A stretch of DNA of 64,000 bases, from the NCBI RefSeq assembly GCF_004138485.1, contig NZ_RYEV01000003.1, positions 186,001 through 250,000 on the forward strand, read 5' to 3'. The notes below the pieces were generated by a model, which saw only the letters and a list, made by a program, of their open reading frames with translations, ran no database searches and was not told the origin of the DNA. Below are positions 1-64,000 of this stretch, in pieces. The position numbers and the translations under genes are program-made. The DNA comes from Peristeroidobacter soli (GTDB taxonomy: Bacteria > Pseudomonadota > Gammaproteobacteria > Steroidobacterales > Steroidobacteraceae). The first letter of the stretch is position 1. Each line of letters opens with the position of its first letter.

Positions 1-151
1 CGTGCGTGCATTCGTCATCGACCGCATAGATCTTGCCGCCGACATTGCACACCAGGATGGGATCGTGCCCCTCCGGTTGAACACGCAACATGCCGCCGGG
101 CGCAACGTTGCCCGCCTCACACAACTGCAGGCGTCTGGACACAGGAATCAT
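1..151 (-). CDS. Rieske-type [2Fe-2S] ferredoxin, C-terminus outside the window
   Basis: This is the 5' part of a small ferredoxin, the likely electron carrier from the neighbouring reductase to the Rieske oxygenase. About 50 codons are visible: an N-terminal strand, the stretch VCNVGGKIYAVDDECTH, and then the window edge. C-x-H is the first half of the Rieske cluster-binding motif; the second half (C-x-x-H) must lie outside. Spacing and sequence fit the CarAc/BphF family of about 105 residues. The ATG at 151 gives MIPVSRRLQLCEAG; an in-frame GTG at 169 would add MSAEAA, and neither has a clear Shine-Dalgarno sequence. A 19-bp near-palindrome lies about 30-50 bp upstream. Family assignment is firm; partner assignment is inferred from context. 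Confidence 0.8.
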   Translation of the reverse strand, partial: MIPVSRRLQLCEAGNVAPGGMLRVQPEGHDPILVCNVGGKIYAVDDECTH

Positions 152-197
152 CGCGGCTTCGGCACTCACTCACGCAGACCCGACCCAAGAAGGATGG

Positions 198-216
198 TTG
201 TAGTATTGTCATACAA
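198..216. promoter_or_regulatory. Putative operator, copy 1 (19-bp near-palindrome)
   Basis: TTGTAGTATTGTCATACAA is a dyad-like element in front of the minus-strand ferredoxin. It matches the element at 1464-1482 at 15 of 19 positions, including the shared half-site TCATACAA. Size and AT-rich dyad form fit a GntR- or IclR-type regulator; GntR-type CarR proteins are known to control some carbazole operons. No regulator gene is in the window, so the protein is inferred. Confidence 0.55.
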
Positions 217-287
217 AGTTCGCCCGGTCAACCGGTGATTGCACCGAATGCGAACTCAAGCAGGATTGGCCGCGCAACCGACCGGAA

Positions 288-458
288 GTGCGAGGTGCCG
301 CGGAAGCGCTACGAGCCCACTTGGCGTGCGATGCAGATGTTCACCAACGAGCGCGACGCGAACACGCCCGACCAGATCTGGAGGCGACAGCGATGAAAAG
401 GCCGAGCGAAGCGCCGGCCGATGACTCTTGGGAGTTTCTTGATCAGCCGCCAGGCTGA
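288..458 (+). CDS. Small open frame, possible fragment or small protein
   Basis: An open frame runs from about 204 to a TGA at 456-458 and overlaps the 3' end of the convergent reductase by 16 bp. The only usual start codon in the first half is a GTG at 288, giving 56 residues. The part upstream of it is also open and encodes a Cys-x-x-Cys (CTECEL). The product is charged and ends in DSWEFLDQPPG. I recognise no family. It may be a small protein or the decayed end of a longer gene. The protein-like composition across about 80 codons, the lack of a good start and the lack of a ribosome binding site point in different directions. Confidence 0.2.
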   Translation: MRGAAEALRAHLACDADVHQRARREHARPDLEATAMKRPSEAPADDSWEFLDQPPG

Positions 459-1462
459 AACCGCTCGGCGCGGATCGCCTGGCTCGCGACGCCGTGCGAA
501 GTCAGGGCTTTGCGCGCGGCATCGACCATTGGCGGCGGGCCGCAAAGATAGCAGACAGTCTCCGCGTCGAAGTCTTCTTTCTGGAGCAGCGAAACGGCTG
601 TGCCCGCGCGCAAATCTCCGTCCGCACCCTCCATCACAGCGATGCGCACTTCGAGCTCCGGCATTTCCGCGACGAGTGCCGCTAGCTCCAATTCATAGAA
701 CAGTTCCTGCCGCCGCGTGCACCCGAAGCACAACAGCGCGGGCTGTCCGCGGCCGCGCAGTGAACGAATCATCGACAACACCGGCGCGAGCCCGGTGCCG
801 CCAGCGATAAACACGTGTCGACGCGCACGATCGTCGAGTCCGAACGCGCCGAGCGGCGCCTGCAATTTCACGCGGTCGCCAACCTTCGCGACTTCTTGCA
901 GCCAGCGTGACATTTTTCCGTCAGGGACCAGGCGGATCATCAGCTCGATCAACGGCAGCTCGCGGGTCGTGCTGGCGATGGAATACGCGCGCGCTTCGCC
1001 GACGCCTGGCGCGGCGAGACGAATGTACTGACCGCTCTGAAAAACGAAATCCTCGGCGCGATCGAGCTTGAGCGTCAGCAGTGCCACAGACGGCGCGCCA
1101 CGACGCAGCTCCATGATCTGCGCGGAATGTTTCGAGGGCGCGGAGGCGGCCGAACCCAGCGAGTAGGGCAGCTCGAACGACGCATCCGAGTTCAGGCGAG
1201 TGAGGCAGGCGGGCCGCAGTCCGGCCATCAACTCATCCGCGTTGACCGGGACTTTGCCAGTCAAATCAACGACGGTCTGACCGTCCAGGCATTGGACTAC
1301 GCAACTGCCACAGCTGCCGGAGCAGCAGTCATAGCGGACCGGCAGATCCACGGCCAGTGCGCCTTCCAGCACGGTCTGACCGGCCTCCACCTCGACAGAG
1401 CGCTCCGCGCCGTCCTGAAAAATCAATCGCGCCCGATGCATTAAGGTAACCGCTTCGACCAT
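443..1462 (-). CDS. Oxygenase ferredoxin-NAD(P)H reductase (2Fe-2S / FAD / NAD), CarAd/BenC-like
   Basis: This is the likely reductase of the Rieske oxygenase system, passing electrons from NAD(P)H through FAD to a 2Fe-2S centre and then to ferredoxin. The order is an N-terminal plant-type [2Fe-2S] domain with Cys46, Cys51, Cys54 and Cys87 (DCCSGSCGSC...ACL), an FAD-binding domain with RAYS near residue 158, and a nucleotide domain with GGTGLAPVLS and CGPPPMV. Length of 339 residues is normal for the family. The ATG at 1462 sits one base from a 19-bp operator-like palindrome and has no Shine-Dalgarno sequence; the in-frame ATG at 1441 (MHRARLIF) is an equally good start. It is divergent from the hydratase/oxygenase genes. 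Confidence 0.85.
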   Translation of the reverse strand: MVEAVTLMHRARLIFQDGAERSVEVEAGQTVLEGALAVDLPVRYDCCSGSCGSCVVQCLDGQTVVDLTGKVPVNADELMAGLRPACLTRLNSDASFELPYSLGSAASAPSKHSAQIMELRRGAPSVALLTLKLDRAEDFVFQSGQYIRLAAPGVGEARAYSIASTTRELPLIELMIRLVPDGKMSRWLQEVAKVGDRVKLQAPLGAFGLDDRARRHVFIAGGTGLAPVLSMIRSLRGRGQPALLCFGCTRRQELFYELELAALVAEMPELEVRIAVMEGADGDLRAGTAVSLLQKEDFDAETVCYLCGPPPMVDAARKALTSHGVASQAIRAERFQPGG

Positions 1463-1463
1463 G

Positions 1464-1482
1464 TTGCATGATTATCATACAA
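1464..1482. promoter_or_regulatory. Putative operator, copy 2, in the divergent promoter region
   Basis: TTGCATGATTATCATACAA is an almost perfect 19-bp palindrome (TTGyATGAT-n-ATCATrCAA). It sits in the 53-bp gap between the reductase start (minus) and the hydratase start (plus). The same pattern recurs at 198-216. The position allows one protein to control both arms of the cluster. Regulator identity is unknown. Confidence 0.65.
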
Positions 1483-1515
1483 TCATATAACGTTACCTCA
1501 GCAAGAGGGCGAATC

Positions 1516-2292
1516 ATGGATCACAGAGTCGGCGAGACCGCGCAAGCCTTGTTGGATGCCTATAGCGGCGCGCCGCTGCCCCCGATCCGCAGTCGATTCG
1601 ATGCGGGCGACACCCGCGCGGCCTACGCCGTGCAGCTGGCGCAGATCGAGCATTGGATCGAGAAGGGCCGCCGGCCCGTGGGCCGCAAGATCGGACTCAC
1701 GTCGCCGGCGGTACAGAAGCAGTTGGGCGTGGCTGAACCGGATTTCGGTCAGCTGTTCGCGGACATGGTGTATGGCACCGGCGAGACGATTCCGGTCTCC
1801 CGATTGCAGCAGCCGCGCGTGGAGGCCGAGATTGCGCTGATCCTGTCCCGTGATTTGGATATGGCCCACGCGACCGTCGCGGACGTGATTGCATCGGTCG
1901 GCTGTGTATTGCCCGCGCTGGAAGTCGTCGGCAGTCGCATCGCCGGTTGGCAGATCGACATTGTCGACACCATTGCCGACAACGCGTCGTCGGGCGTGTT
2001 GGTGCTCGGCGGTCCGGCGCAACGGATTGAAGGACTCGACCTGGTGAATTGCGCGATGACCATGACACTGAATGGCAAGCCAGTGTCGAGCGGCTACGGT
2101 CGCGATTGTCTCGGTGGTCCGCTCAACGCGGCCGTGTGGCTTGCCAGGCGCTCGCGCGAGCTCGGCCGCCCGCTGAAGCAAGGCGAGCTGGTGATGACGG
2201 GCGCGCTCGGACCGATGATGTCCGTGCAAGCGGGCGACGTAGTGCACGCGACCATCGCCGGTGTTGGCCAGGTCGGCGTGCAGTTTGCATAA
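1516..2292 (+). CDS. 2-hydroxypenta-2,4-dienoate (2-oxopent-4-enoate) hydratase
   Basis: This is a fumarylacetoacetate-hydrolase-superfamily hydratase (MhpD/BphE/CarD-type) that hydrates 2-hydroxypenta-2,4-dienoate to 4-hydroxy-2-oxovalerate, the lower meta-cleavage step after C-C hydrolysis. The 258-residue product carries the family features RKIGLTSPAVQKQLGV, EAEIALIL and NASSGVLVLGG. The start is ATG 1516 with AGAGG about 8 bp upstream. It is the first gene of the plus-strand operon, 32 bp before the oxygenase gene. The aldolase and acetaldehyde dehydrogenase that would finish the pathway are not in the window. Confidence 0.9.
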   Translation: MDHRVGETAQALLDAYSGAPLPPIRSRFDAGDTRAAYAVQLAQIEHWIEKGRRPVGRKIGLTSPAVQKQLGVAEPDFGQLFADMVYGTGETIPVSRLQQPRVEAEIALILSRDLDMAHATVADVIASVGCVLPALEVVGSRIAGWQIDIVDTIADNASSGVLVLGGPAQRIEGLDLVNCAMTMTLNGKPVSSGYGRDCLGGPLNAAVWLARRSRELGRPLKQGELVMTGALGPMMSVQAGDVVHATIAGVGQVGVQFA

Positions 2293-2324
2293 ATAGATAT
2301 TTGTTTCGAGGACGAGAGCAGATC

Positions 2325-3497
2325 ATGAGTGATGACGCGCAAACCCCGGAAGGCGTCCGCCCCGAAGTTGCCGCAGCCGTCGGCGACTGGCGCGGCTATG
2401 TGGAAGCGAAGCTGGGTTTTCGCAATCACTGGTATCCGGTGCGTTTTTCGAACGAGCTGGCCGAGGGTCAGCTGCTCACTTTGCAGGTGCTCGGCGAGAA
2501 GCTGCTGATCAAGCGCATCGACGGCAAGGTCTATGCGATCCGCGATCGTTGTTTGCATCGTGGCGTGCCGCTGTCGCGCAAGCCGGATTGCTATACCAAG
2601 GACACGATCACCTGCTGGTATCACGGTTACACGTATCGTTTCCAGACCGGCGAGCTGGTGAACATTCTGGCCGTGCCCGACAGCCGGTTGATCGGCCGTC
2701 GCAAGATTCAGAGCTTCCCCTGTCAGGAAGCGAAGGGACTGATCTTCGTGTTCATCGGCGACATGGATCCGGTGCCGCCGCTGAGCCAGGACGTGCCCCC
2801 CGGTTTCCTCGATGACGATGTGATGATTCTCGGCAAGCATCGTGTGGTGAATTCGAATTGGCGCCTCGGTGCCGAGAACGGCTTCGACGCGTTGCATATC
2901 TTCATTCACAAAGACACGACGCTGCGTCACTTCCGCACCTTCAACTTCCCGATCGGCCACACGCCGCTGCCGGGCGCGGTGAAAGTGGTGGAAGACGCCG
3001 ACGGTCCGAAGGGCGTGATCGACGACTTCGCTCAGCACAAGCCGATTTGGGACGGTGTGATCGACGGACGCGTCGTGGTGCGCGGTCCGCGTTCTCAGCA
3101 GGTACAGGGAACCTCCGCTTCCGTCGGCACGTCGATCTGGTTGCCGGGTGTGTTGAAGGTCGAGCAGTTCCCGCTGCCGGGTCTGACGCAGTTCGAGTGG
3201 TACGTGCCCATCGATGGCAAGACTCACTTGTACGTGCAGACCATCGGTCAGCAGGTGCAGACCGACGAAGACCGCATCAACTTCGCGAACGAATTCGAAT
3301 CCGTCTACAAGCCGCACGGCCTGGATGGTTTCAATGCCGACGACATCTGGGCGCGCGAGGTCACCGAGCCGTTCTATGCCGACGACTTCGGCTGGGTGGA
3401 TGAAATGTTGTGCGAGCCGGATTCCACCATTCTCGAGTGGCGCCGCCTCGCGAGCCGTGCGAATCGCGGTATCCAGACGCCTCAAGACTTGCGCTGA
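2325..3497 (+). CDS. Rieske non-heme iron oxygenase alpha subunit, carbazole 1,9a-dioxygenase (CarAa)-like
   Basis: This is the terminal oxygenase of an aromatic ring-hydroxylating dioxygenase. The Rieske centre is C76-x-H78 (CLHRG) and C97-x-x-H100 (CWYHGYTY); the mononuclear iron site is NGFDALHIFIHKD (Asp188, His191, His195), with a later FNADDIWARE supplying the probable carboxylate. Length (390 residues) and many shared segments (KLGFRNHWYPV, TITCWYH, PNFLDDD-like, SIWLPGVLKV, QFEWYVPID) match CarAa, the homotrimeric angular dioxygenase that needs no beta subunit, and no beta subunit gene is found here. The substrate is not provable; carbazole, a dibenzofuran-type ring or another fused or bridged aromatic are candidates. 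The ferredoxin and reductase lie across the divergent promoter. Confidence 0.85.
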   Translation: MSDDAQTPEGVRPEVAAAVGDWRGYVEAKLGFRNHWYPVRFSNELAEGQLLTLQVLGEKLLIKRIDGKVYAIRDRCLHRGVPLSRKPDCYTKDTITCWYHGYTYRFQTGELVNILAVPDSRLIGRRKIQSFPCQEAKGLIFVFIGDMDPVPPLSQDVPPGFLDDDVMILGKHRVVNSNWRLGAENGFDALHIFIHKDTTLRHFRTFNFPIGHTPLPGAVKVVEDADGPKGVIDDFAQHKPIWDGVIDGRVVVRGPRSQQVQGTSASVGTSIWLPGVLKVEQFPLPGLTQFEWYVPIDGKTHLYVQTIGQQVQTDEDRINFANEFESVYKPHGLDGFNADDIWAREVTEPFYADDFGWVDEMLCEPDSTILEWRRLASRANRGIQTPQDLR

Positions 3498-3505
3498 GCC
3501 TTGCC

Positions 3506-4333
3506 ATGACCGAATTCGTATCGAACTTCGTCGACACCAACGGCATCCGCACGCATTACCTCGAAGCGGGCAGCGGTCCGACGCTGATTCTCATGCACGG
3601 CGGCGGCGCGGGCGCCGATGCATACGGCAATTGGCGCGAGTGCATTCCGGTCTTCGCGAAGAGATATCGGGTGATCGCGCCGGACATGGTCGGTTTCGGT
3701 CGCAGCGACAAGCCGTCGCCGGACGGCTTCGTCTACGATCAGCCGAGTCGCAATCGTCAACTGGTGACATTGCTCGATGCGCTCAACATCGAGAAGGCGT
3801 TCCTGGTCGGCAATTCCATGGGAGGCGCGACTTGTATCGGCGCGACCCTGCAGCGTCCGGAGCGCGTCGAGCGGCTGGTGTTGATGGGCAGCGCCGGTCT
3901 GCCGATTCCGGAAAGGCCGTCGCCGCAGCTGCTGCACAACTTGAACTACGATTTCACGGTGGACGGCATGCGTCGCGTGATTGCCGGCCTCACTTCGCCG
4001 AAGTATTCGCCGCCGGAGGAGCTGGTTCAGTATCGTTTCAACCTGACCAACGAGCCGGGCGCGAAGGCTGCGCTGGCGGCCGTGAATGCCCAGACGCGCA
4101 AGGGCACGCTGAACTATCCCGAAGACGAGCTGCGCAAGATCAAACAACCGACCTTGATCGTGAACGGCAAGGAAGATGGCGTGTCGACGTTGGCGCGCGC
4201 GTATCGCTTCCTGGAGCTGTTCGAGAACAGCTGGGGATATATCGTGCCCCACTGCGGTCACTGGGCGATGATCGAGCACACCGCGGATTTCTGCGCGGCG
4301 GTCGATCGGTTCCTGTCGCAGCCGGTGAATTGA
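3506..4333 (+). CDS. Meta-cleavage product hydrolase (alpha/beta hydrolase, CarC/BphD-like)
   Basis: This is a serine C-C hydrolase that would split the vinylogous 1,5-diketone made by the extradiol enzyme into an aromatic or aliphatic acid plus 2-hydroxypenta-2,4-dienoate, which feeds the hydratase upstream. The 275-residue protein has the oxyanion motif HGGGAGA, the nucleophile GNSMGG, the acid in VNGKEDGVS and the catalytic His in PHCGHWAM. The ATG at 3506 lies 8 bp after the oxygenase stop. It is followed directly (TGAAATG) by the extradiol dioxygenase subunits, so the genes are almost certainly co-transcribed. Confidence 0.9.
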   Translation: MTEFVSNFVDTNGIRTHYLEAGSGPTLILMHGGGAGADAYGNWRECIPVFAKRYRVIAPDMVGFGRSDKPSPDGFVYDQPSRNRQLVTLLDALNIEKAFLVGNSMGGATCIGATLQRPERVERLVLMGSAGLPIPERPSPQLLHNLNYDFTVDGMRRVIAGLTSPKYSPPEELVQYRFNLTNEPGAKAALAAVNAQTRKGTLNYPEDELRKIKQPTLIVNGKEDGVSTLARAYRFLELFENSWGYIVPHCGHWAMIEHTADFCAAVDRFLSQPVN

Positions 4334-4334
4334 A

Positions 4335-4598
4335 ATGCCCGCGCCGCGTGGTGTGCACGAGCTGATCGAGCATCTGATCGAGACGCCCACGGATCGCGGC
4401 TTGATTCGAACCAGCCCCGACGTGTTGTTCGATCGCTTCGAGGTGCCCACGGAGGTGCGCGAAACTCTGCGCACCGGCGGACGCGATGACTTGCATCGCC
4501 TCGGCATTCACCCCAATCTGGTGATCAAGTGGCTGATCTGGTCGGGCCGGCCGACCATGCCATTCTTCCCCATCGATTATTACTTCGCGAGGCGCTGA
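4335..4598 (+). CDS. Class III extradiol dioxygenase, small subunit (LigA/CarBa-like)
   Basis: This 87-residue all-helical small subunit would pair with the large subunit encoded next door to make a two-subunit extradiol ring-cleavage dioxygenase. It has the LigA-fold pattern HELIEHLIETPTDRGLI, then DLHRLGIHPNLVIKWLIW. In the carbazole pathway the CarBa/CarBb pair cleaves 2'-aminobiphenyl-2,3-diol. Gene order hydrolase-Ba-Bb differs from the Aa-Ba-Bb-C order of classical car operons. The assignment rests on length, pattern and the position directly before the catalytic subunit. Confidence 0.8.
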   Translation: MPAPRGVHELIEHLIETPTDRGLIRTSPDVLFDRFEVPTEVRETLRTGGRDDLHRLGIHPNLVIKWLIWSGRPTMPFFPIDYYFARR

Positions 4599-4600
4599 CC

Positions 4601-5413
4601 GTGGGCAAGATCGTGGGCGCGTTCGCCATGTCGCATGTGCTCGGCGCTCCAGGCGGGCTCGAAGAGCAGGCCGAGCGCGTGTTCGTGGGCATGAAAGAGC
4701 TGGGTCGCCAGCTGCGTGAGACTCATCCGACGCTGCTGGTCGTGATCACCAGCGATCATTTGAACAATTTCAAGCTCGACCAGCCCATGCCGTTCGCGAT
4801 CGGCACCGCCGACGTGTACACGCCGTACGGCGACATGGGTCTGCCGACCGAGCAGATTCGCGGTGACGCAGCGTTCTCGACCGGCTTCGCGATGTTTGCC
4901 AACGATCGCGGCTTCAAGCTCGCCAAGCCATCGCGCTTGCGGCCGGATCATGGCGTGATGATTCCGCTGGGCATCGTCGACCCGAAGCGTGAGCTTCCCG
5001 TCGTGCCGTTGTATGTGAATACCGTCTACACGCCGGGGCCGACGCCGCAAGAGAGCTGGCGATTGGGTGAGTTGCTGCGCGCGTATGTCGCTGAGTATTG
5101 TCAGGCCGATGAGCGCGTCGCGTTGCTGGCAGGCGGCGGCCTGTCGCACTGGCTCGGCGTGCCCGAGGAAGGCCGCGTCAACGAGACCTGGGATCGCTGG
5201 TTCATGGACATGCTCGCCACCAATCAGGGCTCGAGCCTGGCCAAGCTCAGCAACCAACAGATTCTGATCGACGCGGGCAATGGTGGCCTCGAAGTGAACG
5301 CCTGGATCACGCTCGCCGGCGCCGTTTCCGGCGCGTCCGGCGAAGTGCTGTTTTACGAGGCGATTCCCGCCTGGGCGAGCGGCATGGCTGGCATGTCATT
5401 TCGGGTATCCTGA
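4601..5413 (+). CDS. Class III extradiol ring-cleavage dioxygenase, catalytic large subunit (LigB/CarBb-like)
   Basis: This is the Fe(II)-dependent catalytic subunit that opens a catechol-type ring adjacent to its hydroxyls. The 270-residue LigB-fold protein begins VGKIVGAFAMSHVLGAPG (the SH dipeptide is a typical metal ligand region) and carries SDHLNNF and LRPDHGVMIPL, histidines expected at the active site, and GGGLSHWLGVPEEG. The start is a GTG at 4601, two bases after the small-subunit stop, with GAGG about 9 bp upstream inside the small-subunit gene; the ATG codons nearby are out of frame or internal. Translational coupling with the small subunit is likely. Confidence 0.85.
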   Translation: MGKIVGAFAMSHVLGAPGGLEEQAERVFVGMKELGRQLRETHPTLLVVITSDHLNNFKLDQPMPFAIGTADVYTPYGDMGLPTEQIRGDAAFSTGFAMFANDRGFKLAKPSRLRPDHGVMIPLGIVDPKRELPVVPLYVNTVYTPGPTPQESWRLGELLRAYVAEYCQADERVALLAGGGLSHWLGVPEEGRVNETWDRWFMDMLATNQGSSLAKLSNQQILIDAGNGGLEVNAWITLAGAVSGASGEVLFYEAIPAWASGMAGMSFRVS

Positions 5414-5553
5414 TCCGCCTCATAACGCAGCCGCAGTTTTATTTTTTCACTGACCGACGGGTGCAACGGCGATGCTCCGGTACGCATCTGGATGGGCGCG
5501 ACAGGGCTGTCGAAAAGAAGGGGCGAGATATGCATAGAGGCAGCTGCTAAGTG

Positions 5554-6321
5554 ATGACGTCCTGGGATTTGTTGATCGCCGCGCTCGCGGCGGTCGGGGC
5601 TGGCTTGATCAACGCATTGGCGGGCGGCGGCACGCTGATCAGCTTTCCGGTGCTGGTTGCAGTGGGTGTGCCGCCGGTCGCGGCGAATATCACCAACGCG
5701 GTCGCGCTCTGCCCCGGCTACTTCGGCGCGACCATCGCGCAGCTGCCCAATCTCAAAGGTCAGCGCGACAAGCTGATGTTGCTGGTGCCCGTGGCGGTGT
5801 TGGGTGGGCTTGCGGGCGGCATGATTCTGCTGAAGACCGGTGAGCGTACGTTCACTGCGCTCGTGCCTTGGATGATTCTCGCCGCGTCGCTGCTGCTCGC
5901 TGTACAAGAACCGGTGAAGAAGTTCCTCAGCAAGCGGCTCTCGAATCCCTCGCATAAGCATCACACGGCACTGTTCTCGGCGTTGCCGATCGCCGCCGCG
6001 GCCATCTATGGCGGATTTTTCAGCGCGGGCATGAGCGTGCTGTTGCTAGCCGTGCTCGGCCTGACCCTCGACGATTCTCTGACCCGCCTGAACGCGCTCA
6101 AGCAGGTGCTGGCGTTCAGCGTCAACATCGCCGCGGCGGTGTTCTTCCTGTTCTCGGATCAGGTCGTCTGGATCGCCGCCGCGGTCATGGCGATCGGCGC
6201 GCTGATCGGCGGCGCGATTGGCGGCAAGCTTGCCGGAAAACTGCCGCCCGCCGTCCTGCGCTGGGTCGTGGTGGTCGCGGGAATCGCGATTGCCATTGCC
6301 TACTGGGTGAAATCCCGCTGA
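5554..6321 (+). CDS. TauE/SafE family membrane transporter
   Basis: This 255-residue, highly hydrophobic protein has about eight predicted membrane segments and the family signature GxxGGxLINALAGGGTLISFP near the N-terminus, repeated in weaker form in the second half (GGFFSAGMSVLLL). Members export sulfite, sulfoacetate or related small anions, or take up organosulfonates. It lies 140 bp after the ring-cleavage genes on the same strand with no strong terminator between, so it may belong to the catabolic operon and move the substrate or a released anion. A GTG at 5551 is an alternative start; AGAGG lies about 14-18 bp upstream. Confidence 0.8.
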   Translation: MTSWDLLIAALAAVGAGLINALAGGGTLISFPVLVAVGVPPVAANITNAVALCPGYFGATIAQLPNLKGQRDKLMLLVPVAVLGGLAGGMILLKTGERTFTALVPWMILAASLLLAVQEPVKKFLSKRLSNPSHKHHTALFSALPIAAAAIYGGFFSAGMSVLLLAVLGLTLDDSLTRLNALKQVLAFSVNIAAAVFFLFSDQVVWIAAAVMAIGALIGGAIGGKLAGKLPPAVLRWVVVVAGIAIAIAYWVKSR

Positions 6322-6435
6322 CCGGCCCCAAACCTCGAATCCATCGGCCCCGACGAGGGGCGGGTGTCATTGGACTGCCGGGCTCTCTACAATCGGCAGT
6401 CCGTCGTCCTTCGCGTTCCGGATCCGGGGTCCATC

Positions 6436-8445
6436 ATGACTGCACCGAGCACCGATCTGCCGGTATTTTCTGCAATCAAGCCTGCTGAAGTGGCAGGCAA
6501 GCTGCGCGCCTTGCTGGATGGCAACCGCGCCGAGCTGGAGCGATTGCTGTCGAATGACACGGCGACCTGGGACTCGCTGATCGTCCCCCTCGAGGAGATG
6601 CAGCACCGGCTGTCCCGCACCTGGTCGCCGGTCGGGCACATGAACGGCGTGGTGAACACCGATGAGCTGCGCGCCGCCTACAACGAGTGTCTGCCGCTGC
6701 TCACCGCCTGGAACACCGATCTGGCGCAGAACGAGCGCCTCTATCAAGCCTACGAGACTGTGCTGAAGAACGAAGGCGCGCGTCTGTCGCCGGGCCAGCG
6801 CAAGCTGGTCGAGAACGCACTCCGCGATTTCCGCCTGGCTGGTGTCGCGCTGCCTGCGGACAAGAAGCAGCGTTACAAGGAGCTGGTCGAGAAGCTCGCA
6901 ACGCTGCAGTCGAAGTTCGATGAGAACGTGCTCGATGCGACCAACGCCTGGTCGCGCCTGCTCACCGATCAGAAAGAGATCGAAGGCCTGCCGGCGCCCA
7001 TCGTCGCGCGCGCGCGCGCCGCTGCCGAAGCTAAACAGCAAACAGGTTGGTTGTTCACGCTCGACGCGCCGAACTACACGGCAGTGATGATGCATGCCGC
7101 GCACGAGCCGCTGCGTCGTGATTTCTATCATGGCTGGACGACGCGCGCGTCCGATCAGGATGGCAATGAAGGCAAGTGGGACAACACCGCGCTGATGGAT
7201 CAGATCCTCGCGGTTCGCAACGAGGTCGCGAATCTCGTCGGCTATCCCAACTACGCGGAGTATTCGCTCGCGACCAAGATGGCGTCGTCGGTGCCGGAAG
7301 TTCGCGCCTTCCTCGAACAATTGGCGACGAAGAGCAAGCCGGTTGCGCAGCAAGAGTTCGATGACCTCACGAAGTTCGCGGGTCGCGAGCTGAGTGCCTG
7401 GGACGTGGCGTTCTACGCCGAGAAGCTCAAACGCGAACGCTTCAATCTTTCCGAAGAAGCGTTGCGCCCCTATTTCCCGTTGCCGCGCGTGTTGTCGGGC
7501 ATGTTCTCGGTCGCTGAGAAACTGTATGGCGTGAAGATCGCCGAGCGCACGGGCGTGGATATCTATCATCCCGATGTTCGCTTCTACGACATCCTCAATG
7601 AGGATGGTTCACGGCGTGGCAGCTTCTTCGTCGATCTGTACGCTCGCGCCAAGAAGCGCGGTGGTGCGTGGATGGATGAGTGTGTGGGGCGCAAGCAGAT
7701 GGCTGGGGCTACGGCATTGCCCGTTGCTTACCTGGTCTGCAACTTCATGCCGCCGGTGGGTTCGCAGCCATCGTTGCTCACGCACTCGGAAGTCGTGACG
7801 ATGTTCCATGAGTTCGGGCACGGGCTGCATCACATGCTGACGCGTGTGGATTATCCGAGCATCGCCGGTATCAATGGTGTGGCTTGGGATGCGGTCGAGT
7901 TGCCGAGTCAGTTCATGGAGAACTTCGCGTGGCGCGCGGAAGTGATTCCGATGATTTCGTCTCACGTGGAAACGGGCGAAGCGTTGCCGGAAGCGGAGCT
8001 GCAGAGGTTGCTCGGCACGCGTACATTCCAGGCGGGCATGCAGACGGTGCGACAGCTGGAATTCGCGCTGTTCGATCTGCGCATTCACAGTGAGTTCGTG
8101 CCGGGCGCGGCCAGCGCGGTGATGAAGACGCTGGATGAAGTTCGTGCGCAGGTGGCGGTGGTGAAGCCGCCGGCGTTCAATCGGTTCCCCAACAGCTTCC
8201 AGCATATTTTCTCGGGCGGGTACGCGGCGGGTTACTACAGCTATAAGTGGGCTGAGGTGCTGGCGGCGGATGCGTTCAGTGCCTTCGAGGAAGGCGGCAT
8301 CTTCAATCGCGCGGTGTCGAGCAAGTTCCTGTCTTCCATTCTGGAGCAGGGCGGCAGTAAGGATGCGATGGATGCATTCGTTGAATTCCGCGGGCGGAAG
8401 CCGACGATTGAGCCGTTGTTGAAGCAGTTGGGGCTCGCCGCATAA
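6436..8445 (+). CDS. prlC: Oligopeptidase A (M3 zinc metallopeptidase)
   Basis: This is a cytosolic M3-family thimet-type oligopeptidase that degrades short peptides, including cleaved signal peptides. The 669-residue length matches PrlC (about 680). The zinc site HEFGHGLHH lies near residue 457-465, followed by the second glutamate region WDAVELPSQFMENFAW. The helical N-terminal half forms the channel lid. The start is ATG 6436, because family homology begins there; the frame is open further upstream without family sequence. Confidence 0.93.
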   Translation: MTAPSTDLPVFSAIKPAEVAGKLRALLDGNRAELERLLSNDTATWDSLIVPLEEMQHRLSRTWSPVGHMNGVVNTDELRAAYNECLPLLTAWNTDLAQNERLYQAYETVLKNEGARLSPGQRKLVENALRDFRLAGVALPADKKQRYKELVEKLATLQSKFDENVLDATNAWSRLLTDQKEIEGLPAPIVARARAAAEAKQQTGWLFTLDAPNYTAVMMHAAHEPLRRDFYHGWTTRASDQDGNEGKWDNTALMDQILAVRNEVANLVGYPNYAEYSLATKMASSVPEVRAFLEQLATKSKPVAQQEFDDLTKFAGRELSAWDVAFYAEKLKRERFNLSEEALRPYFPLPRVLSGMFSVAEKLYGVKIAERTGVDIYHPDVRFYDILNEDGSRRGSFFVDLYARAKKRGGAWMDECVGRKQMAGATALPVAYLVCNFMPPVGSQPSLLTHSEVVTMFHEFGHGLHHMLTRVDYPSIAGINGVAWDAVELPSQFMENFAWRAEVIPMISSHVETGEALPEAELQRLLGTRTFQAGMQTVRQLEFALFDLRIHSEFVPGAASAVMKTLDEVRAQVAVVKPPAFNRFPNSFQHIFSGGYAAGYYSYKWAEVLAADAFSAFEEGGIFNRAVSSKFLSSILEQGGSKDAMDAFVEFRGRKPTIEPLLKQLGLAA

Positions 8446-8464
8446 CGCGGCCGCAAAGTTTTTT
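8437..8464 (+). terminator. Weak hairpin plus T-tract after prlC
   Basis: The stem GCCGC-ATAAC-GCGGC spans the prlC stop codon and is followed after seven bases by TTTTTT. The spacer between stem and T-run is longer than in a standard intrinsic terminator. A near-identical CATAACGCrGCCGCA string followed by a T-tract occurs after the extradiol dioxygenase gene (5421-5435). Confidence 0.35.
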
Positions 8465-8481
8465 ATTTGAGATCGGCCTGT

Positions 8482-8570
8482 GGCGAGCTCACGCTCGCCG
8501 CTGGATGCCGCCGGTTCGTTTTACTTCTCGATTTCAGACAGGAGTTGTGTGGCGAGCCCACTTGCTCGCC
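8482..8570. repeat. Two copies of a GGCGAGC/GCTCGCC hairpin (REP-like) before the carbonic anhydrase gene
   Basis: Each copy reads TGTGGCGAGC, a 4-6 base loop, then GCTCGCCG. The first stem-loop is 8482-8499 (loop TCAC) and the second 8551-8570 (loop CCACTT). The two are direct repeats 69 bp apart. The second ends 10 bp before the gene start, so it would sit in the 5' leader and could hide the translation start. Confidence 0.6.
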
Positions 8571-8580
8571 GGAACGCGCC

Positions 8581-9117
8581 ATGACGATTGAAACTTACCA
8601 AGGTATTGCTCCCACGCTCGGGCAGCGCGTTTTCGTCCATGAGGCGGCGGTCGTCATTGGCAAGGTCACGATTGGAGATGACTCGTCCGTATGGCCGACG
8701 GCCGTTATCCGTGGCGACGTGCATTCGATTCAGATCGGCGCACGAACCAGCGTGCAGGACGGCTCAGTGCTGCACGTCACGCACGACGGTCCGTACGCGC
8801 CGGGCGGGCGGTCGTTGATCATCGGTTCGGATGTGACGGTGGGTCATCGCGTGACCTTGCATGCGTGCACGATCGGTAACGCGTGCCTCATCGGCATGGG
8901 CGCGATTCTGCTCGACAACGTCGTGGTCGAAGACCTGGTGATGATCGGTGCCGGCACGCTGGTGCCGCCGGGCAAGGTGCTCGAGAAGGGCGGGCTGTAT
9001 GTGGGCAGCCCGGCCAAGCGGGTGCGCGATCTGACGGAGAAGGAGATCGCGTTCCTGACGTACTCAGCCGCGCACTACGTCAAGGTCAAAGACGAATATC
9101 TGCGCGCACGCGCGTAA
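8581..9117 (+). CDS. Gamma-class carbonic anhydrase-like protein (left-handed beta-helix, YrdA/PaaY type)
   Basis: This 178-residue trimeric left-handed beta-helix protein is built of hexapeptide repeats such as VVIGKVTIGDDSSVWPTAVIRGDV. The expected metal histidines are in LHVTHDG and VGHRVTLHAC, separated as in YrdA. The gamma-CA family hydrates CO2, though many YrdA relatives have no proven activity. The start is ATG 8581; the hairpin immediately upstream leaves no obvious free Shine-Dalgarno sequence. It stands alone between prlC and the convergent aroE. Confidence 0.88.
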   Translation: MTIETYQGIAPTLGQRVFVHEAAVVIGKVTIGDDSSVWPTAVIRGDVHSIQIGARTSVQDGSVLHVTHDGPYAPGGRSLIIGSDVTVGHRVTLHACTIGNACLIGMGAILLDNVVVEDLVMIGAGTLVPPGKVLEKGGLYVGSPAKRVRDLTEKEIAFLTYSAAHYVKVKDEYLRARA

Positions 9118-9135
9118 GGGCCGCGCCGACACAAC

Positions 9136-9180
9136 GCCGACTGTCGCCGCTTACAGTACTGCGAGCGCTGAGCAGTCGGC
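9136..9180. repeat. Inverted repeat between convergent genes
   Basis: GCCGACTG (9136-9143) and CAGTCGGC (9173-9180) form an 8-bp stem with a 29-base loop between the carbonic anhydrase and aroE ends. It could serve as a bidirectional termination signal, but no T-run follows on either strand. Confidence 0.3.
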
Positions 9181-9235
9181 GGCTGCAAGATGGCTCGGGA
9201 TGATGTTGAGGTGAGCCCGCGTGTAAGTTTCTTAG

Positions 9236-11157
<1,922 letters not shown>

Positions 11158-11256
11158 CTACCCTGACCGATCAGGGGATCATTGGTCGCAATGCTTCGCC
11201 CGGCGGGGGTTGAGGCCGATACGTAAGTAGAGACTGAAGAAGGTTGAGAGAAGTTC

Positions 11257-11844
11257 ATGCGTGAACCCACCCGTTGCCACTGGGCGTCGCTGGTCAGCAG
11301 CCCGCTCTACCTCGAATACCACGATAAGGAGTGGGGCGTGCCCGCCTGGGACGATGCCACCCAGTTCGAATTCCTGATTCTGGAAGGGGCGCAGGCCGGG
11401 CTGTCGTGGTCGACCATTCTCAACAAGCGCGACGGCTACCGGGCCGCCTTCGCCGGCTTCGACCCTGAACGCATTGCGAAATTCGGCAAGCGGGACGTGG
11501 CGCGGCTGATGAAGGACCCGGGCATCGTGCGCAACCGGCTCAAGATCGAGTCGGCCATCGGCAATGCCAAGGCCTTCCTGGCGTTCCAGGGCGACTTCGC
11601 CAGGCACCTGTGGAGCTTCGTCGGCGGCAAGCCTCTCCAGAACAACATTGCCGAACATGGCAAGGTTCCGGCCACCAGCCCGGAGTCGGATGCGTTGAGC
11701 AAAGATCTGAAAAAGCGCGGCTTCCGTTTCGTGGGCAGCACCATCATCTACGCGCACATGCAGGCGACCGGCATGGTGAACGATCACCTGACCAGCTGTT
11801 TTCGCCACAAACAATGCAAGGCGCTGGCAAAGAAGGCCGCTTAG
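11257..11844 (+). CDS. tag: DNA-3-methyladenine glycosylase I
   Basis: This is the base-excision-repair enzyme that removes 3-methyladenine. The 195-residue product starts with the zinc-site region RCHWAS and continues with YHDKEWGVP, the family signature FEFLILEGAQAGLSW, and FVGSTIIYAHMQATGMVNDHLTSCFRHKQC with the remaining His/Cys ligands. The start ATG is preceded by GAGAGAAG. It converges with rlmJ one base after its stop. Confidence 0.93.
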   Translation: MREPTRCHWASLVSSPLYLEYHDKEWGVPAWDDATQFEFLILEGAQAGLSWSTILNKRDGYRAAFAGFDPERIAKFGKRDVARLMKDPGIVRNRLKIESAIGNAKAFLAFQGDFARHLWSFVGGKPLQNNIAEHGKVPATSPESDALSKDLKKRGFRFVGSTIIYAHMQATGMVNDHLTSCFRHKQCKALAKKAA

Positions 11845-11845
11845 C

Positions 11846-12691
11846 TCACTCCGGGACCAGCCATTGGATGTTCACGCCGCCCGCGCCGTCTTCGGCCATG
11901 GCGGCGTGAGCTTCGCGAAGGGCCGGTGCGATCTCCTCGTCGAACTGCCAGGGGGGATTGGCGATGATCAATCCGGAGCCGTTCAAGCCCAGCGGCGAAT
12001 CGGCCGGTCGCACGTTCAGCTCCACCTGCAACAGCTTTCTCAATCCCGAATTTTGCAGCGACAGGTGCAGTCGCTGCGTTTCGCGGCCGGGCTTGATCGG
12101 ATACCACAGCGCGAACATGCCATTCGGCCAGCGGCTCGCGCCTAGCAGCAGCGCCTTCTCGACTTGAGTGAATTCATGTTCCGATTCGTAGGGCGGATCG
12201 ATCAGCACCAGGCCGCGATTTTCACGGGGCGGCAGATAGGTTTTCAGCGCGGCATAACCATCGCCGCACACGACCGACACGCCGCGTCGACCGCGCGTCG
12301 CCTGTTCGAGCGCTTGAGCCTCGGCGATTTGCTTTTCCACCAGTACGATGCGGTCGCCGGGTCGCAGATCGCGCGCCGCCAGTACCGGCGAACCCGGGTA
12401 GCGTTGCGAGGTGATGGCGGAGATCTCTTCCGGGGAACTAACCGCGTCCAGATAGCGCCGAAGATCTGGAGAGGCGCGAGCGATGCGCAACACGCGGCCG
12501 ACGCCGCCCTGCGACTCGTTGCCGCGTAATGCATCGTGGGACAGCAGGTCGTACCACCCTCGACCCGCATGAGTATCGAGATAGAACAGCGGTTTAGGTT
12601 TACGCTTGAGTCGCTCGAGCAGGGCCAGCAGTACGATGTGCTTGTGGACATCGGCGAAGTTGCCGGCATGGAACACGTGGCGATAATTCAC
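11846..12691 (-). CDS. rlmJ: 23S rRNA (adenine2030-N6)-methyltransferase
   Basis: This SAM-dependent enzyme methylates A2030 of 23S rRNA. The 281-residue product begins VNYRHVFHAGNFADVHKHI, the RlmJ N-terminal signature, and has the N6-adenine methyltransferase motif DPPYES and the C-terminal IANPPWQ. The frame is open far upstream, but homology starts at the GTG at 12691, which I take as the start. It is divergent from the lipoprotein gene, with 36 bp between them. Confidence 0.92.
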   Translation of the reverse strand: MNYRHVFHAGNFADVHKHIVLLALLERLKRKPKPLFYLDTHAGRGWYDLLSHDALRGNESQGGVGRVLRIARASPDLRRYLDAVSSPEEISAITSQRYPGSPVLAARDLRPGDRIVLVEKQIAEAQALEQATRGRRGVSVVCGDGYAALKTYLPPRENRGLVLIDPPYESEHEFTQVEKALLLGASRWPNGMFALWYPIKPGRETQRLHLSLQNSGLRKLLQVELNVRPADSPLGLNGSGLIIANPPWQFDEEIAPALREAHAAMAEDGAGGVNIQWLVPE

Positions 12692-12727
12692 GGGCAGATC
12701 GGGGCGGAATTTGTGAGGGACAGATCC

Positions 12728-13249
12728 ATGATCGTACTGAATTCTCCAGCGCGAGGCTCTTCGATCCTGGCCGTACTGGTGTTGACCTCGTTGACCGCAG
12801 CCTGCTCGGGCTCGGATCGGCGCACCGCGGCGGCTGAACCTGCGTCGGTGGAAAGTCGGAGGGCCGCGATGGAGAACGAAAGCAAGAAAATGCCGCCCGC
12901 GCGTGCACCGGGCGAGGAGCGCACGCCGCTGCAGGGCACCGGCGAAGTGCCGCAGCAGCTGCTGGCGATTTTCCAGGACGATCTGGCGCGTCGTGCGCTC
13001 GTGAAGCACGACGCAATTACGGTCTTGAGTGCGACCGAGCACCAATGGCCGGACGGTTCGCTGGGATGTCCGCAGCCCGGAATGATGTACACGCAGATGA
13101 TCGTGCCGGGCTATCGCGTGGTCCTGGGAGCGGGCGGCAACCGCTACGCTTACCACTCGGATCGGCGGGGCAACTTCGTGGTTTGCTCCAACGGCATGCC
13201 GTTCAAGCCGGTGAAAGAGCAGGTCAAAGGCGAGTCGCCGGCGGAATGA
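12728..13249 (+). CDS. Small lipoprotein of unknown function
   Basis: This 173-residue protein has a lipoprotein signal: a hydrophobic core SSILAVLVLTSLTAA followed by Cys at about residue 26 (LTAAC lipobox). After a polar linker comes a compact C-terminal domain with SATEHQWPDGSLGCPQPGMMYTQM, VPGYRVVL and FVVCSNG, a pattern seen in uncharacterised secreted proteins with two conserved cysteines. The function is not recognised. It is divergent from rlmJ and convergent with the subtilase, with a strong hairpin after its stop. Confidence 0.75.
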   Translation: MIVLNSPARGSSILAVLVLTSLTAACSGSDRRTAAAEPASVESRRAAMENESKKMPPARAPGEERTPLQGTGEVPQQLLAIFQDDLARRALVKHDAITVLSATEHQWPDGSLGCPQPGMMYTQMIVPGYRVVLGAGGNRYAYHSDRRGNFVVCSNGMPFKPVKEQVKGESPAE

Positions 13250-13299
13250 CGAATGCGGTCGCCGCCGCGTCCCTGACGACTCCGGAGATCATGAAGCAA

Positions 13300-13329
13300 C
13301 AAGCCCCGGGCATCGCTGCTCGGGGCTTG
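13300..13329. terminator. Probable bidirectional terminator hairpin
   Basis: A perfect 9-bp stem (CAAGCCCCG / CGGGGCTTG) with a 12-base loop lies between the convergent lipoprotein and subtilase genes. A T-rich stretch follows on the minus strand (TTGTTGCTT); none follows on the plus strand. Confidence 0.6.
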
Positions 13330-13349
13330 GGGCCGAGAGGTGAGTACGG

Positions 13350-16300
13350 TCAGAACTTGATCTTGCCGCCCGGTGGCGCGATGAACAGGGCCTCGGTGCT
13401 CTTGGTAGCGCCACCGCAATTGTTCGCGGAGGCGCAGCGATCGCCGTCGGTCTGAATCATCACGCCCAGTTCCTTGGTGGTTCCCGGGATCTGACCGAAG
13501 TCGTACACCGAGACATTGCCGCTCGCACCGCCTGCCAGGTCGCTGGCCGGCGCGGCGAAGTAACGTTCGCCGAAAGGTACGATCTTCAAGCCCTCGATCG
13601 AATCGCCCGGGCCACCGAAGTAAAAGTCATCGGCGAACACGGAGATGCCGACCACTTTGCGTGCTTCCACATCGGCCGCGGTCAGGCCGAACTGCTCGAG
13701 GCACGCGTTCAACACGGTGGTGCTCGAATTGGTCGGATGCTCGACGAACCAGAAGGCGTCGGCGTCGCCCGTGGCCAGATTGATGGACCATGCCAATTGC
13801 CGGCCATCGCTCAGCTCGTTCAACGAGACGTCGCGATTCAGCAGCCAGTAGTCGTCCTCGCCGTCGTTGTTGAGATCCAGCGCGATACGATGATCGACCG
13901 CCACCGGCAACGTCTCACGTTCCCACATGTTCACCGCGAACGACCACAGATAGCCGGACGAGCAAACATCCGTCGGCACTTCCAACGTCGTGACACCCAC
14001 GGCGCGCAAGTCCGGGCGCGGCGCGTTCTCGCCGCGTCCGCCAGGCGGCGAGTTCGGGCTCGTTGCCAACAGTGAGTAACCGTTGAGCTGCGCAGCGCCC
14101 ACGCCACGATTCTTCAGGCTGATTGTGCCCACCCCACCGCCGCCCGCTTTCCAGGTCGGTCCACCCACGACCTGAGTGTCCGCGGACTTGCGCGGCAACA
14201 CGTGCCAGGGCAGCGTGAATTTCTCCGGCTTGCCGAACAGCGCGACTTTCTCGAACACCAGATAGCCGTCGTACTCCTGCAGAGTCAGCGGCACGGGATT
14301 CGGACCATCCGGGCCTGCGTTCATCAGGTTGTTACGCAGCTTGCCGCCTTCAATGGTCATGAACACATCGATGGTGCGATCGCCCTTGGCGGGCACCGCG
14401 ATCAACGGCAACGCATGGATCTTCACCGCGCCGTTGGCGACATCGTTGGCGAAGCGATAGGTCGGCTTCACCTTGAAGATCGCCGGCTGCCTGGCACGAT
14501 TGAAGACGCGCACGCGCTTGTGCACGAGGACTGCCTTGTCCGCCACGTCGACGAAGCCGAAGCTCACGCCGCCGCTGCGAGTGCCGCTCTTCACCAGATC
14601 GAAGCCATAAGCGCCGGCTGTCGCAGCCGCCGCGCGATCGACACGAACTTCACCGCCACCGATACGTGAGATCGGCGCGAGCGAGTCCGGAATCACACCG
14701 GATGGCGAGCCCGGTTGCTCGATGTTGGTCTCCGCATTGTTGATCAGCAGTTGTTTCAATCGCTGCGGGGCCACCGTCGGATACAGCTGTTTCAACAACG
14801 CTGCCGAGCCCGACACCATCGGTGCCGCGCCCGAAGTACCGCCGAACGCATCGGACTGAGTGCCGGTGCCCGACATCGCCGACACCGACGCACCCGGCGC
14901 GCCGATTTCGGGCTTGATGCGGAAGTCTTCGAACATCGGTCCGCGCGATGAAGTCGAAGTCACTGAGCTGATCAATGGGAAGGTGTTGTTGGGATCGAAC
15001 CGCACCGTCGCGCCGGTGCGGATGGCATTCGCATCGGCCTGATTGATCATGTAGCCCGGAATGGTGATGGGCACACCATCCGAATACGCACCCGTGAACG
15101 GCGCGCTGCCGTCGACCAGGCCAATGATGCCGATCAACGCGCCGCCCGCCTGGATGTTACGAATCTTGTCGGAGAACGTGCAGGTGCCGCGATTCACCAG
15201 CGCGATGCGTCCCGTCAGCGAGCCTGCCGCGAACGGCGTGCAACCGAGCGCGTTGCTTGCTGTGAAGACCACCGGTGCGGTAATCGCTGTCGTCAGCTCG
15301 GCGGACCAGTCTTGATGAATCGCGCCTCGTTGCGCGGGCGTGACGGCCGGCGTAACGATGGTCATCAGGTCGACGACTGCGGAGGGAACATTGGTCTGCG
15401 CGACCGACAGCGCCGTGACAGCAGCTGCGGGCGAGCCAGTGATGAAAGGTTTGTCCGAGCCATTGCCCGCCGACGCCACAGTGAACGCACCGAGCTTCGT
15501 GGCGCGATCGACCGCTGCGGACAGATCATCATCGAACGGCTGGCCGTAATCGGAGCCGAGCGACATGTTGATGATGTCGGCATGATCGGAAGTGTCGCCG
15601 TCGCCGTTCGGATCGATGGCCCACTCGAACGCTTGCATCAGTGCGACGCCGCTGCACGAAGAAGTCGGAACGGCGCAGGCCTTGACCGCATACAACTTCA
15701 CATCCGGCGCAACGCCATTCTTGCCGCCGATGATGTCGGCGACATGGGTGCCGTGACCGCCAAAGGTGCTTTGATCGGGAGCCGCGATCGGATCCGGGTC
15801 CGGAGCGAGCGGTGGGCTGCCGGCAGCGCCGGTCCATGCTTCGCCGACGAAGTCATAACCGCCGATGACCTTGGCGGTGGGGAAGAGGCCGTCGGTGGTG
15901 GTGTTGCGAGGATCGGCGGCGGAGGTGCCCCATGCCTTTGCGTAGGCTTCCGCGGTTCCGGCGCCGCCCAGTGATTTGTGGGTGTAATCGATGCCGCTAT
16001 CGATCACCGCGACACGTACGCCTTTGCCAGTCACGCCCAGGCCGTGCAATGTTTCACCGCCGATGTATGGAACGGTTTCCGTGAGGTTGCGCTTGTAGTT
16101 GCCGGTCGGCGCGACGCGTGTGACCGCGCGATCGCTCGCAAGCGCTTTCACGTCGGTGGAGTCGATCTCGAGGAACACCGTGTTGGCAACCAACTGCACC
16201 GAGCCGATGACAGTGGCGCTCGGTGCGCTCTGCGCGATGCGGCTGATGAATGCTGTTTGTTCGACCAACACCTCGGCTTTGGTCGTTCCAGTGCGGTCGC

Positions 16301-16544
16301 CGACGGGAGCGGTGTTCAGTGAGACGGCGACTTGCACACGCATCGGTGTGCTGGAGTTGCGTAGTAGCTGCGTGACATCGTTGAGCTGTGAGCGCGCCGG
16401 TGTTGGCAAGCGCGACTCCAGTTTTTTGGAGCCGGTTGCCACAGCGCGCTGAGCGGCGCTGGCATCGGCGGCCACGATCGTCAGCACGGTCGTGGCGATC
16501 AGCGACAGTGGACCCACTGTCGCCCTCCTGCGAAAGTTAGCCAT
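13350..16544 (-). CDS. Secreted S8 subtilisin-like serine protease with PA insert
   Basis: This large 1064-residue exported protease has a signal peptide that probably ends at ASA near residue 30 and an inhibitor-like propeptide to about residue 160. The S8 domain has Asp182 (VAVIDSGIDYTH), His264 (GGHGTHVA), Asn361 (ASAGNGS) and Ser571 (GGTSGAAPM). A protease-associated (PA) domain is inserted at about 425-515 (ALVNRGTCTFSDKI). Downstream lie fibronectin-like/Fn3-type beta regions and a C-terminal segment containing NNDGEDDYWLLNRD. The likely role is extracellular protein degradation. It is transcribed alone; the 257 bp before hemF upstream contain no other gene that I can see. Confidence 0.9.
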   Translation of the reverse strand: MANFRRRATVGPLSLIATTVLTIVAADASAAQRAVATGSKKLESRLPTPARSQLNDVTQLLRNSSTPMRVQVAVSLNTAPVGDRTGTTKAEVLVEQTAFISRIAQSAPSATVIGSVQLVANTVFLEIDSTDVKALASDRAVTRVAPTGNYKRNLTETVPYIGGETLHGLGVTGKGVRVAVIDSGIDYTHKSLGGAGTAEAYAKAWGTSAADPRNTTTDGLFPTAKVIGGYDFVGEAWTGAAGSPPLAPDPDPIAAPDQSTFGGHGTHVADIIGGKNGVAPDVKLYAVKACAVPTSSCSGVALMQAFEWAIDPNGDGDTSDHADIINMSLGSDYGQPFDDDLSAAVDRATKLGAFTVASAGNGSDKPFITGSPAAAVTALSVAQTNVPSAVVDLMTIVTPAVTPAQRGAIHQDWSAELTTAITAPVVFTASNALGCTPFAAGSLTGRIALVNRGTCTFSDKIRNIQAGGALIGIIGLVDGSAPFTGAYSDGVPITIPGYMINQADANAIRTGATVRFDPNNTFPLISSVTSTSSRGPMFEDFRIKPEIGAPGASVSAMSGTGTQSDAFGGTSGAAPMVSGSAALLKQLYPTVAPQRLKQLLINNAETNIEQPGSPSGVIPDSLAPISRIGGGEVRVDRAAAATAGAYGFDLVKSGTRSGGVSFGFVDVADKAVLVHKRVRVFNRARQPAIFKVKPTYRFANDVANGAVKIHALPLIAVPAKGDRTIDVFMTIEGGKLRNNLMNAGPDGPNPVPLTLQEYDGYLVFEKVALFGKPEKFTLPWHVLPRKSADTQVVGGPTWKAGGGGVGTISLKNRGVGAAQLNGYSLLATSPNSPPGGRGENAPRPDLRAVGVTTLEVPTDVCSSGYLWSFAVNMWERETLPVAVDHRIALDLNNDGEDDYWLLNRDVSLNELSDGRQLAWSINLATGDADAFWFVEHPTNSSTTVLNACLEQFGLTAADVEARKVVGISVFADDFYFGGPGDSIEGLKIVPFGERYFAAPASDLAGGASGNVSVYDFGQIPGTTKELGVMIQTDGDRCASANNCGGATKSTEALFIAPPGGKIKF

Positions 16545-16801
16545 GATGATCCCCTTGCTGTTATCTGCGATCGCGCGACATTCGCCGCCTTCGCTCGGCG
16601 TAGTTGCAGTTCCGCGGCCAGACGGTATCGAATGCGCAATCGCTGCAACCGACGCTACTCCTGCGCCGCGGCCAATTCAATTACGCAAACTTTCCAAACG
16701 CGCGCGCGTCCGACGCACGACTGACAAAAGTTAGTGCTGAGAGCGTTTGTATACTGAGAAGTGTCAATCGCCTCGACACCCTCACGAACGGCGTGAATGT
16801 T

Positions 16802-17722
16802 TTATTTCAGCTCGCGAAGCCAGTCGCGCGGTCGGAGGAAATCTGAATAGAGGCGTGCTTCGGGCGTGCCGGCTGCCGGTGTCCAGTTGTATTCCCAGCG
16901 GACCAGCGGCGGCAGAGACATCAGGATGGATTCGGTGCGGCCGCCGGATTGCAGTCCGAAATGCGTGCCGCGATCGTAAACCAGGTTGAATTCGACGTAG
17001 CGTCCGCGACGGTACAGCTGGAACTGCCGTTCACGTTCGCCGTGCGGATGGTCCTTGCGACGCTCGACGATGGGCAGATACGCCTTCAGGAAATGATCGC
17101 CGACGCTGCGTTGATAAGCGAAGCAGTGCTCGAAGCCGCCTTCGTTCAGGTCGTCGAAGAACAGGCCGCCGACGCCGCGGGTCTCGTTACGATGTTTGAG
17201 GAAGAAATATCGGTCGCACCAGTCCTTGTGCCTGGAATACACATCGGCGCCGAACGGCTCGCAGGCTTGTTGCGCGGTCCGGTGCCAGTGCAGGACGTCT
17301 TCGTCGAACGGATAGTAGGGAGTGAGATCGAAGCCGCCACCGAACCACCACGCGCCCGGTGAGCCGTCCTTGGGGAGGGCGTTGAAGAAACGCACGTTGG
17401 CGTGCGTGGTCGGGATGTAAGGATTCCAGGGATGAATGACCAGCGACACGCCGGTCGCCATCCATTGCGCGTCGGCCAGCTCGGGTCGCTGAGCGGTCGC
17501 GCTCGGCGGCAGGCGAGAGCCCATGACATGAGAGAAGTTGACGCCGGCCTGTTCGAAGACCTTGCCGTTGCGAAGCACGCGGCTGTCGCCGCCACCGCCT
17601 TCGGCTCGCTCCCAACGATCGCTGCTGAACTGCGCGCCGCCGTCGATCTGCTCGAGGCCCGAGCAAATGCGATCCTGCAGTCCGCGCAGGTAAGCGAGCA
17701 CGGCATCAGCATCGACGGCCAT
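16802..17722 (-). CDS. hemF: Oxygen-dependent coproporphyrinogen III oxidase
   Basis: This enzyme converts coproporphyrinogen III to protoporphyrinogen IX using O2. The 306-residue product carries the HemF signatures [48 protein letters not shown] and the C-terminal [31 protein letters not shown]. The start is ATG 17722; a TTG codon directly before it is a less likely start. It is separate from hemB, which lies 6 kb away. Confidence 0.95.
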
Positions 17723-17873
17723 CAACGATCTCCAATGGAACGACTGCGGTCATGATGCGACCAAGTCGTCACTGAGGGAAGTCGAGCTCGATCGCCCGAC
17801 GCCGCCACGCCAGTGCCGATCTTGCCGCGGCGGCCAGCGCCGCTGCCCGGACAGGCAGCTATTCGCCTGAGTG

Positions 17874-17953
17874 CTTCGAATGAACCGACGCCGCTGTCAG
17901 CAAGGTGTGCTTGCTTCGAGCGAGCCGACGCCGGCGTCGAGGAGGTGCGCGCG
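17874..17953. repeat. Imperfect 40-bp tandem repeat in the hemF-topA gap
   Basis: The 303-bp gap between hemF and topA holds two adjacent copies of a 40-bp unit starting CTTCGA at 17874 and 17914, sharing CCGACGCCG and GTC blocks at matching positions (roughly 70% identity by eye). A third, more degraded copy may continue from 17954 into the terminator hairpin. No open frame here looks like a gene. Confidence 0.45.
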
Positions 17954-17965
17954 TAGAACGAACTG

Positions 17966-18007
17966 GCGCCGCCGGCTGGAAAGCAGTTGCTTCTCAGCCG
18001 GCGGCGC
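17966..18007 (-). terminator. Strong hairpin downstream of topA
   Basis: A perfect 13-bp GC-rich stem (GCGCCGCCGGCTG / CAGCCGGCGGCGC) with a 16-base loop lies 19-60 bp past the topA stop. No long T-run follows on the minus strand (AGTTCGTTCT), so termination efficiency is uncertain, but stem strength and position fit the end of the topA transcript. Confidence 0.6.
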
Positions 18008-18025
18008 GTGGGGGCGGTGGTTTAG

Positions 18026-20578
<2,553 letters not shown>

Positions 20579-20605
20579 AAAAAAAGAAACCGCGGTGGCC
20601 GCGGT
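20579..20605 (-). terminator. Intrinsic terminator/attenuator abutting the topA start
   Basis: Read on the minus strand, ACCGCGG-CCA-CCGCGGT is followed at once by TTCTTTTTTT and then the topA ATG. It lies 36 bp after the smg stop and has all the parts of a Rho-independent terminator for the dprA-smg transcript. It also occupies the place where a topA ribosome binding site would be. Confidence 0.75.
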
Positions 20606-20640
20606 GCTGCTGAAAACTGCGCCAGTGTGAGCGCGGCTCT

Positions 20641-21120
20641 TCAGTGCACCACTTGCAGACGGTTATCGAATACCAAGTCCTCCATCCGCAGGTAAGCGCT
20701 CTGTTGGCCGGGCTGGCTGAACAGCACCATGAGCACCACCCACTTCACCTGTTCAATGTCGATCTGTTGCACGTCGAGCGCCAGCAGACGGTCGATGACC
20801 AGCTCACGCTGCGCGGGGCTCACGATGCCGATGTTCTCCAGGTACAGGATGTACCCGCGGCATTCGGTATCGAGCCGTGCCTGTTCGCGCGCGTCGAAGA
20901 TGCGAATGGATCGCGATCCCGGAACGCCGCCAGCACGGCTCGGATCGGCCGACAGCTGCTCGAGCCATTCGAGCGCGCGGCCTACTTCTCGTTCGGAAAA
21001 TCCGGCGCGTTCCAGTTCGTCCCGGAGAGTGTCGCGGTCGGGTTCGGGGGCGCAGTCCAGGTCGGCGTCGAAATAATTCTCGAAGAGATAGATCAGGATA
21101 TCGAGAACGCTTTCCTTCAT
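20641..21120 (-). CDS. smg: Smg family protein (DUF494)
   Basis: This small conserved gammaproteobacterial and betaproteobacterial protein of unknown biochemical role is nearly always encoded next to dprA and topA, as here. The 159-residue product starts MKESVLDILIYLFENYFD and ends with EQVKWVVLMVLFSQPGQQSAYLRMEDLVF, both typical. The ATG at 21120 overlaps the dprA stop (ATGA). It is acidic, cytosolic and has no membrane segment. Confidence 0.92.
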   Translation of the reverse strand: MKESVLDILIYLFENYFDADLDCAPEPDRDTLRDELERAGFSEREVGRALEWLEQLSADPSRAGGVPGSRSIRIFDAREQARLDTECRGYILYLENIGIVSPAQRELVIDRLLALDVQQIDIEQVKWVVLMVLFSQPGQQSAYLRMEDLVFDNRLQVVH

Positions 21121-22121
21121 TTCGCTGCCTTAGAGACGCGCCGGGCATATCGCCCGCCAGGGCAGGCGTCGATGCGCGCCTCCAGTTCGAGGATCAGCAG
21201 CATGGACGCTACCTCGTCGGCCGCGAGGCCGGTACGTGCGATCAGATCGTCGACACTGGCCGGCTCGAAGCCGAGCGCATCTAACAGGATTTCATACCCT
21301 TTGTCCAATGCCGGGGCTAAAACTGCTGTGCTTTCAGCGCTCTCGGCCGATGTCGGGCTGACAGCCGCCAGCAACGGGCCCAGCTCGACGAATATATCGT
21401 CGGCCGTTTCCACCAGCTGCGCGCCCTCGCGGATCAGTTTGTGGCAACCGCGTGAAAGCGGATTGTGAATCGAGCCGGGGATCGCGAAGACCTCCCGACC
21501 TTGTTCCGCCGCCAGCCGTGCCGTGATCAACGAGCCGCTCCGCACTGCAGCCTCCACCACCAAGGTACCTAGTGACAATCCACTGATAATGCGATTGCGC
21601 CGGGGAAAGTTGCTTCTGCTCGCCGGCGTGCCCAGGGGAAATTCGCTGACCAGCGCGCCGCCGGATGCAATTTCCGCCGACAGCACAGCATTGGCGCGCG
21701 GGTAGTCGATATCAAGGCCTGTGCCGCACACGGCAATGGTCCTGCCGCCGCCTTCGAGCGCGCCCCGGTGAGCAGCCGTGTCGATGCCGATCGCCAGTCC
21801 GCTGGTGATCGTCAGGCCCGAGCGCGCCAGATGGCCGGCAAAGCGGCGGGCGATGTCATGTCCCGCCGGAGTGGGATTACGCGAGCCGACGATCGCCAGC
21901 TGCGGCAGGCTCAATGCATCGGGGTTGCCACGGACCAGCAGGCCAGACGGCGCGTCCGGCAAAGTGGCCAGCAGCCCCGGGTAGCGAGGCGAGCCGCGAG
22001 GAATGAAATGATGCGCTGGCTGATCCAGCCAGCGGCGGTGTCGTTCCAATAACTGGAGTCGTGCCTCGGCGTTGCAGCCGGGCACGAGGGCCTGTTTCAG
22101 CCATGTTTCGAGCTCGTCCAT
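21117..22121 (-). CDS. dprA: DNA-processing protein DprA (Smf)
   Basis: This protein binds incoming single-stranded DNA during natural transformation and loads RecA. The 334-residue product has an N-terminal SAM-like region, a Rossmann-type core (VGSRNPTPAGHDIARRFAG, SGLAIGIDTAAHRGAL, FPRRNRIISGLS, EAAVRSGSLITARLA, PGSIHNPLSRGCHKLIREGA) and a C-terminal winged-helix domain near 270-330. It is coupled to smg by a 4-bp overlap and preceded 33 bp upstream by the LysM gene on the same strand. Confidence 0.95.
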   Translation of the reverse strand: MDELETWLKQALVPGCNAEARLQLLERHRRWLDQPAHHFIPRGSPRYPGLLATLPDAPSGLLVRGNPDALSLPQLAIVGSRNPTPAGHDIARRFAGHLARSGLTITSGLAIGIDTAAHRGALEGGGRTIAVCGTGLDIDYPRANAVLSAEIASGGALVSEFPLGTPASRSNFPRRNRIISGLSLGTLVVEAAVRSGSLITARLAAEQGREVFAIPGSIHNPLSRGCHKLIREGAQLVETADDIFVELGPLLAAVSPTSAESAESTAVLAPALDKGYEILLDALGFEPASVDDLIARTGLAADEVASMLLILELEARIDACPGGRYARRVSKAAK

Positions 22122-22154
22122 GAGCTCACGAAATTACCCTCGGTCGAAGTGCGC

Positions 22155-23333
22155 TTATGGGTTTTTAGCGCGGTCGCCCCGACGAATTTCGTGGGTCGTT
22201 TCCATGATGAGCGCGTAGCTCATGTTGTCGAATGCTTTGAACACCATCAGCACGCCGGCGCGTTCGTCGGGCAACTGCACGTTGTTGCCGAAGTTGGAGC
22301 TGCGGCTGCGACGGGCGCCGAGCCCGCCTTCCTTGAAGGTATCGCGCACGACACCGCCGCGCTGATACACGGCGAGGATGTGGCCAGGTTCCAGGCCAGC
22401 TTTCGATCCGCGGTTCAGCGCGACGACTTGATACTGACCCATCACCGTGTGACTGCGCACGGCGATCACGCCGGCGTCGATCTCGGAGGAGGGTGCGTGC
22501 GGAACGAAGTCCACATTCACATCCACTGACTCCGGGAACACCTTGTCGCCCTGCAGGACTTCGCGCGTCGAATCGGTCATTAGCAGCTTGGCCGGATCGC
22601 CTTCGGTGGCAACCGGGCCCGAGCCCACGTACATGCCCGAGTAACCGAGCAGCGCATTGTTGTCCGGATCGCGCAGCTCTTCTTCGACGTGGATGACGCT
22701 GAAGCGCGTCTCCGGCGCCGCATCGCCGATGCCGCGTGCGTAGACCTCATTGCCGATGGCGCCGACCATGTGCGAGTCGCGCAGCGCGACCACGTACGGT
22801 GCGGTCTTCACCTGGTCCTTGGTGAGCAGCGTCGGCCGGCCCATGAAGCTGGCGACGATGTCGTAGGGAATCGCGGTGACTGCCTGGCTCAGTGGCGAGC
22901 GGCGCACCTCGGGCGACAGACGTTTGCCGCCGGTGCCGCGCTCGACGGTCTCGCCGCCGCGTTCAGCGACTGTCAGACGGGGCTGACCGTCGATGTAGAC
23001 CAGCTTGAGCACGTCGCCCGGATAAATCAGGTGGGGATTGGCGATCTGGGGGTTCACGTACCAGATTTCCGGCCAATACCAGGGCTCCTTCAGGAACACC
23101 CTGGAGATATCCCAGAGCGTGTCGCCGGTCTTGACCACATATTGATCCGGGGCATTGGCGGCCAGCGGAATGTTGCTGCCGGAGCCGACGGTTTGACCCA
23201 CCGATGGACGAGCGCCTTCCTGGGCGAGGGTGCTCTTCGGTGCCAGCAGGCCCGCGGTAACGGTCAGACCAGCGACCAGGCTCAGCAGGATCGCCGGACG
23301 AAGTGCCAGATTCGCAGTTTTCATGCGCTTCAA
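22155..23333 (-). CDS. LysM domain-containing exported protein
   Basis: This periplasmic or cell-wall-associated protein has a signal peptide (hydrophobic LALRPAILLSLVAGLTVTAGLLA) and one LysM domain at about 63-115 (YVVKTGDTLWDISRVFLKEPWYWPEIWYVNPQIANPHLIYPGDVL), expected to bind peptidoglycan. The C-terminal two thirds match the conserved but uncharacterised protein usually found before dprA. The first codon may be TTG at 23333 (GGGAG four bases upstream) or ATG at 23324. It is divergent from def. Confidence 0.88.
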   Translation of the reverse strand: MKRMKTANLALRPAILLSLVAGLTVTAGLLAPKSTLAQEGARPSVGQTVGSGSNIPLAANAPDQYVVKTGDTLWDISRVFLKEPWYWPEIWYVNPQIANPHLIYPGDVLKLVYIDGQPRLTVAERGGETVERGTGGKRLSPEVRRSPLSQAVTAIPYDIVASFMGRPTLLTKDQVKTAPYVVALRDSHMVGAIGNEVYARGIGDAAPETRFSVIHVEEELRDPDNNALLGYSGMYVGSGPVATEGDPAKLLMTDSTREVLQGDKVFPESVDVNVDFVPHAPSSEIDAGVIAVRSHTVMGQYQVVALNRGSKAGLEPGHILAVYQRGGVVRDTFKEGGLGARRSRSSNFGNNVQLPDERAGVLMVFKAFDNMSYALIMETTHEIRRGDRAKNP

Positions 23334-23644
23334 CGAGCTCCCATTAGAGTCCCTGAACAGCGACGCCCGGGGTCATTCTCGAGGCGCGTAAGGCGTTGTA
23401 CCGACGCGCAAAAACCCAATCGGGGCCGACATTAAGTTCAACAGTGGCCGAACTTTAGCAGCATCATTGCAACCAGTGCAGAAATGGGGCTCCAGCCCGC
23501 GACGTGGTTCTCATTCCTGCCCCCGGGGCGCCCACCCGGGCGCCGATTCAATCTGTCTATGGCGGGCATGGCCACGAAGGGCTTGTTTCCTGCCAAATCA
23601 ACTGCAGACTAGGCGCTAGTTTCCGCCTTCTGACGTTTTCGAAC
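23334..23644. other. Divergent intergenic region LysM gene / def
   Basis: These 311 bp hold no convincing gene. The one clear structure is a small hairpin, GGCGCCC-ACCC-GGGCGCC (23527-23544), without a T-run. Promoters for both directions should lie here, but I could not assign -35/-10 boxes with confidence. Confidence 0.5.
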
Positions 23645-24181
23645 ATGGCACTACTTCCGATTCTCGAATTCCCCGATCCGCGCCTGCGCACCAAAGCGCA
23701 GCCGGTGGAAGAGGTGGATGCCGCCCTGCGAAAGCTGATCGACGACATGTTCGAGACCATGTACGCCGCCCCGGGGATCGGCCTGGCCGCCACCCAGGTG
23801 AATGTTCACAAACGGCTGCTGGTCATCGACATCAGCGAAAAGCGCAATGAGCGCCTGACCTTGATCAACCCCGAGATCATCGATCACAGCGGCATGGAGG
23901 AGACCGAGGAGGGCTGTCTGTCCGTCCCCGGGATCTACGAAAAGGTCAAACGCGCCGACCGCATCCGCGTGCGGGCGCTGGATCGCGACGGCAAGCCGTT
24001 CGAGCTGGAGGCCGACGGGCTGCTGGCCGTGTGCATTCAGCATGAGATGGATCATCTCGAAGGCAAGCTGTTCGTCGACTACCTGTCGGACCTGAAGCGC
24101 ACCCGCATTCGTAAGAAGCTCGAGAAGGACCGCAAGGAAAAGGCCGCCGACGCGGCTCGCGGGCGGAGCAAGGCGCTCTAA
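23645..24181 (+). CDS. def: Peptide deformylase
   Basis: This iron/zinc enzyme removes the N-formyl group from nascent proteins. The 178-residue product has the three motifs [13 protein letters not shown] and QHEMDHLEG. The C-terminal tail after residue 155 is rich in Lys/Arg ([25 protein letters not shown]), as in many proteobacterial forms. The start is ATG 23645, where homology begins ([15 protein letters not shown]). It precedes fmt, the formylating counterpart. Confidence 0.96.
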
Positions 24182-24354
24182 GAGTTTCGTTTGCTGGCGC
24201 GGTGGCCCGCGCAGTCGCCAGAGGGAGGTTTGTCGCGCTTCGCGCGGCTGACGCGTTGGGGCGTCTTTCCCGGTCTTTGCCCCTCGCAAAACTTCCGGCT
24301 CCGCCACGCCCCAACAACACTAGAATAAGCGCCCCCAAGCCCCGCCGAGTTTTG

Positions 24355-25296
24355 ATGTCCTTTCCGTTGTCCCTCATCTTCGCCGGCACGCCGGAGTTTT
24401 CCGTGCCCGCGTTGGAAGCGCTGGTCGGCTCGCGACATCGCGTGCTGGCGGTCTATACGCAGCCGGACCGGCCGGCGGGCCGCGGGCAGCAGGTGACCAT
24501 GAGCGCGGTGAAGCAGTGCGCGCTCAAGCATCAGTTGCCTGTTGAGCAACCGCAGACTTTGAAAGATCCCGCGGCGGTGGAGCGGCTCGCGCAATATCAA
24601 GCTGATCTGATGATCGTTGTCGCATATGGATTGCTGCTGCCGAAGACCGTGCTCGACACGCCTCGACTCGGTTGCGTGAACATTCACGCGTCGCTACTTC
24701 CGCGGTGGCGAGGGGCGGCGCCGATTCAGCGCGCGATTCAAGCGGGAGATAAAGAGAGTGGCGTGACCATCATGCAGATGGACGTCGGGCTCGACACCGG
24801 TCCGATGCTGCTCGAACGTGTCACTCCAATCGATGCGCGGGAGACAGGCGCGACGCTTCACGATCGTTTGTCGACGCTCGGTGCCAACGCGGTGCTCGAA
24901 GCGATCGAGGCCATCGCGGCCGGCACCGCAAAGCCGATGGAGCAGCCGAAAGAAGGCGCTACCTACGCCGCGAAAATCAAAAAAGAAGAAGCGTTGATCG
25001 ATTGGTCCAGATCCGCTGTGGAGATCGATCGACACGTGCGCGCGTTCAATCCGTGGCCGATTGCCGAGACACGTTGGAACGGTCAGCAGCTGCGCATTTG
25101 GGAAGCAACGCCACTCGATAAGAAATCATCCGCGGCACCCGGCACTGTCGTTGCAACGAGCGGCGACGGCATCGAAGTCGCAACCGGTGATGGAACGTTA
25201 CAGCTCACGCGTGTGCAAGCGGCAGGTCGCAAAGCCATGCCGGCCGCGGATTTCCTCAGAGCGCATCGCCCCGAGGGCGCGGTCCTTGGATTGTGA
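24355..25296 (+). CDS. fmt: Methionyl-tRNA formyltransferase
   Basis: This enzyme transfers a formyl group from 10-formyl-tetrahydrofolate to initiator Met-tRNA. The 313-residue product starts FAGTPEFSVPALEAL and has the catalytic region VNIHASLLPRWRGAAPIQRAI and VGLDTGPML, plus a C-terminal OB-like tRNA-binding domain (INPWP-like FNPWPIAE). The start is ATG 24355. It lies 173 bp after def and overlaps rsmB by four bases. Confidence 0.96.
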   Translation: MSFPLSLIFAGTPEFSVPALEALVGSRHRVLAVYTQPDRPAGRGQQVTMSAVKQCALKHQLPVEQPQTLKDPAAVERLAQYQADLMIVVAYGLLLPKTVLDTPRLGCVNIHASLLPRWRGAAPIQRAIQAGDKESGVTIMQMDVGLDTGPMLLERVTPIDARETGATLHDRLSTLGANAVLEAIEAIAAGTAKPMEQPKEGATYAAKIKKEEALIDWSRSAVEIDRHVRAFNPWPIAETRWNGQQLRIWEATPLDKKSSAAPGTVVATSGDGIEVATGDGTLQLTRVQAAGRKAMPAADFLRAHRPEGAVLGL

Positions 25297-26678
25297 GCGC
25301 ATCAGCAGCAGTCAGAGCCAGAGCCGCGAAAGTCGTCGCGGAAGTTGTCGAGCGCGGTCGTTCGCTCGACGCGGTGCTGAGCGACGAAAGCACCAGTAAC
25401 AAACAAGAGCGCGGCCTGCTTCGTTCGCTGAGTTACGACAGCATTCGCTGGTACGTGCGACTCGATGCATTGCTCACCCGCCTGCTGGCACGACCCAATC
25501 AACAGCTCGAGCCCGAGATCCGCGCGCTCGCCATCGTTGGTTTGTGCCAGCTGATACACACAGATATTCCCGAGCATGCCGCGGTCGCGGAGACGGTCGC
25601 GGCGACGAGAGTGCTCAAGCAGCCGCGCGCCTCTGGACTGGTGAACGCGATCCTGCGTCGCTGTCAGCGGGAGCAGGCGCAGTTGCTGCCGAAGATCGAT
25701 CGCGATCTGGCCGTGCGTACCGCGCATCCGCGCTGGCTGGTCGAGAAGTTGCGCAAGGATTGGGGCGATCGGGCCAACGACATTCTCGACGCCAACAATC
25801 AGCGCCCGCCATTCTGGATTCGCGTGAATCGGGCGCGCGTCACGGCTGCGAACTATCGAGAGCAATTGCAGGCAAAGCGGATCGGTGTGCTCGCCAGCGC
25901 GTTCGACGACACGGCGCTGTTGCTCGACCAGGCCATGGATGTCAGCGAATTACCGGGCTTCGACGACGGCTGGGTCTCGGTGCAGGATGCCGCCGCGCAA
26001 CTCGCGGGCCACCTGCTCGACCCGCAGGCGGGCGAGCGCATTCTGGATGCGTGTGCCGCGCCGGGCGGTAAAACCGGCCACTTGCTCGAGCTGGCCCCTG
26101 AACTTGCCGCGCTTACCGCGGTCGACGTTTCTCCCGAACGGCTGAAGCGCGTCTCGCAGAATCTGCAAAGGTTGGGTGTTTCTGCGGATGTGATCGCGGC
26201 CGATGCGGCCGAGCCGGCGAGCTGGTGGGACGGCAGACAGTTCAACCGCATCCTGCTGGATGTGCCCTGTTCCGCGACCGGCGTGATTCGGCGTCACCCA
26301 GACATCAAACTGCTGCGCCGGAGCGATGACATCGCGGCGCTGGCGGCGCGCCAGTCGCAGCTGTTGCGGGCTTTGTGGCCGTTACTGCAGCCGGGTGGCA
26401 GATTGCTCTATGCCAGTTGCTCCGCCTTACAGGCCGAGACCACCGCGGTAATCGCGGACTTTCTGGGTGACGAGCCGACCGCGCGCGAGGTCACTGGCGA
26501 AAGACTGCAGGCCTTGCCGCCCCTGGGGGAGGGAACGCCTGTCGGCGTTCATGGCTTAAGAATCGCAGCGGGTTCGGCCGGGATGGACGGTTTTTATTAT
26601 GCTTTGTTCGAGAAGCGGCGCGGCCCGAGTGGGGACTTGCCTGCATCAACCAACATGAATTCGTCCAATCTCGGTTAA
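25293..26678 (+). CDS. rsmB: 16S rRNA (cytosine967-C5)-methyltransferase
   Basis: This SAM-dependent enzyme makes m5C967 in 16S rRNA. The 461-residue product has an N-terminal NusB-like RNA-binding domain (about 1-140) and a C-terminal Rossmann methyltransferase with DACAAPGGKTGHLLEL, the catalytic cysteine in LLDVPCSATGVIRRHPDI and the second cysteine in LLYASCS. The GTG start at 25293 overlaps the fmt stop (GTGA). Confidence 0.95.
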   Translation: MSASAAVRARAAKVVAEVVERGRSLDAVLSDESTSNKQERGLLRSLSYDSIRWYVRLDALLTRLLARPNQQLEPEIRALAIVGLCQLIHTDIPEHAAVAETVAATRVLKQPRASGLVNAILRRCQREQAQLLPKIDRDLAVRTAHPRWLVEKLRKDWGDRANDILDANNQRPPFWIRVNRARVTAANYREQLQAKRIGVLASAFDDTALLLDQAMDVSELPGFDDGWVSVQDAAAQLAGHLLDPQAGERILDACAAPGGKTGHLLELAPELAALTAVDVSPERLKRVSQNLQRLGVSADVIAADAAEPASWWDGRQFNRILLDVPCSATGVIRRHPDIKLLRRSDDIAALAARQSQLLRALWPLLQPGGRLLYASCSALQAETTAVIADFLGDEPTAREVTGERLQALPPLGEGTPVGVHGLRIAAGSAGMDGFYYALFEKRRGPSGDLPASTNMNSSNLG

Positions 26679-26687
26679 GGATGTTCC

Positions 26688-27359
26688 GTGGCGGCAAGCC
26701 CAACCTGGCGCGATGTGCTTTGCCTGACTGCGCTGGACGTAATAGTCCGGTGCTGGGCAGGATGCCCGCATGCCGGGGGTGCAGGGACGCGCAGGACCGG
26801 CCGCGCTTTGGCGTGGCTCATGGTGTCGCTCGGCTGCCTGCTCGGATCGGCCGCCTCGGCCGAGACGCCGGTCCGCTTTGAAGTCCGTTCCGCTTATGTC
26901 GAACCGGCGGACCGCGTCTACGAGCTGAACGCCACGCTCAACTTCGACTTGCCCGAGGGCGCGCGAGCCGCGATCCGCGAAGGTGTGCCGCTGACACTGC
27001 ATCTGGAAATCGTCGTCAAACGCCAGCGCAGCTTCTGGCTGGACGAGACGGTCGCGACCCTCGACCAGTCCTATGAGCTGGCGTATCGCGCCTTGAGCGA
27101 GCGCTACCTGGTTCGCAATTTAAATAGCGGCGAACAAGCGTCTTATGCGACGCTGGACGCCGCGCTCGATGCCCTGCGCGTGATCAGCCGCCTGCCCATC
27201 CTGGACCAGGCGCTGGTATCGTCGAACCGGCGGCACGAAATCAGCATTCGCGGTAGCCTCGATGTGCGCACGATGCCCGATGCCTTGCGCTTCGTGCTGT
27301 TCTGGTCGGATGACTGGCGGCAGCGCAGCGAGTGGTACACATGGTCGCCGCAACTCTGA
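26688..27359 (+). CDS. DUF4390 domain exported protein
   Basis: This exported protein of unknown function is conserved between rsmB and ntrYX in many gamma- and betaproteobacteria. The recognisable DUF4390 part runs from about residue 60 (ETPVRFEVRSAYVEPADRVYELNATL) to the end (ALRFVLFWSDDWRQRSEWY). The signal-peptide core is AWLMVSLGCLLGSAASA. The GTG at 26688 has a well-placed AAGGA. Between it and the hydrophobic core lies a 54-bp dispersed repeat that adds 18 codons in frame, giving an unusually long n-region. A TTG or ATG just before the core (ATG 26820) would bypass it. Confidence 0.8.
   Translation: MAASPTWRDVLCLTALDVIVRCWAGCPHAGGAGTRRTGRALAWLMVSLGCLLGSAASAETPVRFEVRSAYVEPADRVYELNATLNFDLPEGARAAIREGVPLTLHLEIVVKRQRSFWLDETVATLDQSYELAYRALSERYLVRNLNSGEQASYATLDAALDALRVISRLPILDQALVSSNRRHEISIRGSLDVRTMPDALRFVLFWSDDWRQRSEWYTWSPQL
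26747..26800 (+). repeat. 54-bp dispersed repeat, copy 1
   Basis: This element starts CCGGTGCTGGGCAGGATG and ends GCGCAGGACCGG, so its ends are a short inverted repeat (CCGGT/ACCGG); inside is a GGGCA-GGA-TGCCC hairpin. The reverse complement of 51787-51840 matches it at 51 of 54 positions. Here it lies inside the DUF4390 reading frame. Confidence 0.85.
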
Positions 27360-29572
27360 AACGCACGCTGGTCTCGATCCTGGTGCTCATAGGATCGGGG
27401 CTGTGGGTGGCTGCGTTGCTCATCATGGCGCAGACCGTGCAGCAGTCGGCGCACTTCAGCGATCTGCATCCCTTCATCGTCGGCGTCAACGTCGCGGGCC
27501 TGCTGGTCCTTTCCATTCTGATCGGTGGCCGCGTCACGCAGCTGGTGCGCGATTGGCGCAAGCGTGTGGTCGGCTCGCGGCTCGAAGCGCGCATGGTGTG
27601 GATGTCGGCGACGCTCGCGATGGCGCCGCTGTTGCTGGTGTTCTATTTCTCCGTGGTGTTCCTCAACAAGGGCATCGACAGCTGGTTCCACGTCGAGATT
27701 CGCCAGGGCTTGGAAGATGCGTTGACGTTGTCACGCGCCGCGCTCGATCTGCGAATGCGCGAATATCTGGAACGGACGCGCGGAGTCGCGGCACGCATCG
27801 CGCCGATACGCCCCGGTGAATTCCAGGCGCTTGACGAGCTACGCCGAGAGAATGAAGCGCTGGAGCTCACGCTGCTCGCCTCCAACAGCCGCATCCTCGC
27901 GACCAGCTCCGATCGACTGGGTGACATCGTGCCCGCGCCGCTGAGCGATGAGATGACGATGCAAGTTCGTCAGGGCCGTGACTACGTCGCGCTCGATCCG
28001 GTCGCGGGTGGTGGATATCTCGTACGTACGGCGGTTCGTGTACCGCAGGTATTGCCGGGTGATGAGCAGCGCGTACTGCAGGCCATCTATCCCATCGAGC
28101 GACGCCTCGGTGAGCTGGCTGACACCGTCGAGTCTTCCTATCAGCGTTACGGCGAGAAGGCGCGCTTGCGCGAGCCGTTGAAGACCAGCTTCACGCTCAC
28201 GCTGACATTGGTATTGCTGTTGTCGCTGTTCGGCGCGCTGTACGGCGCGTTGTGGGCCGCGCGTCGCTTGGTGCGTCCAATTCAGGACTTGGTTGCGGGT
28301 ACGCGCGCCGTAGCGAAGGGCGACTTCGATTTGCGTTTGCCGCTGACCTCGCACGACGAAATGGGCATCCTGGTGCATTCGTTCAATGACATGACCAAGC
28401 GGCTCGCCAAGTCGCGCGAGGAGACGCGCCGTGTGCAGCAGGCTGTCGAAGCCGAGCGCGCCAATCTCGCGGTCATTCTGGCCCGGCTGTCCACGGGCGT
28501 GATTTCGCTCGAACCCGATCACACCATTCGTACCGCAAACCAGGCTGCGTGCTCCATTCTCGGCGTCGATGTGGAGGCCCTGATCGGCAAGCCGCTGGCA
28601 CCGACCGGTAGCGAGAGCACGCTATTCGAGCAGTTCCAGTCCACCTGTAGCGCGCATCTGGCCGCGGGTCAGAGTGAGTGGCGCGAGCAGTTGGTGCTCC
28701 AGGGCGAGTCGACCCGGCGCATCCTGATGTGTGCCTGTACCACGCTGTCCGGCGAGGACCAGACCCCCGGAGGCTATGTCATCGTGTTCGACGACATCAC
28801 CACCCTCCTGCAAGCCCAGCGCGACGCGGCCTGGGGTGAGGTGGCGCGGCGCCTGGCGCACGAGATCAAGAACCCGCTGACGCCTATCCAGCTGTCCGCG
28901 GAGCGGCTGCGCCACAAGCTGTTGGGGCACATCGACGCCAGCCAGGGCCAGGTCCTGGACCGCGCCACCCATACCATCGTCCAGCAGGTCGAGGCCATGA
29001 AGGAGATGGTCAACGCCTTCAGCGAATACGCGCGCGCTCCGGAGATGGATGTGTCACGCTTCGACCTGAACCAGCTCATCGGCGAAGTGGCGGAGCTGTA
29101 TCGCGCGCCGGGCCGGCCAGGCACCACCCTGCAGCTGCAGAAGGGGCTGCCGGACATCGAGGCCGACCGTGGCCGCCTGCGGCAGATCATTCATAATCTG
29201 CTCGCCAATGCATGGGAAGCGCTGGAGGGGGTGCCGGATCCGTCGGTGCGCGTCAGGACGCGGCTGATCGAGAAGGGCAGCGGGGCGACGGCGAGCCGCG
29301 CGGCGGAGATCGTCGTCGAGGACAATGGACCGGGCTTCCGGCCGGATGTGATCGGCCAGGTGTTCGATCCTTATGTAACGACCAAACCGAAAGGCACGGG
29401 CCTGGGGCTCGCGATTGTGAAAAAAATAGTCGAAGAGCACGGCGGAGCCATAGACGCGGATAATGTGCGCACGGGAGGCGCGCGGGTTTGTATCGAGTTG
29501 CCGTTGACTGCGGTCCGCGGTGGCGGTCCGATTCGCGAACGGCGCACTGGACCGAGGAGGGAGCGGGCATGA
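27341..29572 (+). CDS. NtrY-type sensor histidine kinase
   Basis: This membrane kinase of the NtrYX system has 743 residues. It has three or more N-terminal membrane segments (about 10-35, 45-65, 85-110), a periplasmic/linker region, another segment at about 285-310, HAMP (RRLVRPIQDLVAGTRAVAKGDF), PAS (about 370-480), the phosphoacceptor His507 in LAHEIKNPLTPIQLSAERLRHK, and the ATPase motifs NLLANAWEAL, DNGPGF and GTGLGLAIVKK. It overlaps the DUF4390 gene by 19 bp and the regulator by four. A GTG nine bases upstream (27332) is an alternative start. Confidence 0.88.
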   Translation: MVAATLKRTLVSILVLIGSGLWVAALLIMAQTVQQSAHFSDLHPFIVGVNVAGLLVLSILIGGRVTQLVRDWRKRVVGSRLEARMVWMSATLAMAPLLLVFYFSVVFLNKGIDSWFHVEIRQGLEDALTLSRAALDLRMREYLERTRGVAARIAPIRPGEFQALDELRRENEALELTLLASNSRILATSSDRLGDIVPAPLSDEMTMQVRQGRDYVALDPVAGGGYLVRTAVRVPQVLPGDEQRVLQAIYPIERRLGELADTVESSYQRYGEKARLREPLKTSFTLTLTLVLLLSLFGALYGALWAARRLVRPIQDLVAGTRAVAKGDFDLRLPLTSHDEMGILVHSFNDMTKRLAKSREETRRVQQAVEAERANLAVILARLSTGVISLEPDHTIRTANQAACSILGVDVEALIGKPLAPTGSESTLFEQFQSTCSAHLAAGQSEWREQLVLQGESTRRILMCACTTLSGEDQTPGGYVIVFDDITTLLQAQRDAAWGEVARRLAHEIKNPLTPIQLSAERLRHKLLGHIDASQGQVLDRATHTIVQQVEAMKEMVNAFSEYARAPEMDVSRFDLNQLIGEVAELYRAPGRPGTTLQLQKGLPDIEADRGRLRQIIHNLLANAWEALEGVPDPSVRVRTRLIEKGSGATASRAAEIVVEDNGPGFRPDVIGQVFDPYVTTKPKGTGLGLAIVKKIVEEHGGAIDADNVRTGGARVCIELPLTAVRGGGPIRERRTGPRRERA

Positions 29573-30930
29573 GTGCAGCGCGCATACTAGTCGTCGATGA
29601 CGAAAGCGAGATCCGCGGGCTTCTGAAAGAAATCCTCGCGGATGAAGGTTACGAGGTGGACGTCGCCGCGGATGCCGCGGAGGCACGTTCGGCTCGTGCC
29701 CAGCACGATCCCGATCTGGTCCTGCTCGATATCTGGATGCCGGATACCGACGGCATCACCCTGCTCCGTGAGTGGGTGCAGCCGAACGGCACTTCCTGTC
29801 CGGTCGTCATGATGTCGGGGCACGGCACCGTGGAGACTGCCGTCGAAGCGACGCGTCTCGGTGCATTCGATTTCGTCGAGAAGCCACTGTCACTCGCCAA
29901 GCTGTTACGTACGGTCGAGCGCGCGCTCGATTCGGGTCGTAACAAGCGTCAAAGCGGACGGGCGCTGACTCCGCCTCTGCTCGCGCCCGTCGGCAAGAGC
30001 CGTGCGATGGCCGCGCTTCGCGAGCAAGTTCAACAGGTCGCGCCGCATGAGACGCCGGTGCTCATCGTCGGTGAGCCGGGTACGGGGCGCGAGGCGTTCG
30101 CGCGCTACATTCATTCGTTGAGCCCGCGCGCGCAGGCGCCATTCGTACAGCTCGTTGCGACGGGCGTGAGCGATGACGGCGCGGCTGCGGCGTTGTTCGG
30201 CACTGAAGATTCGAATGGCGTTCACGCCGGCGTGTTCGAACAGGCGGCCGGTGGCGTGCTGTTCATCAATGGCGTCGAGGATTTGCCGCCGAAGGCGCAG
30301 GGCCTGCTGGTTGCTGCGCTCGAGACGCGGACCTTTACGCGCGTCGGTGGCGCGACCCCGGTGAATACCAACGTTCGAATCATCGGCTCCGCGACCTCGC
30401 GTTTCTTGAACGCCGAGGGCACGGGCGTGCGGCTCGAGCTGTTGTCGCGCTTGAATGTGATCACTTTGAATGTGCCGCCGCTGCGTGATTACGCGCAGGA
30501 CGTGCCGGATCTGCTGCGTCACTATGTCGATCGTCTGGTCGACGAGCAGCACCTGCCTTTCCGCCGCTTCGGCGTGGCCGCGCAGAATCGTCTGCGCAAC
30601 TATCCGTGGCCGGGGAACGTGCGTGAGCTGCGGAATCTCGTGCAGCGGTTGTTGATCCTCGGCGGCGAAGAAGAAATCCGTCTGGATGAGATCGAGCGTG
30701 AGCTCGCGGCGCATGCGCCGACCAACGAGCCGCTCGTGAAACAGGACTTGCTGGCGTTGCCGCTGCGTGAGGCGCGCGAACATTTCGAGCGGGCTTATCT
30801 GCAGCAGCAGCTGATTCTGTGCAACGGCAAGGTCGGGCAGCTGGCGAAGCGCGTCGGCATGGAGCGCACGCACTTGTATCGCAAGCTGCGCTCGCTCGGC
30901 GTCGATTTTCGCCAACTCGCTGAAGACTGA
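29569..30930 (+). CDS. NtrX-type response regulator with degenerate AAA+ domain
   Basis: This is the cognate regulator of the upstream kinase (453 residues). The receiver domain is intact: Asp10/11, phosphoacceptor Asp54 (LLDIWMPD), Ser83, Lys105. The central sigma-54-interaction-like domain is damaged in three places: Walker A reads GEPGTGRE (Arg174 replaces Lys), Walker B reads LFINGVED instead of LFLDEVxD, and no GAFTGA loop is present (LFGTEDSNGVHAG). The C-terminal Fis-type helix-turn-helix (AKRVGMERTHLYRKLRSLG) is intact. It probably acts as a DNA-binding regulator without ATP hydrolysis or sigma-54 activation. Loss of GAFTGA is known in NtrX proteins; loss of both Walker motifs is stronger. 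Confidence 0.88.
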   Translation: MSAARILVVDDESEIRGLLKEILADEGYEVDVAADAAEARSARAQHDPDLVLLDIWMPDTDGITLLREWVQPNGTSCPVVMMSGHGTVETAVEATRLGAFDFVEKPLSLAKLLRTVERALDSGRNKRQSGRALTPPLLAPVGKSRAMAALREQVQQVAPHETPVLIVGEPGTGREAFARYIHSLSPRAQAPFVQLVATGVSDDGAAAALFGTEDSNGVHAGVFEQAAGGVLFINGVEDLPPKAQGLLVAALETRTFTRVGGATPVNTNVRIIGSATSRFLNAEGTGVRLELLSRLNVITLNVPPLRDYAQDVPDLLRHYVDRLVDEQHLPFRRFGVAAQNRLRNYPWPGNVRELRNLVQRLLILGGEEEIRLDEIERELAAHAPTNEPLVKQDLLALPLREAREHFERAYLQQQLILCNGKVGQLAKRVGMERTHLYRKLRSLGVDFRQLAED

Positions 30931-30998
30931 GGAGCCGGCGTCCTCCGCTCGTCGCGAGAACGAACGCGCCCGCGTCGAGCGCGCCACCGGGGAGCCCC

Positions 30999-31655
30999 AT
31001 GCCAGACATGCCCGCCGATATTTTTTCCGAGCCCGAGGTTTCGCCGGATACGCTGGCCAACCTGGGCCCGCTACGCCGGCTGGCCGGCGTGTGGCAATCC
31101 GACCAGGGCGTGGATATCAGTCCCAAAGCGGACGGCCCCGAGCGGCGCGTGTTCCGCGAACACATCCGAATGGATCCGATCGATGCGCAGGCCAACGGCC
31201 CTCAGCTCCTTTACGGGCTGCGCTATCACATTCATATCAACACGCCGGAAGAGGCCATCACCTTCCACGATCAGGTCGGCTACTGGCTGTGGGAGCCGGC
31301 CACCGGTCTGATCATGCAGACCATCGCCATTCCTCGTGGGCAGGTGGTGCTGGCGGGCGGTACGGCGCGGCCCGACGACGATCGTATTTCGGTGGAGGCG
31401 CGGCGCGGGGACTCGCGCTTCGGCATTTGTTCGACCACCTTCCTCGAGGAGGCGTTTCGAACCGACTACTACCGGATCGACATTACATTCAACAGTGACG
31501 ACAGCTGGACTTACGTGACGCGCACGGATCTGGCGGTCCGCGGCAACCTGCCGGCGTTCGACCATCGCGATACCAACACCCTACGACGGATCGCGCCACC
31601 GACGCCGAACCCGCTGGCCGCGGGCGGCAACATCGTCACTCGCCAACGCGAATAA
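30999..31655 (+). CDS. Heme-binding beta-barrel (DUF1794/FABP-like) domain protein
   Basis: This 218-residue cytosolic protein fits the nitrobindin-like/FABP-like heme-binding barrel family: LAGVWQSDQGVDISPKADGPE at the start of the barrel, GPQLLYGLRYHIHINTPEEAITFHDQVGYWLWEPATG, and IPRGQVVLAGG. No signal peptide. A ligand and function are not proven here. The ATG at 30999 follows the ntrX-type gene by 68 bp. Its last 20 bp overlap the convergent SPOR gene. Confidence 0.65.
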   Translation: MPDMPADIFSEPEVSPDTLANLGPLRRLAGVWQSDQGVDISPKADGPERRVFREHIRMDPIDAQANGPQLLYGLRYHIHINTPEEAITFHDQVGYWLWEPATGLIMQTIAIPRGQVVLAGGTARPDDDRISVEARRGDSRFGICSTTFLEEAFRTDYYRIDITFNSDDSWTYVTRTDLAVRGNLPAFDHRDTNTLRRIAPPTPNPLAAGGNIVTRQRE

Positions 31656-32214
31656 CCAGCGCGTCGATCTGCGCCTGACGCAGTTTGCTCCGCGTCTCTT
31701 CGAGCTTCTGCAAATTGGTGATGGGCCCGACGCGTACCCGGTGCCACGTATCCTTGTCGATGGTCACTTTCTGAACCTTCGACTCCACGCCTTGCAGGGC
31801 AATCAACGCCCGCACGCGGTCCGCATCCTTGAAGTTACGGAACGACCCCGCCTGCAAGATATAAGCGCCGGGCTTCTCCACCGGTCCCGCGACGACCGAG
31901 GGCGCAGCGCCGCCGCGCGCATCCTGCTCGGGAATCACGACTTCGTACTTGGGCAGCATTTCGTAGAAGTCGAACTGCTGAGTCTCCGAATCTTCCTGTG
32001 ATGCCGGCGCGGGTTTGTTCTGCGCTTTGCCCTCATCGCGAATCATCGGCGCGGCCGTTTGCTGGGCGGCCAAGCGCGCCTCGGTGCGGCGGTCGAATAG
32101 ATAGACGCCGAGCGCAACGGCGAGGCCGAGCGCGAGGCCGCACACGAAGCCGGCCATGCCGGACAGTCCGGACGAACCGGCGCGACGCTTGGAATGTTTG
32201 TAGTCCTTGGCCAT
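31636..32214 (-). CDS. SPOR domain protein (FtsN-like)
   Basis: This 192-residue bitopic membrane protein has a basic N-terminus (KDYKHSKRRAG), one membrane segment at about 17-40 (GMAGFVCGLALGLAVALGVYLF), a variable periplasmic linker, and a C-terminal SPOR domain from about 113 (AYILQAGSFRNFKDADRVRALIALQG ... WHRVRVGPI). SPOR domains bind denuded septal peptidoglycan; the layout and position next to argS match FtsN-like division proteins. Confidence 0.87.
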   Translation of the reverse strand: MAKDYKHSKRRAGSSGLSGMAGFVCGLALGLAVALGVYLFDRRTEARLAAQQTAAPMIRDEGKAQNKPAPASQEDSETQQFDFYEMLPKYEVVIPEQDARGGAAPSVVAGPVEKPGAYILQAGSFRNFKDADRVRALIALQGVESKVQKVTIDKDTWHRVRVGPITNLQKLEETRSKLRQAQIDALVIRVGE

Positions 32215-32279
32215 CAGACAATGGAATCAGCTGACTCGAGCAGGTAACGATTACCAGCGCGCAAGTTTGCGCTGGTCTG

Positions 32280-33998
32280 TCATTCCTCGCCAGCGGTCGC
32301 CGTCTTTTTCGATTCCATCTTCTCGGGCGCGGACACGCCGAGCAGTTTCAGGCCGTTCTCCAGCACCTGCCGGGTCGCCGCGACCAGGTTCAGGCGGGCG
32401 TTGCGCAGCTTCACGTCGTCGATGATGAACTTGTGCGCGTTGTAGTAGGCGTGGAAATCGCCCGCCAGCTCGCGCAGATAGTGAGCCAGCTGATGCGGCT
32501 CGAGATCGCGCGTGGCGTTCTCCAGCAGCTCCGGATAGTAGGTCGCGCGGCGAATGAGCGCCTTCTCGTGCGGCTCGGAGAGCAGCTCGACGTTGGCTTC
32601 GCCGATGTCGCGATCGTGCGTCAGGCCCTTCTCCTGCAGCTGACGGAACACGCTGCAAACACGCGCGTGCGCCATTTGCACGTAGTACACCGGGTTCTCC
32701 TCGCCCTCGGCCAGCGCCAGATCGATATCGAAGACGAACTCCGAATCGGCCTTACGCGATACGAGGAAGAAGCGCACGGCATCGCGGCCCACCCACTCGA
32801 TCAGATCGCGCACCGTCACATACGAGCCCGCGCGCTTGGAAATCTTCACTTCCTCGCCGCCGCGCATGACCTTCACCATTTTGTGAAGCACGTAGTCGGG
32901 ATAGCCCTTCGGGATGCCAACGTTGAGTGCCTGCAGGCCCGCGCGTACGCGCGCGATCGTGCCGTGGTGGTCGGTGCCCTGTACGTTGATGGCGCGGAAG
33001 AACCCACGCTGCCACTTGGTGACGTGATACGCGACGTCGGGCAGGAAGTAGGTGTATGTGCCGTCCGACTTACGCATCACGCGATCTTTGTCATCGCCGA
33101 AGTCCGTGGTCTTGAGCCACAGCGCGTTGTCTTTCTCGTAGGTGTGGCCGCTCGCGATCAGACCTTGCACGGTCGTATCGACCTTGCCGTCGTTGTACAG
33201 GCTGGACTCGAGGTAATACGTGTCGAAGCGCACGCCGAACTTCTGCAGGTCCACGTCCTGCTCATGTCGCAGACAAGTGACAGCGAAGCGGCGGATCGCA
33301 TCGAGATCATCGATCTTGCCGCTGGCGCGGATCGGCTCGCCGTCGAAGGCGTGCACCGTCTTGCGCGCGAGGAAGTCATTGGCGATGTCCTGGATGTACT
33401 CGCCCGCGTACCAGCCTTCCTGCCATTCTGGATCGCCGGGCTTCTGGCCACGCGCGCGCGCCTGTACAGACAGCGCCAGGTTTTGGATCTGGACACCGGC
33501 GTCGTTGTAGTAGAACTCACGGCTGACCGGATGACCCTGTGATTGCAACAGGGCCGCGAGCGCATCTCCGAGCGCCGCTTGCCGGCCGTGGCCGACATGC
33601 AGCGGGCCCGTGGGATTCGCCGAGACGAATTCGACGACGACGTTCTGCCCGGCGCCACGCTTGTTGTAACCATAGGCCACGCCGAGATCGAAAATGCGTG
33701 ACAGTTCCTGCTGATACGACTGCGGCGACAGATGGAAATTGATGAAGCCAGGGCCGGCGATCTCGATCTTGCTGACCAGTTCGCCGGTGGGAATGCAATC
33801 GACGATGGCCTGCGCCAGCTGCCGCGGGTTCTTACGCGCGGGCTTTGCGAGCTGCAACGCAATGTTTGTCGCGAAGTCGCCGTGCGCGGGGTCGCGCGTG
33901 CGCTCGACGTCCACGGTGGGATGCACGTCCGCGGGGAGAATGTCAGGCGGCAGGCAGGCCAACGCGGCCTGCACGAGGCGTTCGATCTGGTACTTCAC
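32280..33998 (-). CDS. argS: Arginyl-tRNA synthetase
   Basis: This class I aminoacyl-tRNA synthetase has 572 residues. An N-terminal additional domain recognises the tRNA D-loop; the HIGH signature appears as HVGHGRQ within [24 protein letters not shown]; the KMSKS loop is replaced by EVKISKRAG, and the C-terminal anticodon domain ends [12 protein letters not shown] with a short Lys/Glu-rich tail. The start is a GTG at 33998 (VKYQIERLV). It lies between the SPOR gene and priA, all on the minus strand, a common gammaproteobacterial order. Confidence 0.95.
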
Positions 33999-34034
33999 AA
34001 AGAGCAGGGGAGAGTGATGTTCGGGACAGTGTAC

Positions 34035-36236
34035 TCAACTCAACTCGGCCGCATCTACATCGATCGACCACCGCACGCGGCGAGCCTCCGGGAGCATGGG
34101 AAGCAGGGGCAGCCAGCCGCCAAGAAACTTCTGCAACGGCGAGTGGCTGGGCGCGCGGATCAACAATTGCGCGCGGAAACGGCCGGCGCGGCGTTCCATC
34201 GGCGCGGGCGCGGGGCCGAGCAACTTCACGCCGCGAACCGGGAAGTCCACGGCTAGATCGTGTGCATCTTGCAGGAATTTCAGCGGCGCCTGCTGATCGG
34301 TGGCCTCGGCGCGCAGGAGCGCGATCCGGGCGAATGGCGGCCAGCCGCTTTGTTCACGTTCTGTCAACGCGCCGTCGGCAAAAGCCGCGTAGCCGCCCGT
34401 CAGCAATAACGTAAGCAGCGGATGCTCGGGATATTCCGTCTGAATCAATACTTCGCCGGGACGGTCCGCGCGCCCGGCGCGGCCGGCGACCTGCACGATG
34501 GTTTGGGCGAGGCGTTCCGGTGCGCGAAAGTCCGTACTGAACAAGCCCTGGTCGGCGTTCAGCACGACCACCAGCGTAACCTTGGGAAAATCGTGGCCTT
34601 TGGTCAGCATTTGCGTGCCCACCAGAATGCGGATTTCGCCGCGGTTCACGCGCGCCAGCGTTTCCTCCAGCTCGCCCTTACGGCGCATGCTGTCGCGGTC
34701 GATACGCGCCATCGGTGCAGTAAACAACTGCTGGAGCGCCTCTTCGATGCGTTCCGTGCCCTGGCCCACGGGCTTTACGTCGGCAAAACAGGTTGGACAT
34801 TCGTTCGGAAGGTTTTCCTGCGAGCCGCAGTGATGGCAGATGAGGTCGCGGCCGCGGGCGTGCACCGTCAGGTGAGCGTCACATCGGCGGCAGTGAGCGG
34901 ACCACCCGCAGTTTGGGCAGAACAGCACGGGCGCGTAGCCGCGGCGGTTGATGAACAGCATCACCTGTCCGCCGGCATCGAGATGGCGCTGAATGGTCAT
35001 CACGGTCGGCGTGGCGATGCCCTGAGTCACACCGTGTTTGCGCAGATCGACCAGTGCGACCTGCGGCGGTTTCGCGCTGCCGGCGCGGTAGGGGAGATGT
35101 GAGAGTGTTTCCGGTTGTTTGCGGGCGCGTGCCAATGTTTCCAGCGAGGGTGTCGCGGAGCCGAGTACGACCGGAATGCCCAGCCGCTGTGCGCGCACGA
35201 GCGCGAGGTCGCGCGCCGAGTATCGAAAGCCGTCCTGCTGTTTGAACGAGGCGTCGTGCTCCTCATCGATGATGATGAGGCCCGGGTGCAGCAGCGGCGT
35301 GAAGATGGCGGAGCGCGTCCCAATGACGATGCGGGCCGTGCCTTCGCGCGCGTCTCGCCACGCAGCCAAGCGCTCCGTGTCATTCAATCCGGAGTGAAGC
35401 ACTGCGAGTGGCGCGTCGAAGCGTCCACGGAATCGCCCGATCAGCTGGGGCGTGAGTGCGATCTCGGGCACGAGCACTAGGACTTGCTGGCCGCGCGCGA
35501 GAACGGACTCGATCACCTGCAGATACACCTCGGTTTTGCCGCTGCCGGTAACGCCGTAAAGCAGGTGAGAAGCAAAAGTGCCGAGTGTTTTCTGAATTCG
35601 CTCGACCGCGGCGGCCTGCGCCTCGTTGAGCGGCGGCCCTTCTCGCATGACCGATACGGGCGGGATCTCATCGGTTTGCTCGCGAGCGAATTGCTCGACG
35701 AAGCCGCGCTCTTCGAGATTGCGCAGCGCTGACAGCGGGCTCTCGGTCGCGCCCAGAATCTCGGAAGCGGGCGCGTGCTCATTTTTCGAGAGGTAGTCAG
35801 CGATGGCGCGCAGACGAATCGACCGCGCCGGCAGTTTCGCGAGCGCCTCCTCGCGTCCGAGCGCAGTGAGCCGCCACAGAATCTGCTCCTCGCGAATCGG
35901 CGCGCCACTTCTGAGCAAAACTGGCATCGCCGAGGTGAGCACTTCGCCAACCGGATGGCGGTAGTACTCCGCGGCCCAGGTCAGTAATGCGAGTAAGTCG
36001 GGCGAGAACGTCGGCTCAGTGTCGACGACTTCGAACGCCGCGCGCAGTTTGTTTGCCGGAACTTCGGTTTGATCGCGGCCTTCGACGACTACGCCGACCA
36101 CGCGGCGGCGGCCGAATGGCACCCAAACTCGACATCCCGCCAGAACTGACGTATCGGCGGGCGCGCGGTAATCGAACACTTGCCGAAGCGGAGTGTCGAT
36201 TGCGACCGCGAGATACGGGGTCCGGTCTATGCACAA
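34035..36236 (-). CDS. priA: Primosomal replication protein N' (PriA helicase)
   Basis: This helicase restarts stalled replication forks. Features are the N-terminal DNA-binding part (PLRQVFDYRAP), the Walker A GVTGSGKTEVYL, DEEHD (Walker B), the zinc-binding cluster CPNCGW...CRRCDA...CHHCGS...CPTC, and the helicase motif QVAGRAGR. The frame is open to 36317, but family homology begins at YLAVAIDTPLRQVFDY. A TTG at 36236 gives 733 residues, the usual length; there is no in-frame ATG near it, and this start is uncertain. Confidence 0.9.
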   Translation of the reverse strand: MCIDRTPYLAVAIDTPLRQVFDYRAPADTSVLAGCRVWVPFGRRRVVGVVVEGRDQTEVPANKLRAAFEVVDTEPTFSPDLLALLTWAAEYYRHPVGEVLTSAMPVLLRSGAPIREEQILWRLTALGREEALAKLPARSIRLRAIADYLSKNEHAPASEILGATESPLSALRNLEERGFVEQFAREQTDEIPPVSVMREGPPLNEAQAAAVERIQKTLGTFASHLLYGVTGSGKTEVYLQVIESVLARGQQVLVLVPEIALTPQLIGRFRGRFDAPLAVLHSGLNDTERLAAWRDAREGTARIVIGTRSAIFTPLLHPGLIIIDEEHDASFKQQDGFRYSARDLALVRAQRLGIPVVLGSATPSLETLARARKQPETLSHLPYRAGSAKPPQVALVDLRKHGVTQGIATPTVMTIQRHLDAGGQVMLFINRRGYAPVLFCPNCGWSAHCRRCDAHLTVHARGRDLICHHCGSQENLPNECPTCFADVKPVGQGTERIEEALQQLFTAPMARIDRDSMRRKGELEETLARVNRGEIRILVGTQMLTKGHDFPKVTLVVVLNADQGLFSTDFRAPERLAQTIVQVAGRAGRADRPGEVLIQTEYPEHPLLTLLLTGGYAAFADGALTEREQSGWPPFARIALLRAEATDQQAPLKFLQDAHDLAVDFPVRGVKLLGPAPAPMERRAGRFRAQLLIRAPSHSPLQKFLGGWLPLLPMLPEARRVRWSIDVDAAELS

Positions 36237-36462
36237 AACCTGTGGACAACTCTGTGCATTGTTTGGGGTGAAGCGACTCAAGTGCTCATTCCACGGACGA
36301 GTTTCGTCAGTGCTCAATTTTTAGACGGGGTTCACGGTCTTCTACGGGTCTCCCGCGGGATTTCCCCGGCCGCATTCCTTACGTTTTGCGGCCTTCGGGT
36401 CAACCGCGCACAGCCGGCGGCGTTGCTAGCAGAACGGTCGTCACTAAAGGTTGCTGGAGTAT

Positions 36463-37065
36463 ATGGGGCTCTTTGCTACCCTTTGCGCGGCGGGCGATGT
36501 CCCGCCTGCCGTGGAGGAACAGTCTCTGGATCAGGTGCGCGCGCTGGATCGCTTTCTCGTCAGCGTCGAGAAGCGTGCGTTCCGGATCGCCAGGATTGCC
36601 TTGCGTAACGACGACGATGCGCTGGATATCGTACAGGACGCGATGCTGCAGCTGGCACGTCGCTACGCTCAGCGCCCTGCCGAGGAATGGCGGCCGCTGT
36701 TCTACCGGATCCTCCAGAACCGGATCCGGGACTGTCAGCGCCGGCGCAAGGTGCGGGCCAAATTGATGAGCTGGCTGCCGGGTTGGAAGGCCGAGGAGGA
36801 CGAGGCCGCCGATCCGTACGAAGGCGTGGCCGATGCGCGTCCGCAGCCGCAGGACCTGCTCGCGACCGACCAGGCCATGGCCGAGCTGGAGCGAGCGCTC
36901 GCGGAGCTGCCTGGCCGGCAGCAGGAGGCGTTCATGTTGCGTAACTTCGAAGGCATGGATGTCGCGCAGACCGCCGAGGCCATGGGCTGCAGCGAAGGCA
37001 GCGTCAAGACACACTACTCACGCGCGGTCCACACACTCCGTGAGCAGTTGGGAGCTGCATGGTGA
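36463..37065 (+). CDS. ECF-type RNA polymerase sigma factor
   Basis: This 200-residue sigma-70 family factor has region 2 at about 20-90 (DDALDIVQDAMLQLARRYAQRPAEEW, FYRILQNRIRDCQRRRKV) and region 4 at about 150-195 (LPGRQQEAFMLRNFEGMDVAQTAEAMGCSEGSVKTHYSRA). The start is ATG 36463 with GGAG in front; the first 20 residues are weakly conserved, so a GTG further in is possible. It heads a four-gene cassette with DUF3619 and DUF3106 genes, all overlapping or nearly so. Regulon unknown. Confidence 0.88.
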   Translation: MGLFATLCAAGDVPPAVEEQSLDQVRALDRFLVSVEKRAFRIARIALRNDDDALDIVQDAMLQLARRYAQRPAEEWRPLFYRILQNRIRDCQRRRKVRAKLMSWLPGWKAEEDEAADPYEGVADARPQPQDLLATDQAMAELERALAELPGRQQEAFMLRNFEGMDVAQTAEAMGCSEGSVKTHYSRAVHTLREQLGAAW

Positions 37066-37415
37066 ACACCCCCGATCCCCTCGAAGAGCGCAGCCGCGAG
37101 CTGTTCGACGACAGCGTCGAGCGCCTCGATGCGCGGACTCGTTCCCGGCTGAACCAAGCACGACAGCGAGCTGTGGAGGAAATGAAGAAGGGCCGGGTCC
37201 GTCGCTATTGGCTCGGCGTGCCCCTCGGTGGCTTGGCTGCGGCGGCTCTGATCGCCGTGATCTTGATCCGTGGCGGCGGCGAACCCGCTGGAACCGAGAA
37301 TGGCGGGAACCTGCTGGATGACTTCGATATCGTCGCCGATGCTGACAGTTTCGAGCTGATTCAGGATGTGGAGTTCTACTCCTGGCTGGCCGATCAGGGC
37401 GACAACCCCGGCTGA
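37059..37415 (+). CDS. DUF3619 family membrane protein, candidate anti-sigma factor
   Basis: This 118-residue protein has a charged N-terminal cytoplasmic part (LFDDSVERLDARTRSRLNQARQRAVEEM), one membrane segment at about 52-70 (GVPLGGLAAAALIAVILI) and an acidic periplasmic tail (LLDDFDIVADADSFELIQDVEFYSWL). Size, topology and the 7-bp overlap with the sigma gene fit an anti-sigma or sigma-modulating role; that function is inference. Confidence 0.75.
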   Translation: MVNTPDPLEERSRELFDDSVERLDARTRSRLNQARQRAVEEMKKGRVRRYWLGVPLGGLAAAALIAVILIRGGGEPAGTENGGNLLDDFDIVADADSFELIQDVEFYSWLADQGDNPG

Positions 37416-37417
37416 GC

Positions 37418-37660
37418 ATGATGAGGATGCTGTTCTTGGTGAGCTGGATGCTAGTGGGCGCGATGAGCCGGGCGGCCGACGAGATCGAGCCATTGGACGC
37501 CGATTTCCTCGAATATCTCGCCAACATGGAGGACGAAGACGACGATTGGACGCTGCTCGAGGACGCCCCGCGCAAGACCGCGGACGGGGAGCAGGCCAAG
37601 AAGGCCGAGACGCGCAAGCCAAGTAAAGAGGCGGCAAAGCCTGCCGTGGATGAGCGATGA
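37418..37660 (+). CDS. Small acidic exported protein of the sigma cassette
   Basis: This 80-residue product has a short N-terminal hydrophobic stretch (MLFLVSWMLVGAMSRA) that looks like a signal peptide, an acidic middle (FLEYLANMEDEDDDWTLLED) and a Lys/Glu-rich tail. No named family is recognised. It starts two bases after the DUF3619 gene and overlaps the DUF3106 gene by four bases (ATGA), so translation is coupled. The acidic surface could bind the basic DUF3106 partner; this is a guess from charge. Confidence 0.7.
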   Translation: MMRMLFLVSWMLVGAMSRAADEIEPLDADFLEYLANMEDEDDDWTLLEDAPRKTADGEQAKKAETRKPSKEAAKPAVDER

Positions 37661-38136
37661 CCAGCCGGTTGATGTGGGTCCTGTCCCTGATCCTCAGCGC
37701 AGTGCTGCTGGCGGCAACGCCCGCGCGCGCGGCTCAGACGGGTGGCGCGGGCGTGAGCTGGCAGGAGCTGTCTCCCGAGCAGCAGAAGTTGTTGGCCAAG
37801 TTCGAATCGCGCTGGGCCGATTTGCCACTGGCGCGCCAGCAGTCGCTGGCCAAGGGGTCGCAGCGCTGGCTGAGCATGCCGCCGGAACAGCGGCAGCAGG
37901 CCAAACAGCGGTTTCAGCGCTGGCAGTCTCTGGATGTTCAGCAGCGGCGGGAGATGCGCCGCATGTTCAATCAGTTCAAGAAACTGCCGCCGGAGGAACA
38001 GGCGCGCATCCGAGACAATTTCCGGCGCTTCAAAGATCTGCCGCCTGAACAGCGGCAGCAGCTCCGCAAGCAGTTTCAGCAGCTCACGCCGGAGCAGCGT
38101 CAGCGCCTGAAGGAGCGCCTGCGCAAGCAACCATGA
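37657..38136 (+). CDS. DUF3106 family exported protein
   Basis: This 159-residue exported protein has a signal peptide (LMWVLSLILSAVLLAATPARA) and a very basic, Gln/Arg-rich helical body made of repeats of the type LPPEQRQQLRKQFQQ. The repeats suggest a CpxP/Spy-like long helical periplasmic binder, but no function is proven. Its last 53 bp overlap the end of the convergent phosphopantetheinyl transferase gene. Confidence 0.78.
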   Translation: MTSRLMWVLSLILSAVLLAATPARAAQTGGAGVSWQELSPEQQKLLAKFESRWADLPLARQQSLAKGSQRWLSMPPEQRQQAKQRFQRWQSLDVQQRREMRRMFNQFKKLPPEEQARIRDNFRRFKDLPPEQRQQLRKQFQQLTPEQRQRLKERLRKQP

Positions 38137-38764
38137 GCGGCCAGTCCGCGCGCTGCTTCGGTGGCCACTCCCACGTGTTCAGCTGCAAGGCCTCGTTCCC
38201 GCCGATCCGCGCGACGGCGATGACGATCTCCGGCCGCGGCTGAAACACGGCCGCGCTCCAGCCCGCATCCGTTGGCACGCGGCCGCGCCACTCGCGGTCC
38301 TCCATCCAAAAAATGCAATGGCGAAGCGCATCGACCAAGCCCAGCTGCAGCGCCTTCGCGAACGATTCCTTCAACGTCCACAGCGTATAGAACAGCGCTT
38401 GCTGTGATTCAGGTGCCGCGGACTCGAGCGCGCGCACCTCGCGTTCATCGAACGCAAAGCGCGCGAGTCGGAGCACATCACGCGGTCGATTGATTTCCAG
38501 ATCGACGCCGATGCGCGATCCATCAGGCGCAATCAACAGCGCCGCATGCTCCGCGCTATGGCTCAAGCTGTGCGCGGCCGAGCCAACCTCGGCCATCGCA
38601 AGTAGCGCGCGACTGACCTCGAAATCCGCGCGCCGTCGCGACCCGCGAGAGTCAGCGAGCCGCGCGCGGTCGTCCTCGGACAGCGTCAATGGATCGAAAT
38701 GTGCGCGCGCGGTTGGAAATCCCAGCCAGAGCGTCAGACGAGTGACCGCCGCTGCACGATTCAT
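38084..38764 (-). CDS. 4'-phosphopantetheinyl transferase (Sfp/AcpT type)
   Basis: This enzyme would install the phosphopantetheine arm on the two ACPs of the aryl polyene cluster. The 226-residue product has the Sfp-family motifs GVDLE (IGVDLEINRPRDV) and WTLKESFAKA, with ARFAFDEREV between. The start is ATG 38764 (MNRAAAVTRLTLWLG); the frame is open further and an ATG at 38806 is also possible. It is divergent from the acyltransferase gene and marks the left edge of the cluster. Confidence 0.88.
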   Translation of the reverse strand: MNRAAAVTRLTLWLGFPTARAHFDPLTLSEDDRARLADSRGSRRRADFEVSRALLAMAEVGSAAHSLSHSAEHAALLIAPDGSRIGVDLEINRPRDVLRLARFAFDEREVRALESAAPESQQALFYTLWTLKESFAKALQLGLVDALRHCIFWMEDREWRGRVPTDAGWSAAVFQPRPEIVIAVARIGGNEALQLNTWEWPPKQRADWPLMVACAGAPSGADAAPA

Positions 38765-38831
38765 GCTGAAGGGATTGGCCGATAGCGCATGTGGGTTGCC
38801 GTGCATGACCAGGGCATCATAATTCCTCCCC

Positions 38832-39656
38832 ATGAACGCCGAACCGCAACTCGCCGCCGCCGCCGACGACGCCACCGAAGGCCGTCGGGACTGTTGGTAT
38901 TGGCGGTTGTTCATGACGGGATTCAGCTTTTCCCTGTTCGGCCTGGGCGCGCTACTGGTAGGCGCGGTCTGGCTGCCGATCGTCAAGCTCCTGCCGGCCT
39001 CGCGTGCGACCAAGCGCAATCGTGCGCGCGCAGCCATGAGTGGGGCGTTGAGGTTCTTCATCTGGGTCATGCATCGGGGCGGCGTGCTGACCTATGAGGT
39101 CCACGGCCGGGAACGCCTCGGTCGATTCGGGCAGATGGTCGTGGCCAACCACCCGACACTGATCGATGTGGTCTTTCTCCTGGCATTCATTCCCACCGCG
39201 GGTTGCGTGGTCAAGCAGGGGCTGTGGCGCAACCCGTTGACGCGCTGGGCGGTGACGATGGCGGAATTCATTCCCAACGACCAGACCGCGGGCATGATCG
39301 AAGGCGCCGCCAGTGCCTTGCGCGACCGGCAATCGTTGATTTTCTTCCCTGAAGGGACACGAACCCGGCCGAATGAGCCCATGGTGTTTCACCGCGGCGC
39401 GGCCAATGTCGCCTTACGCGCGGCGACCGAGCTCACGCCCGTCTATATCCGCTGTCAGCCGACCACGCTGACCAAATCCGAGCCGTGGTACCGGATTCCG
39501 GCCCGGCGGCCCCATTTCAGCCTGGTGGTCGGCGAAGACCTGGACTTAAGTCCCTACCGGAACGCGCCGTTACCGCTAGCATCACGGGCCTTGAACGAGG
39601 CCATGCATCGGCATTTTCAGCAGGCATTGGCGGTGCGCCGAGCCCCGCAGGCGTAA
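38832..39656 (+). CDS. PlsC-type lysophospholipid acyltransferase (ApeD-like)
   Basis: This 274-residue membrane-associated acyltransferase has one hydrophobic segment at about 30-55, the HX4D catalytic motif NHPTLID and the FFPEGTRTRP substrate motif. In aryl polyene clusters such an enzyme attaches an acyl group to the lipid anchor. It is the first plus-strand gene of the cluster, 139 bp before the first ACP. Confidence 0.86.
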   Translation: MNAEPQLAAAADDATEGRRDCWYWRLFMTGFSFSLFGLGALLVGAVWLPIVKLLPASRATKRNRARAAMSGALRFFIWVMHRGGVLTYEVHGRERLGRFGQMVVANHPTLIDVVFLLAFIPTAGCVVKQGLWRNPLTRWAVTMAEFIPNDQTAGMIEGAASALRDRQSLIFFPEGTRTRPNEPMVFHRGAANVALRAATELTPVYIRCQPTTLTKSEPWYRIPARRPHFSLVVGEDLDLSPYRNAPLPLASRALNEAMHRHFQQALAVRRAPQA

Positions 39657-39795
39657 GACCGTCCGACAGCCCGCGCGGCTGTACGGTGTGTGTGCCCCGA
39701 ATTAAACTGCGCGCCGAGTTCACGGACCGGTGAAGCGCGCGCAGACGTGCTCGAGACACCGAGCCGCAGGCCACCGATCCCCAACAGAGCACTTC

Positions 39796-40044
39796 ATGCA
39801 GTCGCAAGATCAAATCCTCGAACGTATCCGCCAGACGCTGGTCGAGCTGTTCGAGCTCGAGTCGGCCCGGATCACGCCCGAGGCGCGCCTGTACGAGGAC
39901 CTGGAGATCGACAGCATCGACGTGGTGGACCTGATGGATGAAGTTCAGAAGCACACCGGGCGTAAGGTCACCCCCGAGGACTTCCGTTCGGTGCGCACGG
40001 TCAAGGATCTGGCGGCGGTCGTGCAGCGACTGCTGAATGCCTGA
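39796..40044 (+). CDS. Acyl carrier protein 1 of the aryl polyene cluster
   Basis: This 82-residue ACP has the phosphopantetheine-attachment serine in EIDSIDVVDLMDEV and acidic helices typical of type II ACPs. The ATG at 39796 gives a standard-length ACP; an upstream in-frame extension is rich in Arg/His and unlike any ACP. A second ACP is encoded at 47.0 kb. In E. coli-type APE pathways two ACPs (ApeE, ApeF) share loading and extension; I cannot say which role this one has. Confidence 0.9.
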   Translation: MQSQDQILERIRQTLVELFELESARITPEARLYEDLEIDSIDVVDLMDEVQKHTGRKVTPEDFRSVRTVKDLAAVVQRLLNA

Positions 40045-40069
40045 CGCGCCTCGCGGTTGAGATCGAGCC

Positions 40070-40879
40070 ATGCTTTCTCCGGCCAAGTTCAACGCCAAAT
40101 TCGCCGTATGCGTGGTCGTGCCCGTGTACAACCACGAGCATGCGATCGGCACCGTCGTCAGCAGACTGCGCGAGCAGGGGCTGCCCGTGATCCTGGTCGA
40201 CGATGGCTGCAGCCCCGCGTGCGCCAGGGTGCTGGATGAGCTGAGCGAATTGCCCGAAGTCACGTTGCTGCGTCATGAGGTCAATCGCGGCAAAGGCGTG
40301 GCGGTCATCACCGGTTTCCGTGGCGCTGCCAAGCTCGGCTTCACCCATGCCATTCAGGTCGATGCCGACGGTCAGCACACGCTGAGCGATGCTCGTCGAT
40401 TCGTCGAAGCCGCGCGCGAAGCGCCCGACGCAGTGATCTGCGGCCGCCCGGTGTTCGACGCCAGCATCCCGAAGGCGCGCTACTACGGTCGTTATCTCAC
40501 GCACGGCATGGTCTGGCTGCAGACGCTGTCGTTCGACATCGTCGATTCGATGTGCGGTTTCCGTCTGTATCCGCTCGAGACCACGCTGGCACTGGCGGAC
40601 TCTCAACACATCGGTCCGCGCATGGATTTCGATTCGGAAATCATCGTGCGGTTGCATTGGCGCCAGGTGCCGATGCGCTGGATCGAGACGCGCGTGTCCT
40701 ATCCCATCGACGGCGTGTCCCATTTCCGCATGTTCCTGGACAACGTGCGCATGACCTGGCTGCACATCCGCATGACGCTCGGCATGATGATCCGCTTGCC
40801 GGTGTTGCTGTGGCGAAAGATCGCGCGGCCCAAGCCCGCGGCCGGGGTGCAGGAACGGGAGCGCGATGCGAATGCTTGA
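40070..40879 (+). CDS. GT2 family glycosyltransferase
   Basis: This 269-residue GT-A-fold transferase has VVPVYNHEHAI, LVDDG, the DxD-type motif VDADGQHT and a C-terminal amphipathic region (IRMTLGMMIRLPVLLWRKI) for membrane contact. In E. coli-type APE clusters the homologous domain is fused to an acyltransferase (ApeJ); here the two are separate genes, the acyltransferase lying at 54.7-55.7 kb. It would glycosylate or build the polar part of the pigment lipid. Confidence 0.86.
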   Translation: MLSPAKFNAKFAVCVVVPVYNHEHAIGTVVSRLREQGLPVILVDDGCSPACARVLDELSELPEVTLLRHEVNRGKGVAVITGFRGAAKLGFTHAIQVDADGQHTLSDARRFVEAAREAPDAVICGRPVFDASIPKARYYGRYLTHGMVWLQTLSFDIVDSMCGFRLYPLETTLALADSQHIGPRMDFDSEIIVRLHWRQVPMRWIETRVSYPIDGVSHFRMFLDNVRMTWLHIRMTLGMMIRLPVLLWRKIARPKPAAGVQERERDANA

Positions 40880-40884
40880 CGCTC

Positions 40885-41340
40885 ATGCGCCCTGACATGC
40901 GAAAAGAGGGCGCGATCAGCGCAAGCATCGACGTGACCGTGGCCTTCCACGACATCGATATCATCGGTGTCATGTGGCACGGCCACTATCTGAAGTATCT
41001 GGAAACCGCGCGCTGGGCATTGATGGACCAGCTCGACTTCGGCTACGACACCATGGCGGCGTCCGGCTACGCCTGGCCCATCGTGGAAATGCACGTCAAG
41101 TATCTGCACGCCGCGCGCATGGGCGAGCGATTGAATGTGCGCGCTTCGCTGGTCGAGTGGGAAAATCGGATCACGATGAACTATCTGGTGACGCGCGTCG
41201 GGGATCGGGAACGGGTGGCGCGCGGCAAAAGTGTGCAGGTCGCGGTGGACGCCAGGACTCACGCTCTGCAGTTCGAGACGCCGGAGCCGCTGCTCGCCCG
41301 GGTGCGTCGGACATTGAAGAGGAATGAAATTGGAACGTGA
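40885..41340 (+). CDS. Hotdog-fold acyl thioesterase (4HBT/YbgC type, ApeK-like)
   Basis: This 151-residue hotdog thioesterase has the pattern FHDIDIIGVMWHGHYLKYLETAR, with the conserved Asp/His-Tyr of the YbgC group. It would release or proofread acyl-ACP intermediates. The ATG at 40885 lies six bases after the glycosyltransferase stop; 17 bp of its end overlap the next gene. Confidence 0.85.
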   Translation: MRPDMRKEGAISASIDVTVAFHDIDIIGVMWHGHYLKYLETARWALMDQLDFGYDTMAASGYAWPIVEMHVKYLHAARMGERLNVRASLVEWENRITMNYLVTRVGDRERVARGKSVQVAVDARTHALQFETPEPLLARVRRTLKRNEIGT

Positions 41341-42550
41341 CGTGATCGTCATTGGCGCCGGCCCGTCCGGCGCAATCAGCTCGGCTCTGTTGAAGAAGCG
41401 TGGCTGGAACGTGCTGGTGCTCGAGGGGCAGCGCTTCCCGCGTTTCTCCATCGGCGAGAGTCTGCTGACGCATTGCCTGGATTTCGTCGACGAGGCCGGC
41501 ATGATGCCGGCGGTGGAGCGCGCCGGCTTCCAGTTCAAGAATGGCGCGGCCTTCGTGCGCGGCGACGAATACGGCGATTTCGACTTCAGCGACAAATTCA
41601 CCAAGGGGCGCGACTCCACGTTTCAAGTGCAGCGCGCGGCCTTCGACAAAGTGCTCGCCGACGAAGCGGAGCGGCAAGGCGTCGAGATCCGGTATGAAAC
41701 TCGCGTGACTGCCGTCGACAACAGCGGGGACGAGCCTCGCGTGCGCGCGGTCGATGCAAAAGGTGTCGAATACGAAGTCGAGGGCAAGTTCCTGCTCGAC
41801 GCCAGCGGTTTTGGCCGGGTGTTGCCCAAGCTGCTCGATCTGGAAACACCCTCGAAGTTTCCGGTGCGCAATGCCGTGTTCACGCACGTGGCCGATGGCG
41901 CCGCGCCCGGTGCTTTCGATCGCAACAAGATCCAGGTCATCGTTCATCCGCAGCACCGCGATGTGTGGTTCTGGCTGATTCCGTTTGCGAATGGCCGCTG
42001 CTCGCTGGGCTGTGTCGCGCGCAAGGAGTTTTTCGACAGGTACCCGGCGCAGCTGGAAGAGCGTTTGAAAAAGCTGGCGAGTGAAGAGCCGTTTCTCACT
42101 CGCGTGCTCGCGAATGCAACCTGGGATACGCCGGTGCGCGAGCTGACCGGCTACGCTGCCAATGTGAAGTCGATGCACGGCAAAGGTTTCGCGCTGCTCG
42201 GCAATGCCGCCGAGTTTCTGGATCCGGTGTTCTCCTCGGGCGTCACCATCGCGATGCGTTCAGCCAGCATGGCCGCGGCATTGCTGGATCGACAGTTGCG
42301 CGGCGAGACCGTCGATTGGAGCAACGATTTCGAGCTCCCGCTGCGCAAGGGTGTGGACACGTTCCGCGCCTACGTGAAAGCGTGGTACGACGGCCGCTTC
42401 CAGGACATCATGTTTGCGAAAACCCAGCCGCCGGGCATCCGCGCCATGATCTGTTCCATCCTGGCCGGGTATGCGTGGGATGAAACCAATCCATTCGTGG
42501 CCGAACCCGAGCGTCGTCTCGACATGGTTGCTAAGCTCTGCGCGGTATGA
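41324..42550 (+). CDS. FAD-dependent oxidoreductase, flavin-halogenase-like (first of two)
   Basis: This 408-residue flavoprotein has the dinucleotide motif GAGPSGAISSALL, the GESLL segment, the halogenase-type lysine at residue 72 in GFQFKNGAAF, and WFWLIP near residue 215, which fits the WxWxIP motif of flavin-dependent halogenases. FAD binding is completed by GNAAEFLDPVFSSGVTIA. Xanthomonadin clusters contain related proteins and their pigments are brominated. Halogenation here is a hypothesis; geranylgeranyl-reductase-like redox chemistry is the alternative. AGAGGA lies seven bases before the ATG. Confidence 0.78.
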   Translation: MKLERDVIVIGAGPSGAISSALLKKRGWNVLVLEGQRFPRFSIGESLLTHCLDFVDEAGMMPAVERAGFQFKNGAAFVRGDEYGDFDFSDKFTKGRDSTFQVQRAAFDKVLADEAERQGVEIRYETRVTAVDNSGDEPRVRAVDAKGVEYEVEGKFLLDASGFGRVLPKLLDLETPSKFPVRNAVFTHVADGAAPGAFDRNKIQVIVHPQHRDVWFWLIPFANGRCSLGCVARKEFFDRYPAQLEERLKKLASEEPFLTRVLANATWDTPVRELTGYAANVKSMHGKGFALLGNAAEFLDPVFSSGVTIAMRSASMAAALLDRQLRGETVDWSNDFELPLRKGVDTFRAYVKAWYDGRFQDIMFAKTQPPGIRAMICSILAGYAWDETNPFVAEPERRLDMVAKLCAV

Positions 42551-43275
42551 GCGACACGATTCTGGTCACCGGCTCCAGCCGAGGCATCGGCCGTGCCATC
42601 GCGCTTCGCGCGGCGGCGGACGGCTTCGATGTTGTCGTGCATTGCCGGTCACGGCGTGATGAAGCCGACGCGGTCGCGGGCCAGATCAAAGCGCTGGGCC
42701 GTCAGTCGCGAGTGTTGCAGTTCGATGTCTCCGATCGCGCCGTCTGCGCCGAAGCCCTGGCCGCCGATATGAGCGCCAACGGCGCTTACTACGGCGTCGT
42801 GCATAACGCGGGCATTCATTCGGACGCCGCCTTTCCGGCCATGACGGGTGAGCAATGGGATGGCGTCATTCGGACCAATCTGGACGCGTTCTACAACGTG
42901 CTCCAGCCTGTGATCATGCCGATGGTGCGTCGACGCGCGCCGGGTCGCATCGTCACATTGGCCTCCGTTTCGGGCGTCGTCGGCAATCGCGGTCAGGTGA
43001 ACTACAGTGCCGCGAAGGCCGGGGTCATCGGGGCGACCAAGGCGCTGGCGGTCGAGCTGGCGAAACGAAACATCACGGTCAATTGCGTCGCGCCCGGGCT
43101 GATCGGCACCGAAATGGTCGACGAGAACGTGCCCACGGAAGAAATTCTCAAGGCGATTCCCGCGCAGCGCGCTGGAACCGCAGAAGAAGTCGCCGCGGCC
43201 GTAACGTTTCTTTTGTCGCGTGACGCTTCGTACATCACGCGTCAGGTGCTCTCGGTCAACGGAGGACTGTGCTGA
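42547..43275 (+). CDS. 3-oxoacyl-ACP reductase (FabG/ApeQ-like)
   Basis: This is the ketoreductase of the polyene cycle, a 242-residue SDR with TGSSRGIGRAIA, the NAG motif (HNAGIHSD), catalytic Ser-Tyr-Lys (SVSG, YSAAK) and the C-terminal TRQVLSVNGGL. The ATG overlaps the preceding flavoprotein stop (ATGA), and its own TGA overlaps the next ATG. It reduces the 3-ketoacyl-ACP made by the ketosynthases before dehydration. Confidence 0.9.
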   Translation: MSDTILVTGSSRGIGRAIALRAAADGFDVVVHCRSRRDEADAVAGQIKALGRQSRVLQFDVSDRAVCAEALAADMSANGAYYGVVHNAGIHSDAAFPAMTGEQWDGVIRTNLDAFYNVLQPVIMPMVRRRAPGRIVTLASVSGVVGNRGQVNYSAAKAGVIGATKALAVELAKRNITVNCVAPGLIGTEMVDENVPTEEILKAIPAQRAGTAEEVAAAVTFLLSRDASYITRQVLSVNGGLC

Positions 43276-44498
43276 TGCGCCGTGTAGTCGTCACAGGCGT
43301 TGGCGGATTATGCGGGCTCGGCACGAGCTGGTCCGAGATTCATGCAGGGCTGCGTGCGCGCAAGAACGCGATTCGCACCATGCACGAGTGGGATCGCCAC
43401 AAGGATATGAACACCCGGTTGGGCGGCCCCATCGAATTCGCTCCGCCGGCGCATTGGACTCGCAAACAGCTGCGAAGCATGGGTCGAGTGTCGCAACTCG
43501 CGGTGCGTGCCGCCGAGCTGGCGATTGCGGATGCTGGATTGACCGGCTCTCCCATCATTGCCAGTGGCGCGACGGGGGTTTCTTCCGGCTCCTCCACCGG
43601 CAGCACCGCGGACATCTCGGCCTTCGCGGCCATGATTCTGCACGCCGACTCGAGCGGGCTGAACGCGAACTCGTACGTGCGCATGATGCCGCACACGACC
43701 GCGGCCAACGTCGGGATCTTCTTTGGCGCGAAGGGCCGGATCATTCCCACCTCGAGCGCCTGCACGTCGGGCAGCCAGGGAATCGGTTACGCGTACGAGG
43801 CCATCAAGTTCGGCCGGCAGGATGTGATGATTGCTGGCGGTGCCGAGGAACTGTGTCCCACCGAAGCGATGGCATTCGATACGTTGTATGCAACGAGCCG
43901 TCGCAACGATCAGCCGCATACGACGCCGCGTCCTTACGACCGCGATCGCGATGGCCTGGTGGTCGGTGAAGGCGGCGCGATGCTGATCCTCGAAGAGTTG
44001 GAACACGCGCAGCGGCGCGGTGCTCGCATTCATGCGGAACTGGTTGGTTTCGGGAGCAACTCCGACGGCGTGCACGTCACCAAGCCGGAGGAATCGACGA
44101 TGCGCGTGGTGATGGAGCTGGCGCTGCAGGACGCCGGCATTTCACCCGATGTCATTGGCTACGTGAACGGTCACGGCACGGCGACCGAGCATGGCGATAT
44201 TGCCGAAACACGCGCGACCTCCGCTTTGTTCGGCAAGCGCATGCCGCTCAGCTCGCAGAAGAGTTACCTGGGCCACACGCTCGGCGCCTGTGGTGCGCTG
44301 GAAGCCTGGTTCAGCATCGAGATGATGAATGCCGGCTGGTTCGCGCCGACCTTGAATCTGGACAACATCGATCCGCGCTGTGGCGAGCTCGAATACATCA
44401 CCGGCGAGGGGCGCGGCATCAGCACCGAGTACGTGATGAACAACAACTTCGCGTTCGGGGGCGTGAACACTTCGATGGTGTTCAAACGCTGGCAGTGA
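43275..44498 (+). CDS. Beta-ketoacyl-ACP synthase (KS, ApeR-like)
   Basis: This 407-residue condensing enzyme has a complete Cys-His-His triad: SSACTSGSQG, NGHGTATEHGD, KSYLGHTLGACG. FabF-like overall (EGGAMLILEELEHA). GGAGG lies nine bases before ATG 43275. It is encoded with the ketoreductase, as in other APE clusters, and may work alone on an early or side chain, while the KS/CLF pair at 47.8-49.7 kb extends the polyene. Confidence 0.9.
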   Translation: MRRVVVTGVGGLCGLGTSWSEIHAGLRARKNAIRTMHEWDRHKDMNTRLGGPIEFAPPAHWTRKQLRSMGRVSQLAVRAAELAIADAGLTGSPIIASGATGVSSGSSTGSTADISAFAAMILHADSSGLNANSYVRMMPHTTAANVGIFFGAKGRIIPTSSACTSGSQGIGYAYEAIKFGRQDVMIAGGAEELCPTEAMAFDTLYATSRRNDQPHTTPRPYDRDRDGLVVGEGGAMLILEELEHAQRRGARIHAELVGFGSNSDGVHVTKPEESTMRVVMELALQDAGISPDVIGYVNGHGTATEHGDIAETRATSALFGKRMPLSSQKSYLGHTLGACGALEAWFSIEMMNAGWFAPTLNLDNIDPRCGELEYITGEGRGISTEYVMNNNFAFGGVNTSMVFKRWQ

Positions 44499-45835
44499 GT
44501 CGTCGAGTGACCACTGCCGGGGTCGAGACCCTGCCATTGTTTCTGTCGTCCGAGGCGCAGCGACCCATCGCGTGGCGTCGTGGCGCGCCGGTGCTGCTCG
44601 CCGAATTTCGAAGCCACGTCGCTTCGGTGGTCGCCAGGCTGCCGAAGCCCCCGGCGCCGGCGGCCATGATCAATCTGTGCGAGGACCGTTACAAATTCCT
44701 CGTCGCTTACGCCGCGGCATTGAGCGTTGGCCATACCGTGCTGTTGCCGTCGTCGCGCGCCGATCAGGTCGTGGCCGACGTGGCGGCTGCCAATGCGGGC
44801 AGCTATCGCATCGATGACAACGCGGTCGATGCAGCTCTGGCGCAGCCTTCAACCGACTCGATCAACGAGCGCATCCCGGCCGACACGACCGTGATGATCG
44901 GGTACACCTCGGGCAGCACCGGTCAGCCCAAAACATTTCCCAAGCTCTGGCGCACGGTGAACGGCAGCAACGCGCGCAATGCTCAGTCGATTCGCGCGGC
45001 GATTGCCGATAAGACCTCGACGGTGTGGGCGCTGGCGACCGTTCCGCCCCAGCACATGTACGGCATGGAGATGAGCGTGCTGTTGCCGTTGCTCGGCGAC
45101 ATGGCCGTTCATGCTGGCCGGCCGCTGTTTCCAGCCGATATCGCCGCCGCGTTGGCCGAAATTCCGAGGCCGCGCGTGCTCATCAGTACGCCAGTGCATT
45201 TGCGCGCCATCGTCGGTTCCGACCAGCAGTTTCCTGAAGTCGATGCGATCGTCAGCGCGACGGCGCCGTTGGATCAGTCGCTGGCAGCCGCGGTGACCGC
45301 AAAGCTCGGCGGTGAATTGGTTGAAATGTTTGGATCCACTGAAACTTGTGTATTCGCGAGCAGGCTCACCGCCGGTGAAGCGCAGTGGCGGCTTTACGAG
45401 GGCGTTCAGTTGGAGCCGCGCGACGATGGCACGCTGGTCAACGCGCCCTGGTTCGTCGAACCCGTGTTGTTACAGGACATGGTCGAGCTGCAGCCGGGCA
45501 ATCGCTTCGTGGTGCGCGGGCGCAGCTCCGACATGATCGAAGTCGCCGGCAAGCGCGCCTCGCTGACCGATCTCACCAAACGATTGCTGACCATTCCCGG
45601 CGTGCAGGAAGCAGCGGTGTTTCAGCCCGATGCCGACGCGGTGGGCACGATTCGACGGGTCGCCGCGCTGGTCGTGGCGCCGACGCTCACCGCGCGTGAA
45701 GTGTTGGATCAACTCGCTGCCGGAGTCGACAGCGCATTCCTGCCGCGACCTTTGCTGATTGTGGATAGCCTGCCGCGGAACGAGCTGGGCAAGCTGCCGC
45801 GCGAGAATCTGTTACGAGCCCTGCGGCGCGAGTGA
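44495..45835 (+). CDS. AMP-dependent acyl-ACP/aryl ligase (ApeH/XanA2-like)
   Basis: This 446-residue adenylate-forming enzyme has the P-loop GYTSGSTGQPK, the motif FGSTETC and the hinge-region GRSSDMIEVAGKR. It would activate the hydroxybenzoate starter and load it on an ACP. The GTG start at 44495 overlaps the KS stop. It is shorter than stand-alone CoA ligases (about 500-550), as is usual in APE clusters. Its 3' end overlaps the convergent chorismatase by 24 bp, which fits a shared starter pathway. Confidence 0.87.
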   Translation: MSRRVTTAGVETLPLFLSSEAQRPIAWRRGAPVLLAEFRSHVASVVARLPKPPAPAAMINLCEDRYKFLVAYAAALSVGHTVLLPSSRADQVVADVAAANAGSYRIDDNAVDAALAQPSTDSINERIPADTTVMIGYTSGSTGQPKTFPKLWRTVNGSNARNAQSIRAAIADKTSTVWALATVPPQHMYGMEMSVLLPLLGDMAVHAGRPLFPADIAAALAEIPRPRVLISTPVHLRAIVGSDQQFPEVDAIVSATAPLDQSLAAAVTAKLGGELVEMFGSTETCVFASRLTAGEAQWRLYEGVQLEPRDDGTLVNAPWFVEPVLLQDMVELQPGNRFVVRGRSSDMIEVAGKRASLTDLTKRLLTIPGVQEAAVFQPDADAVGTIRRVAALVVAPTLTAREVLDQLAAGVDSAFLPRPLLIVDSLPRNELGKLPRENLLRALRRE

Positions 45836-46870
45836 GATCGCTTCGATCTCGAGCAGCAGCTCGCGACGGCAGACATCCGCCGCCACGAACAGAATGTCGC
45901 TGGTGGGATAGAGCTGGCGCAGGCGTTCGGCGATGCGCGGCGTCAGCGCCGGGTCCCGCACGTACACTTTCAGCAAATCCCCGCGATTCGCGTGCCGGGG
46001 ACGCCGGACGTGCGGTGCGAACGAGCTGAGATTGCGGATCGTCTCCTCGAGCTGCTCCATCGCGTCGTCGTGATGCTGGGAATGATGGCCGACGATGCTC
46101 GCCGTACCTGAAATCAGCAATGTATCGTCCGGCGCGATCAACGCGCGGGCGAACACGGGGCTGACCGGCCCGTGCACCCGGGGATAGTGATACGCGCTCA
46201 CCTGCCGGGGATTTTCCAGCGATTGGCCGGCCACCGTGCCCGCCAGCCAGAACACCTGCAGGATGTGGTCGGAGTGATGTTTGCCGATGGCCGTCGCTGA
46301 AGGGTAGCTCAGGGACACTTCGCCCAGCCCGCGGCCGCGGCCGACATTGAACTGACGGTAGCGCTCCAGGTCGCCCGTGCCCTCGTTGATGGCGTCCATG
46401 TAATTCCACATGCGCAGCAGGTGGGGAAACCCCGATTGCTGCTGGAACCGCCGGATCGCGGCGTAGGCGCGCTCGGCTGTCAGCAGAATGCCGCCATGCT
46501 CGCGCTCATCCAGCTCCACGGCCGCGAACAGATAATGACCGTCGTGGGCATAACGCACCTGGCACGCGGCCGACCCCGAGTCGTCGGACCATTGGCCAGT
46601 GTGGACCGGTCCGGTTGCGAACCATAATTCCGCCCCTGGTGTCGGCGCCGAGTTGGCGGCGTGCAGCGGTTCCAGTCCCACATCGATGGTCAGCCCGGCG
46701 GGCTGGCTGCTCGCCGCAGCCTCGATTTCGGGCCGCAGGCGCGCCCCGAAACGGATGGCGGCCAGCACCCCGGCGGGCAACTCGTGGGCGCGGTCGAGCG
46801 GATGATAGGCGACGCGCAGGGCGGTGGCGGGAAGGGGCTGGGCTGGTTGCTCGCCAGAACTGCTGCGCAT
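45812..46870 (-). CDS. Chorismatase, hydroxybenzoate synthase (XanB2/FkbO/Hyg5 family)
   Basis: This 352-residue protein matches the chorismatase family, whose members split chorismate to 3-hydroxybenzoate and, in XanB2, also 4-hydroxybenzoate plus pyruvate. Two YjgF-like halves are visible: the N-terminal half with GAELWFATGPVHTGQ, the middle MWNYMDAINEGTGDLERYRQFNVGRGRG, and the C-terminal RidA-like LISGTASIVGHHSQHHDDAMEQLEETIRN. It is the only minus-strand gene inside the plus-strand half of the cluster. The ATG at 46870 is preferred; the frame is open to a TTG at 46978. It is the likely source of the aryl starter, in place of an ammonia-lyase. Confidence 0.82.
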   Translation of the reverse strand: MRSSSGEQPAQPLPATALRVAYHPLDRAHELPAGVLAAIRFGARLRPEIEAAASSQPAGLTIDVGLEPLHAANSAPTPGAELWFATGPVHTGQWSDDSGSAACQVRYAHDGHYLFAAVELDEREHGGILLTAERAYAAIRRFQQQSGFPHLLRMWNYMDAINEGTGDLERYRQFNVGRGRGLGEVSLSYPSATAIGKHHSDHILQVFWLAGTVAGQSLENPRQVSAYHYPRVHGPVSPVFARALIAPDDTLLISGTASIVGHHSQHHDDAMEQLEETIRNLSSFAPHVRRPRHANRGDLLKVYVRDPALTPRIAERLRQLYPTSDILFVAADVCRRELLLEIEAISLAPQGS

Positions 46871-47018
46871 CACGTCGTCAAAATCAGTGGTTGGTTCGGG
46901 GGTTGGAAAACGTGCGCGCCATTCGAAGCGCGCGCGGGCCGGATGATACACTTCGCGCCCCGCGGTTCGCCGCTCCAACGTCGCAAATCAGCCTTTCGTA
47001 CAAGGGCCTGTTTCGTTC

Positions 47019-47294
47019 ATGTCAGCAACCCAAACCGCCGGTGAGCGCGAGCTCGCCGAACTCATCGTGACCGCCCTCAACCTGGAAGGCGTCGCGCCCG
47101 GGGATATCGATCCGGAAGCGCCGCTGTTCAAGACCGGCCTCGGGCTGGATTCCATCGACGCGCTCGAGCTCGCGCTGGAGATCTCCAAGCGCTACGGCTT
47201 TCAGCTGCGCTCGGACGATGAAAACAATGTGCGTATTTTCAGCTCACTGCGTTCGCTGGCCGCGCATATCGCCACGAATCGCGTCAACGGATGA
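47019..47294 (+). CDS. Acyl carrier protein 2 of the aryl polyene cluster
   Basis: This 91-residue ACP has the attachment serine in GLGLDSIDALELALEISKRYG. It is longer and more FAS-like than the first ACP. It is divergent from the chorismatase and leads the second plus-strand run of PKS genes (small exported protein, KS, CLF, flavoprotein). Confidence 0.9.
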   Translation: MSATQTAGERELAELIVTALNLEGVAPGDIDPEAPLFKTGLGLDSIDALELALEISKRYGFQLRSDDENNVRIFSSLRSLAAHIATNRVNG

Positions 47295-47331
47295 TTGATT
47301 TGGCAATCGTTTGACAAAAAGGGAGAGAACC

Positions 47332-47751
47332 ATGGTTCGTTCGCAGCGGGCACGTTGGTGGTCGGGTCTGTTGTTGTTGCCTTTGCTGGCGTTGCTGATG
47401 GGCGCGCGGCAGGTCCCGTTGGTCGATCCGGAGCCGTTCCCGGTGCCGGCCGGCCTGAGCGAGGCCAAGGTGGTCAAGTCCATCAAGGTGGCGTTGACCG
47501 GTCGCCAGTGGCAAGTGACCGAGGAGCACCCCGGCAAGATCATCAGCACGCTGCATCTGCGCGAGCACATGGCCAAGATCAGCATCGATTACGACGCCAG
47601 CAAGATCGCCATCCGCTACCTGGATTCGGGCGAGCTGATGTACGCGCAGAAAAAGGGCGTGACGGTGATCCATCGGAATTATCTGAGCTGGATCCAGAAT
47701 CTGGTGAACGACATCCAGCGCAACATGGTGCTGGTGGCGGACGCCACCTGA
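47332..47751 (+). CDS. Small exported protein of the aryl polyene cluster
   Basis: This 139-residue product has a signal-type N-terminus (WWSGLLLLPLLALLMGA) and a mixed alpha/beta body with VALTGRQWQVTEEHPGKIISTLHLREHMAKISIDYDASKIAIRYLDS, a lipoprotein-like or periplasmic fold reminiscent of small NlpB/BamC-like domains. GGGAGAG lies before ATG 47332. I do not recognise a named family. Position between ACP and KS suggests a role in pigment handling at the envelope. Confidence 0.7.
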   Translation: MVRSQRARWWSGLLLLPLLALLMGARQVPLVDPEPFPVPAGLSEAKVVKSIKVALTGRQWQVTEEHPGKIISTLHLREHMAKISIDYDASKIAIRYLDSGELMYAQKKGVTVIHRNYLSWIQNLVNDIQRNMVLVADAT

Positions 47752-47764
47752 CGACGCAGGACCG

Positions 47765-48949
47765 ATGCAATCCCGACCTCTGAGAATCACTGCTTACACA
47801 CTGTGCTCCGCGGTCGGGGATGGACGCGCGGCGACGCTCTCAGCACTGCGTGAGCGTCGCTCCGGTCTGAGCAGGAACGATTTCGGTGCTGCGCCCATCG
47901 ACACCTGGATCGGGCGCGTCGCGGGGCTCGAAGAGCAGCCGCTGCCGGCGCAGCTCGCCAATTGGGACTGTCGAAACAATCGGCTCGCGTGGCGCGGCCT
48001 GACCACCGATGGTTTTCTCGCCGCGGCTCGTGAAGCTCGCGAGCGTCATGGCGCCGACCGCGTGGCCGTCGTCATGGGCACTTCGACATCGAGCATCGGT
48101 GCCAGCGAAGACGCCTATGCGCGACTCGATCCCGAGGGCCGTTATCCGGCCGAGCTGCGTCGCCCCATCATTCATACGCCGCACTCGTTGGGCGATTTCG
48201 TGCAAAGCGCGCTGGGTCTGACCGGCCTGAGCGTGACGGTCGCGACGGCGTGCTCTTCCAGCGCCAAAGTGTTCGCGCAGGCGGAACGTTTGATTCGCGC
48301 CGGCCTGGCCGATGCGGCCATCGTCGGCGGCGTGGATTCGCTGTGCGGCAGCGTTCTATTCGGTTTCAATTCGCTGGAGCTGGTGTCGCCCGAGCAATGT
48401 CAGCCGTTCGATGTGCAACGTCGCGGCATCAATCTGGGTGAAGCGGCTGGCTTCGCATTGTTGGAAAAGCAGGCGCCGAGTGGCGCGTGGCTGCTGGGCT
48501 ACGGCGAGTCCAACGATGCGCATCACATGTCGACGCCGCATCCCGAAGGCGTCGGCGCGCGGCTCGCTTTGAACGATGCGCTCAAGCGCGCGGAGTTGCA
48601 GCCCGAGGATATCGATTACATCAATCTGCATGGCACCGCGAGCCAGAAGAACGATGAAGTCGAAGCAAAGGTGGTCGCCGATCTGTTTCCCGCGAGCACC
48701 TGCGCCAGTTCGACCAAAGGTTGGACCGGCCACACCTTGGGTGCTGCGGGTATCGTCGAGGCCGCCATCAGTCTGATCGCGCTCGAACATCAATTGTTGC
48801 CCGGCACGTTGAATTTGCGAGTGCCCGATCTGGCCTGCGGTCCGCAGATCCAGCGTGACAACGTGCAGCGCAAGGCGCGGCATGCGTTGAGCTTCTCGTT
48901 CGGTTTCGGCGGCAGCAATTGCGTGCTGGTGTTCGGGAGAGATCGATGA
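47765..48949 (+). CDS. Beta-ketoacyl-ACP synthase (KS, ApeO-like)
   Basis: This 394-residue condensing enzyme has the nucleophile VATACSSSAKVF, LHGTASQKND and TGHTLGAAGIVEAA for the two histidines. It is directly coupled (ATGA) to the chain-length-factor-like gene, the layout of a KS/CLF heterodimer in type II PKS. Together they would elongate the aryl polyene chain from malonyl-ACP. Confidence 0.9.
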   Translation: MQSRPLRITAYTLCSAVGDGRAATLSALRERRSGLSRNDFGAAPIDTWIGRVAGLEEQPLPAQLANWDCRNNRLAWRGLTTDGFLAAAREARERHGADRVAVVMGTSTSSIGASEDAYARLDPEGRYPAELRRPIIHTPHSLGDFVQSALGLTGLSVTVATACSSSAKVFAQAERLIRAGLADAAIVGGVDSLCGSVLFGFNSLELVSPEQCQPFDVQRRGINLGEAAGFALLEKQAPSGAWLLGYGESNDAHHMSTPHPEGVGARLALNDALKRAELQPEDIDYINLHGTASQKNDEVEAKVVADLFPASTCASSTKGWTGHTLGAAGIVEAAISLIALEHQLLPGTLNLRVPDLACGPQIQRDNVQRKARHALSFSFGFGGSNCVLVFGRDR

Positions 48950-49740
48950 CGCTCCGGGTCGCGATCGAAGGCGTTTCTTTCTGGGCCTCGCGTCTGCCGG
49001 GTTGGGAAATCGCACGCGCCGTGATTCGTGGCGATCAAGCGCCGCCTGAAGCGCCGAGTCCTCGTCCATCACCGACGCTGCTGGCACCGACAGAACGGCG
49101 GCGCGCTCCTGACACGGTTGCCGTCGCGCTGGAAGTCGCGGTTCGTGCGTGCGAAGCGGCCGGGCGTAAGCCGTCGGAGTTGCCGTCGGTGTTCGCATCG
49201 ACCCACGGCGATCTCGCCATCAGCGATTACATGTGCTCGACACTGGCGACCACGCCCACGTTGATCTCGCCGGTCAAGTTTCATAACTCGGTTCACAACG
49301 CCGCGGCGGGCTATTGGAGCATCGGCACCGGCAGCCTCGCGCCGTACACCGCGATCAGCGCTTACGAATCCACCTTCGGCGAGGGCTTGGTCGAAGCGGC
49401 GACGCAGGTCGTCTGCGAGCAGCGACCGGTGTTGTATGTGGCGTTCGATATCGAAGCGAAGGGCGCGCTCTCCAGCATGGCGCCGAGTCGCGGTTTGCTC
49501 GGCGCGGCTTTGGTGCTGGCGCCAGTGAGCTCGTCGCAGCAGCAGCGCAGTTTGATTCTCACGACCGAACCGGTCGATCAATGCCAGCCGACTCTGGCGC
49601 GTTCCGCGGCAGCCCCGTTGGTTGCCGACAATGCGCTCGCGCCGTGTCTGCCCTTCTTCGAAGTCCTGGCGAGCTCGAGCCCTCGCACGCTCTGTCTGGC
49701 GCTGAGCCGGCAGCTGGCGCTGAATGTCCAAGTGAACTGA
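48946..49740 (+). CDS. Ketosynthase-like chain-length factor (ApeC-like)
   Basis: This 264-residue N-terminal ketosynthase-like protein is much shorter than a full KS (about 400). The position of the catalytic cysteine has no Cys (KFHNSVHNAAAGYWSIGTGS), so it cannot condense by itself. Such proteins pair with a KS to set chain length. It overlaps the KS gene by four bases and is followed after four bases by the second flavoprotein. Confidence 0.83.
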   Translation: MTLRVAIEGVSFWASRLPGWEIARAVIRGDQAPPEAPSPRPSPTLLAPTERRRAPDTVAVALEVAVRACEAAGRKPSELPSVFASTHGDLAISDYMCSTLATTPTLISPVKFHNSVHNAAAGYWSIGTGSLAPYTAISAYESTFGEGLVEAATQVVCEQRPVLYVAFDIEAKGALSSMAPSRGLLGAALVLAPVSSSQQQRSLILTTEPVDQCQPTLARSAAAPLVADNALAPCLPFFEVLASSSPRTLCLALSRQLALNVQVN

Positions 49741-49744
49741 AAAA

Positions 49745-51364
49745 ATGAATGCATCGACCGAAGTCCCCAAGGTGGATGTCACCCTGCTCGGGGGCGGCCT
49801 GGCGGGACTGACGCTCGCCATTCAATTGCGCCGGCAGTTTCCTTCGCTGTCGCTGCGGATCATCGAGCGCCGCCGTCATCCCGTGCCGCCGGCCGCGCAC
49901 AAGGTCGGCGAGTCGTCGGTGGAAATCGGCGCGCATTATTTCGACACGGTGCTCGGTCTCAAGGAGCATCTGATGAGCGCGCAGCTGAAGAAATTCGGCT
50001 TCCGCTTTTTCTTTTCCGAGGGTCGCGAGGACCTGGATGGCGTCACCGAGCTGGGCGCGAGCCGTTATCTCTCGACGCCGAGCTATCAACTCGACCGCGG
50101 CGTGTTCGAAAACTATCTGGGCGAGCACGTGCGCGAGCTGGGCGTCGAGTTCATCGATGGCGCGGTCGTGCGCGGTTTCGACGTCGGCACACAAGGCGCC
50201 GAGCATGTCGTGCGCTATGAAGTCGATGGCGAGCAACACGAAGTTCGGTCGCGCTGGCTGATCGATGCTTCCGGTCGCGCAGGCTTGCTCAAGCGCAAGC
50301 TCGGCCTGCAGCAGGACAATGCTCACAACGCCAACGCCATCTGGTTCCGCATCGGCACGAAGATCGATGTGGACGAGTGGTCGTCGGATTCGACCTGGCT
50401 GAATCGCTGCGATCCGCCGTATCGCTGGCTGTCCACCAATCATCTGTGCGGCGCAGGCTATTGGGCGTGGTTGATCCCGCTGTCGTCGGGCTCGCACTCC
50501 GTGGGCATCGTCTGCGACGCGGTCGCTCATCCGCTCGAGACCATGAACACGTTCGAGAAATCGCTCGAATGGTTCCGTGTGCATCAGCCGCGGCTCGCGC
50601 GGGAACTCGAGGGTAAGCAGCACCTGCTGCAGGATTTCTGTTTCCTGCGCAATTTTTCCTATGGCTGCAAGCAAGTGTTCTCGGGCGATCGCTGGGCACT
50701 GACCGGCGAAGCGGGCGTGTTCCTCGATCCGTTCTACTCGCCCGGCAGCGACTTCATCGGCATCAGCAACACGTACATCACCGATCTGATCGCCCGCGAT
50801 CTGCAGGGCGAGCTGATCAATGGTCGGTCGCACGTGTATCAGCAACTGTATTTCTCGTTCTACGAGAGCACGCTGTCGCTGTACACGGATCAGTACGCCA
50901 TGTTCGGCGATCCGGAAGTCATGCCGGTGAAAGTGATCTGGGACTACACGTATTACTGGGGCGTGCTGTGTCAGCTGTTCTTCCAGCGTCGCCTGACCGA
51001 TCTGGCCAACCTGAGCCGGCTCTCGGATCACTTGAATCATTCGCGCGCCTTGAACGTGGCCATGCAGAACTTCATGCGCGAATGGTCGAAGCTCAGCGCG
51101 CGTCGCAACGACGCCGTGTTGCTGGATCAGGCCTCGCTGCCCTGGTTCGCGGAGTTGAATCGCGGCTTGCGTGACGATCTCGATGAGGAAGGGTTCCGCG
51201 CCCGGGTGATCGAGTACACCGGGTTGTTGAACTCGCTGGCCGCTGAAATCATCGAGAAGGCATGCGGCGAGCATCCGTCGCTCGACGCCAGCGCAGCGCG
51301 CAAGCTGTTGAGCGCCGTCCCGGCGACGGTATCGGAATCGCTGCTGTTTACGAAGGCAGCTTGA
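49745..51364 (+). CDS. FAD-dependent oxidoreductase, flavin-halogenase-like (second of two)
   Basis: This 539-residue flavoprotein has LLGGGLAGLTLAIQL, KVGESSVEIGAHYF and WAWLIP near residue 240, again the halogenase-type WxWxIP motif. However, the place of the catalytic lysine (GFxxK in the first protein) reads GFRFF, so Lys is replaced by Phe89. It may be an oxidase or a non-halogenating partner rather than a working halogenase. The long C-terminal region (about 380-539) is helical. Its last 17 bp overlap the convergent dehydratase gene. Confidence 0.78.
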   Translation: MNASTEVPKVDVTLLGGGLAGLTLAIQLRRQFPSLSLRIIERRRHPVPPAAHKVGESSVEIGAHYFDTVLGLKEHLMSAQLKKFGFRFFFSEGREDLDGVTELGASRYLSTPSYQLDRGVFENYLGEHVRELGVEFIDGAVVRGFDVGTQGAEHVVRYEVDGEQHEVRSRWLIDASGRAGLLKRKLGLQQDNAHNANAIWFRIGTKIDVDEWSSDSTWLNRCDPPYRWLSTNHLCGAGYWAWLIPLSSGSHSVGIVCDAVAHPLETMNTFEKSLEWFRVHQPRLARELEGKQHLLQDFCFLRNFSYGCKQVFSGDRWALTGEAGVFLDPFYSPGSDFIGISNTYITDLIARDLQGELINGRSHVYQQLYFSFYESTLSLYTDQYAMFGDPEVMPVKVIWDYTYYWGVLCQLFFQRRLTDLANLSRLSDHLNHSRALNVAMQNFMREWSKLSARRNDAVLLDQASLPWFAELNRGLRDDLDEEGFRARVIEYTGLLNSLAAEIIEKACGEHPSLDASAARKLLSAVPATVSESLLFTKAA

Positions 51365-51773
51365 GCAGCACGGCGGCGCGACCTTCCGCCGCCACTGCGC
51401 CGTTGTGAGTGATTTTGAAGCTGTACTGCTGGCTGGATTCCGCCGACTGCAGACAGACCGCCTCGACGCGTAGCGCGCCAGCCAGCCCGTCGATGTAATC
51501 GCAGGTGAACGTCACCGATCTCAGCGCCACCAGCATGCCCGGTCGCGCTTGCCTGGGCGCAGCCCTCAACGCGCCGTGCACTGCCATCGCCTGCGCTCCG
51601 TATTCGCACAGGTGAAGCGCGCGCAGCTTGCCATCCACACGCAGCGGGTTTTCGGGATCGCGATGGGAGGCGGTTTCCAAAACGATGCGCGTGTCGTCCC
51701 ACTCGACGATGTGCTCCCACAGGCACATGCCGCCTTGGTGAGGAATCAGCGCTGCGATGTCGTCACGTGCCAT
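51348..51773 (-). CDS. Hotdog 3-hydroxyacyl-ACP dehydratase (ApeP-like)
   Basis: This 141-residue hotdog protein starts MARDDIAALIPHQGGMCLWEHIVEWD, the pattern of ApeP-type dehydratases (IPHRGPM-like). It would dehydrate the 3-hydroxyacyl-ACP to the polyene, together with the FabZ-like gene at 55.7 kb. The ATG at 51773 lies four bases after the exporter stop. It is the last gene of the minus-strand export/tailoring operon. Confidence 0.83.
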   Translation of the reverse strand: MARDDIAALIPHQGGMCLWEHIVEWDDTRIVLETASHRDPENPLRVDGKLRALHLCEYGAQAMAVHGALRAAPRQARPGMLVALRSVTFTCDYIDGLAGALRVEAVCLQSAESSQQYSFKITHNGAVAAEGRAAVLLKLPS

Positions 51774-51777
51774 GAGT

Positions 51778-54168
51778 TTACGCGGGCCGGTCCTGCGCAT
51801 CCCTGCGCCCCCGGCATTCGGGCATCCTGCCCAGCACCGGTCGGGTGAGCAGGAGGGCGAGCACGAAATTGGAGATCACGCCAATCGATACCGTCAAGCC
51901 GAGCGCTCGGAGCACCGGCAGTGACGACAGCGCGAGCAGCGCGAACACCATCAGCGTCGAGATCGAGCACACGAGCAACGCGTGCAGAGTCCGCCGCTGT
52001 TCCATGGGATCGTCGGCCGCGTGCTCGAAGAACAAGGCGTAGTCGAGGCCGAGACCGGCGGCGAGGATCAGCGCGATCAGATGAAACAACGTCATCGATA
52101 CGCCCGCGGCCTGCAGGATGCCGATGATGAGCAACGTGGTCAGCGCCATCGGCGCGAGCACGCGATAGACGCGCGAGGCCTGACGCAACGAGAACATCAC
52201 GACGCCGGCGAGCAGCACGGCCGCAATCGCCAGGCTCCACAGGATCTTGATGCGCTGATGGGTCACGAGCGTTTCGGACGCGTCCTTCGTGTCCAGCAAC
52301 GTCACGCCTTCCCCGGCGCCGGCGGCGAAACGTTCCAGCGCCGCGACGTCTGCAACGCCGCTGAATGTCACGAGCGCGGTTGTGCGCTGAGTGGTCTTAT
52401 CCTTCTCCCTGGCGTGCTGAGTCAGCAGCATTTCGACGCTCACGCCGAGCGGTGAGTCGCGCAACCGATCGACGGTCAGCAAGCGCAGATGCCGTGCCTT
52501 TTCCACGTCTTCGAGGAACGGTTCGAACACATCCGGTCGGAATGGTGTGTCTTTCACCGCCGCATCGATATCGGCGCGCAGCGTCGCCGGCTCGGGCAGG
52601 CGAGCTTGTCGTTGACGCTGCTTCTCCGCCGTCGGCACGTAGCGAGCGGCGTGGTCATAGCCGGTGATCGCGCCATCGGCGACCAGCTTCTGCAGCGGCT
52701 CGTCCAGCTGTTCCAGTTTCTTCAGCGCATATTCGGTGTCGGCGGCGTTGATGACCAGCAGATAGCGCACATCCGGCGTACCCAGCTCAGTGCGCAGCGC
52801 TTGATCCTGGATCAACAGTTCCTTGGGCAGCGGCGTGAGCTTGCTCAGATCGCTTTCCCACATGGGCTGTGGCGCGAGCACCATGGCGCCGATGGATAGA
52901 ACGACGGCGACCACGCCGGCCCAGAGCGGGCGTGGCAGGTTTTCCATTCGTTGCCACAGTTTGCCCAGCCACACCGAGTCGCCGAAGTCGCGACCCTTCG
53001 TAGCCATCAGCGGCGGCAAGCCAAATCGGGTCGTCAGGCCGGCGACGGCCAGGCCCGCGACCGTGAAGCACGCGAGCTGTGCCAGCCCGATGACTCCGGA
53101 GAGCAGGAAGGTGACATAGGCGATGCACGTGCTGGCGACGCCCGTGGCAAGCGTCGGCCACAGCGCGCGAGCGGCTTCATCGGGCGATCGATTGGCATGC
53201 GCGTGGCTGAGCAAATGAATCGGATAGTCCTGCGCGACGCCGATCAGCGTGAAGCCGAATGCCAGCGTGATGCCATGAACCTCGCCGAATAGCGCACTCA
53301 CGGCGGCGAGCCCCGCCAGGCCTGCGCTGGCGAGCGGCAATGAGCTCAATATGACCGCGCCGATGCTTCTATAAGCGACCAGCAACAAGATGATCATGCC
53401 CACCGTCGCGCCCGCGCCGAGCAATGTCGCTTCGCCGCGGGTCCGCTCTTCCATCATTACGGAGAATTTGCCGGCGCCGCTGAAAGTCAGCGTCACGCCG
53501 TCGTCACGTTTCAGGCGCTCGCCTTCCGCGTTCAATTGCTCGACCGCAAGACGTTGCTGATCGGGATCGAAAGCGGCAGCGCGCGTTTGAGCAATCAGCA
53601 GCGCCCGCTTGCCTTCGCGATCGAACCAGACATCGAACAACCGGTTGGGCTCCTGCATCGGCTGCCAACGCTGCAGGACCTTCAGCAACTCGAGCGTCGG
53701 ATCGCGCGGCAGCCACGGTTCCAGGAAGGCGCCCGCCGGTGACGCCAGATCGCGCGCGCGTTCCTGCAGCTCCGAGTGCAGATACTTTTCATCGAGCGGC
53801 CGCTCGTCCAACGTCGTCGACAGCAAGTATCGGTACGCCAGCAACTCGTCCGGGACGCTGTCGAGAGAAATATCGCCGTTGGTGACGATGCGGAAGTACG
53901 GGCTCGATTGCAGAGTCTCGACCAGCGTGCGCGACGCGTCGGCAAGCTGCTCCGGCTCCGCGCCTTCCAATGCGATCACCATCACGCGCGATGCGGGGCC
54001 CTCGCCGATTTCTTCCAACAACAGCTGTTGTTCGGGCGTCGTCGGGCTGGGAAGAAACAAACGCAGATCGGTGCTGACTTGCAGCTGCCGTTGCACGAAC
54101 CAGGTCAGACCGGCCAGCAGCACCAGCCAGATGAACAGGATCAATAAAGCCGAGCGGGTGAGCTTCAT
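51778..54168 (-). CDS. MMPL/RND-type lipid exporter (ApeM-like)
   Basis: This 796-residue inner-membrane transporter has about 12 segments in two halves, each with a periplasmic loop. Helix 1 is LLILFIWLVLLAGLTWF; the SSD-like core has AFGFTLIGVAQDYPIHLLSH, and the second half has ILAAGLGLDYALFFEHA. It is expected to pass the finished aryl polyene lipid to the periplasm. ATG 54168 overlaps the LolA gene stop (ATGA). The last 25 or so residues (GRMPECRGRRDAQDRPA) come from a 54-bp dispersed repeat rather than MMPL sequence. Confidence 0.87.
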   Translation of the reverse strand: MKLTRSALLILFIWLVLLAGLTWFVQRQLQVSTDLRLFLPSPTTPEQQLLLEEIGEGPASRVMVIALEGAEPEQLADASRTLVETLQSSPYFRIVTNGDISLDSVPDELLAYRYLLSTTLDERPLDEKYLHSELQERARDLASPAGAFLEPWLPRDPTLELLKVLQRWQPMQEPNRLFDVWFDREGKRALLIAQTRAAAFDPDQQRLAVEQLNAEGERLKRDDGVTLTFSGAGKFSVMMEERTRGEATLLGAGATVGMIILLLVAYRSIGAVILSSLPLASAGLAGLAAVSALFGEVHGITLAFGFTLIGVAQDYPIHLLSHAHANRSPDEAARALWPTLATGVASTCIAYVTFLLSGVIGLAQLACFTVAGLAVAGLTTRFGLPPLMATKGRDFGDSVWLGKLWQRMENLPRPLWAGVVAVVLSIGAMVLAPQPMWESDLSKLTPLPKELLIQDQALRTELGTPDVRYLLVINAADTEYALKKLEQLDEPLQKLVADGAITGYDHAARYVPTAEKQRQRQARLPEPATLRADIDAAVKDTPFRPDVFEPFLEDVEKARHLRLLTVDRLRDSPLGVSVEMLLTQHAREKDKTTQRTTALVTFSGVADVAALERFAAGAGEGVTLLDTKDASETLVTHQRIKILWSLAIAAVLLAGVVMFSLRQASRVYRVLAPMALTTLLIIGILQAAGVSMTLFHLIALILAAGLGLDYALFFEHAADDPMEQRRTLHALLVCSISTLMVFALLALSSLPVLRALGLTVSIGVISNFVLALLLTRPVLGRMPECRGRRDAQDRPA
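51787..51840 (-). repeat. 54-bp dispersed repeat, copy 2
   Basis: This is the reverse-complement copy of 26747-26800, with 51 of 54 positions identical and the same CCGGT...ACCGG ends. It is read through by the exporter gene and supplies its last codons before the TAA. Confidence 0.85.
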
Positions 54169-54812
54169 GCACCACAGCGCCGCTGCAAGGCGACCAAGGT
54201 CACATCGGTGGCAACGGGCTCCGCCGCGTTCGCGCCCAGAAGCAACACACTGGAGGCGCCATCGGCGGTCGTCATCGAAAAGCAGCGCGGATCGCTCTGG
54301 TGGCCGTTCACTTCGATCCGCTGCAAGCGGCGGCGAGCTTTGGTATCGGTCGGCGTGAGCTTCAGGGTCCACGCATCGTCATTGCCACTCATTTCGACGT
54401 CGAATGTCTTGCGCAGCGACGCGGCGTCGCCCGAAAGCATGGCCGAGAATCCCGACAACAGCCCCCGCAGCTCCGGCGCATGTTTCAAAGCGAAGCTGCG
54501 CGGCTTCTCGCCTTCGCGTTCCACTTTGACGGACTCGCCGCGAATGGAGGTGTGCTCGCGATAAGGCGTCGTGACCCGTCGATCCAGGCTCTCCGGTCCG
54601 GAATATCCCAGGTCGCCCGACACGATCAGCGGCGCCCGCAGCAGCTTCGAGAAGCGGACTTCGGTGAAGGAGACCGTGGCGGGCGCGGGCTTGGCCAGGC
54701 GGCCGATCAGCGTATCGGCGCTTTCAGTCTGGCCGGCGCTCCACGCCGTCAGGGGCGCGAGCAGCGCCAGAATGGTCAGGGCCAGGGATCGAATTGAGGT
54801 GCCAGAAATCAT
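54165..54812 (-). CDS. LolA-like outer-membrane lipid carrier (ApeL-like)
   Basis: This 215-residue exported protein has a signal peptide (SIRSLALTILALLAPLTAWSA) and a LolA-like beta-barrel body (VSFTEVRFSKLLRAPLIVSGDLGYSGPESLDRRV, VKVEREGEKPR). LolA-like proteins in APE clusters are thought to ferry the pigment lipid from the MMPL exporter across the periplasm. The start is ATG 54812; its first 89 bp overlap the upstream acyltransferase gene in another frame. Confidence 0.83.
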   Translation of the reverse strand: MISGTSIRSLALTILALLAPLTAWSAGQTESADTLIGRLAKPAPATVSFTEVRFSKLLRAPLIVSGDLGYSGPESLDRRVTTPYREHTSIRGESVKVEREGEKPRSFALKHAPELRGLLSGFSAMLSGDAASLRKTFDVEMSGNDDAWTLKLTPTDTKARRRLQRIEVNGHQSDPRCFSMTTADGASSVLLLGANAAEPVATDVTLVALQRRCGA

Positions 54813-55689
54813 AGAAGTTGAACCAATTGTACGGCGCAGCGCGCGTGTAATGGGCCAGCCGGTCCGCATACCGTTGAATGATGGCATTGAGACTCGCCTC
54901 GCGGTTGGAGCGTTCCACGCGCACCGTGTCGGCGAACGCTTCGAAGTGCAGGTCGTAGCGATTGCCGCCGCGGTACAGGCCGAAGCACAGGACCACCGGC
55001 ACCTTGAGTGCCGCCGCGATCTGCCACGGCCCGGTCGGGAACGGCGCGGGCTCGCCGAGGAAATTCGCGAGCGACACTTGATTGCCCGGCCGGGCGCGAT
55101 CGACCAGCAAGGTGACCAGAGCGCCTTCGTCCACCGCTTCCTTGATCGCCAGCGCGGTGACCGTGCCGTCCTGGCGGGCATTGATGATGGAGCGCGCCAG
55201 CTCCGGATTGAACGCGTGCAGGAAGTTGGTCAGCGCCGCATTGTGTTCGACGTCCAGCACGACGCGCACTTTCACGTCTTTGCGCACCTCGCCCAGCACG
55301 CGCAAGGCATCGAAGCTGCCCAGATGCGAGCCGAAGATCAGCACGCCTTGTTTCTTGGCGAACTGGGCACGCAGGACGTCAAGGCCATGCACGCGGACAT
55401 CGAAACGTTTGAAACTTTCGAGCAGCAGGAACAGGCGATCGAGGATGACGGAGGCGAAACAGTGGAACTGCTTCGCGACATCTTTCAGCGTGGCCTTGCG
55501 TCCCAGCACCCGCTGCAGATAGTCGCGTGAGGCGCGTCGTTCCGGCGCGCGCTTCAGCAGAAAGAACGCGGTGATGGGAAAGAGCACCAGGCGCGCGGCC
55601 GAGCGCCCGCACAGCCGCGCGAACAGGCTGATCAGTCGATAACCGAAGACCGAGCCGGCTTCGGGACGGTCGAGCCATTGCTGTTTCAC
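54724..55689 (-). CDS. LpxL-type lipid acyltransferase (ApeJ C-domain-like)
   Basis: This 321-residue protein resembles lipid A lauroyl acyltransferases: an N-terminal hydrophobic anchor, the HX4D motif GSHLGSFD, LLVDRARPGNQ and PAPFPTGPWQIAAALKVPVVL. The C-terminus carries NWFNFYDFW. In E. coli-type APE clusters this domain is fused behind a glycosyltransferase (ApeJ); here the GT2 is a separate gene 14 kb away on the other strand. It overlaps the dehydratase gene by 4 bp and the LolA gene by 89 bp. Confidence 0.85.
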   Translation of the reverse strand: MKQQWLDRPEAGSVFGYRLISLFARLCGRSAARLVLFPITAFFLLKRAPERRASRDYLQRVLGRKATLKDVAKQFHCFASVILDRLFLLLESFKRFDVRVHGLDVLRAQFAKKQGVLIFGSHLGSFDALRVLGEVRKDVKVRVVLDVEHNAALTNFLHAFNPELARSIINARQDGTVTALAIKEAVDEGALVTLLVDRARPGNQVSLANFLGEPAPFPTGPWQIAAALKVPVVLCFGLYRGGNRYDLHFEAFADTVRVERSNREASLNAIIQRYADRLAHYTRAAPYNWFNFYDFWHLNSIPGPDHSGAARAPDGVERRPD

Positions 55690-56012
55690 GCCGCCGGTCC
55701 GTGGTCGCCGGCGGCGATTCGAAATAATCCCTGTGCGATCGCCGAACCGTCGCGGCTGAGGGTGAAGCGCAGCTCTGCGGCGTCCAGTTTCAATTGCAGA
55801 TCCGCCGACTCCTCGGGCAGCAGCGGCGCGGTGAACTTGGCGTTGGGGAGCGCAACCACGCGCACCGGGCGCCGCAGCCAGCGCTCCGCTTCCTGCAGGA
55901 CGCAGTCGAGCAGGACGACGCCGGGCACGATCGGCTGGCCCGGAAAATGGCCGGGCAGCGACGGATGATTCGCGTCGACCCGCAGAACGGTGGCGTGGGC
56001 GAGGGGGCTCAT
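55686..56012 (-). CDS. FabZ/FabA-like 3-hydroxyacyl-ACP dehydratase (ApeI-like)
   Basis: This 108-residue hotdog protein has the dehydratase signature HPSLPGHFPGQPIVPGVVLLD, containing the catalytic His. It is the second dehydratase of the pathway, complementing the ApeP-like one. ATG 56012 is chosen over a TTG at 56021 that overlaps the preceding stop. It overlaps the acyltransferase by 4 bp. Confidence 0.86.
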   Translation of the reverse strand: MSPLAHATVLRVDANHPSLPGHFPGQPIVPGVVLLDCVLQEAERWLRRPVRVVALPNAKFTAPLLPEESADLQLKLDAAELRFTLSRDGSAIAQGLFRIAAGDHGPAA

Positions 56013-56017
56013 GTCGT

Positions 56018-56740
56018 TCAATGACGAGGGGCAGCGACGTTGCTGACCAGGCGCGGCATGGCCGCGAATACCTTCAGAAAAAAATCCAGCATGTTGCGAT
56101 AGGGCTGCCGCGGAAAGCGGTGGCTGCGGTAAGCGTACTCAATCAGGAAGAAGGCCGCGACCAGCAAATATCCGATGAGGTTGGCGAACAGCGACCACCA
56201 TTCCTCCGGCACCGTGACCGGCGGCGTGAGCCCGGCGGCCAGCAGCATGCCGCCGGGTGCGGCGAGCAGCCCCAACACCAGATTGGTCGCCGACAGGCTG
56301 ACGAAAAAGAATGTCCAGGTGGCCGTCAGCTTGCGCGCGTACTCCAGCACGTCCGGCTCGGGCTCGCCGATGCCCCCGGGGCCGGACTCCATGACCCGGA
56401 CCAGCTGTTCGATTAGCGGAACCTGTCCGGCGAGCAGCGTGCTGCCAAATACGCCCGCCATGAATCCTGGCACCAGCACCGGTGCGATATACAGCGGCAA
56501 TGTCGCGTGCGTGGAACGTGATAACCACCACAGGCCCGCGACCACCGGTGGCAGCGCCAGCCAGGCCGCGACATTGCGTCGGCCGAGGGCCGGCACCATG
56601 GGCAGGACGATCAATAGCCCCAATGCAATGGCGATCAGGGTCACGTCGTTCAAAATGACGCCGAAGTGGGCGACGAGCGGGTACGCGAGCACCAGCACGG
56701 CCCGGCCAATCGCGGTAAACACTCGGGAGTCAACTGCCAT
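56018..56740 (-). CDS. COG4648-type integral membrane protein (ApeG-like)
   Basis: This 240-residue protein has about six membrane segments (LVLAYPLVAHFG, LIAIALGLLIVLPMV, AAWLALPPVVAGLWW, FFFVSLSATNLVLGLLA, LIGYLLVAAFFLIEYAYRSHRFP), typical of the conserved APE-cluster membrane protein. Function unknown; probably part of export or lipid attachment. The frame is open to 56794, but the region before MAVDSRVF is Cys/Arg-rich and non-conserved. It is the first gene of the minus-strand operon, divergent from pntA. Confidence 0.78.
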   Translation of the reverse strand: MAVDSRVFTAIGRAVLVLAYPLVAHFGVILNDVTLIAIALGLLIVLPMVPALGRRNVAAWLALPPVVAGLWWLSRSTHATLPLYIAPVLVPGFMAGVFGSTLLAGQVPLIEQLVRVMESGPGGIGEPEPDVLEYARKLTATWTFFFVSLSATNLVLGLLAAPGGMLLAAGLTPPVTVPEEWWSLFANLIGYLLVAAFFLIEYAYRSHRFPRQPYRNMLDFFLKVFAAMPRLVSNVAAPRH

Positions 56741-56830
56741 CATCGCAGGCGCGAAGCATGCGCGTGTTGCCGAGCGCGAACAAGGCATCCACAATGGTCT
56801 GAATGGATTAGTGGGGGAGGATCAGTCGGC

Positions 56831-57955
56831 ATGGCGGTGAAGATTGCTGTTCTGAAAGAAACTCGCGCCAACGAGAAGCGCGTGGCTCTGGTACCGGCGG
56901 TGGCTGACAAGCTGAGCAAGCTCGGGGCCGAGATCCATATGCAGGCCGGCGCGGGCGACGCCGTCAAGCTGCCGGATTCCGCATTCAAGAATGTGAAATT
57001 CAGCGCCGATCCCATCGAGCTGGTGCGCGACGCCGACGTGGTCGCGAGCGTGCAGCCGCCCGATGCCAGCATCGTGAATGCGATGAAGCCCGGCGCCATC
57101 CTGATTTCATTCATCTACGCGCACAAGGAAGTCGAGCTGACCCGGCTGTTGCGCGACCGTCATATCACGACGTTTGCCATGGAGCTGGTGCCGCGTATCA
57201 CTCGCGCTCAGGCCATGGACGCGCTGTCGAGTCAGGCGGCGCTCTCCGGATATTACGCAGCGCTGCTCGGCGCGACCCATCTGGCGCGGATTCTGCCGAT
57301 GATGACGACCGCCGTCGGTTCGATTCGTCCGGCCCGCACGCTGGTGATGGGCCTCGGTGTCGCAGGCCTGCAGGCGCTGGCAACGGCGCGTCGCTTGGGC
57401 GCGATGACCGAGGGTTACGACGTACGTCCTGAAACAAAGGAACAGGCCGAATCGCTCGGCGCGAAATTCGTCGATACCGGCGTCGACGCCCGCGGTGCAG
57501 GCGGTTATGCCCGCGAGTTGACGCCAGAAGAAAAAGACAAGATTGCCGGTGTCGTGACCAAGCACATTCAGCAGGCCGATATCATCATCACGACCGCGGC
57601 CATTCCGGGCCGGCCCTCGCCGAAGCTGATCAGCAAGGCGCAGGTCGATGGCATGAAGGCCGGCAGCGTGATCATCGACCTGGCCGCGGAGGGTGGCGGC
57701 AACTGTGAATACACGCAGCCGGGCGAGACGATACAAGTGGGTCAGGTGACCATCGTCGGCCCGCTCAACGTGCCGAGCATGCTGGGCGAGCACGCGAGCG
57801 AGCTGTACGCGAAGAACCAACTCAACCTGATCGAGCTGTTCGTCAAGGAAGGCGGCATCCGGCTCGACTGGACCGACGAGGTGATTGCCAAGACCGCGCT
57901 CACCCACGACGGCAAGATCGTCAACGAGGCTGCCCAGAAAATAATCGGCGCATGA
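56831..57955 (+). CDS. pntAA: NAD(P) transhydrogenase, alpha-1 subunit (soluble NAD-binding part)
   Basis: This is the NAD(H)-binding domain I of proton-translocating transhydrogenase, which couples hydride transfer between NADH and NADP+ to proton movement. The 374-residue product has KETRANEKRVALVPAVADKL, MGLGVAGLQALATARRLGA, YDVRPETKEQAES, and TTAAIPGRPSPKLI. The start is ATG 56831. The alpha chain is split into two genes, as in Rhodospirillum, rather than fused as in E. coli. Confidence 0.94.
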   Translation: MAVKIAVLKETRANEKRVALVPAVADKLSKLGAEIHMQAGAGDAVKLPDSAFKNVKFSADPIELVRDADVVASVQPPDASIVNAMKPGAILISFIYAHKEVELTRLLRDRHITTFAMELVPRITRAQAMDALSSQAALSGYYAALLGATHLARILPMMTTAVGSIRPARTLVMGLGVAGLQALATARRLGAMTEGYDVRPETKEQAESLGAKFVDTGVDARGAGGYARELTPEEKDKIAGVVTKHIQQADIIITTAAIPGRPSPKLISKAQVDGMKAGSVIIDLAAEGGGNCEYTQPGETIQVGQVTIVGPLNVPSMLGEHASELYAKNQLNLIELFVKEGGIRLDWTDEVIAKTALTHDGKIVNEAAQKIIGA

Positions 57956-58019
57956 CTGTAGCCGTCAGGCCTTCCGGCTATTCATTAGTCATTAGTCACG
58001 AGTCACTTCGAGGAAAACC

Positions 58020-58346
58020 ATGGACCTCGCTACCACGCTGACGGGCTTCGTAGCCCTGTACATCTTCATGCTCGCGGCCTTCACCGGTTACGAGATCATC
58101 GGTCGCGTGCCGGCCATTCTGCATACGCCGCTGATGTCCGGTTCGAACTTCGTGCACGGCATCGTCGTGGTCGGCGCGATGTACGCGTTGCTCAACGCGA
58201 CCTCCACAGTGGAGCAGGTCATCGGCTTTGCCGGCGTGCTGCTCGGTGCGGGCAACGCGGCCGGCGGTTACGTCGTGACCGAACGCATGCTGGAAATGTT
58301 CAAACCCAGCGACAGGAAGGGCGCTGGCGATCAGAAGAAGGCATAA
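58020..58346 (+). CDS. pntAB: NAD(P) transhydrogenase, alpha-2 subunit (membrane part)
   Basis: This 108-residue membrane subunit has three hydrophobic segments (TLTGFVALYIFMLAAFTGYEII, FVHGIVVVGAMYALLNA, VIGFAGVLLGAGNAAGGYVV) and the conserved RVPAILHTPLMSGSN. It would form the proton channel together with PntB. It lies 64 bp after pntAA and seven bases before pntB. Confidence 0.94.
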   Translation: MDLATTLTGFVALYIFMLAAFTGYEIIGRVPAILHTPLMSGSNFVHGIVVVGAMYALLNATSTVEQVIGFAGVLLGAGNAAGGYVVTERMLEMFKPSDRKGAGDQKKA

Positions 58347-58352
58347 CCGCCC

Positions 58353-59786
58353 ATGAACCTCACTGCGCAGTTCGTCATCGACGCCAGCTATTTCGCCGCG
58401 GCGTTTCTGTTCATCTACGGCTTGAAGCGCATGTCGTCGCCAGTGACGGCGCGCTCGGGCATCGTGGTCGCCGGCGCGGGCATGCTGGTCGCGGTGCTCG
58501 CCAGCTTCCTTTATTACTTCGGCGTCAACGACGCAGCGCTGCCGCACTTGGGAACGAACGTGGTGCTCGCGGCGGTCGCGCTGGGGCTCGGTACCGCCTG
58601 GGCGTGGTGGAGCGGCAAACGGGTCGCGATGACAGCCATGCCGCAGATGGTCGCGCTCTACAACGGCATGGGCGGTGGCGCGGCGGCGTGTATCGCGGCG
58701 GTCGAGTTGTTACGAACCTCCGCGGTTCATCAAACGATTCCGCTGTTGCTGGCCGTCGTCGGTGCGTTGATCGGCGCGATCTCGCTGTCCGGTTCGTTGA
58801 TTGCCTGGGCCAAGCTCAACGGCAACATCAACGGTGTGTGGCGCATCGGCGGTCAGCAGATTTTGAATGGCATCGTGTTTCTGGCGACGCTCGGTGTGGG
58901 CGCGTACATCGTGTTCGTCGCGCACGGTCACGCCGATCCGGCGGTGGTCGCGGCGTTCTTCATCGGCGCGCTGATCTTCGGTGTGATGATGACGATGCCG
59001 ATCGGCGGCGCGGACATGCCGGTCGTGATCTCGCTATACAACGCATTCACCGGTCTCGCGGTCGGCTTCGAAGGCTACGTGCTGCAGAACCCCGCGCTGA
59101 TGATCGCGGGCATGGTGGTCGGCTCGGCGGGTACGTTGCTCACGCTGTTGATGGCGAAGGCGATGAACCGCAGCGTGTCGAATGTGATCTTCAGCAACTT
59201 CGGCGCTGGCGGCGGCGAACAGCAGGGCGAGATCAAAGGCTCGCAGAAGCCCGCCGAAGCAGGCGATGCCGCGATCAACATGCGCTACGCGTCCAAGGTC
59301 ATCATCGCGCCGGGCTACGGCCTGGCGGTCGCGCAGGCTCAGCACAAATTATATGAATTCGTGAAGCTGCTGACGGATGCCGGCGTCGAAGTGAAGTTCG
59401 CGATTCATCCGGTCGCCGGCCGCATGCCCGGCCACATGAACGTGCTGCTCGCCGAAGCGGGCGTGCCCTACGACATGATCTACGACCTGGAAGACATCAA
59501 CGCCGAGTTCAAGGAAGCGGACGTGGCCGTGGTGATCGGCGCGAACGACACGGTGAATCCGGCGGCGCGCACCAACAAGTCGAGCCCCATCTACGGCATG
59601 CCGATTCTGAACGTGGATCAGGCCAAGCAGGTGTACGTCATCAAGCGCGGTCAGGGTAAAGGTTACTCGGGCGTGGAGAACGAGCTGTTCTTCGCCGACA
59701 ACTGCAACCTGGTCTACGGCGATGCGCAGAAGGTGATGGTGGCGATGATCCAGGCGGTGAAGTCGCTGGAGGGCGGCGGGCACTAG
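58353..59786 (+). CDS. pntB: NAD(P) transhydrogenase, beta subunit
   Basis: This is the membrane and NADP(H)-binding subunit, 477 residues. The N-terminal half has about nine membrane segments (LYNGMGGGAAACIAAVELL, ISLYNAFTGLAVGFEGY, SNVIFSNFGAG). The C-terminal domain III has the NADP fold GYGLAVAQAQHKLYEF, HPVAGRMPGHMNVLLAEA, VIGANDTVNPAA and VIKRGQGKGYSGVENELFF. All three genes form one operon supplying NADPH, useful to both fatty-acid-type and polyene synthesis. Confidence 0.95.
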   Translation: MNLTAQFVIDASYFAAAFLFIYGLKRMSSPVTARSGIVVAGAGMLVAVLASFLYYFGVNDAALPHLGTNVVLAAVALGLGTAWAWWSGKRVAMTAMPQMVALYNGMGGGAAACIAAVELLRTSAVHQTIPLLLAVVGALIGAISLSGSLIAWAKLNGNINGVWRIGGQQILNGIVFLATLGVGAYIVFVAHGHADPAVVAAFFIGALIFGVMMTMPIGGADMPVVISLYNAFTGLAVGFEGYVLQNPALMIAGMVVGSAGTLLTLLMAKAMNRSVSNVIFSNFGAGGGEQQGEIKGSQKPAEAGDAAINMRYASKVIIAPGYGLAVAQAQHKLYEFVKLLTDAGVEVKFAIHPVAGRMPGHMNVLLAEAGVPYDMIYDLEDINAEFKEADVAVVIGANDTVNPAARTNKSSPIYGMPILNVDQAKQVYVIKRGQGKGYSGVENELFFADNCNLVYGDAQKVMVAMIQAVKSLEGGGH

Positions 59787-59843
59787 GGTCTGTTAAACCG
59801 CAATAGCTCGTCGCAGCCCTCCCAATGAGTGTTGACAGGCCCT
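59785..59843. repeat. Inverted-repeat element after pntB
   Basis: AGGGTCTGTTAA (59785-59796) and TTGACAGGCCCT (59832-59843) are imperfect inverted repeats (10 of 12 pair) bracketing 35 bp. The left end overlaps the pntB stop. Its short-terminal-repeat form resembles a small non-coding mobile relic or a palindromic unit; no transposase is present. Confidence 0.4.
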
Positions 59844-59868
59844 GGTCCTACATAAACGTTCCTTAATT

Positions 59869-59887
59869 GCCCCTCCCCGGGAGGGGC
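59869..59887. promoter_or_regulatory. GC-rich 19-bp palindrome before the response regulator
   Basis: GCCCCTCCC-C-GGGAGGGGC is a perfect inverted repeat 37 bp before the response regulator start. It may be a hairpin ending the pnt transcript (no T-run follows) or an operator for the two-component/efflux operon. Confidence 0.35.
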
Positions 59888-59924
59888 GGTACTCTGCCAT
59901 TTCCTTTCTCGCGGGCTCGGAGCC

Positions 59925-60602
59925 GTGGCCAGAGTACTCATCATCGAAGACGACCGCGTGACCGCTGATGAAATCTGCGCCGAATTGCAGCGCTATGGGC
60001 TGGATACGGATTGGGTCGGGGACGGTGCCACCGGGCTGGAACGGGCGCGAGGGGGATTTTATGACGCGATCACGCTGGATCGCATGCTCCCCGGCATGGA
60101 CGGTTTGACCGTCGTCACCAGGCTGCGGGAATACGGCGTGCAGACGCCGGTGCTGATGATCAGCGCCTTGTCCGATGCCGACGAACGAGTGCGCGGCCTG
60201 CGTGCGGGCGGCGACGACTATCTCACCAAGCCCTTCAATCCCGACGAAATGGCGGCCCGCATCGAAGTGCTGCTGCGTCGGCATGCCAATGTGTCGCGCC
60301 CCATGGCGCTGCGGGTCGGCGATCTGCAGCTGGATCTGATCGACCGTACCGCCCGGCGTGGCGAGGTGTTGCTGGATCTGCTGCCCACCGAATTCCGGCT
60401 GCTCGAATTCCTGATGCGTCATAGCGGCCGGGTGCTGACGCGCACGATGATCTTCGAGGCCGTCTGGGGCTATCATTTCGACCCCGGCACCAATGTGATC
60501 GAAGTTCACATCGGCCGACTGCGGCGCAAGCTCGATCCGCCGGAGCGGGAGCCGCTCATTCATACTGTTCGCGGAGTAGGGTACGTGCTTGAAGCTCGGT
60601 GA
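59925..60602 (+). CDS. OmpR/PhoB family response regulator
   Basis: This 225-residue regulator has a receiver domain with EDD, phosphoacceptor Asp in ITLDRMLPGMDG, the switch ISA and Lys in LTKPFN, and a winged-helix DNA-binding domain (LLPTEFRLLEFLMRHSGRVLTRTMIFEAVWG, VIEVHIGRLRRKLD, IHTVRGVGYVLE). The GTG start at 59925 has GGAG five bases upstream. It is encoded with a histidine kinase (14-bp overlap) and just before an RND efflux permease, its probable target. Confidence 0.9.
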   Translation: MARVLIIEDDRVTADEICAELQRYGLDTDWVGDGATGLERARGGFYDAITLDRMLPGMDGLTVVTRLREYGVQTPVLMISALSDADERVRGLRAGGDDYLTKPFNPDEMAARIEVLLRRHANVSRPMALRVGDLQLDLIDRTARRGEVLLDLLPTEFRLLEFLMRHSGRVLTRTMIFEAVWGYHFDPGTNVIEVHIGRLRRKLDPPEREPLIHTVRGVGYVLEAR

Positions 60603-61974
60603 GCTGTCACGCATCAGCACAGTTCGATTGCTGCCGGTCTATGGCGTTCTGTTCGTGTTGTGGAGCGTGCTGCTGATCGGCTGGGTGCAGTACGACACCA
60701 AACGCTATCTGTCCGGCGTCGTCGACGAAATTCTGCGTCAGCGCGTTCATTACCTGAGTCACATCGACCGTGAGCGCCTGCCCGAGGCCATGGCGCAGAC
60801 CGACGCGCTCGATCTGCGCGGTGTGATGCTCTACGGATTGTTCGATCCCCAGGGCAACAAGATCACCGGCAACATCGAGCACATTCCCGAAGGCGTTTCG
60901 CTCGACGGCGTCGTGCATGCGGTGCCCGGCGGCATCCAGCGGATCGGTGCTCCCGAACCCGTCAATGCACGCGGTCTCGCCAAGCAAGTCGAGGGCGGCG
61001 ACGTGTTGATCCTGGCGCGCGCCACCAGCGTGCTCGACCAGGTCAACACCATCATCTTCCGCTCGTTGCTCTGGGGGCTCACGCTCACCATCATTCCCGG
61101 ATTGATTGGCGGGCTGTGGCTGGCGCGAGGTCCGCTGCGACGGATTCGTGCGATCGAAACGGCCGCGCAACCCATCATGCGCGGCGATCTGCATCAGCGT
61201 CTGCCCGTCACCGGACGGCGCGATGAGCTCGACATGCTGGCCGGCATCGTCAATTCGATGCTGGAAGAAATCGAACGGTTGATGAGCGAAGTCAAAGGCG
61301 TCTGCGACAGCATCGCTCACGACTTGCGCACACCGCTGACTCGATTGCGCTCGCAATTGCATCGCATGCATCGCGAGGCGTCCGACAGCGCGCACGCCAG
61401 CGTCGTCGAGCAGGCGATTCTGGATGTCGACTCGTTGCTGGATCGATTCCGCGCGTTGTTACGAATCTCCGAGCTGGAAGACATGCATCGACGCGCCGGC
61501 TTCACCGAAGTGCATCTGGCGGGCACGCTGGATCATGTGCGCGAGATTTACACGCCGCTGGCGGAAGACAAGCACATCACGTTCTCTTTCGAGATTGCGC
61601 CGAATACTCCCACCGTGCGCGGCGATCCCAATCTGCTGCTCGAAGCCGTTTCGAACATCGTCGACAACGCGATCAAATTCACGCCGGCGGGCGGCAGCAT
61701 ACATTTACGTCTGCTGCCGGATGCCGATGCCGGCGCGCGCATCGATGTGATCGACAGCGGACCGGGCATTCAAAACTCGGAACGGGAAGCGGTTCTGCAG
61801 CGGTTTTACCGAGGTACTTGTAGTAACAAGGATGTCTCGGGCTCGGGGCTGGGCTTGTCGATCGTGGCCGCCATCGTCAAACTGCACGGGTTCAAGTTGC
61901 AGATCGTCGATAATCCGGCGGGTGGCGCCTGGCTGGCACTGATGTGTGGGCCGGCGCGCACGGGAGCTACCTAA
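60589..61974 (+). CDS. Sensor histidine kinase
   Basis: This 461-residue membrane kinase has two membrane segments (about 12-32 and 155-180) enclosing a periplasmic sensor domain, then HAMP, the phosphoacceptor His in SIAHDLRTPLTRLRSQL, and ATPase motifs NIVDNAIKFTP, DSGPGI and GSGLGLSIVAAIVKLHG. The only reasonable start is TTG 60589 inside the regulator gene's end. Context suggests control of the adjacent efflux system. Confidence 0.88.
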   Translation: MKLGELSRISTVRLLPVYGVLFVLWSVLLIGWVQYDTKRYLSGVVDEILRQRVHYLSHIDRERLPEAMAQTDALDLRGVMLYGLFDPQGNKITGNIEHIPEGVSLDGVVHAVPGGIQRIGAPEPVNARGLAKQVEGGDVLILARATSVLDQVNTIIFRSLLWGLTLTIIPGLIGGLWLARGPLRRIRAIETAAQPIMRGDLHQRLPVTGRRDELDMLAGIVNSMLEEIERLMSEVKGVCDSIAHDLRTPLTRLRSQLHRMHREASDSAHASVVEQAILDVDSLLDRFRALLRISELEDMHRRAGFTEVHLAGTLDHVREIYTPLAEDKHITFSFEIAPNTPTVRGDPNLLLEAVSNIVDNAIKFTPAGGSIHLRLLPDADAGARIDVIDSGPGIQNSEREAVLQRFYRGTCSNKDVSGSGLGLSIVAAIVKLHGFKLQIVDNPAGGAWLALMCGPARTGAT

Positions 61975-62052
61975 AAAAGCTTTCATCTGCTGGAGACTAT
62001 GGCGGGGGAAGCGCGGACCCATAATGGTCTTTCGTAGGTTGCTCTCGCCCGC

Positions 62053-64000
62053 ATGCTCGGTATCGTCAAAATCGCTCTGCGCCGCCCGTACACGTTCATC
62101 GTACTGGCGTTGCTCATCCTCATCTTCGGCGTGCTTTCCATCATGCGCACGCCCACGGATATCTTTCCAAACATCCGCATTCCCGTGATCAGCGTGGTGT
62201 GGACGTATACCGGCTTGCCGCCCGACGGCATGGCGGGTCGTATCACCACGAACTTCCAGCGCTTCCTGACCACCGTGGTCAACGACATCGAGCACATCGA
62301 AGCCACGTCGTATACCGGCTTCGGCGTGATCAAGATTTTTTTCCAACCTAACGTCGATATCAACACGGCCAATGCACAGGTGACGGCGGCCGCGCAAACA
62401 GTTTTGCGCCAGATGCCGCAGGGCACGGTGCCGCCAAACATTCTGAACTACAGCGCGTCCACCGTCAGCATCCTGCAGCTGGCGCTGTCCGGCGAGGGCA
62501 TGACGGAGCAGGAGCTCAGCGACCTGGGCATCAACTCCGTTCGTACCTCGCTGATCACGGTGCCCGGCGCTTCGATACCGTATCCGTTTGGCGGTAAGAA
62601 CCGGCAGATCCAGATCGACTTGAACCCGGCGGCTCTGCAGGCGCGCGGCCTGTCGGGCACGGACGTCGCCAATGCGCTGGCGGCGCAGAACCTGATCACA
62701 CCGGTGGGCACGCAGAAAATCGGCGGCTTCGAGTACGCCATCAATTTGAACAACAGCCCGTCCGCGATCGAGGATCTGGGCCGGCTGCCGATTCGACTGG
62801 TCGACGGCGCGATGGTTTATTTGCGCGATGTCGCTCACGTGCGCGACGGCAATTCGCCGCAGACCAATATCGTGCATGTGGCCGGCAATCGTTCGGTGCT
62901 GCTGTCGATATTGAAGAACGGTGCCGCCTCGACGCTGGCCGTGATCGAGGGCGTGAAGCAACAGATCGAGAAGGTGAAGGATCAGTTGCCCGAGTCGCTG
63001 CAGATCAAGCTCATCGGCGATCAATCCATTTTCGTTCGCAGCGCCATCACCGGCGTGGTCGCCGAGGGCGCCATCGCGGCGCTGCTGACCAGCCTGATGA
63101 TCCTGCTGTTCCTGGGCAGCTGGCGCTCCACGGTCATCATCGCCATTTCGATTCCGCTGGCCATTCTCGGCTCGATCTTCCTGCTGGCGCTGACCGGCCA
63201 GACGCTCAACATCATGACGTTGGGCGGCCTGGCGCTGGCGGTCGGCATCCTGGTCGACGATGCGACCGTGACCATCGAGAACATCAACTGGCATCTCGAA
63301 CACGGCAAGGACGTGAATACCGCCATCCTCGATGGCGCGGCGCAGATCGTGACGCCCGCGTTCGTCTCGCTGTTGTGTATCTGTATCGTGTTCGTGCCGA
63401 TGTTCTTCCTCGAAGGCGTGGCGCGTTTCCTGTTCGTGCCCATGGCGCTGGCGGTGATCTACGCGATGGTGTGCTCGTTCATCCTGTCGCGCACGCTGGT
63501 GCCGACCATGGCGATGTATCTGCTCAAGCCGCACTCGCACGAGGATACGACCGCGCCGACGTCCAATCCGCTGGTGAAGTTCCAGCGTGGCTTCTCGGAG
63601 AAGTTCGAACGTTTCCGCGGCAACTATAAAGAGACTCTGACGATCGCGATGTCCCATCGGCGCGGCTTCGTCACCGTCTTCATGTTGTTCGTGGTCGCGT
63701 CGTTCGCGCTGGTGCCGTTCCTGGGACGCAATTTCTTTCCGTCGGTCGATGCCGGTCGCATCATGGTTCACTTCCGCGCGCAGTCCGGCACGCGGGTCGA
63801 GGAAACGGTGGCGATTTCGGCGCGCATCCAGGATGTCATCCGGCAAGTGATTCCGCCGCATGAGCTGGCGCTGGTGGTGGACAACGTCGGCATGCCGTTC
63901 TCCAGCATCAACATGACCTACAACAACACCGGCACCATCGGCACGATGGACGGCGATATCCAGATCACGCTGGAAGAAAATCACCGGCCCACCGCGGACT
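62053..64000 (+). CDS. RND efflux permease (AcrB/MexB-like), 3' end outside the window
   Basis: This is the first 649 codons of an inner-membrane resistance-nodulation-division pump. Visible features are TM1 (RRPYTFIVLALLILIFGVLSI), the porter domain with PNVDINTAN and AAQTVLRQMPQGT, TM2-TM6 (GAIAALLTSLMILLFLG, VIIAISIPLAILGSIFLLALTG, LGGLALAVGILVDDATVTIENI with the proton-relay Asp-Asp, FVSLLCICIVFVPMFFLEG, LAVIYAMVCSFILSRTLVPTMAMYLL) and the start of the second half (HRRGFVTVFMLFVVASFALVPFLGRNFFP). The ATG at 62053 gives MLGIVKIALRRPYTF. No periplasmic adaptor gene precedes it in the window, so it probably follows. Confidence 0.92.
   Translation, partial: MLGIVKIALRRPYTFIVLALLILIFGVLSIMRTPTDIFPNIRIPVISVVWTYTGLPPDGMAGRITTNFQRFLTTVVNDIEHIEATSYTGFGVIKIFFQPNVDINTANAQVTAAAQTVLRQMPQGTVPPNILNYSASTVSILQLALSGEGMTEQELSDLGINSVRTSLITVPGASIPYPFGGKNRQIQIDLNPAALQARGLSGTDVANALAAQNLITPVGTQKIGGFEYAINLNNSPSAIEDLGRLPIRLVDGAMVYLRDVAHVRDGNSPQTNIVHVAGNRSVLLSILKNGAASTLAVIEGVKQQIEKVKDQLPESLQIKLIGDQSIFVRSAITGVVAEGAIAALLTSLMILLFLGSWRSTVIIAISIPLAILGSIFLLALTGQTLNIMTLGGLALAVGILVDDATVTIENINWHLEHGKDVNTAILDGAAQIVTPAFVSLLCICIVFVPMFFLEGVARFLFVPMALAVIYAMVCSFILSRTLVPTMAMYLLKPHSHEDTTAPTSNPLVKFQRGFSEKFERFRGNYKETLTIAMSHRRGFVTVFMLFVVASFALVPFLGRNFFPSVDAGRIMVHFRAQSGTRVEETVAISARIQDVIRQVIPPHELALVVDNVGMPFSSINMTYNNTGTIGTMDGDIQITLEENHRPTAD

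Follow-up and report, generated by a model that had tools for sequence, protein, structure and literature searches.

The window, by which we mean the whole stretch of 64,000 nucleotides analysed, comes from a host of the Steroidobacter group and contains a block of 21 genes at 38084-56722, flanked by a DUF3106 gene and pntA. The type II aryl polyene (APE) pathway is complete within 38.08-56.72 kb, a 19-kb cluster. The earlier note had claimed that all core APE functions are present, and the gene content bears this out: two ketosynthases (KS), a chain-length-factor-like protein (CLF), a ketoreductase (KR), two hot-dog dehydratases, two acyl carrier proteins (ACPs), an AMP-ligase and a phosphopantetheinyl transferase (PPTase), together with a thioesterase (TE), PlsC-like, GT2 and LpxL-type enzymes, an MMPL exporter and LolA. 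Its inventory left two flavin-halogenase-like genes unnamed, and we correct the gene at 56018-56722 to an ApeG-type membrane protein. The genes are as follows.

38084..38820, minus: 4'-phosphopantetheinyl transferase; PF01648, 2.9e-13, on the longer frame 38084-39070; start uncertain, possible ATG at 38820
38832..39656, plus: ApeD-like lysophospholipid acyltransferase (PlsC family); PF01553, 7.6e-18; 39% to E. coli ApeD
39730..40044, plus: ApeF-like acyl carrier protein; PF00550; 52% to ApeF
40070..40879, plus: GT2 glycosyltransferase, like the N-terminal half of ApeJ; PF00535; 49% to ApeJ 2-242
40876..41340, plus: ApeK-like 4HBT thioesterase; PF13279 on a longer frame; 42% to ApeK
41324..42550, plus: FDH1, flavin-dependent halogenase-like; Trp_halogenase PF04820, 1.1e-24; PDB halogenases; WFWLIP, FLDPVFSSG
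42547..43275, plus: ApeQ/FabG2-like ketoreductase; TIGR01831 above cut-off; 58% to ApeQ
43269..44498, plus: KS1, ApeR-like ketosynthase; PRK09116, 710 bits; 57% to ApeR
44495..45835, plus: AMP-forming ligase, probably for hydroxybenzoate; PF00501, 5.8e-21; 26% to ApeH, xanthomonadin loci closer
45812..46978, minus: chorismatase (XanB2/Hyg5/FkbO family); Pfam, NCBIfam and PDB matches, alignment; start codon uncertain
47019..47294, plus: ApeE-like acyl carrier protein; PRK09184, 137 bits; 49% to ApeE
47371..47751, plus: small, probably exported, ApeA-like protein; 30% to E. coli ApeA, 7.8e-15; no Pfam match
47765..48949, plus: KS2, ApeO-like ketosynthase; PRK09185, 509 bits; 44% to ApeO
48946..49740, plus: CLF, chain-length-factor-like; PF13723, 3.8e-26
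49745..51364, plus: FDH2, flavin-dependent halogenase-like, directly 3' of CLF; PF04820, 4.5e-15; PDB halogenases; WAWLIP, FLDPFYSPG
51348..51800, minus: hot-dog dehydratase, probably of the ApeP kind; profile of 11 orthologues against 6qsr_B (FabA/FabZ dehydratase), 3.6e-6
51778..54168, minus: ApeM-like MMPL/RND exporter; PF03176; 25% to ApeM
54165..54812, minus: LolA-like periplasmic carrier; LolA_3, 8.3e-40
54724..55689, minus: LpxL-type acyltransferase, like the C-terminal half of ApeJ; PF03279; 31% to ApeJ 249-554
55686..56021, minus: ApeI-like dehydratase; PF22818, 4.7e-7; 37% to ApeI
56018..56722, minus: ApeG (COG4648)-like membrane protein, not a glycosyltransferase; 28% to ApeG, 1e-6

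The dehydratase at 51348..51800 has no Pfam or NCBIfam match and no BLASTP match to E. coli ApeP; 6qsr_B we take to be the ApeI:ApeP structure. The cluster is kept in six congeners, a conservation that rules out chance. Repeats of at least 20 nt amount to a few two-copy families, as chance would give, and promoter-like (2 against 2.7 in shuffled sequence) and terminator-like sites (19 against 14.4, sd 4.5) are near shuffled levels.

The cluster is a mosaic, in which the genes at 38.1-44.5 kb are nearest to E. coli-type clusters and those at 44.5-56.7 kb are nearest to xanthomonadin clusters. For all 13 genes of the latter segment, the Xanthomonadales xanthomonadin loci outscore the type B, G022, E. 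coli and Stenotrophomonas APE loci, the chorismatase by a bare lead over Stenotrophomonas (0.30 versus 0.28). KS1, GT2 and TE reach threshold in none of 41 named, exporter-bearing xanthomonadin loci (flanks of up to 10 kb); in the same loci, an FDH1-like gene occurs in 18, an FDH2-like gene in eight and both in five. Among eight whole genomes with a xanthomonadin locus, the KS1 query found an ApeR-type KS in one, Rhodanobacter L36, on a different contig. This mosaic ancestry is new here.

Three features tie the cluster to the xanthomonadin type: a XanB2/Hyg5-family chorismatase lies inside it; a KS, an adjoining CLF-like protein and a halogenase-like gene beside the CLF occupy 47765-51364; and an AMP-ligase, ACP, KR, two dehydratases, an acyltransferase, LolA and an MMPL exporter accompany them. 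We consider it highly probable that the cluster encodes a xanthomonadin-type aryl polyene pathway for a yellow, probably brominated membrane pigment. We infer every reaction, all products, the bromines, the lipid anchor and the ubiquinone role discussed below; what we observed is the gene content, homology, motifs and synteny, the lack of a UbiC match and the lack of any KASIII match other than a FabH-like one. In our model, the chorismatase would cleave chorismate to 3-hydroxybenzoate (3-HBA) and probably 4-hydroxybenzoate (4-HBA), the AMP-ligase would put the hydroxybenzoate onto an ACP, and the KS/CLF pair, the KR and the two dehydratases would build an aryl octaene. Each of the two flavin halogenases would probably add one Br, and without a following O-methylation the ring phenol would stay free. 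The thioesterase, PlsC-like, GT2 and LpxL-type enzymes would then join the acid to a lipid, for transport to the outer membrane by LolA and the MMPL exporter. The earlier note's prediction of a lipid-linked phenolic polyene close to xanthomonadin is supported.

Flavin-dependent halogenases have the motifs WxWxIP and FxxPxxSxG, and FDH1 and FDH2 each carry both; FAD proteins of this kind can also be hydroxylases. Of the 42 loci matched by FDH1, 41 carry both motifs, as do 40 of the 42 matched by FDH2 (the sets partly overlap); the three exceptions are short frames of 113-237 codons. Halogenases lead the PDB matches of both proteins, except for one flavoprotein/dehydrogenase, 3nix. Their NCBIfam matches are to monooxygenases, reductases and the halogenase CmlS model, all below cut-off, which would also suit a non-halogenated, perhaps hydroxylated aryl polyene in which FDH1 and FDH2 are flavin hydroxylases or idle; arcuflavin of Azoarcus offers a parallel, being non-brominated although its locus has arcA, an annotated halogenase (PMC3949708). 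We suggest that this is unlikely, given the PDB matches, the retention of both motifs and the two bromines of a congener's pigment: Steroidobacter cummioxidans 35Y, with a predicted xanthomonadin cluster of 14 genes, reportedly makes a dibrominated xanthomonadin (441 nm, m/z 560, C27H28Br2O3; PMC5979037, in excerpt, with O3 in its text and O2 in its table). By our computation, C27H28Br2O3 is the formula of the isobutyl ester of O-demethyl xanthomonadin I acid, and xanthomonadin I was isolated as its isobutyl ester (PMC3691225, in excerpt). The 35Y formula agrees with the presence of two halogenase-like genes and the lack of a methyltransferase in the cluster. The literature examined, partly in excerpt, holds no separate enzyme assignment of the two bromines of xanthomonadin.

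The chorismatase-supplied hydroxybenzoate starter put forward in the earlier note is supported by the family and PDB matches of the minus-strand gene at 45.8-46.9 kb. Its product matches FkbO_Hyg5-like_N (Pfam, 1.9e-32) and, over residues 85-381, TIGR04444 (NCBIfam, 1.4e-52), where the 179 bits fall below the 325-bit cut-off, as do the scores in all 60 relatives. The PDB matches are 5ag3 (3e-34), deposited as a putative pteridine-dependent dioxygenase and presumably Hyg5, and FkbO itself (4bps, 3.5e-31). The positions of G240, C327 and the catalytic E334 of Hyg5 are kept in all 90 aligned rows, the window included (87 distinct rows, none a XanB2 of assayed activity; residue roles from PMC7170507, in excerpt, positions renumbered here). 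The Gly/Gly/Cys signature of CH-II (Hyg5: G173, G240, C327) is incomplete, with G240 and C327 kept and Ala in place of G173, as in 78 of the 90 rows, mostly from Xanthomonadales. The FkbO type is disfavoured, as FkbO carries Ala where the window chorismatase has Gly291 and Cys370, and the N-domain, the catalytic Glu position and the PDB matches rule out a bare RidA protein. The reaction of a chorismatase is not predictable from alignment, and XanB2-type enzymes produce both 3-HBA and 4-HBA (PMC3949708). The starter could accordingly be 4-HBA, as in E. coli-type APEs, with the chorismatase providing it for pigment and ubiquinone alike, and the E. coli-type genes at 38.1-44.5 kb agree with this. 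We consider it improbable, since the ligase and KS2/CLF are nearer to the xanthomonadin loci, a group in which the known members start from 3-HBA, and the Ala at the G173 position is the residue found mostly in Xanthomonadales.

As the earlier note observed, no methyltransferase or ammonia-lyase is recognised in the cluster (Pfam on 21 proteins; NCBIfam on 20, without ACP1), the sole exception being a chance-level match of Erm41 to the 55.7-kb dehydratase (E 0.043, 13.7 bits against a cut-off of 350). Three of the 21 proteins have no Pfam match, so one of an unknown type is possible. The single PF00221 match in the genome lies on another contig between two genes that look by eye to be hutI and hutU; we take it from this position to be HutH of a hut-like operon, and reject a dedicated ammonia-lyase elsewhere in the genome. 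The genome also has a single PF08541 (KASIII) match. DarB is a relative of KASIII. The one match is FabH-like and leaves no DarB candidate in the genome, so that an acid esterified to a dialkylresorcinol in the manner of arcuflavin or flexirubin, instead of a glycerolipid or sugar lipid, is very improbable, even though resorcinol hybrids with chorismatase clusters are known (PMC3949708).

UbiC is found in none of 14 genomes of the genus, and a UbiA-family match in all 14, above cut-off in 13; the window genome has no match to UbiC or to an Rv2949c-like lyase. Because no UbiC was found, the chorismatase probably also supplies the 4-HBA for ubiquinone. Among 60 relatives, UbiC occurs in one of the 16 genomes that have a chorismatase and in 24 of the 44 that lack one (Fisher p 0.0008; excluding a 37-codon fragment in G017 and including a weak 63-bit match in G039), a test that ignores kinship and on which we place little weight. 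UbiC, chorismatase and Rv2949c-like lyase are all missing in 17 of the 60, two of them in the genus, so another route to 4-HBA or missed genes must exist. Across congeners, the site between priA and pntA is occupied in three ways, by the chorismatase cluster, by a cluster that includes an Rv2949c-like chorismate lyase, or by a chorismatase alone, a variation that is new here. In the chorismatase tree, of which we rely on starred branches only, the two chorismatase-only congeners sit at two places within the clade of cluster-borne chorismatases, and the two labels cluster no better than shuffled ones (500 of 500 shuffles as low).

Taken jointly, we tentatively propose, at a little short of an even chance, that priA-pntA is one site for hydroxybenzoate genes serving both ubiquinone and aryl polyene, at which two unrelated enzymes, the chorismatase and the Rv2949c-like lyase, are swapped together with the surrounding pigment genes and the chorismatase is retained when pigment genes are lost, and that the window cluster is a fusion of E. 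coli-type and xanthomonadin parts whose product is a dibrominated aryl octaene without methylation, each bromine being placed by a different flavin halogenase. Congeners with the pigment cluster, the swapped cluster or the chorismatase alone would be systems for studying a hydroxybenzoate source shared by ubiquinone and pigment, and FDH1 and FDH2 provide the two bromines of xanthomonadin with candidate enzymes.

The cluster was largely to be expected, since a pigment of this kind has already been reported from a congener. The hosts of the 35Y pigment and of the window belong to the same genus group, and the comparison with 35Y draws on its published pigment and predicted cluster; the cluster extends a lone xanthomonadin report from one Steroidobacter to a gene-level picture for the genus and ties the published mass to the methyltransferase gene missing from the cluster. 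Nor is a chorismatase start unusual: the xanthomonadin of Xanthomonas, the Lysobacter pigment, which cells mutated in ORF5, the XanB2 homologue, regain with 3-HBA (PMC3691225, in excerpt), and arcuflavin (PMC3949708) precede it, and a Steroidobacter pigment of the expected absorption with two bromines is in print (PMC5979037, in excerpt). The contrast with ammonia-lyase clusters fails for E. coli CFT073, whose cluster has none annotated and is predicted to use UbiC-made 4-HBA (PMC8253772, in excerpt). Of the 18 proteins of its apeA-R, 14 are matched by BLASTP in the window cluster (E ≤0.01), among them ApeR, ApeQ, ApeK, ApeD and ApeF; for ApeL and ApeP, likely counterparts emerge solely from Pfam or the PDB profile, and ApeN has no BLASTP match in the cluster. 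The window differs in lacking the ApeB methyltransferase, in its split ApeJ, and in its extra chorismatase, PPTase and two halogenase-like genes. The separate GT2 and LpxL-type genes do match the two halves of ApeJ but are not peculiar to this cluster, being present in type-B clusters of the genus, xanthomonadin loci and the three Stenotrophomonas loci checked. Arcuflavin of Azoarcus sp. BH72 shares the XanB2-type chorismatase (ArcB), ligase, KS/CLF, halogenase gene, LolA and exporter, and differs in its two unlinked loci and in its methyltransferase and dialkylresorcinol partner (PMC3949708), neither of the last two being found here in the searches made. Closest are the xanthomonadin clusters (Xanthomonas, and loci of Pseudoxanthomonas, Lysobacter, Luteimonas, Rhodanobacter and Dyella), which have in common with the window the chorismatase, ligase, ACP, KS/CLF, two dehydratases, LpxL-type enzyme, LolA, MMPL exporter and halogenase; beyond these, the window adds an ApeR-type KS, an ApeQ-type KR, ApeK, ApeD, ApeF, a PPTase and its own FDH1.

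The aryl polyene cluster proposed in the earlier note is real and complete: gene calling with Pfam and NCBIfam scans gives 21 genes between a DUF3106 gene and pntA (window G000:C2:186001-250000, in a genome of 9.37 Mb). They are arranged as follows.

Gene order of the cluster (window 38084-56722)
First part: PPTase, PlsC-like acyltransferase, ACP, GT2, thioesterase, halogenase-like FDH1 (41324-42550, plus strand), KR, ApeR-like KS1 (43269-44498), AMP-ligase
Middle: chorismatase (45812-46978, minus strand), ACP, small exported protein, ApeO-like KS2 (47765-48949), CLF (48946-49740), halogenase-like FDH2 (49745-51364, plus strand)
End, all minus strand: dehydratase (51348-51800), MMPL exporter, LolA, LpxL-type acyltransferase, ApeI-like dehydratase, ApeG-like membrane protein

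Elsewhere in the window, 443-5413 looks like an aromatic breakdown block, presumably of the carbazole type: it encodes a Rieske ring hydroxylase that has the homotrimeric (PF11723) domain, along with a LigB-type ring-opening dioxygenase, a ferredoxin-type reductase and two hydrolases. A 759-codon open frame (61705-63984, minus strand) has no Pfam match at 1e-5, is not picked by the coding-potential caller, and is perhaps not a gene.

The pigment family is known and has been reported before in the genus; the points of interest are the mosaic make-up of the cluster, an enzyme swap at one site and a probable double duty of the chorismatase. PMC5979037 describes a yellow pigment of S. cummioxidans 35Y (maximum 441 nm, m/z 560, C27H28Br2O3, with O2 in its table) and a 14-gene xanthomonadin cluster in that strain, with only 4 of the genes in S. 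denitrificans; 'chorismat' and 'halogenase' do not occur in its main text. By calculation, the formula (mass 560.3) equals C23H20Br2O3 plus C4H8. Compared with the structure of xanthomonadin I, our own reading of this formula is the isobutyl ester of the xanthomonadin I acid minus a methyl group. Xanthomonadin I was itself isolated as the isobutyl ester (PMC3691225).

The mosaic is seen when each gene's best bit score is divided by its self score, the named loci covering at most 10 kb on each side of the chorismatase. From 38.1 to 44.5 kb, the second, E. coli-type clusters of the genus (type B) outscore the xanthomonadin loci for all eight genes, and from 44.5 to 56.7 kb the xanthomonadin loci outscore type B, genome G022, E. 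coli and the Stenotrophomonas aryl polyene loci for 13 of 13, with a slight lead for the chorismatase (0.30 versus 0.28 for Stenotrophomonas). In this comparison type B clusters gave no match to the chorismatase or the small exported protein; their 42-43% match to the 51.3-kb dehydratase lies just beyond the stretches scored, and the xanthomonadin loci are higher (59%). Three short MAG contigs from outside the genus (L038, L040 and L052), scored as a separate group, have chorismatase, ligase and KS1 side by side (KR in two) and give the top non-genus scores for all four genes; judged by sequence, they may represent the same mosaic beyond the genus. A search of nine whole genomes with KS1 found ApeR-like proteins (58-59%) in two, the other seven reaching at most 40%. 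One of the two is Stenotrophomonas ISL-67, whose cluster is of the E. coli type; the other, Rhodanobacter L36, has the protein on a different contig from its xanthomonadin locus.

PDB searches link FDH1 and FDH2 to flavin halogenases, and both proteins contain WxWxIP and FxxPxxSxG, the motifs of flavin-dependent halogenases. Both motifs recur in 41 of 42 FDH1-matching and 40 of 42 FDH2-matching loci (lists that overlap in many loci), the exceptions being short frames. FDH1 is common to the window and type B clusters (56-57% identity). FDH2 lies directly 3' of CLF, a position that a halogenase gene also occupies in other clusters (PMC3691225). Another FDH2-like gene, with about 72% identity to the one in the window, stands on a short contig (L131, G008:C47) of a draft of about 940 contigs and could be contamination.

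The priA-pntA site has three states. CLF has one match in each of 12 of the 14 genus genomes, and the chorismatase is found in ten: the window's, the six congeners with collinear clusters (L022-L027), G006, whose cluster is in pieces on short contigs (L130), and G009 and G013. The last two gave no match to CLF or FDH2, and the chorismatase is their sole cluster-gene match between DUF3106 and pntA. G002 and G007 gave no chorismatase match and have an E. coli-type cluster with FDH1 between priA and pntA, where the sigma and DUF3106 genes are unmatched; an Rv2949c-like chorismate lyase adjoins pntA (PF01947, about 1e-20).

Rv2949c-like chorismate lyase genes that adjoin an aryl polyene cluster of the E. 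coli type with a flavin-halogenase-like gene, in the same priA-pntA interval as in the window
L122:16838-17371
L124:15756-16364

UbiC was found in none of the 14 genomes, and a UbiA-family match in all (above cut-off in 13). Nine genomes in all have a PF01947 match, which in four of them falls at their UbiC gene; G010 has a PF01947 gene elsewhere besides its chorismatase. The fragmented assemblies G003 and G004 gave no match to chorismatase, UbiC or Rv2949c-like lyase. In Xanthomonas, the chorismatase supplies both xanthomonadin and ubiquinone (PMC5069965, PMC4682078), and it probably has such a double duty here.

A maximum-likelihood tree built from 43 of the 90 aligned chorismatase rows unites the nine rows of the genus in a single group (support 99/98). 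The two chorismatase-only rows lie apart in separate starred groups, L028 next to L027 (100/95) and L029 within a group of seven (99/94), so two state changes are required, which fits a twofold loss of the pigment genes with the chorismatase retained. The pattern could also have arisen if pigment genes were acquired more than once around a chorismatase already in place. The collinear clusters have gaps: the small exported protein is unmatched in L022, L023, L025 and L027, and the 51.3-kb dehydratase in L026, next to a run of N. As the reduced cluster L027 (G012) gave no match for PPTase, PlsC, ACP1, thioesterase and KS1, the cluster seems able to do without this block, at any rate at this site.

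Residues 98-381 of the chorismatase align with 5ag3, which we take to be Hyg5, and residues 113-381 with FkbO. Across the 90 rows (93 matching loci minus four with short frames, plus the window; three duplicates), the positions of Hyg5 G240, C327 and E334 are conserved throughout, and that of G173 is Ala in 78, Cys in seven, Gly in three and Val in two. Since the CH-II signature is a Gly/Gly/Cys set (PMC7170507), the window enzyme, as aligned, deviates from it by one residue, and at the compared positions it resembles the majority of Xanthomonadales rows; the product, PMC3949708 warns, is not predictable from alignment. In L063, L081, L090, L094, L100 and L109, mostly Stenotrophomonas, a chorismatase with Cys at the G173 position adjoins an E. 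coli-type cluster; the L090 record, labelled Bacillus subtilis, is probably contaminated or mislabelled.

By BLASTP (E up to 0.01), 14 of the 18 E. coli CFT073 Ape proteins have a counterpart in the cluster. Likely counterparts of ApeL and ApeP showed up solely through LolA_3 for the former and, for the latter, through a profile that matches dehydratase 6qsr_B (presumably an ApeI:ApeP structure). No counterpart of ApeB or ApeN was found in the window cluster (gene names as in PMC8253772). Where E. coli has the single ApeJ, the window has two genes, GT2 and the LpxL-type acyltransferase.
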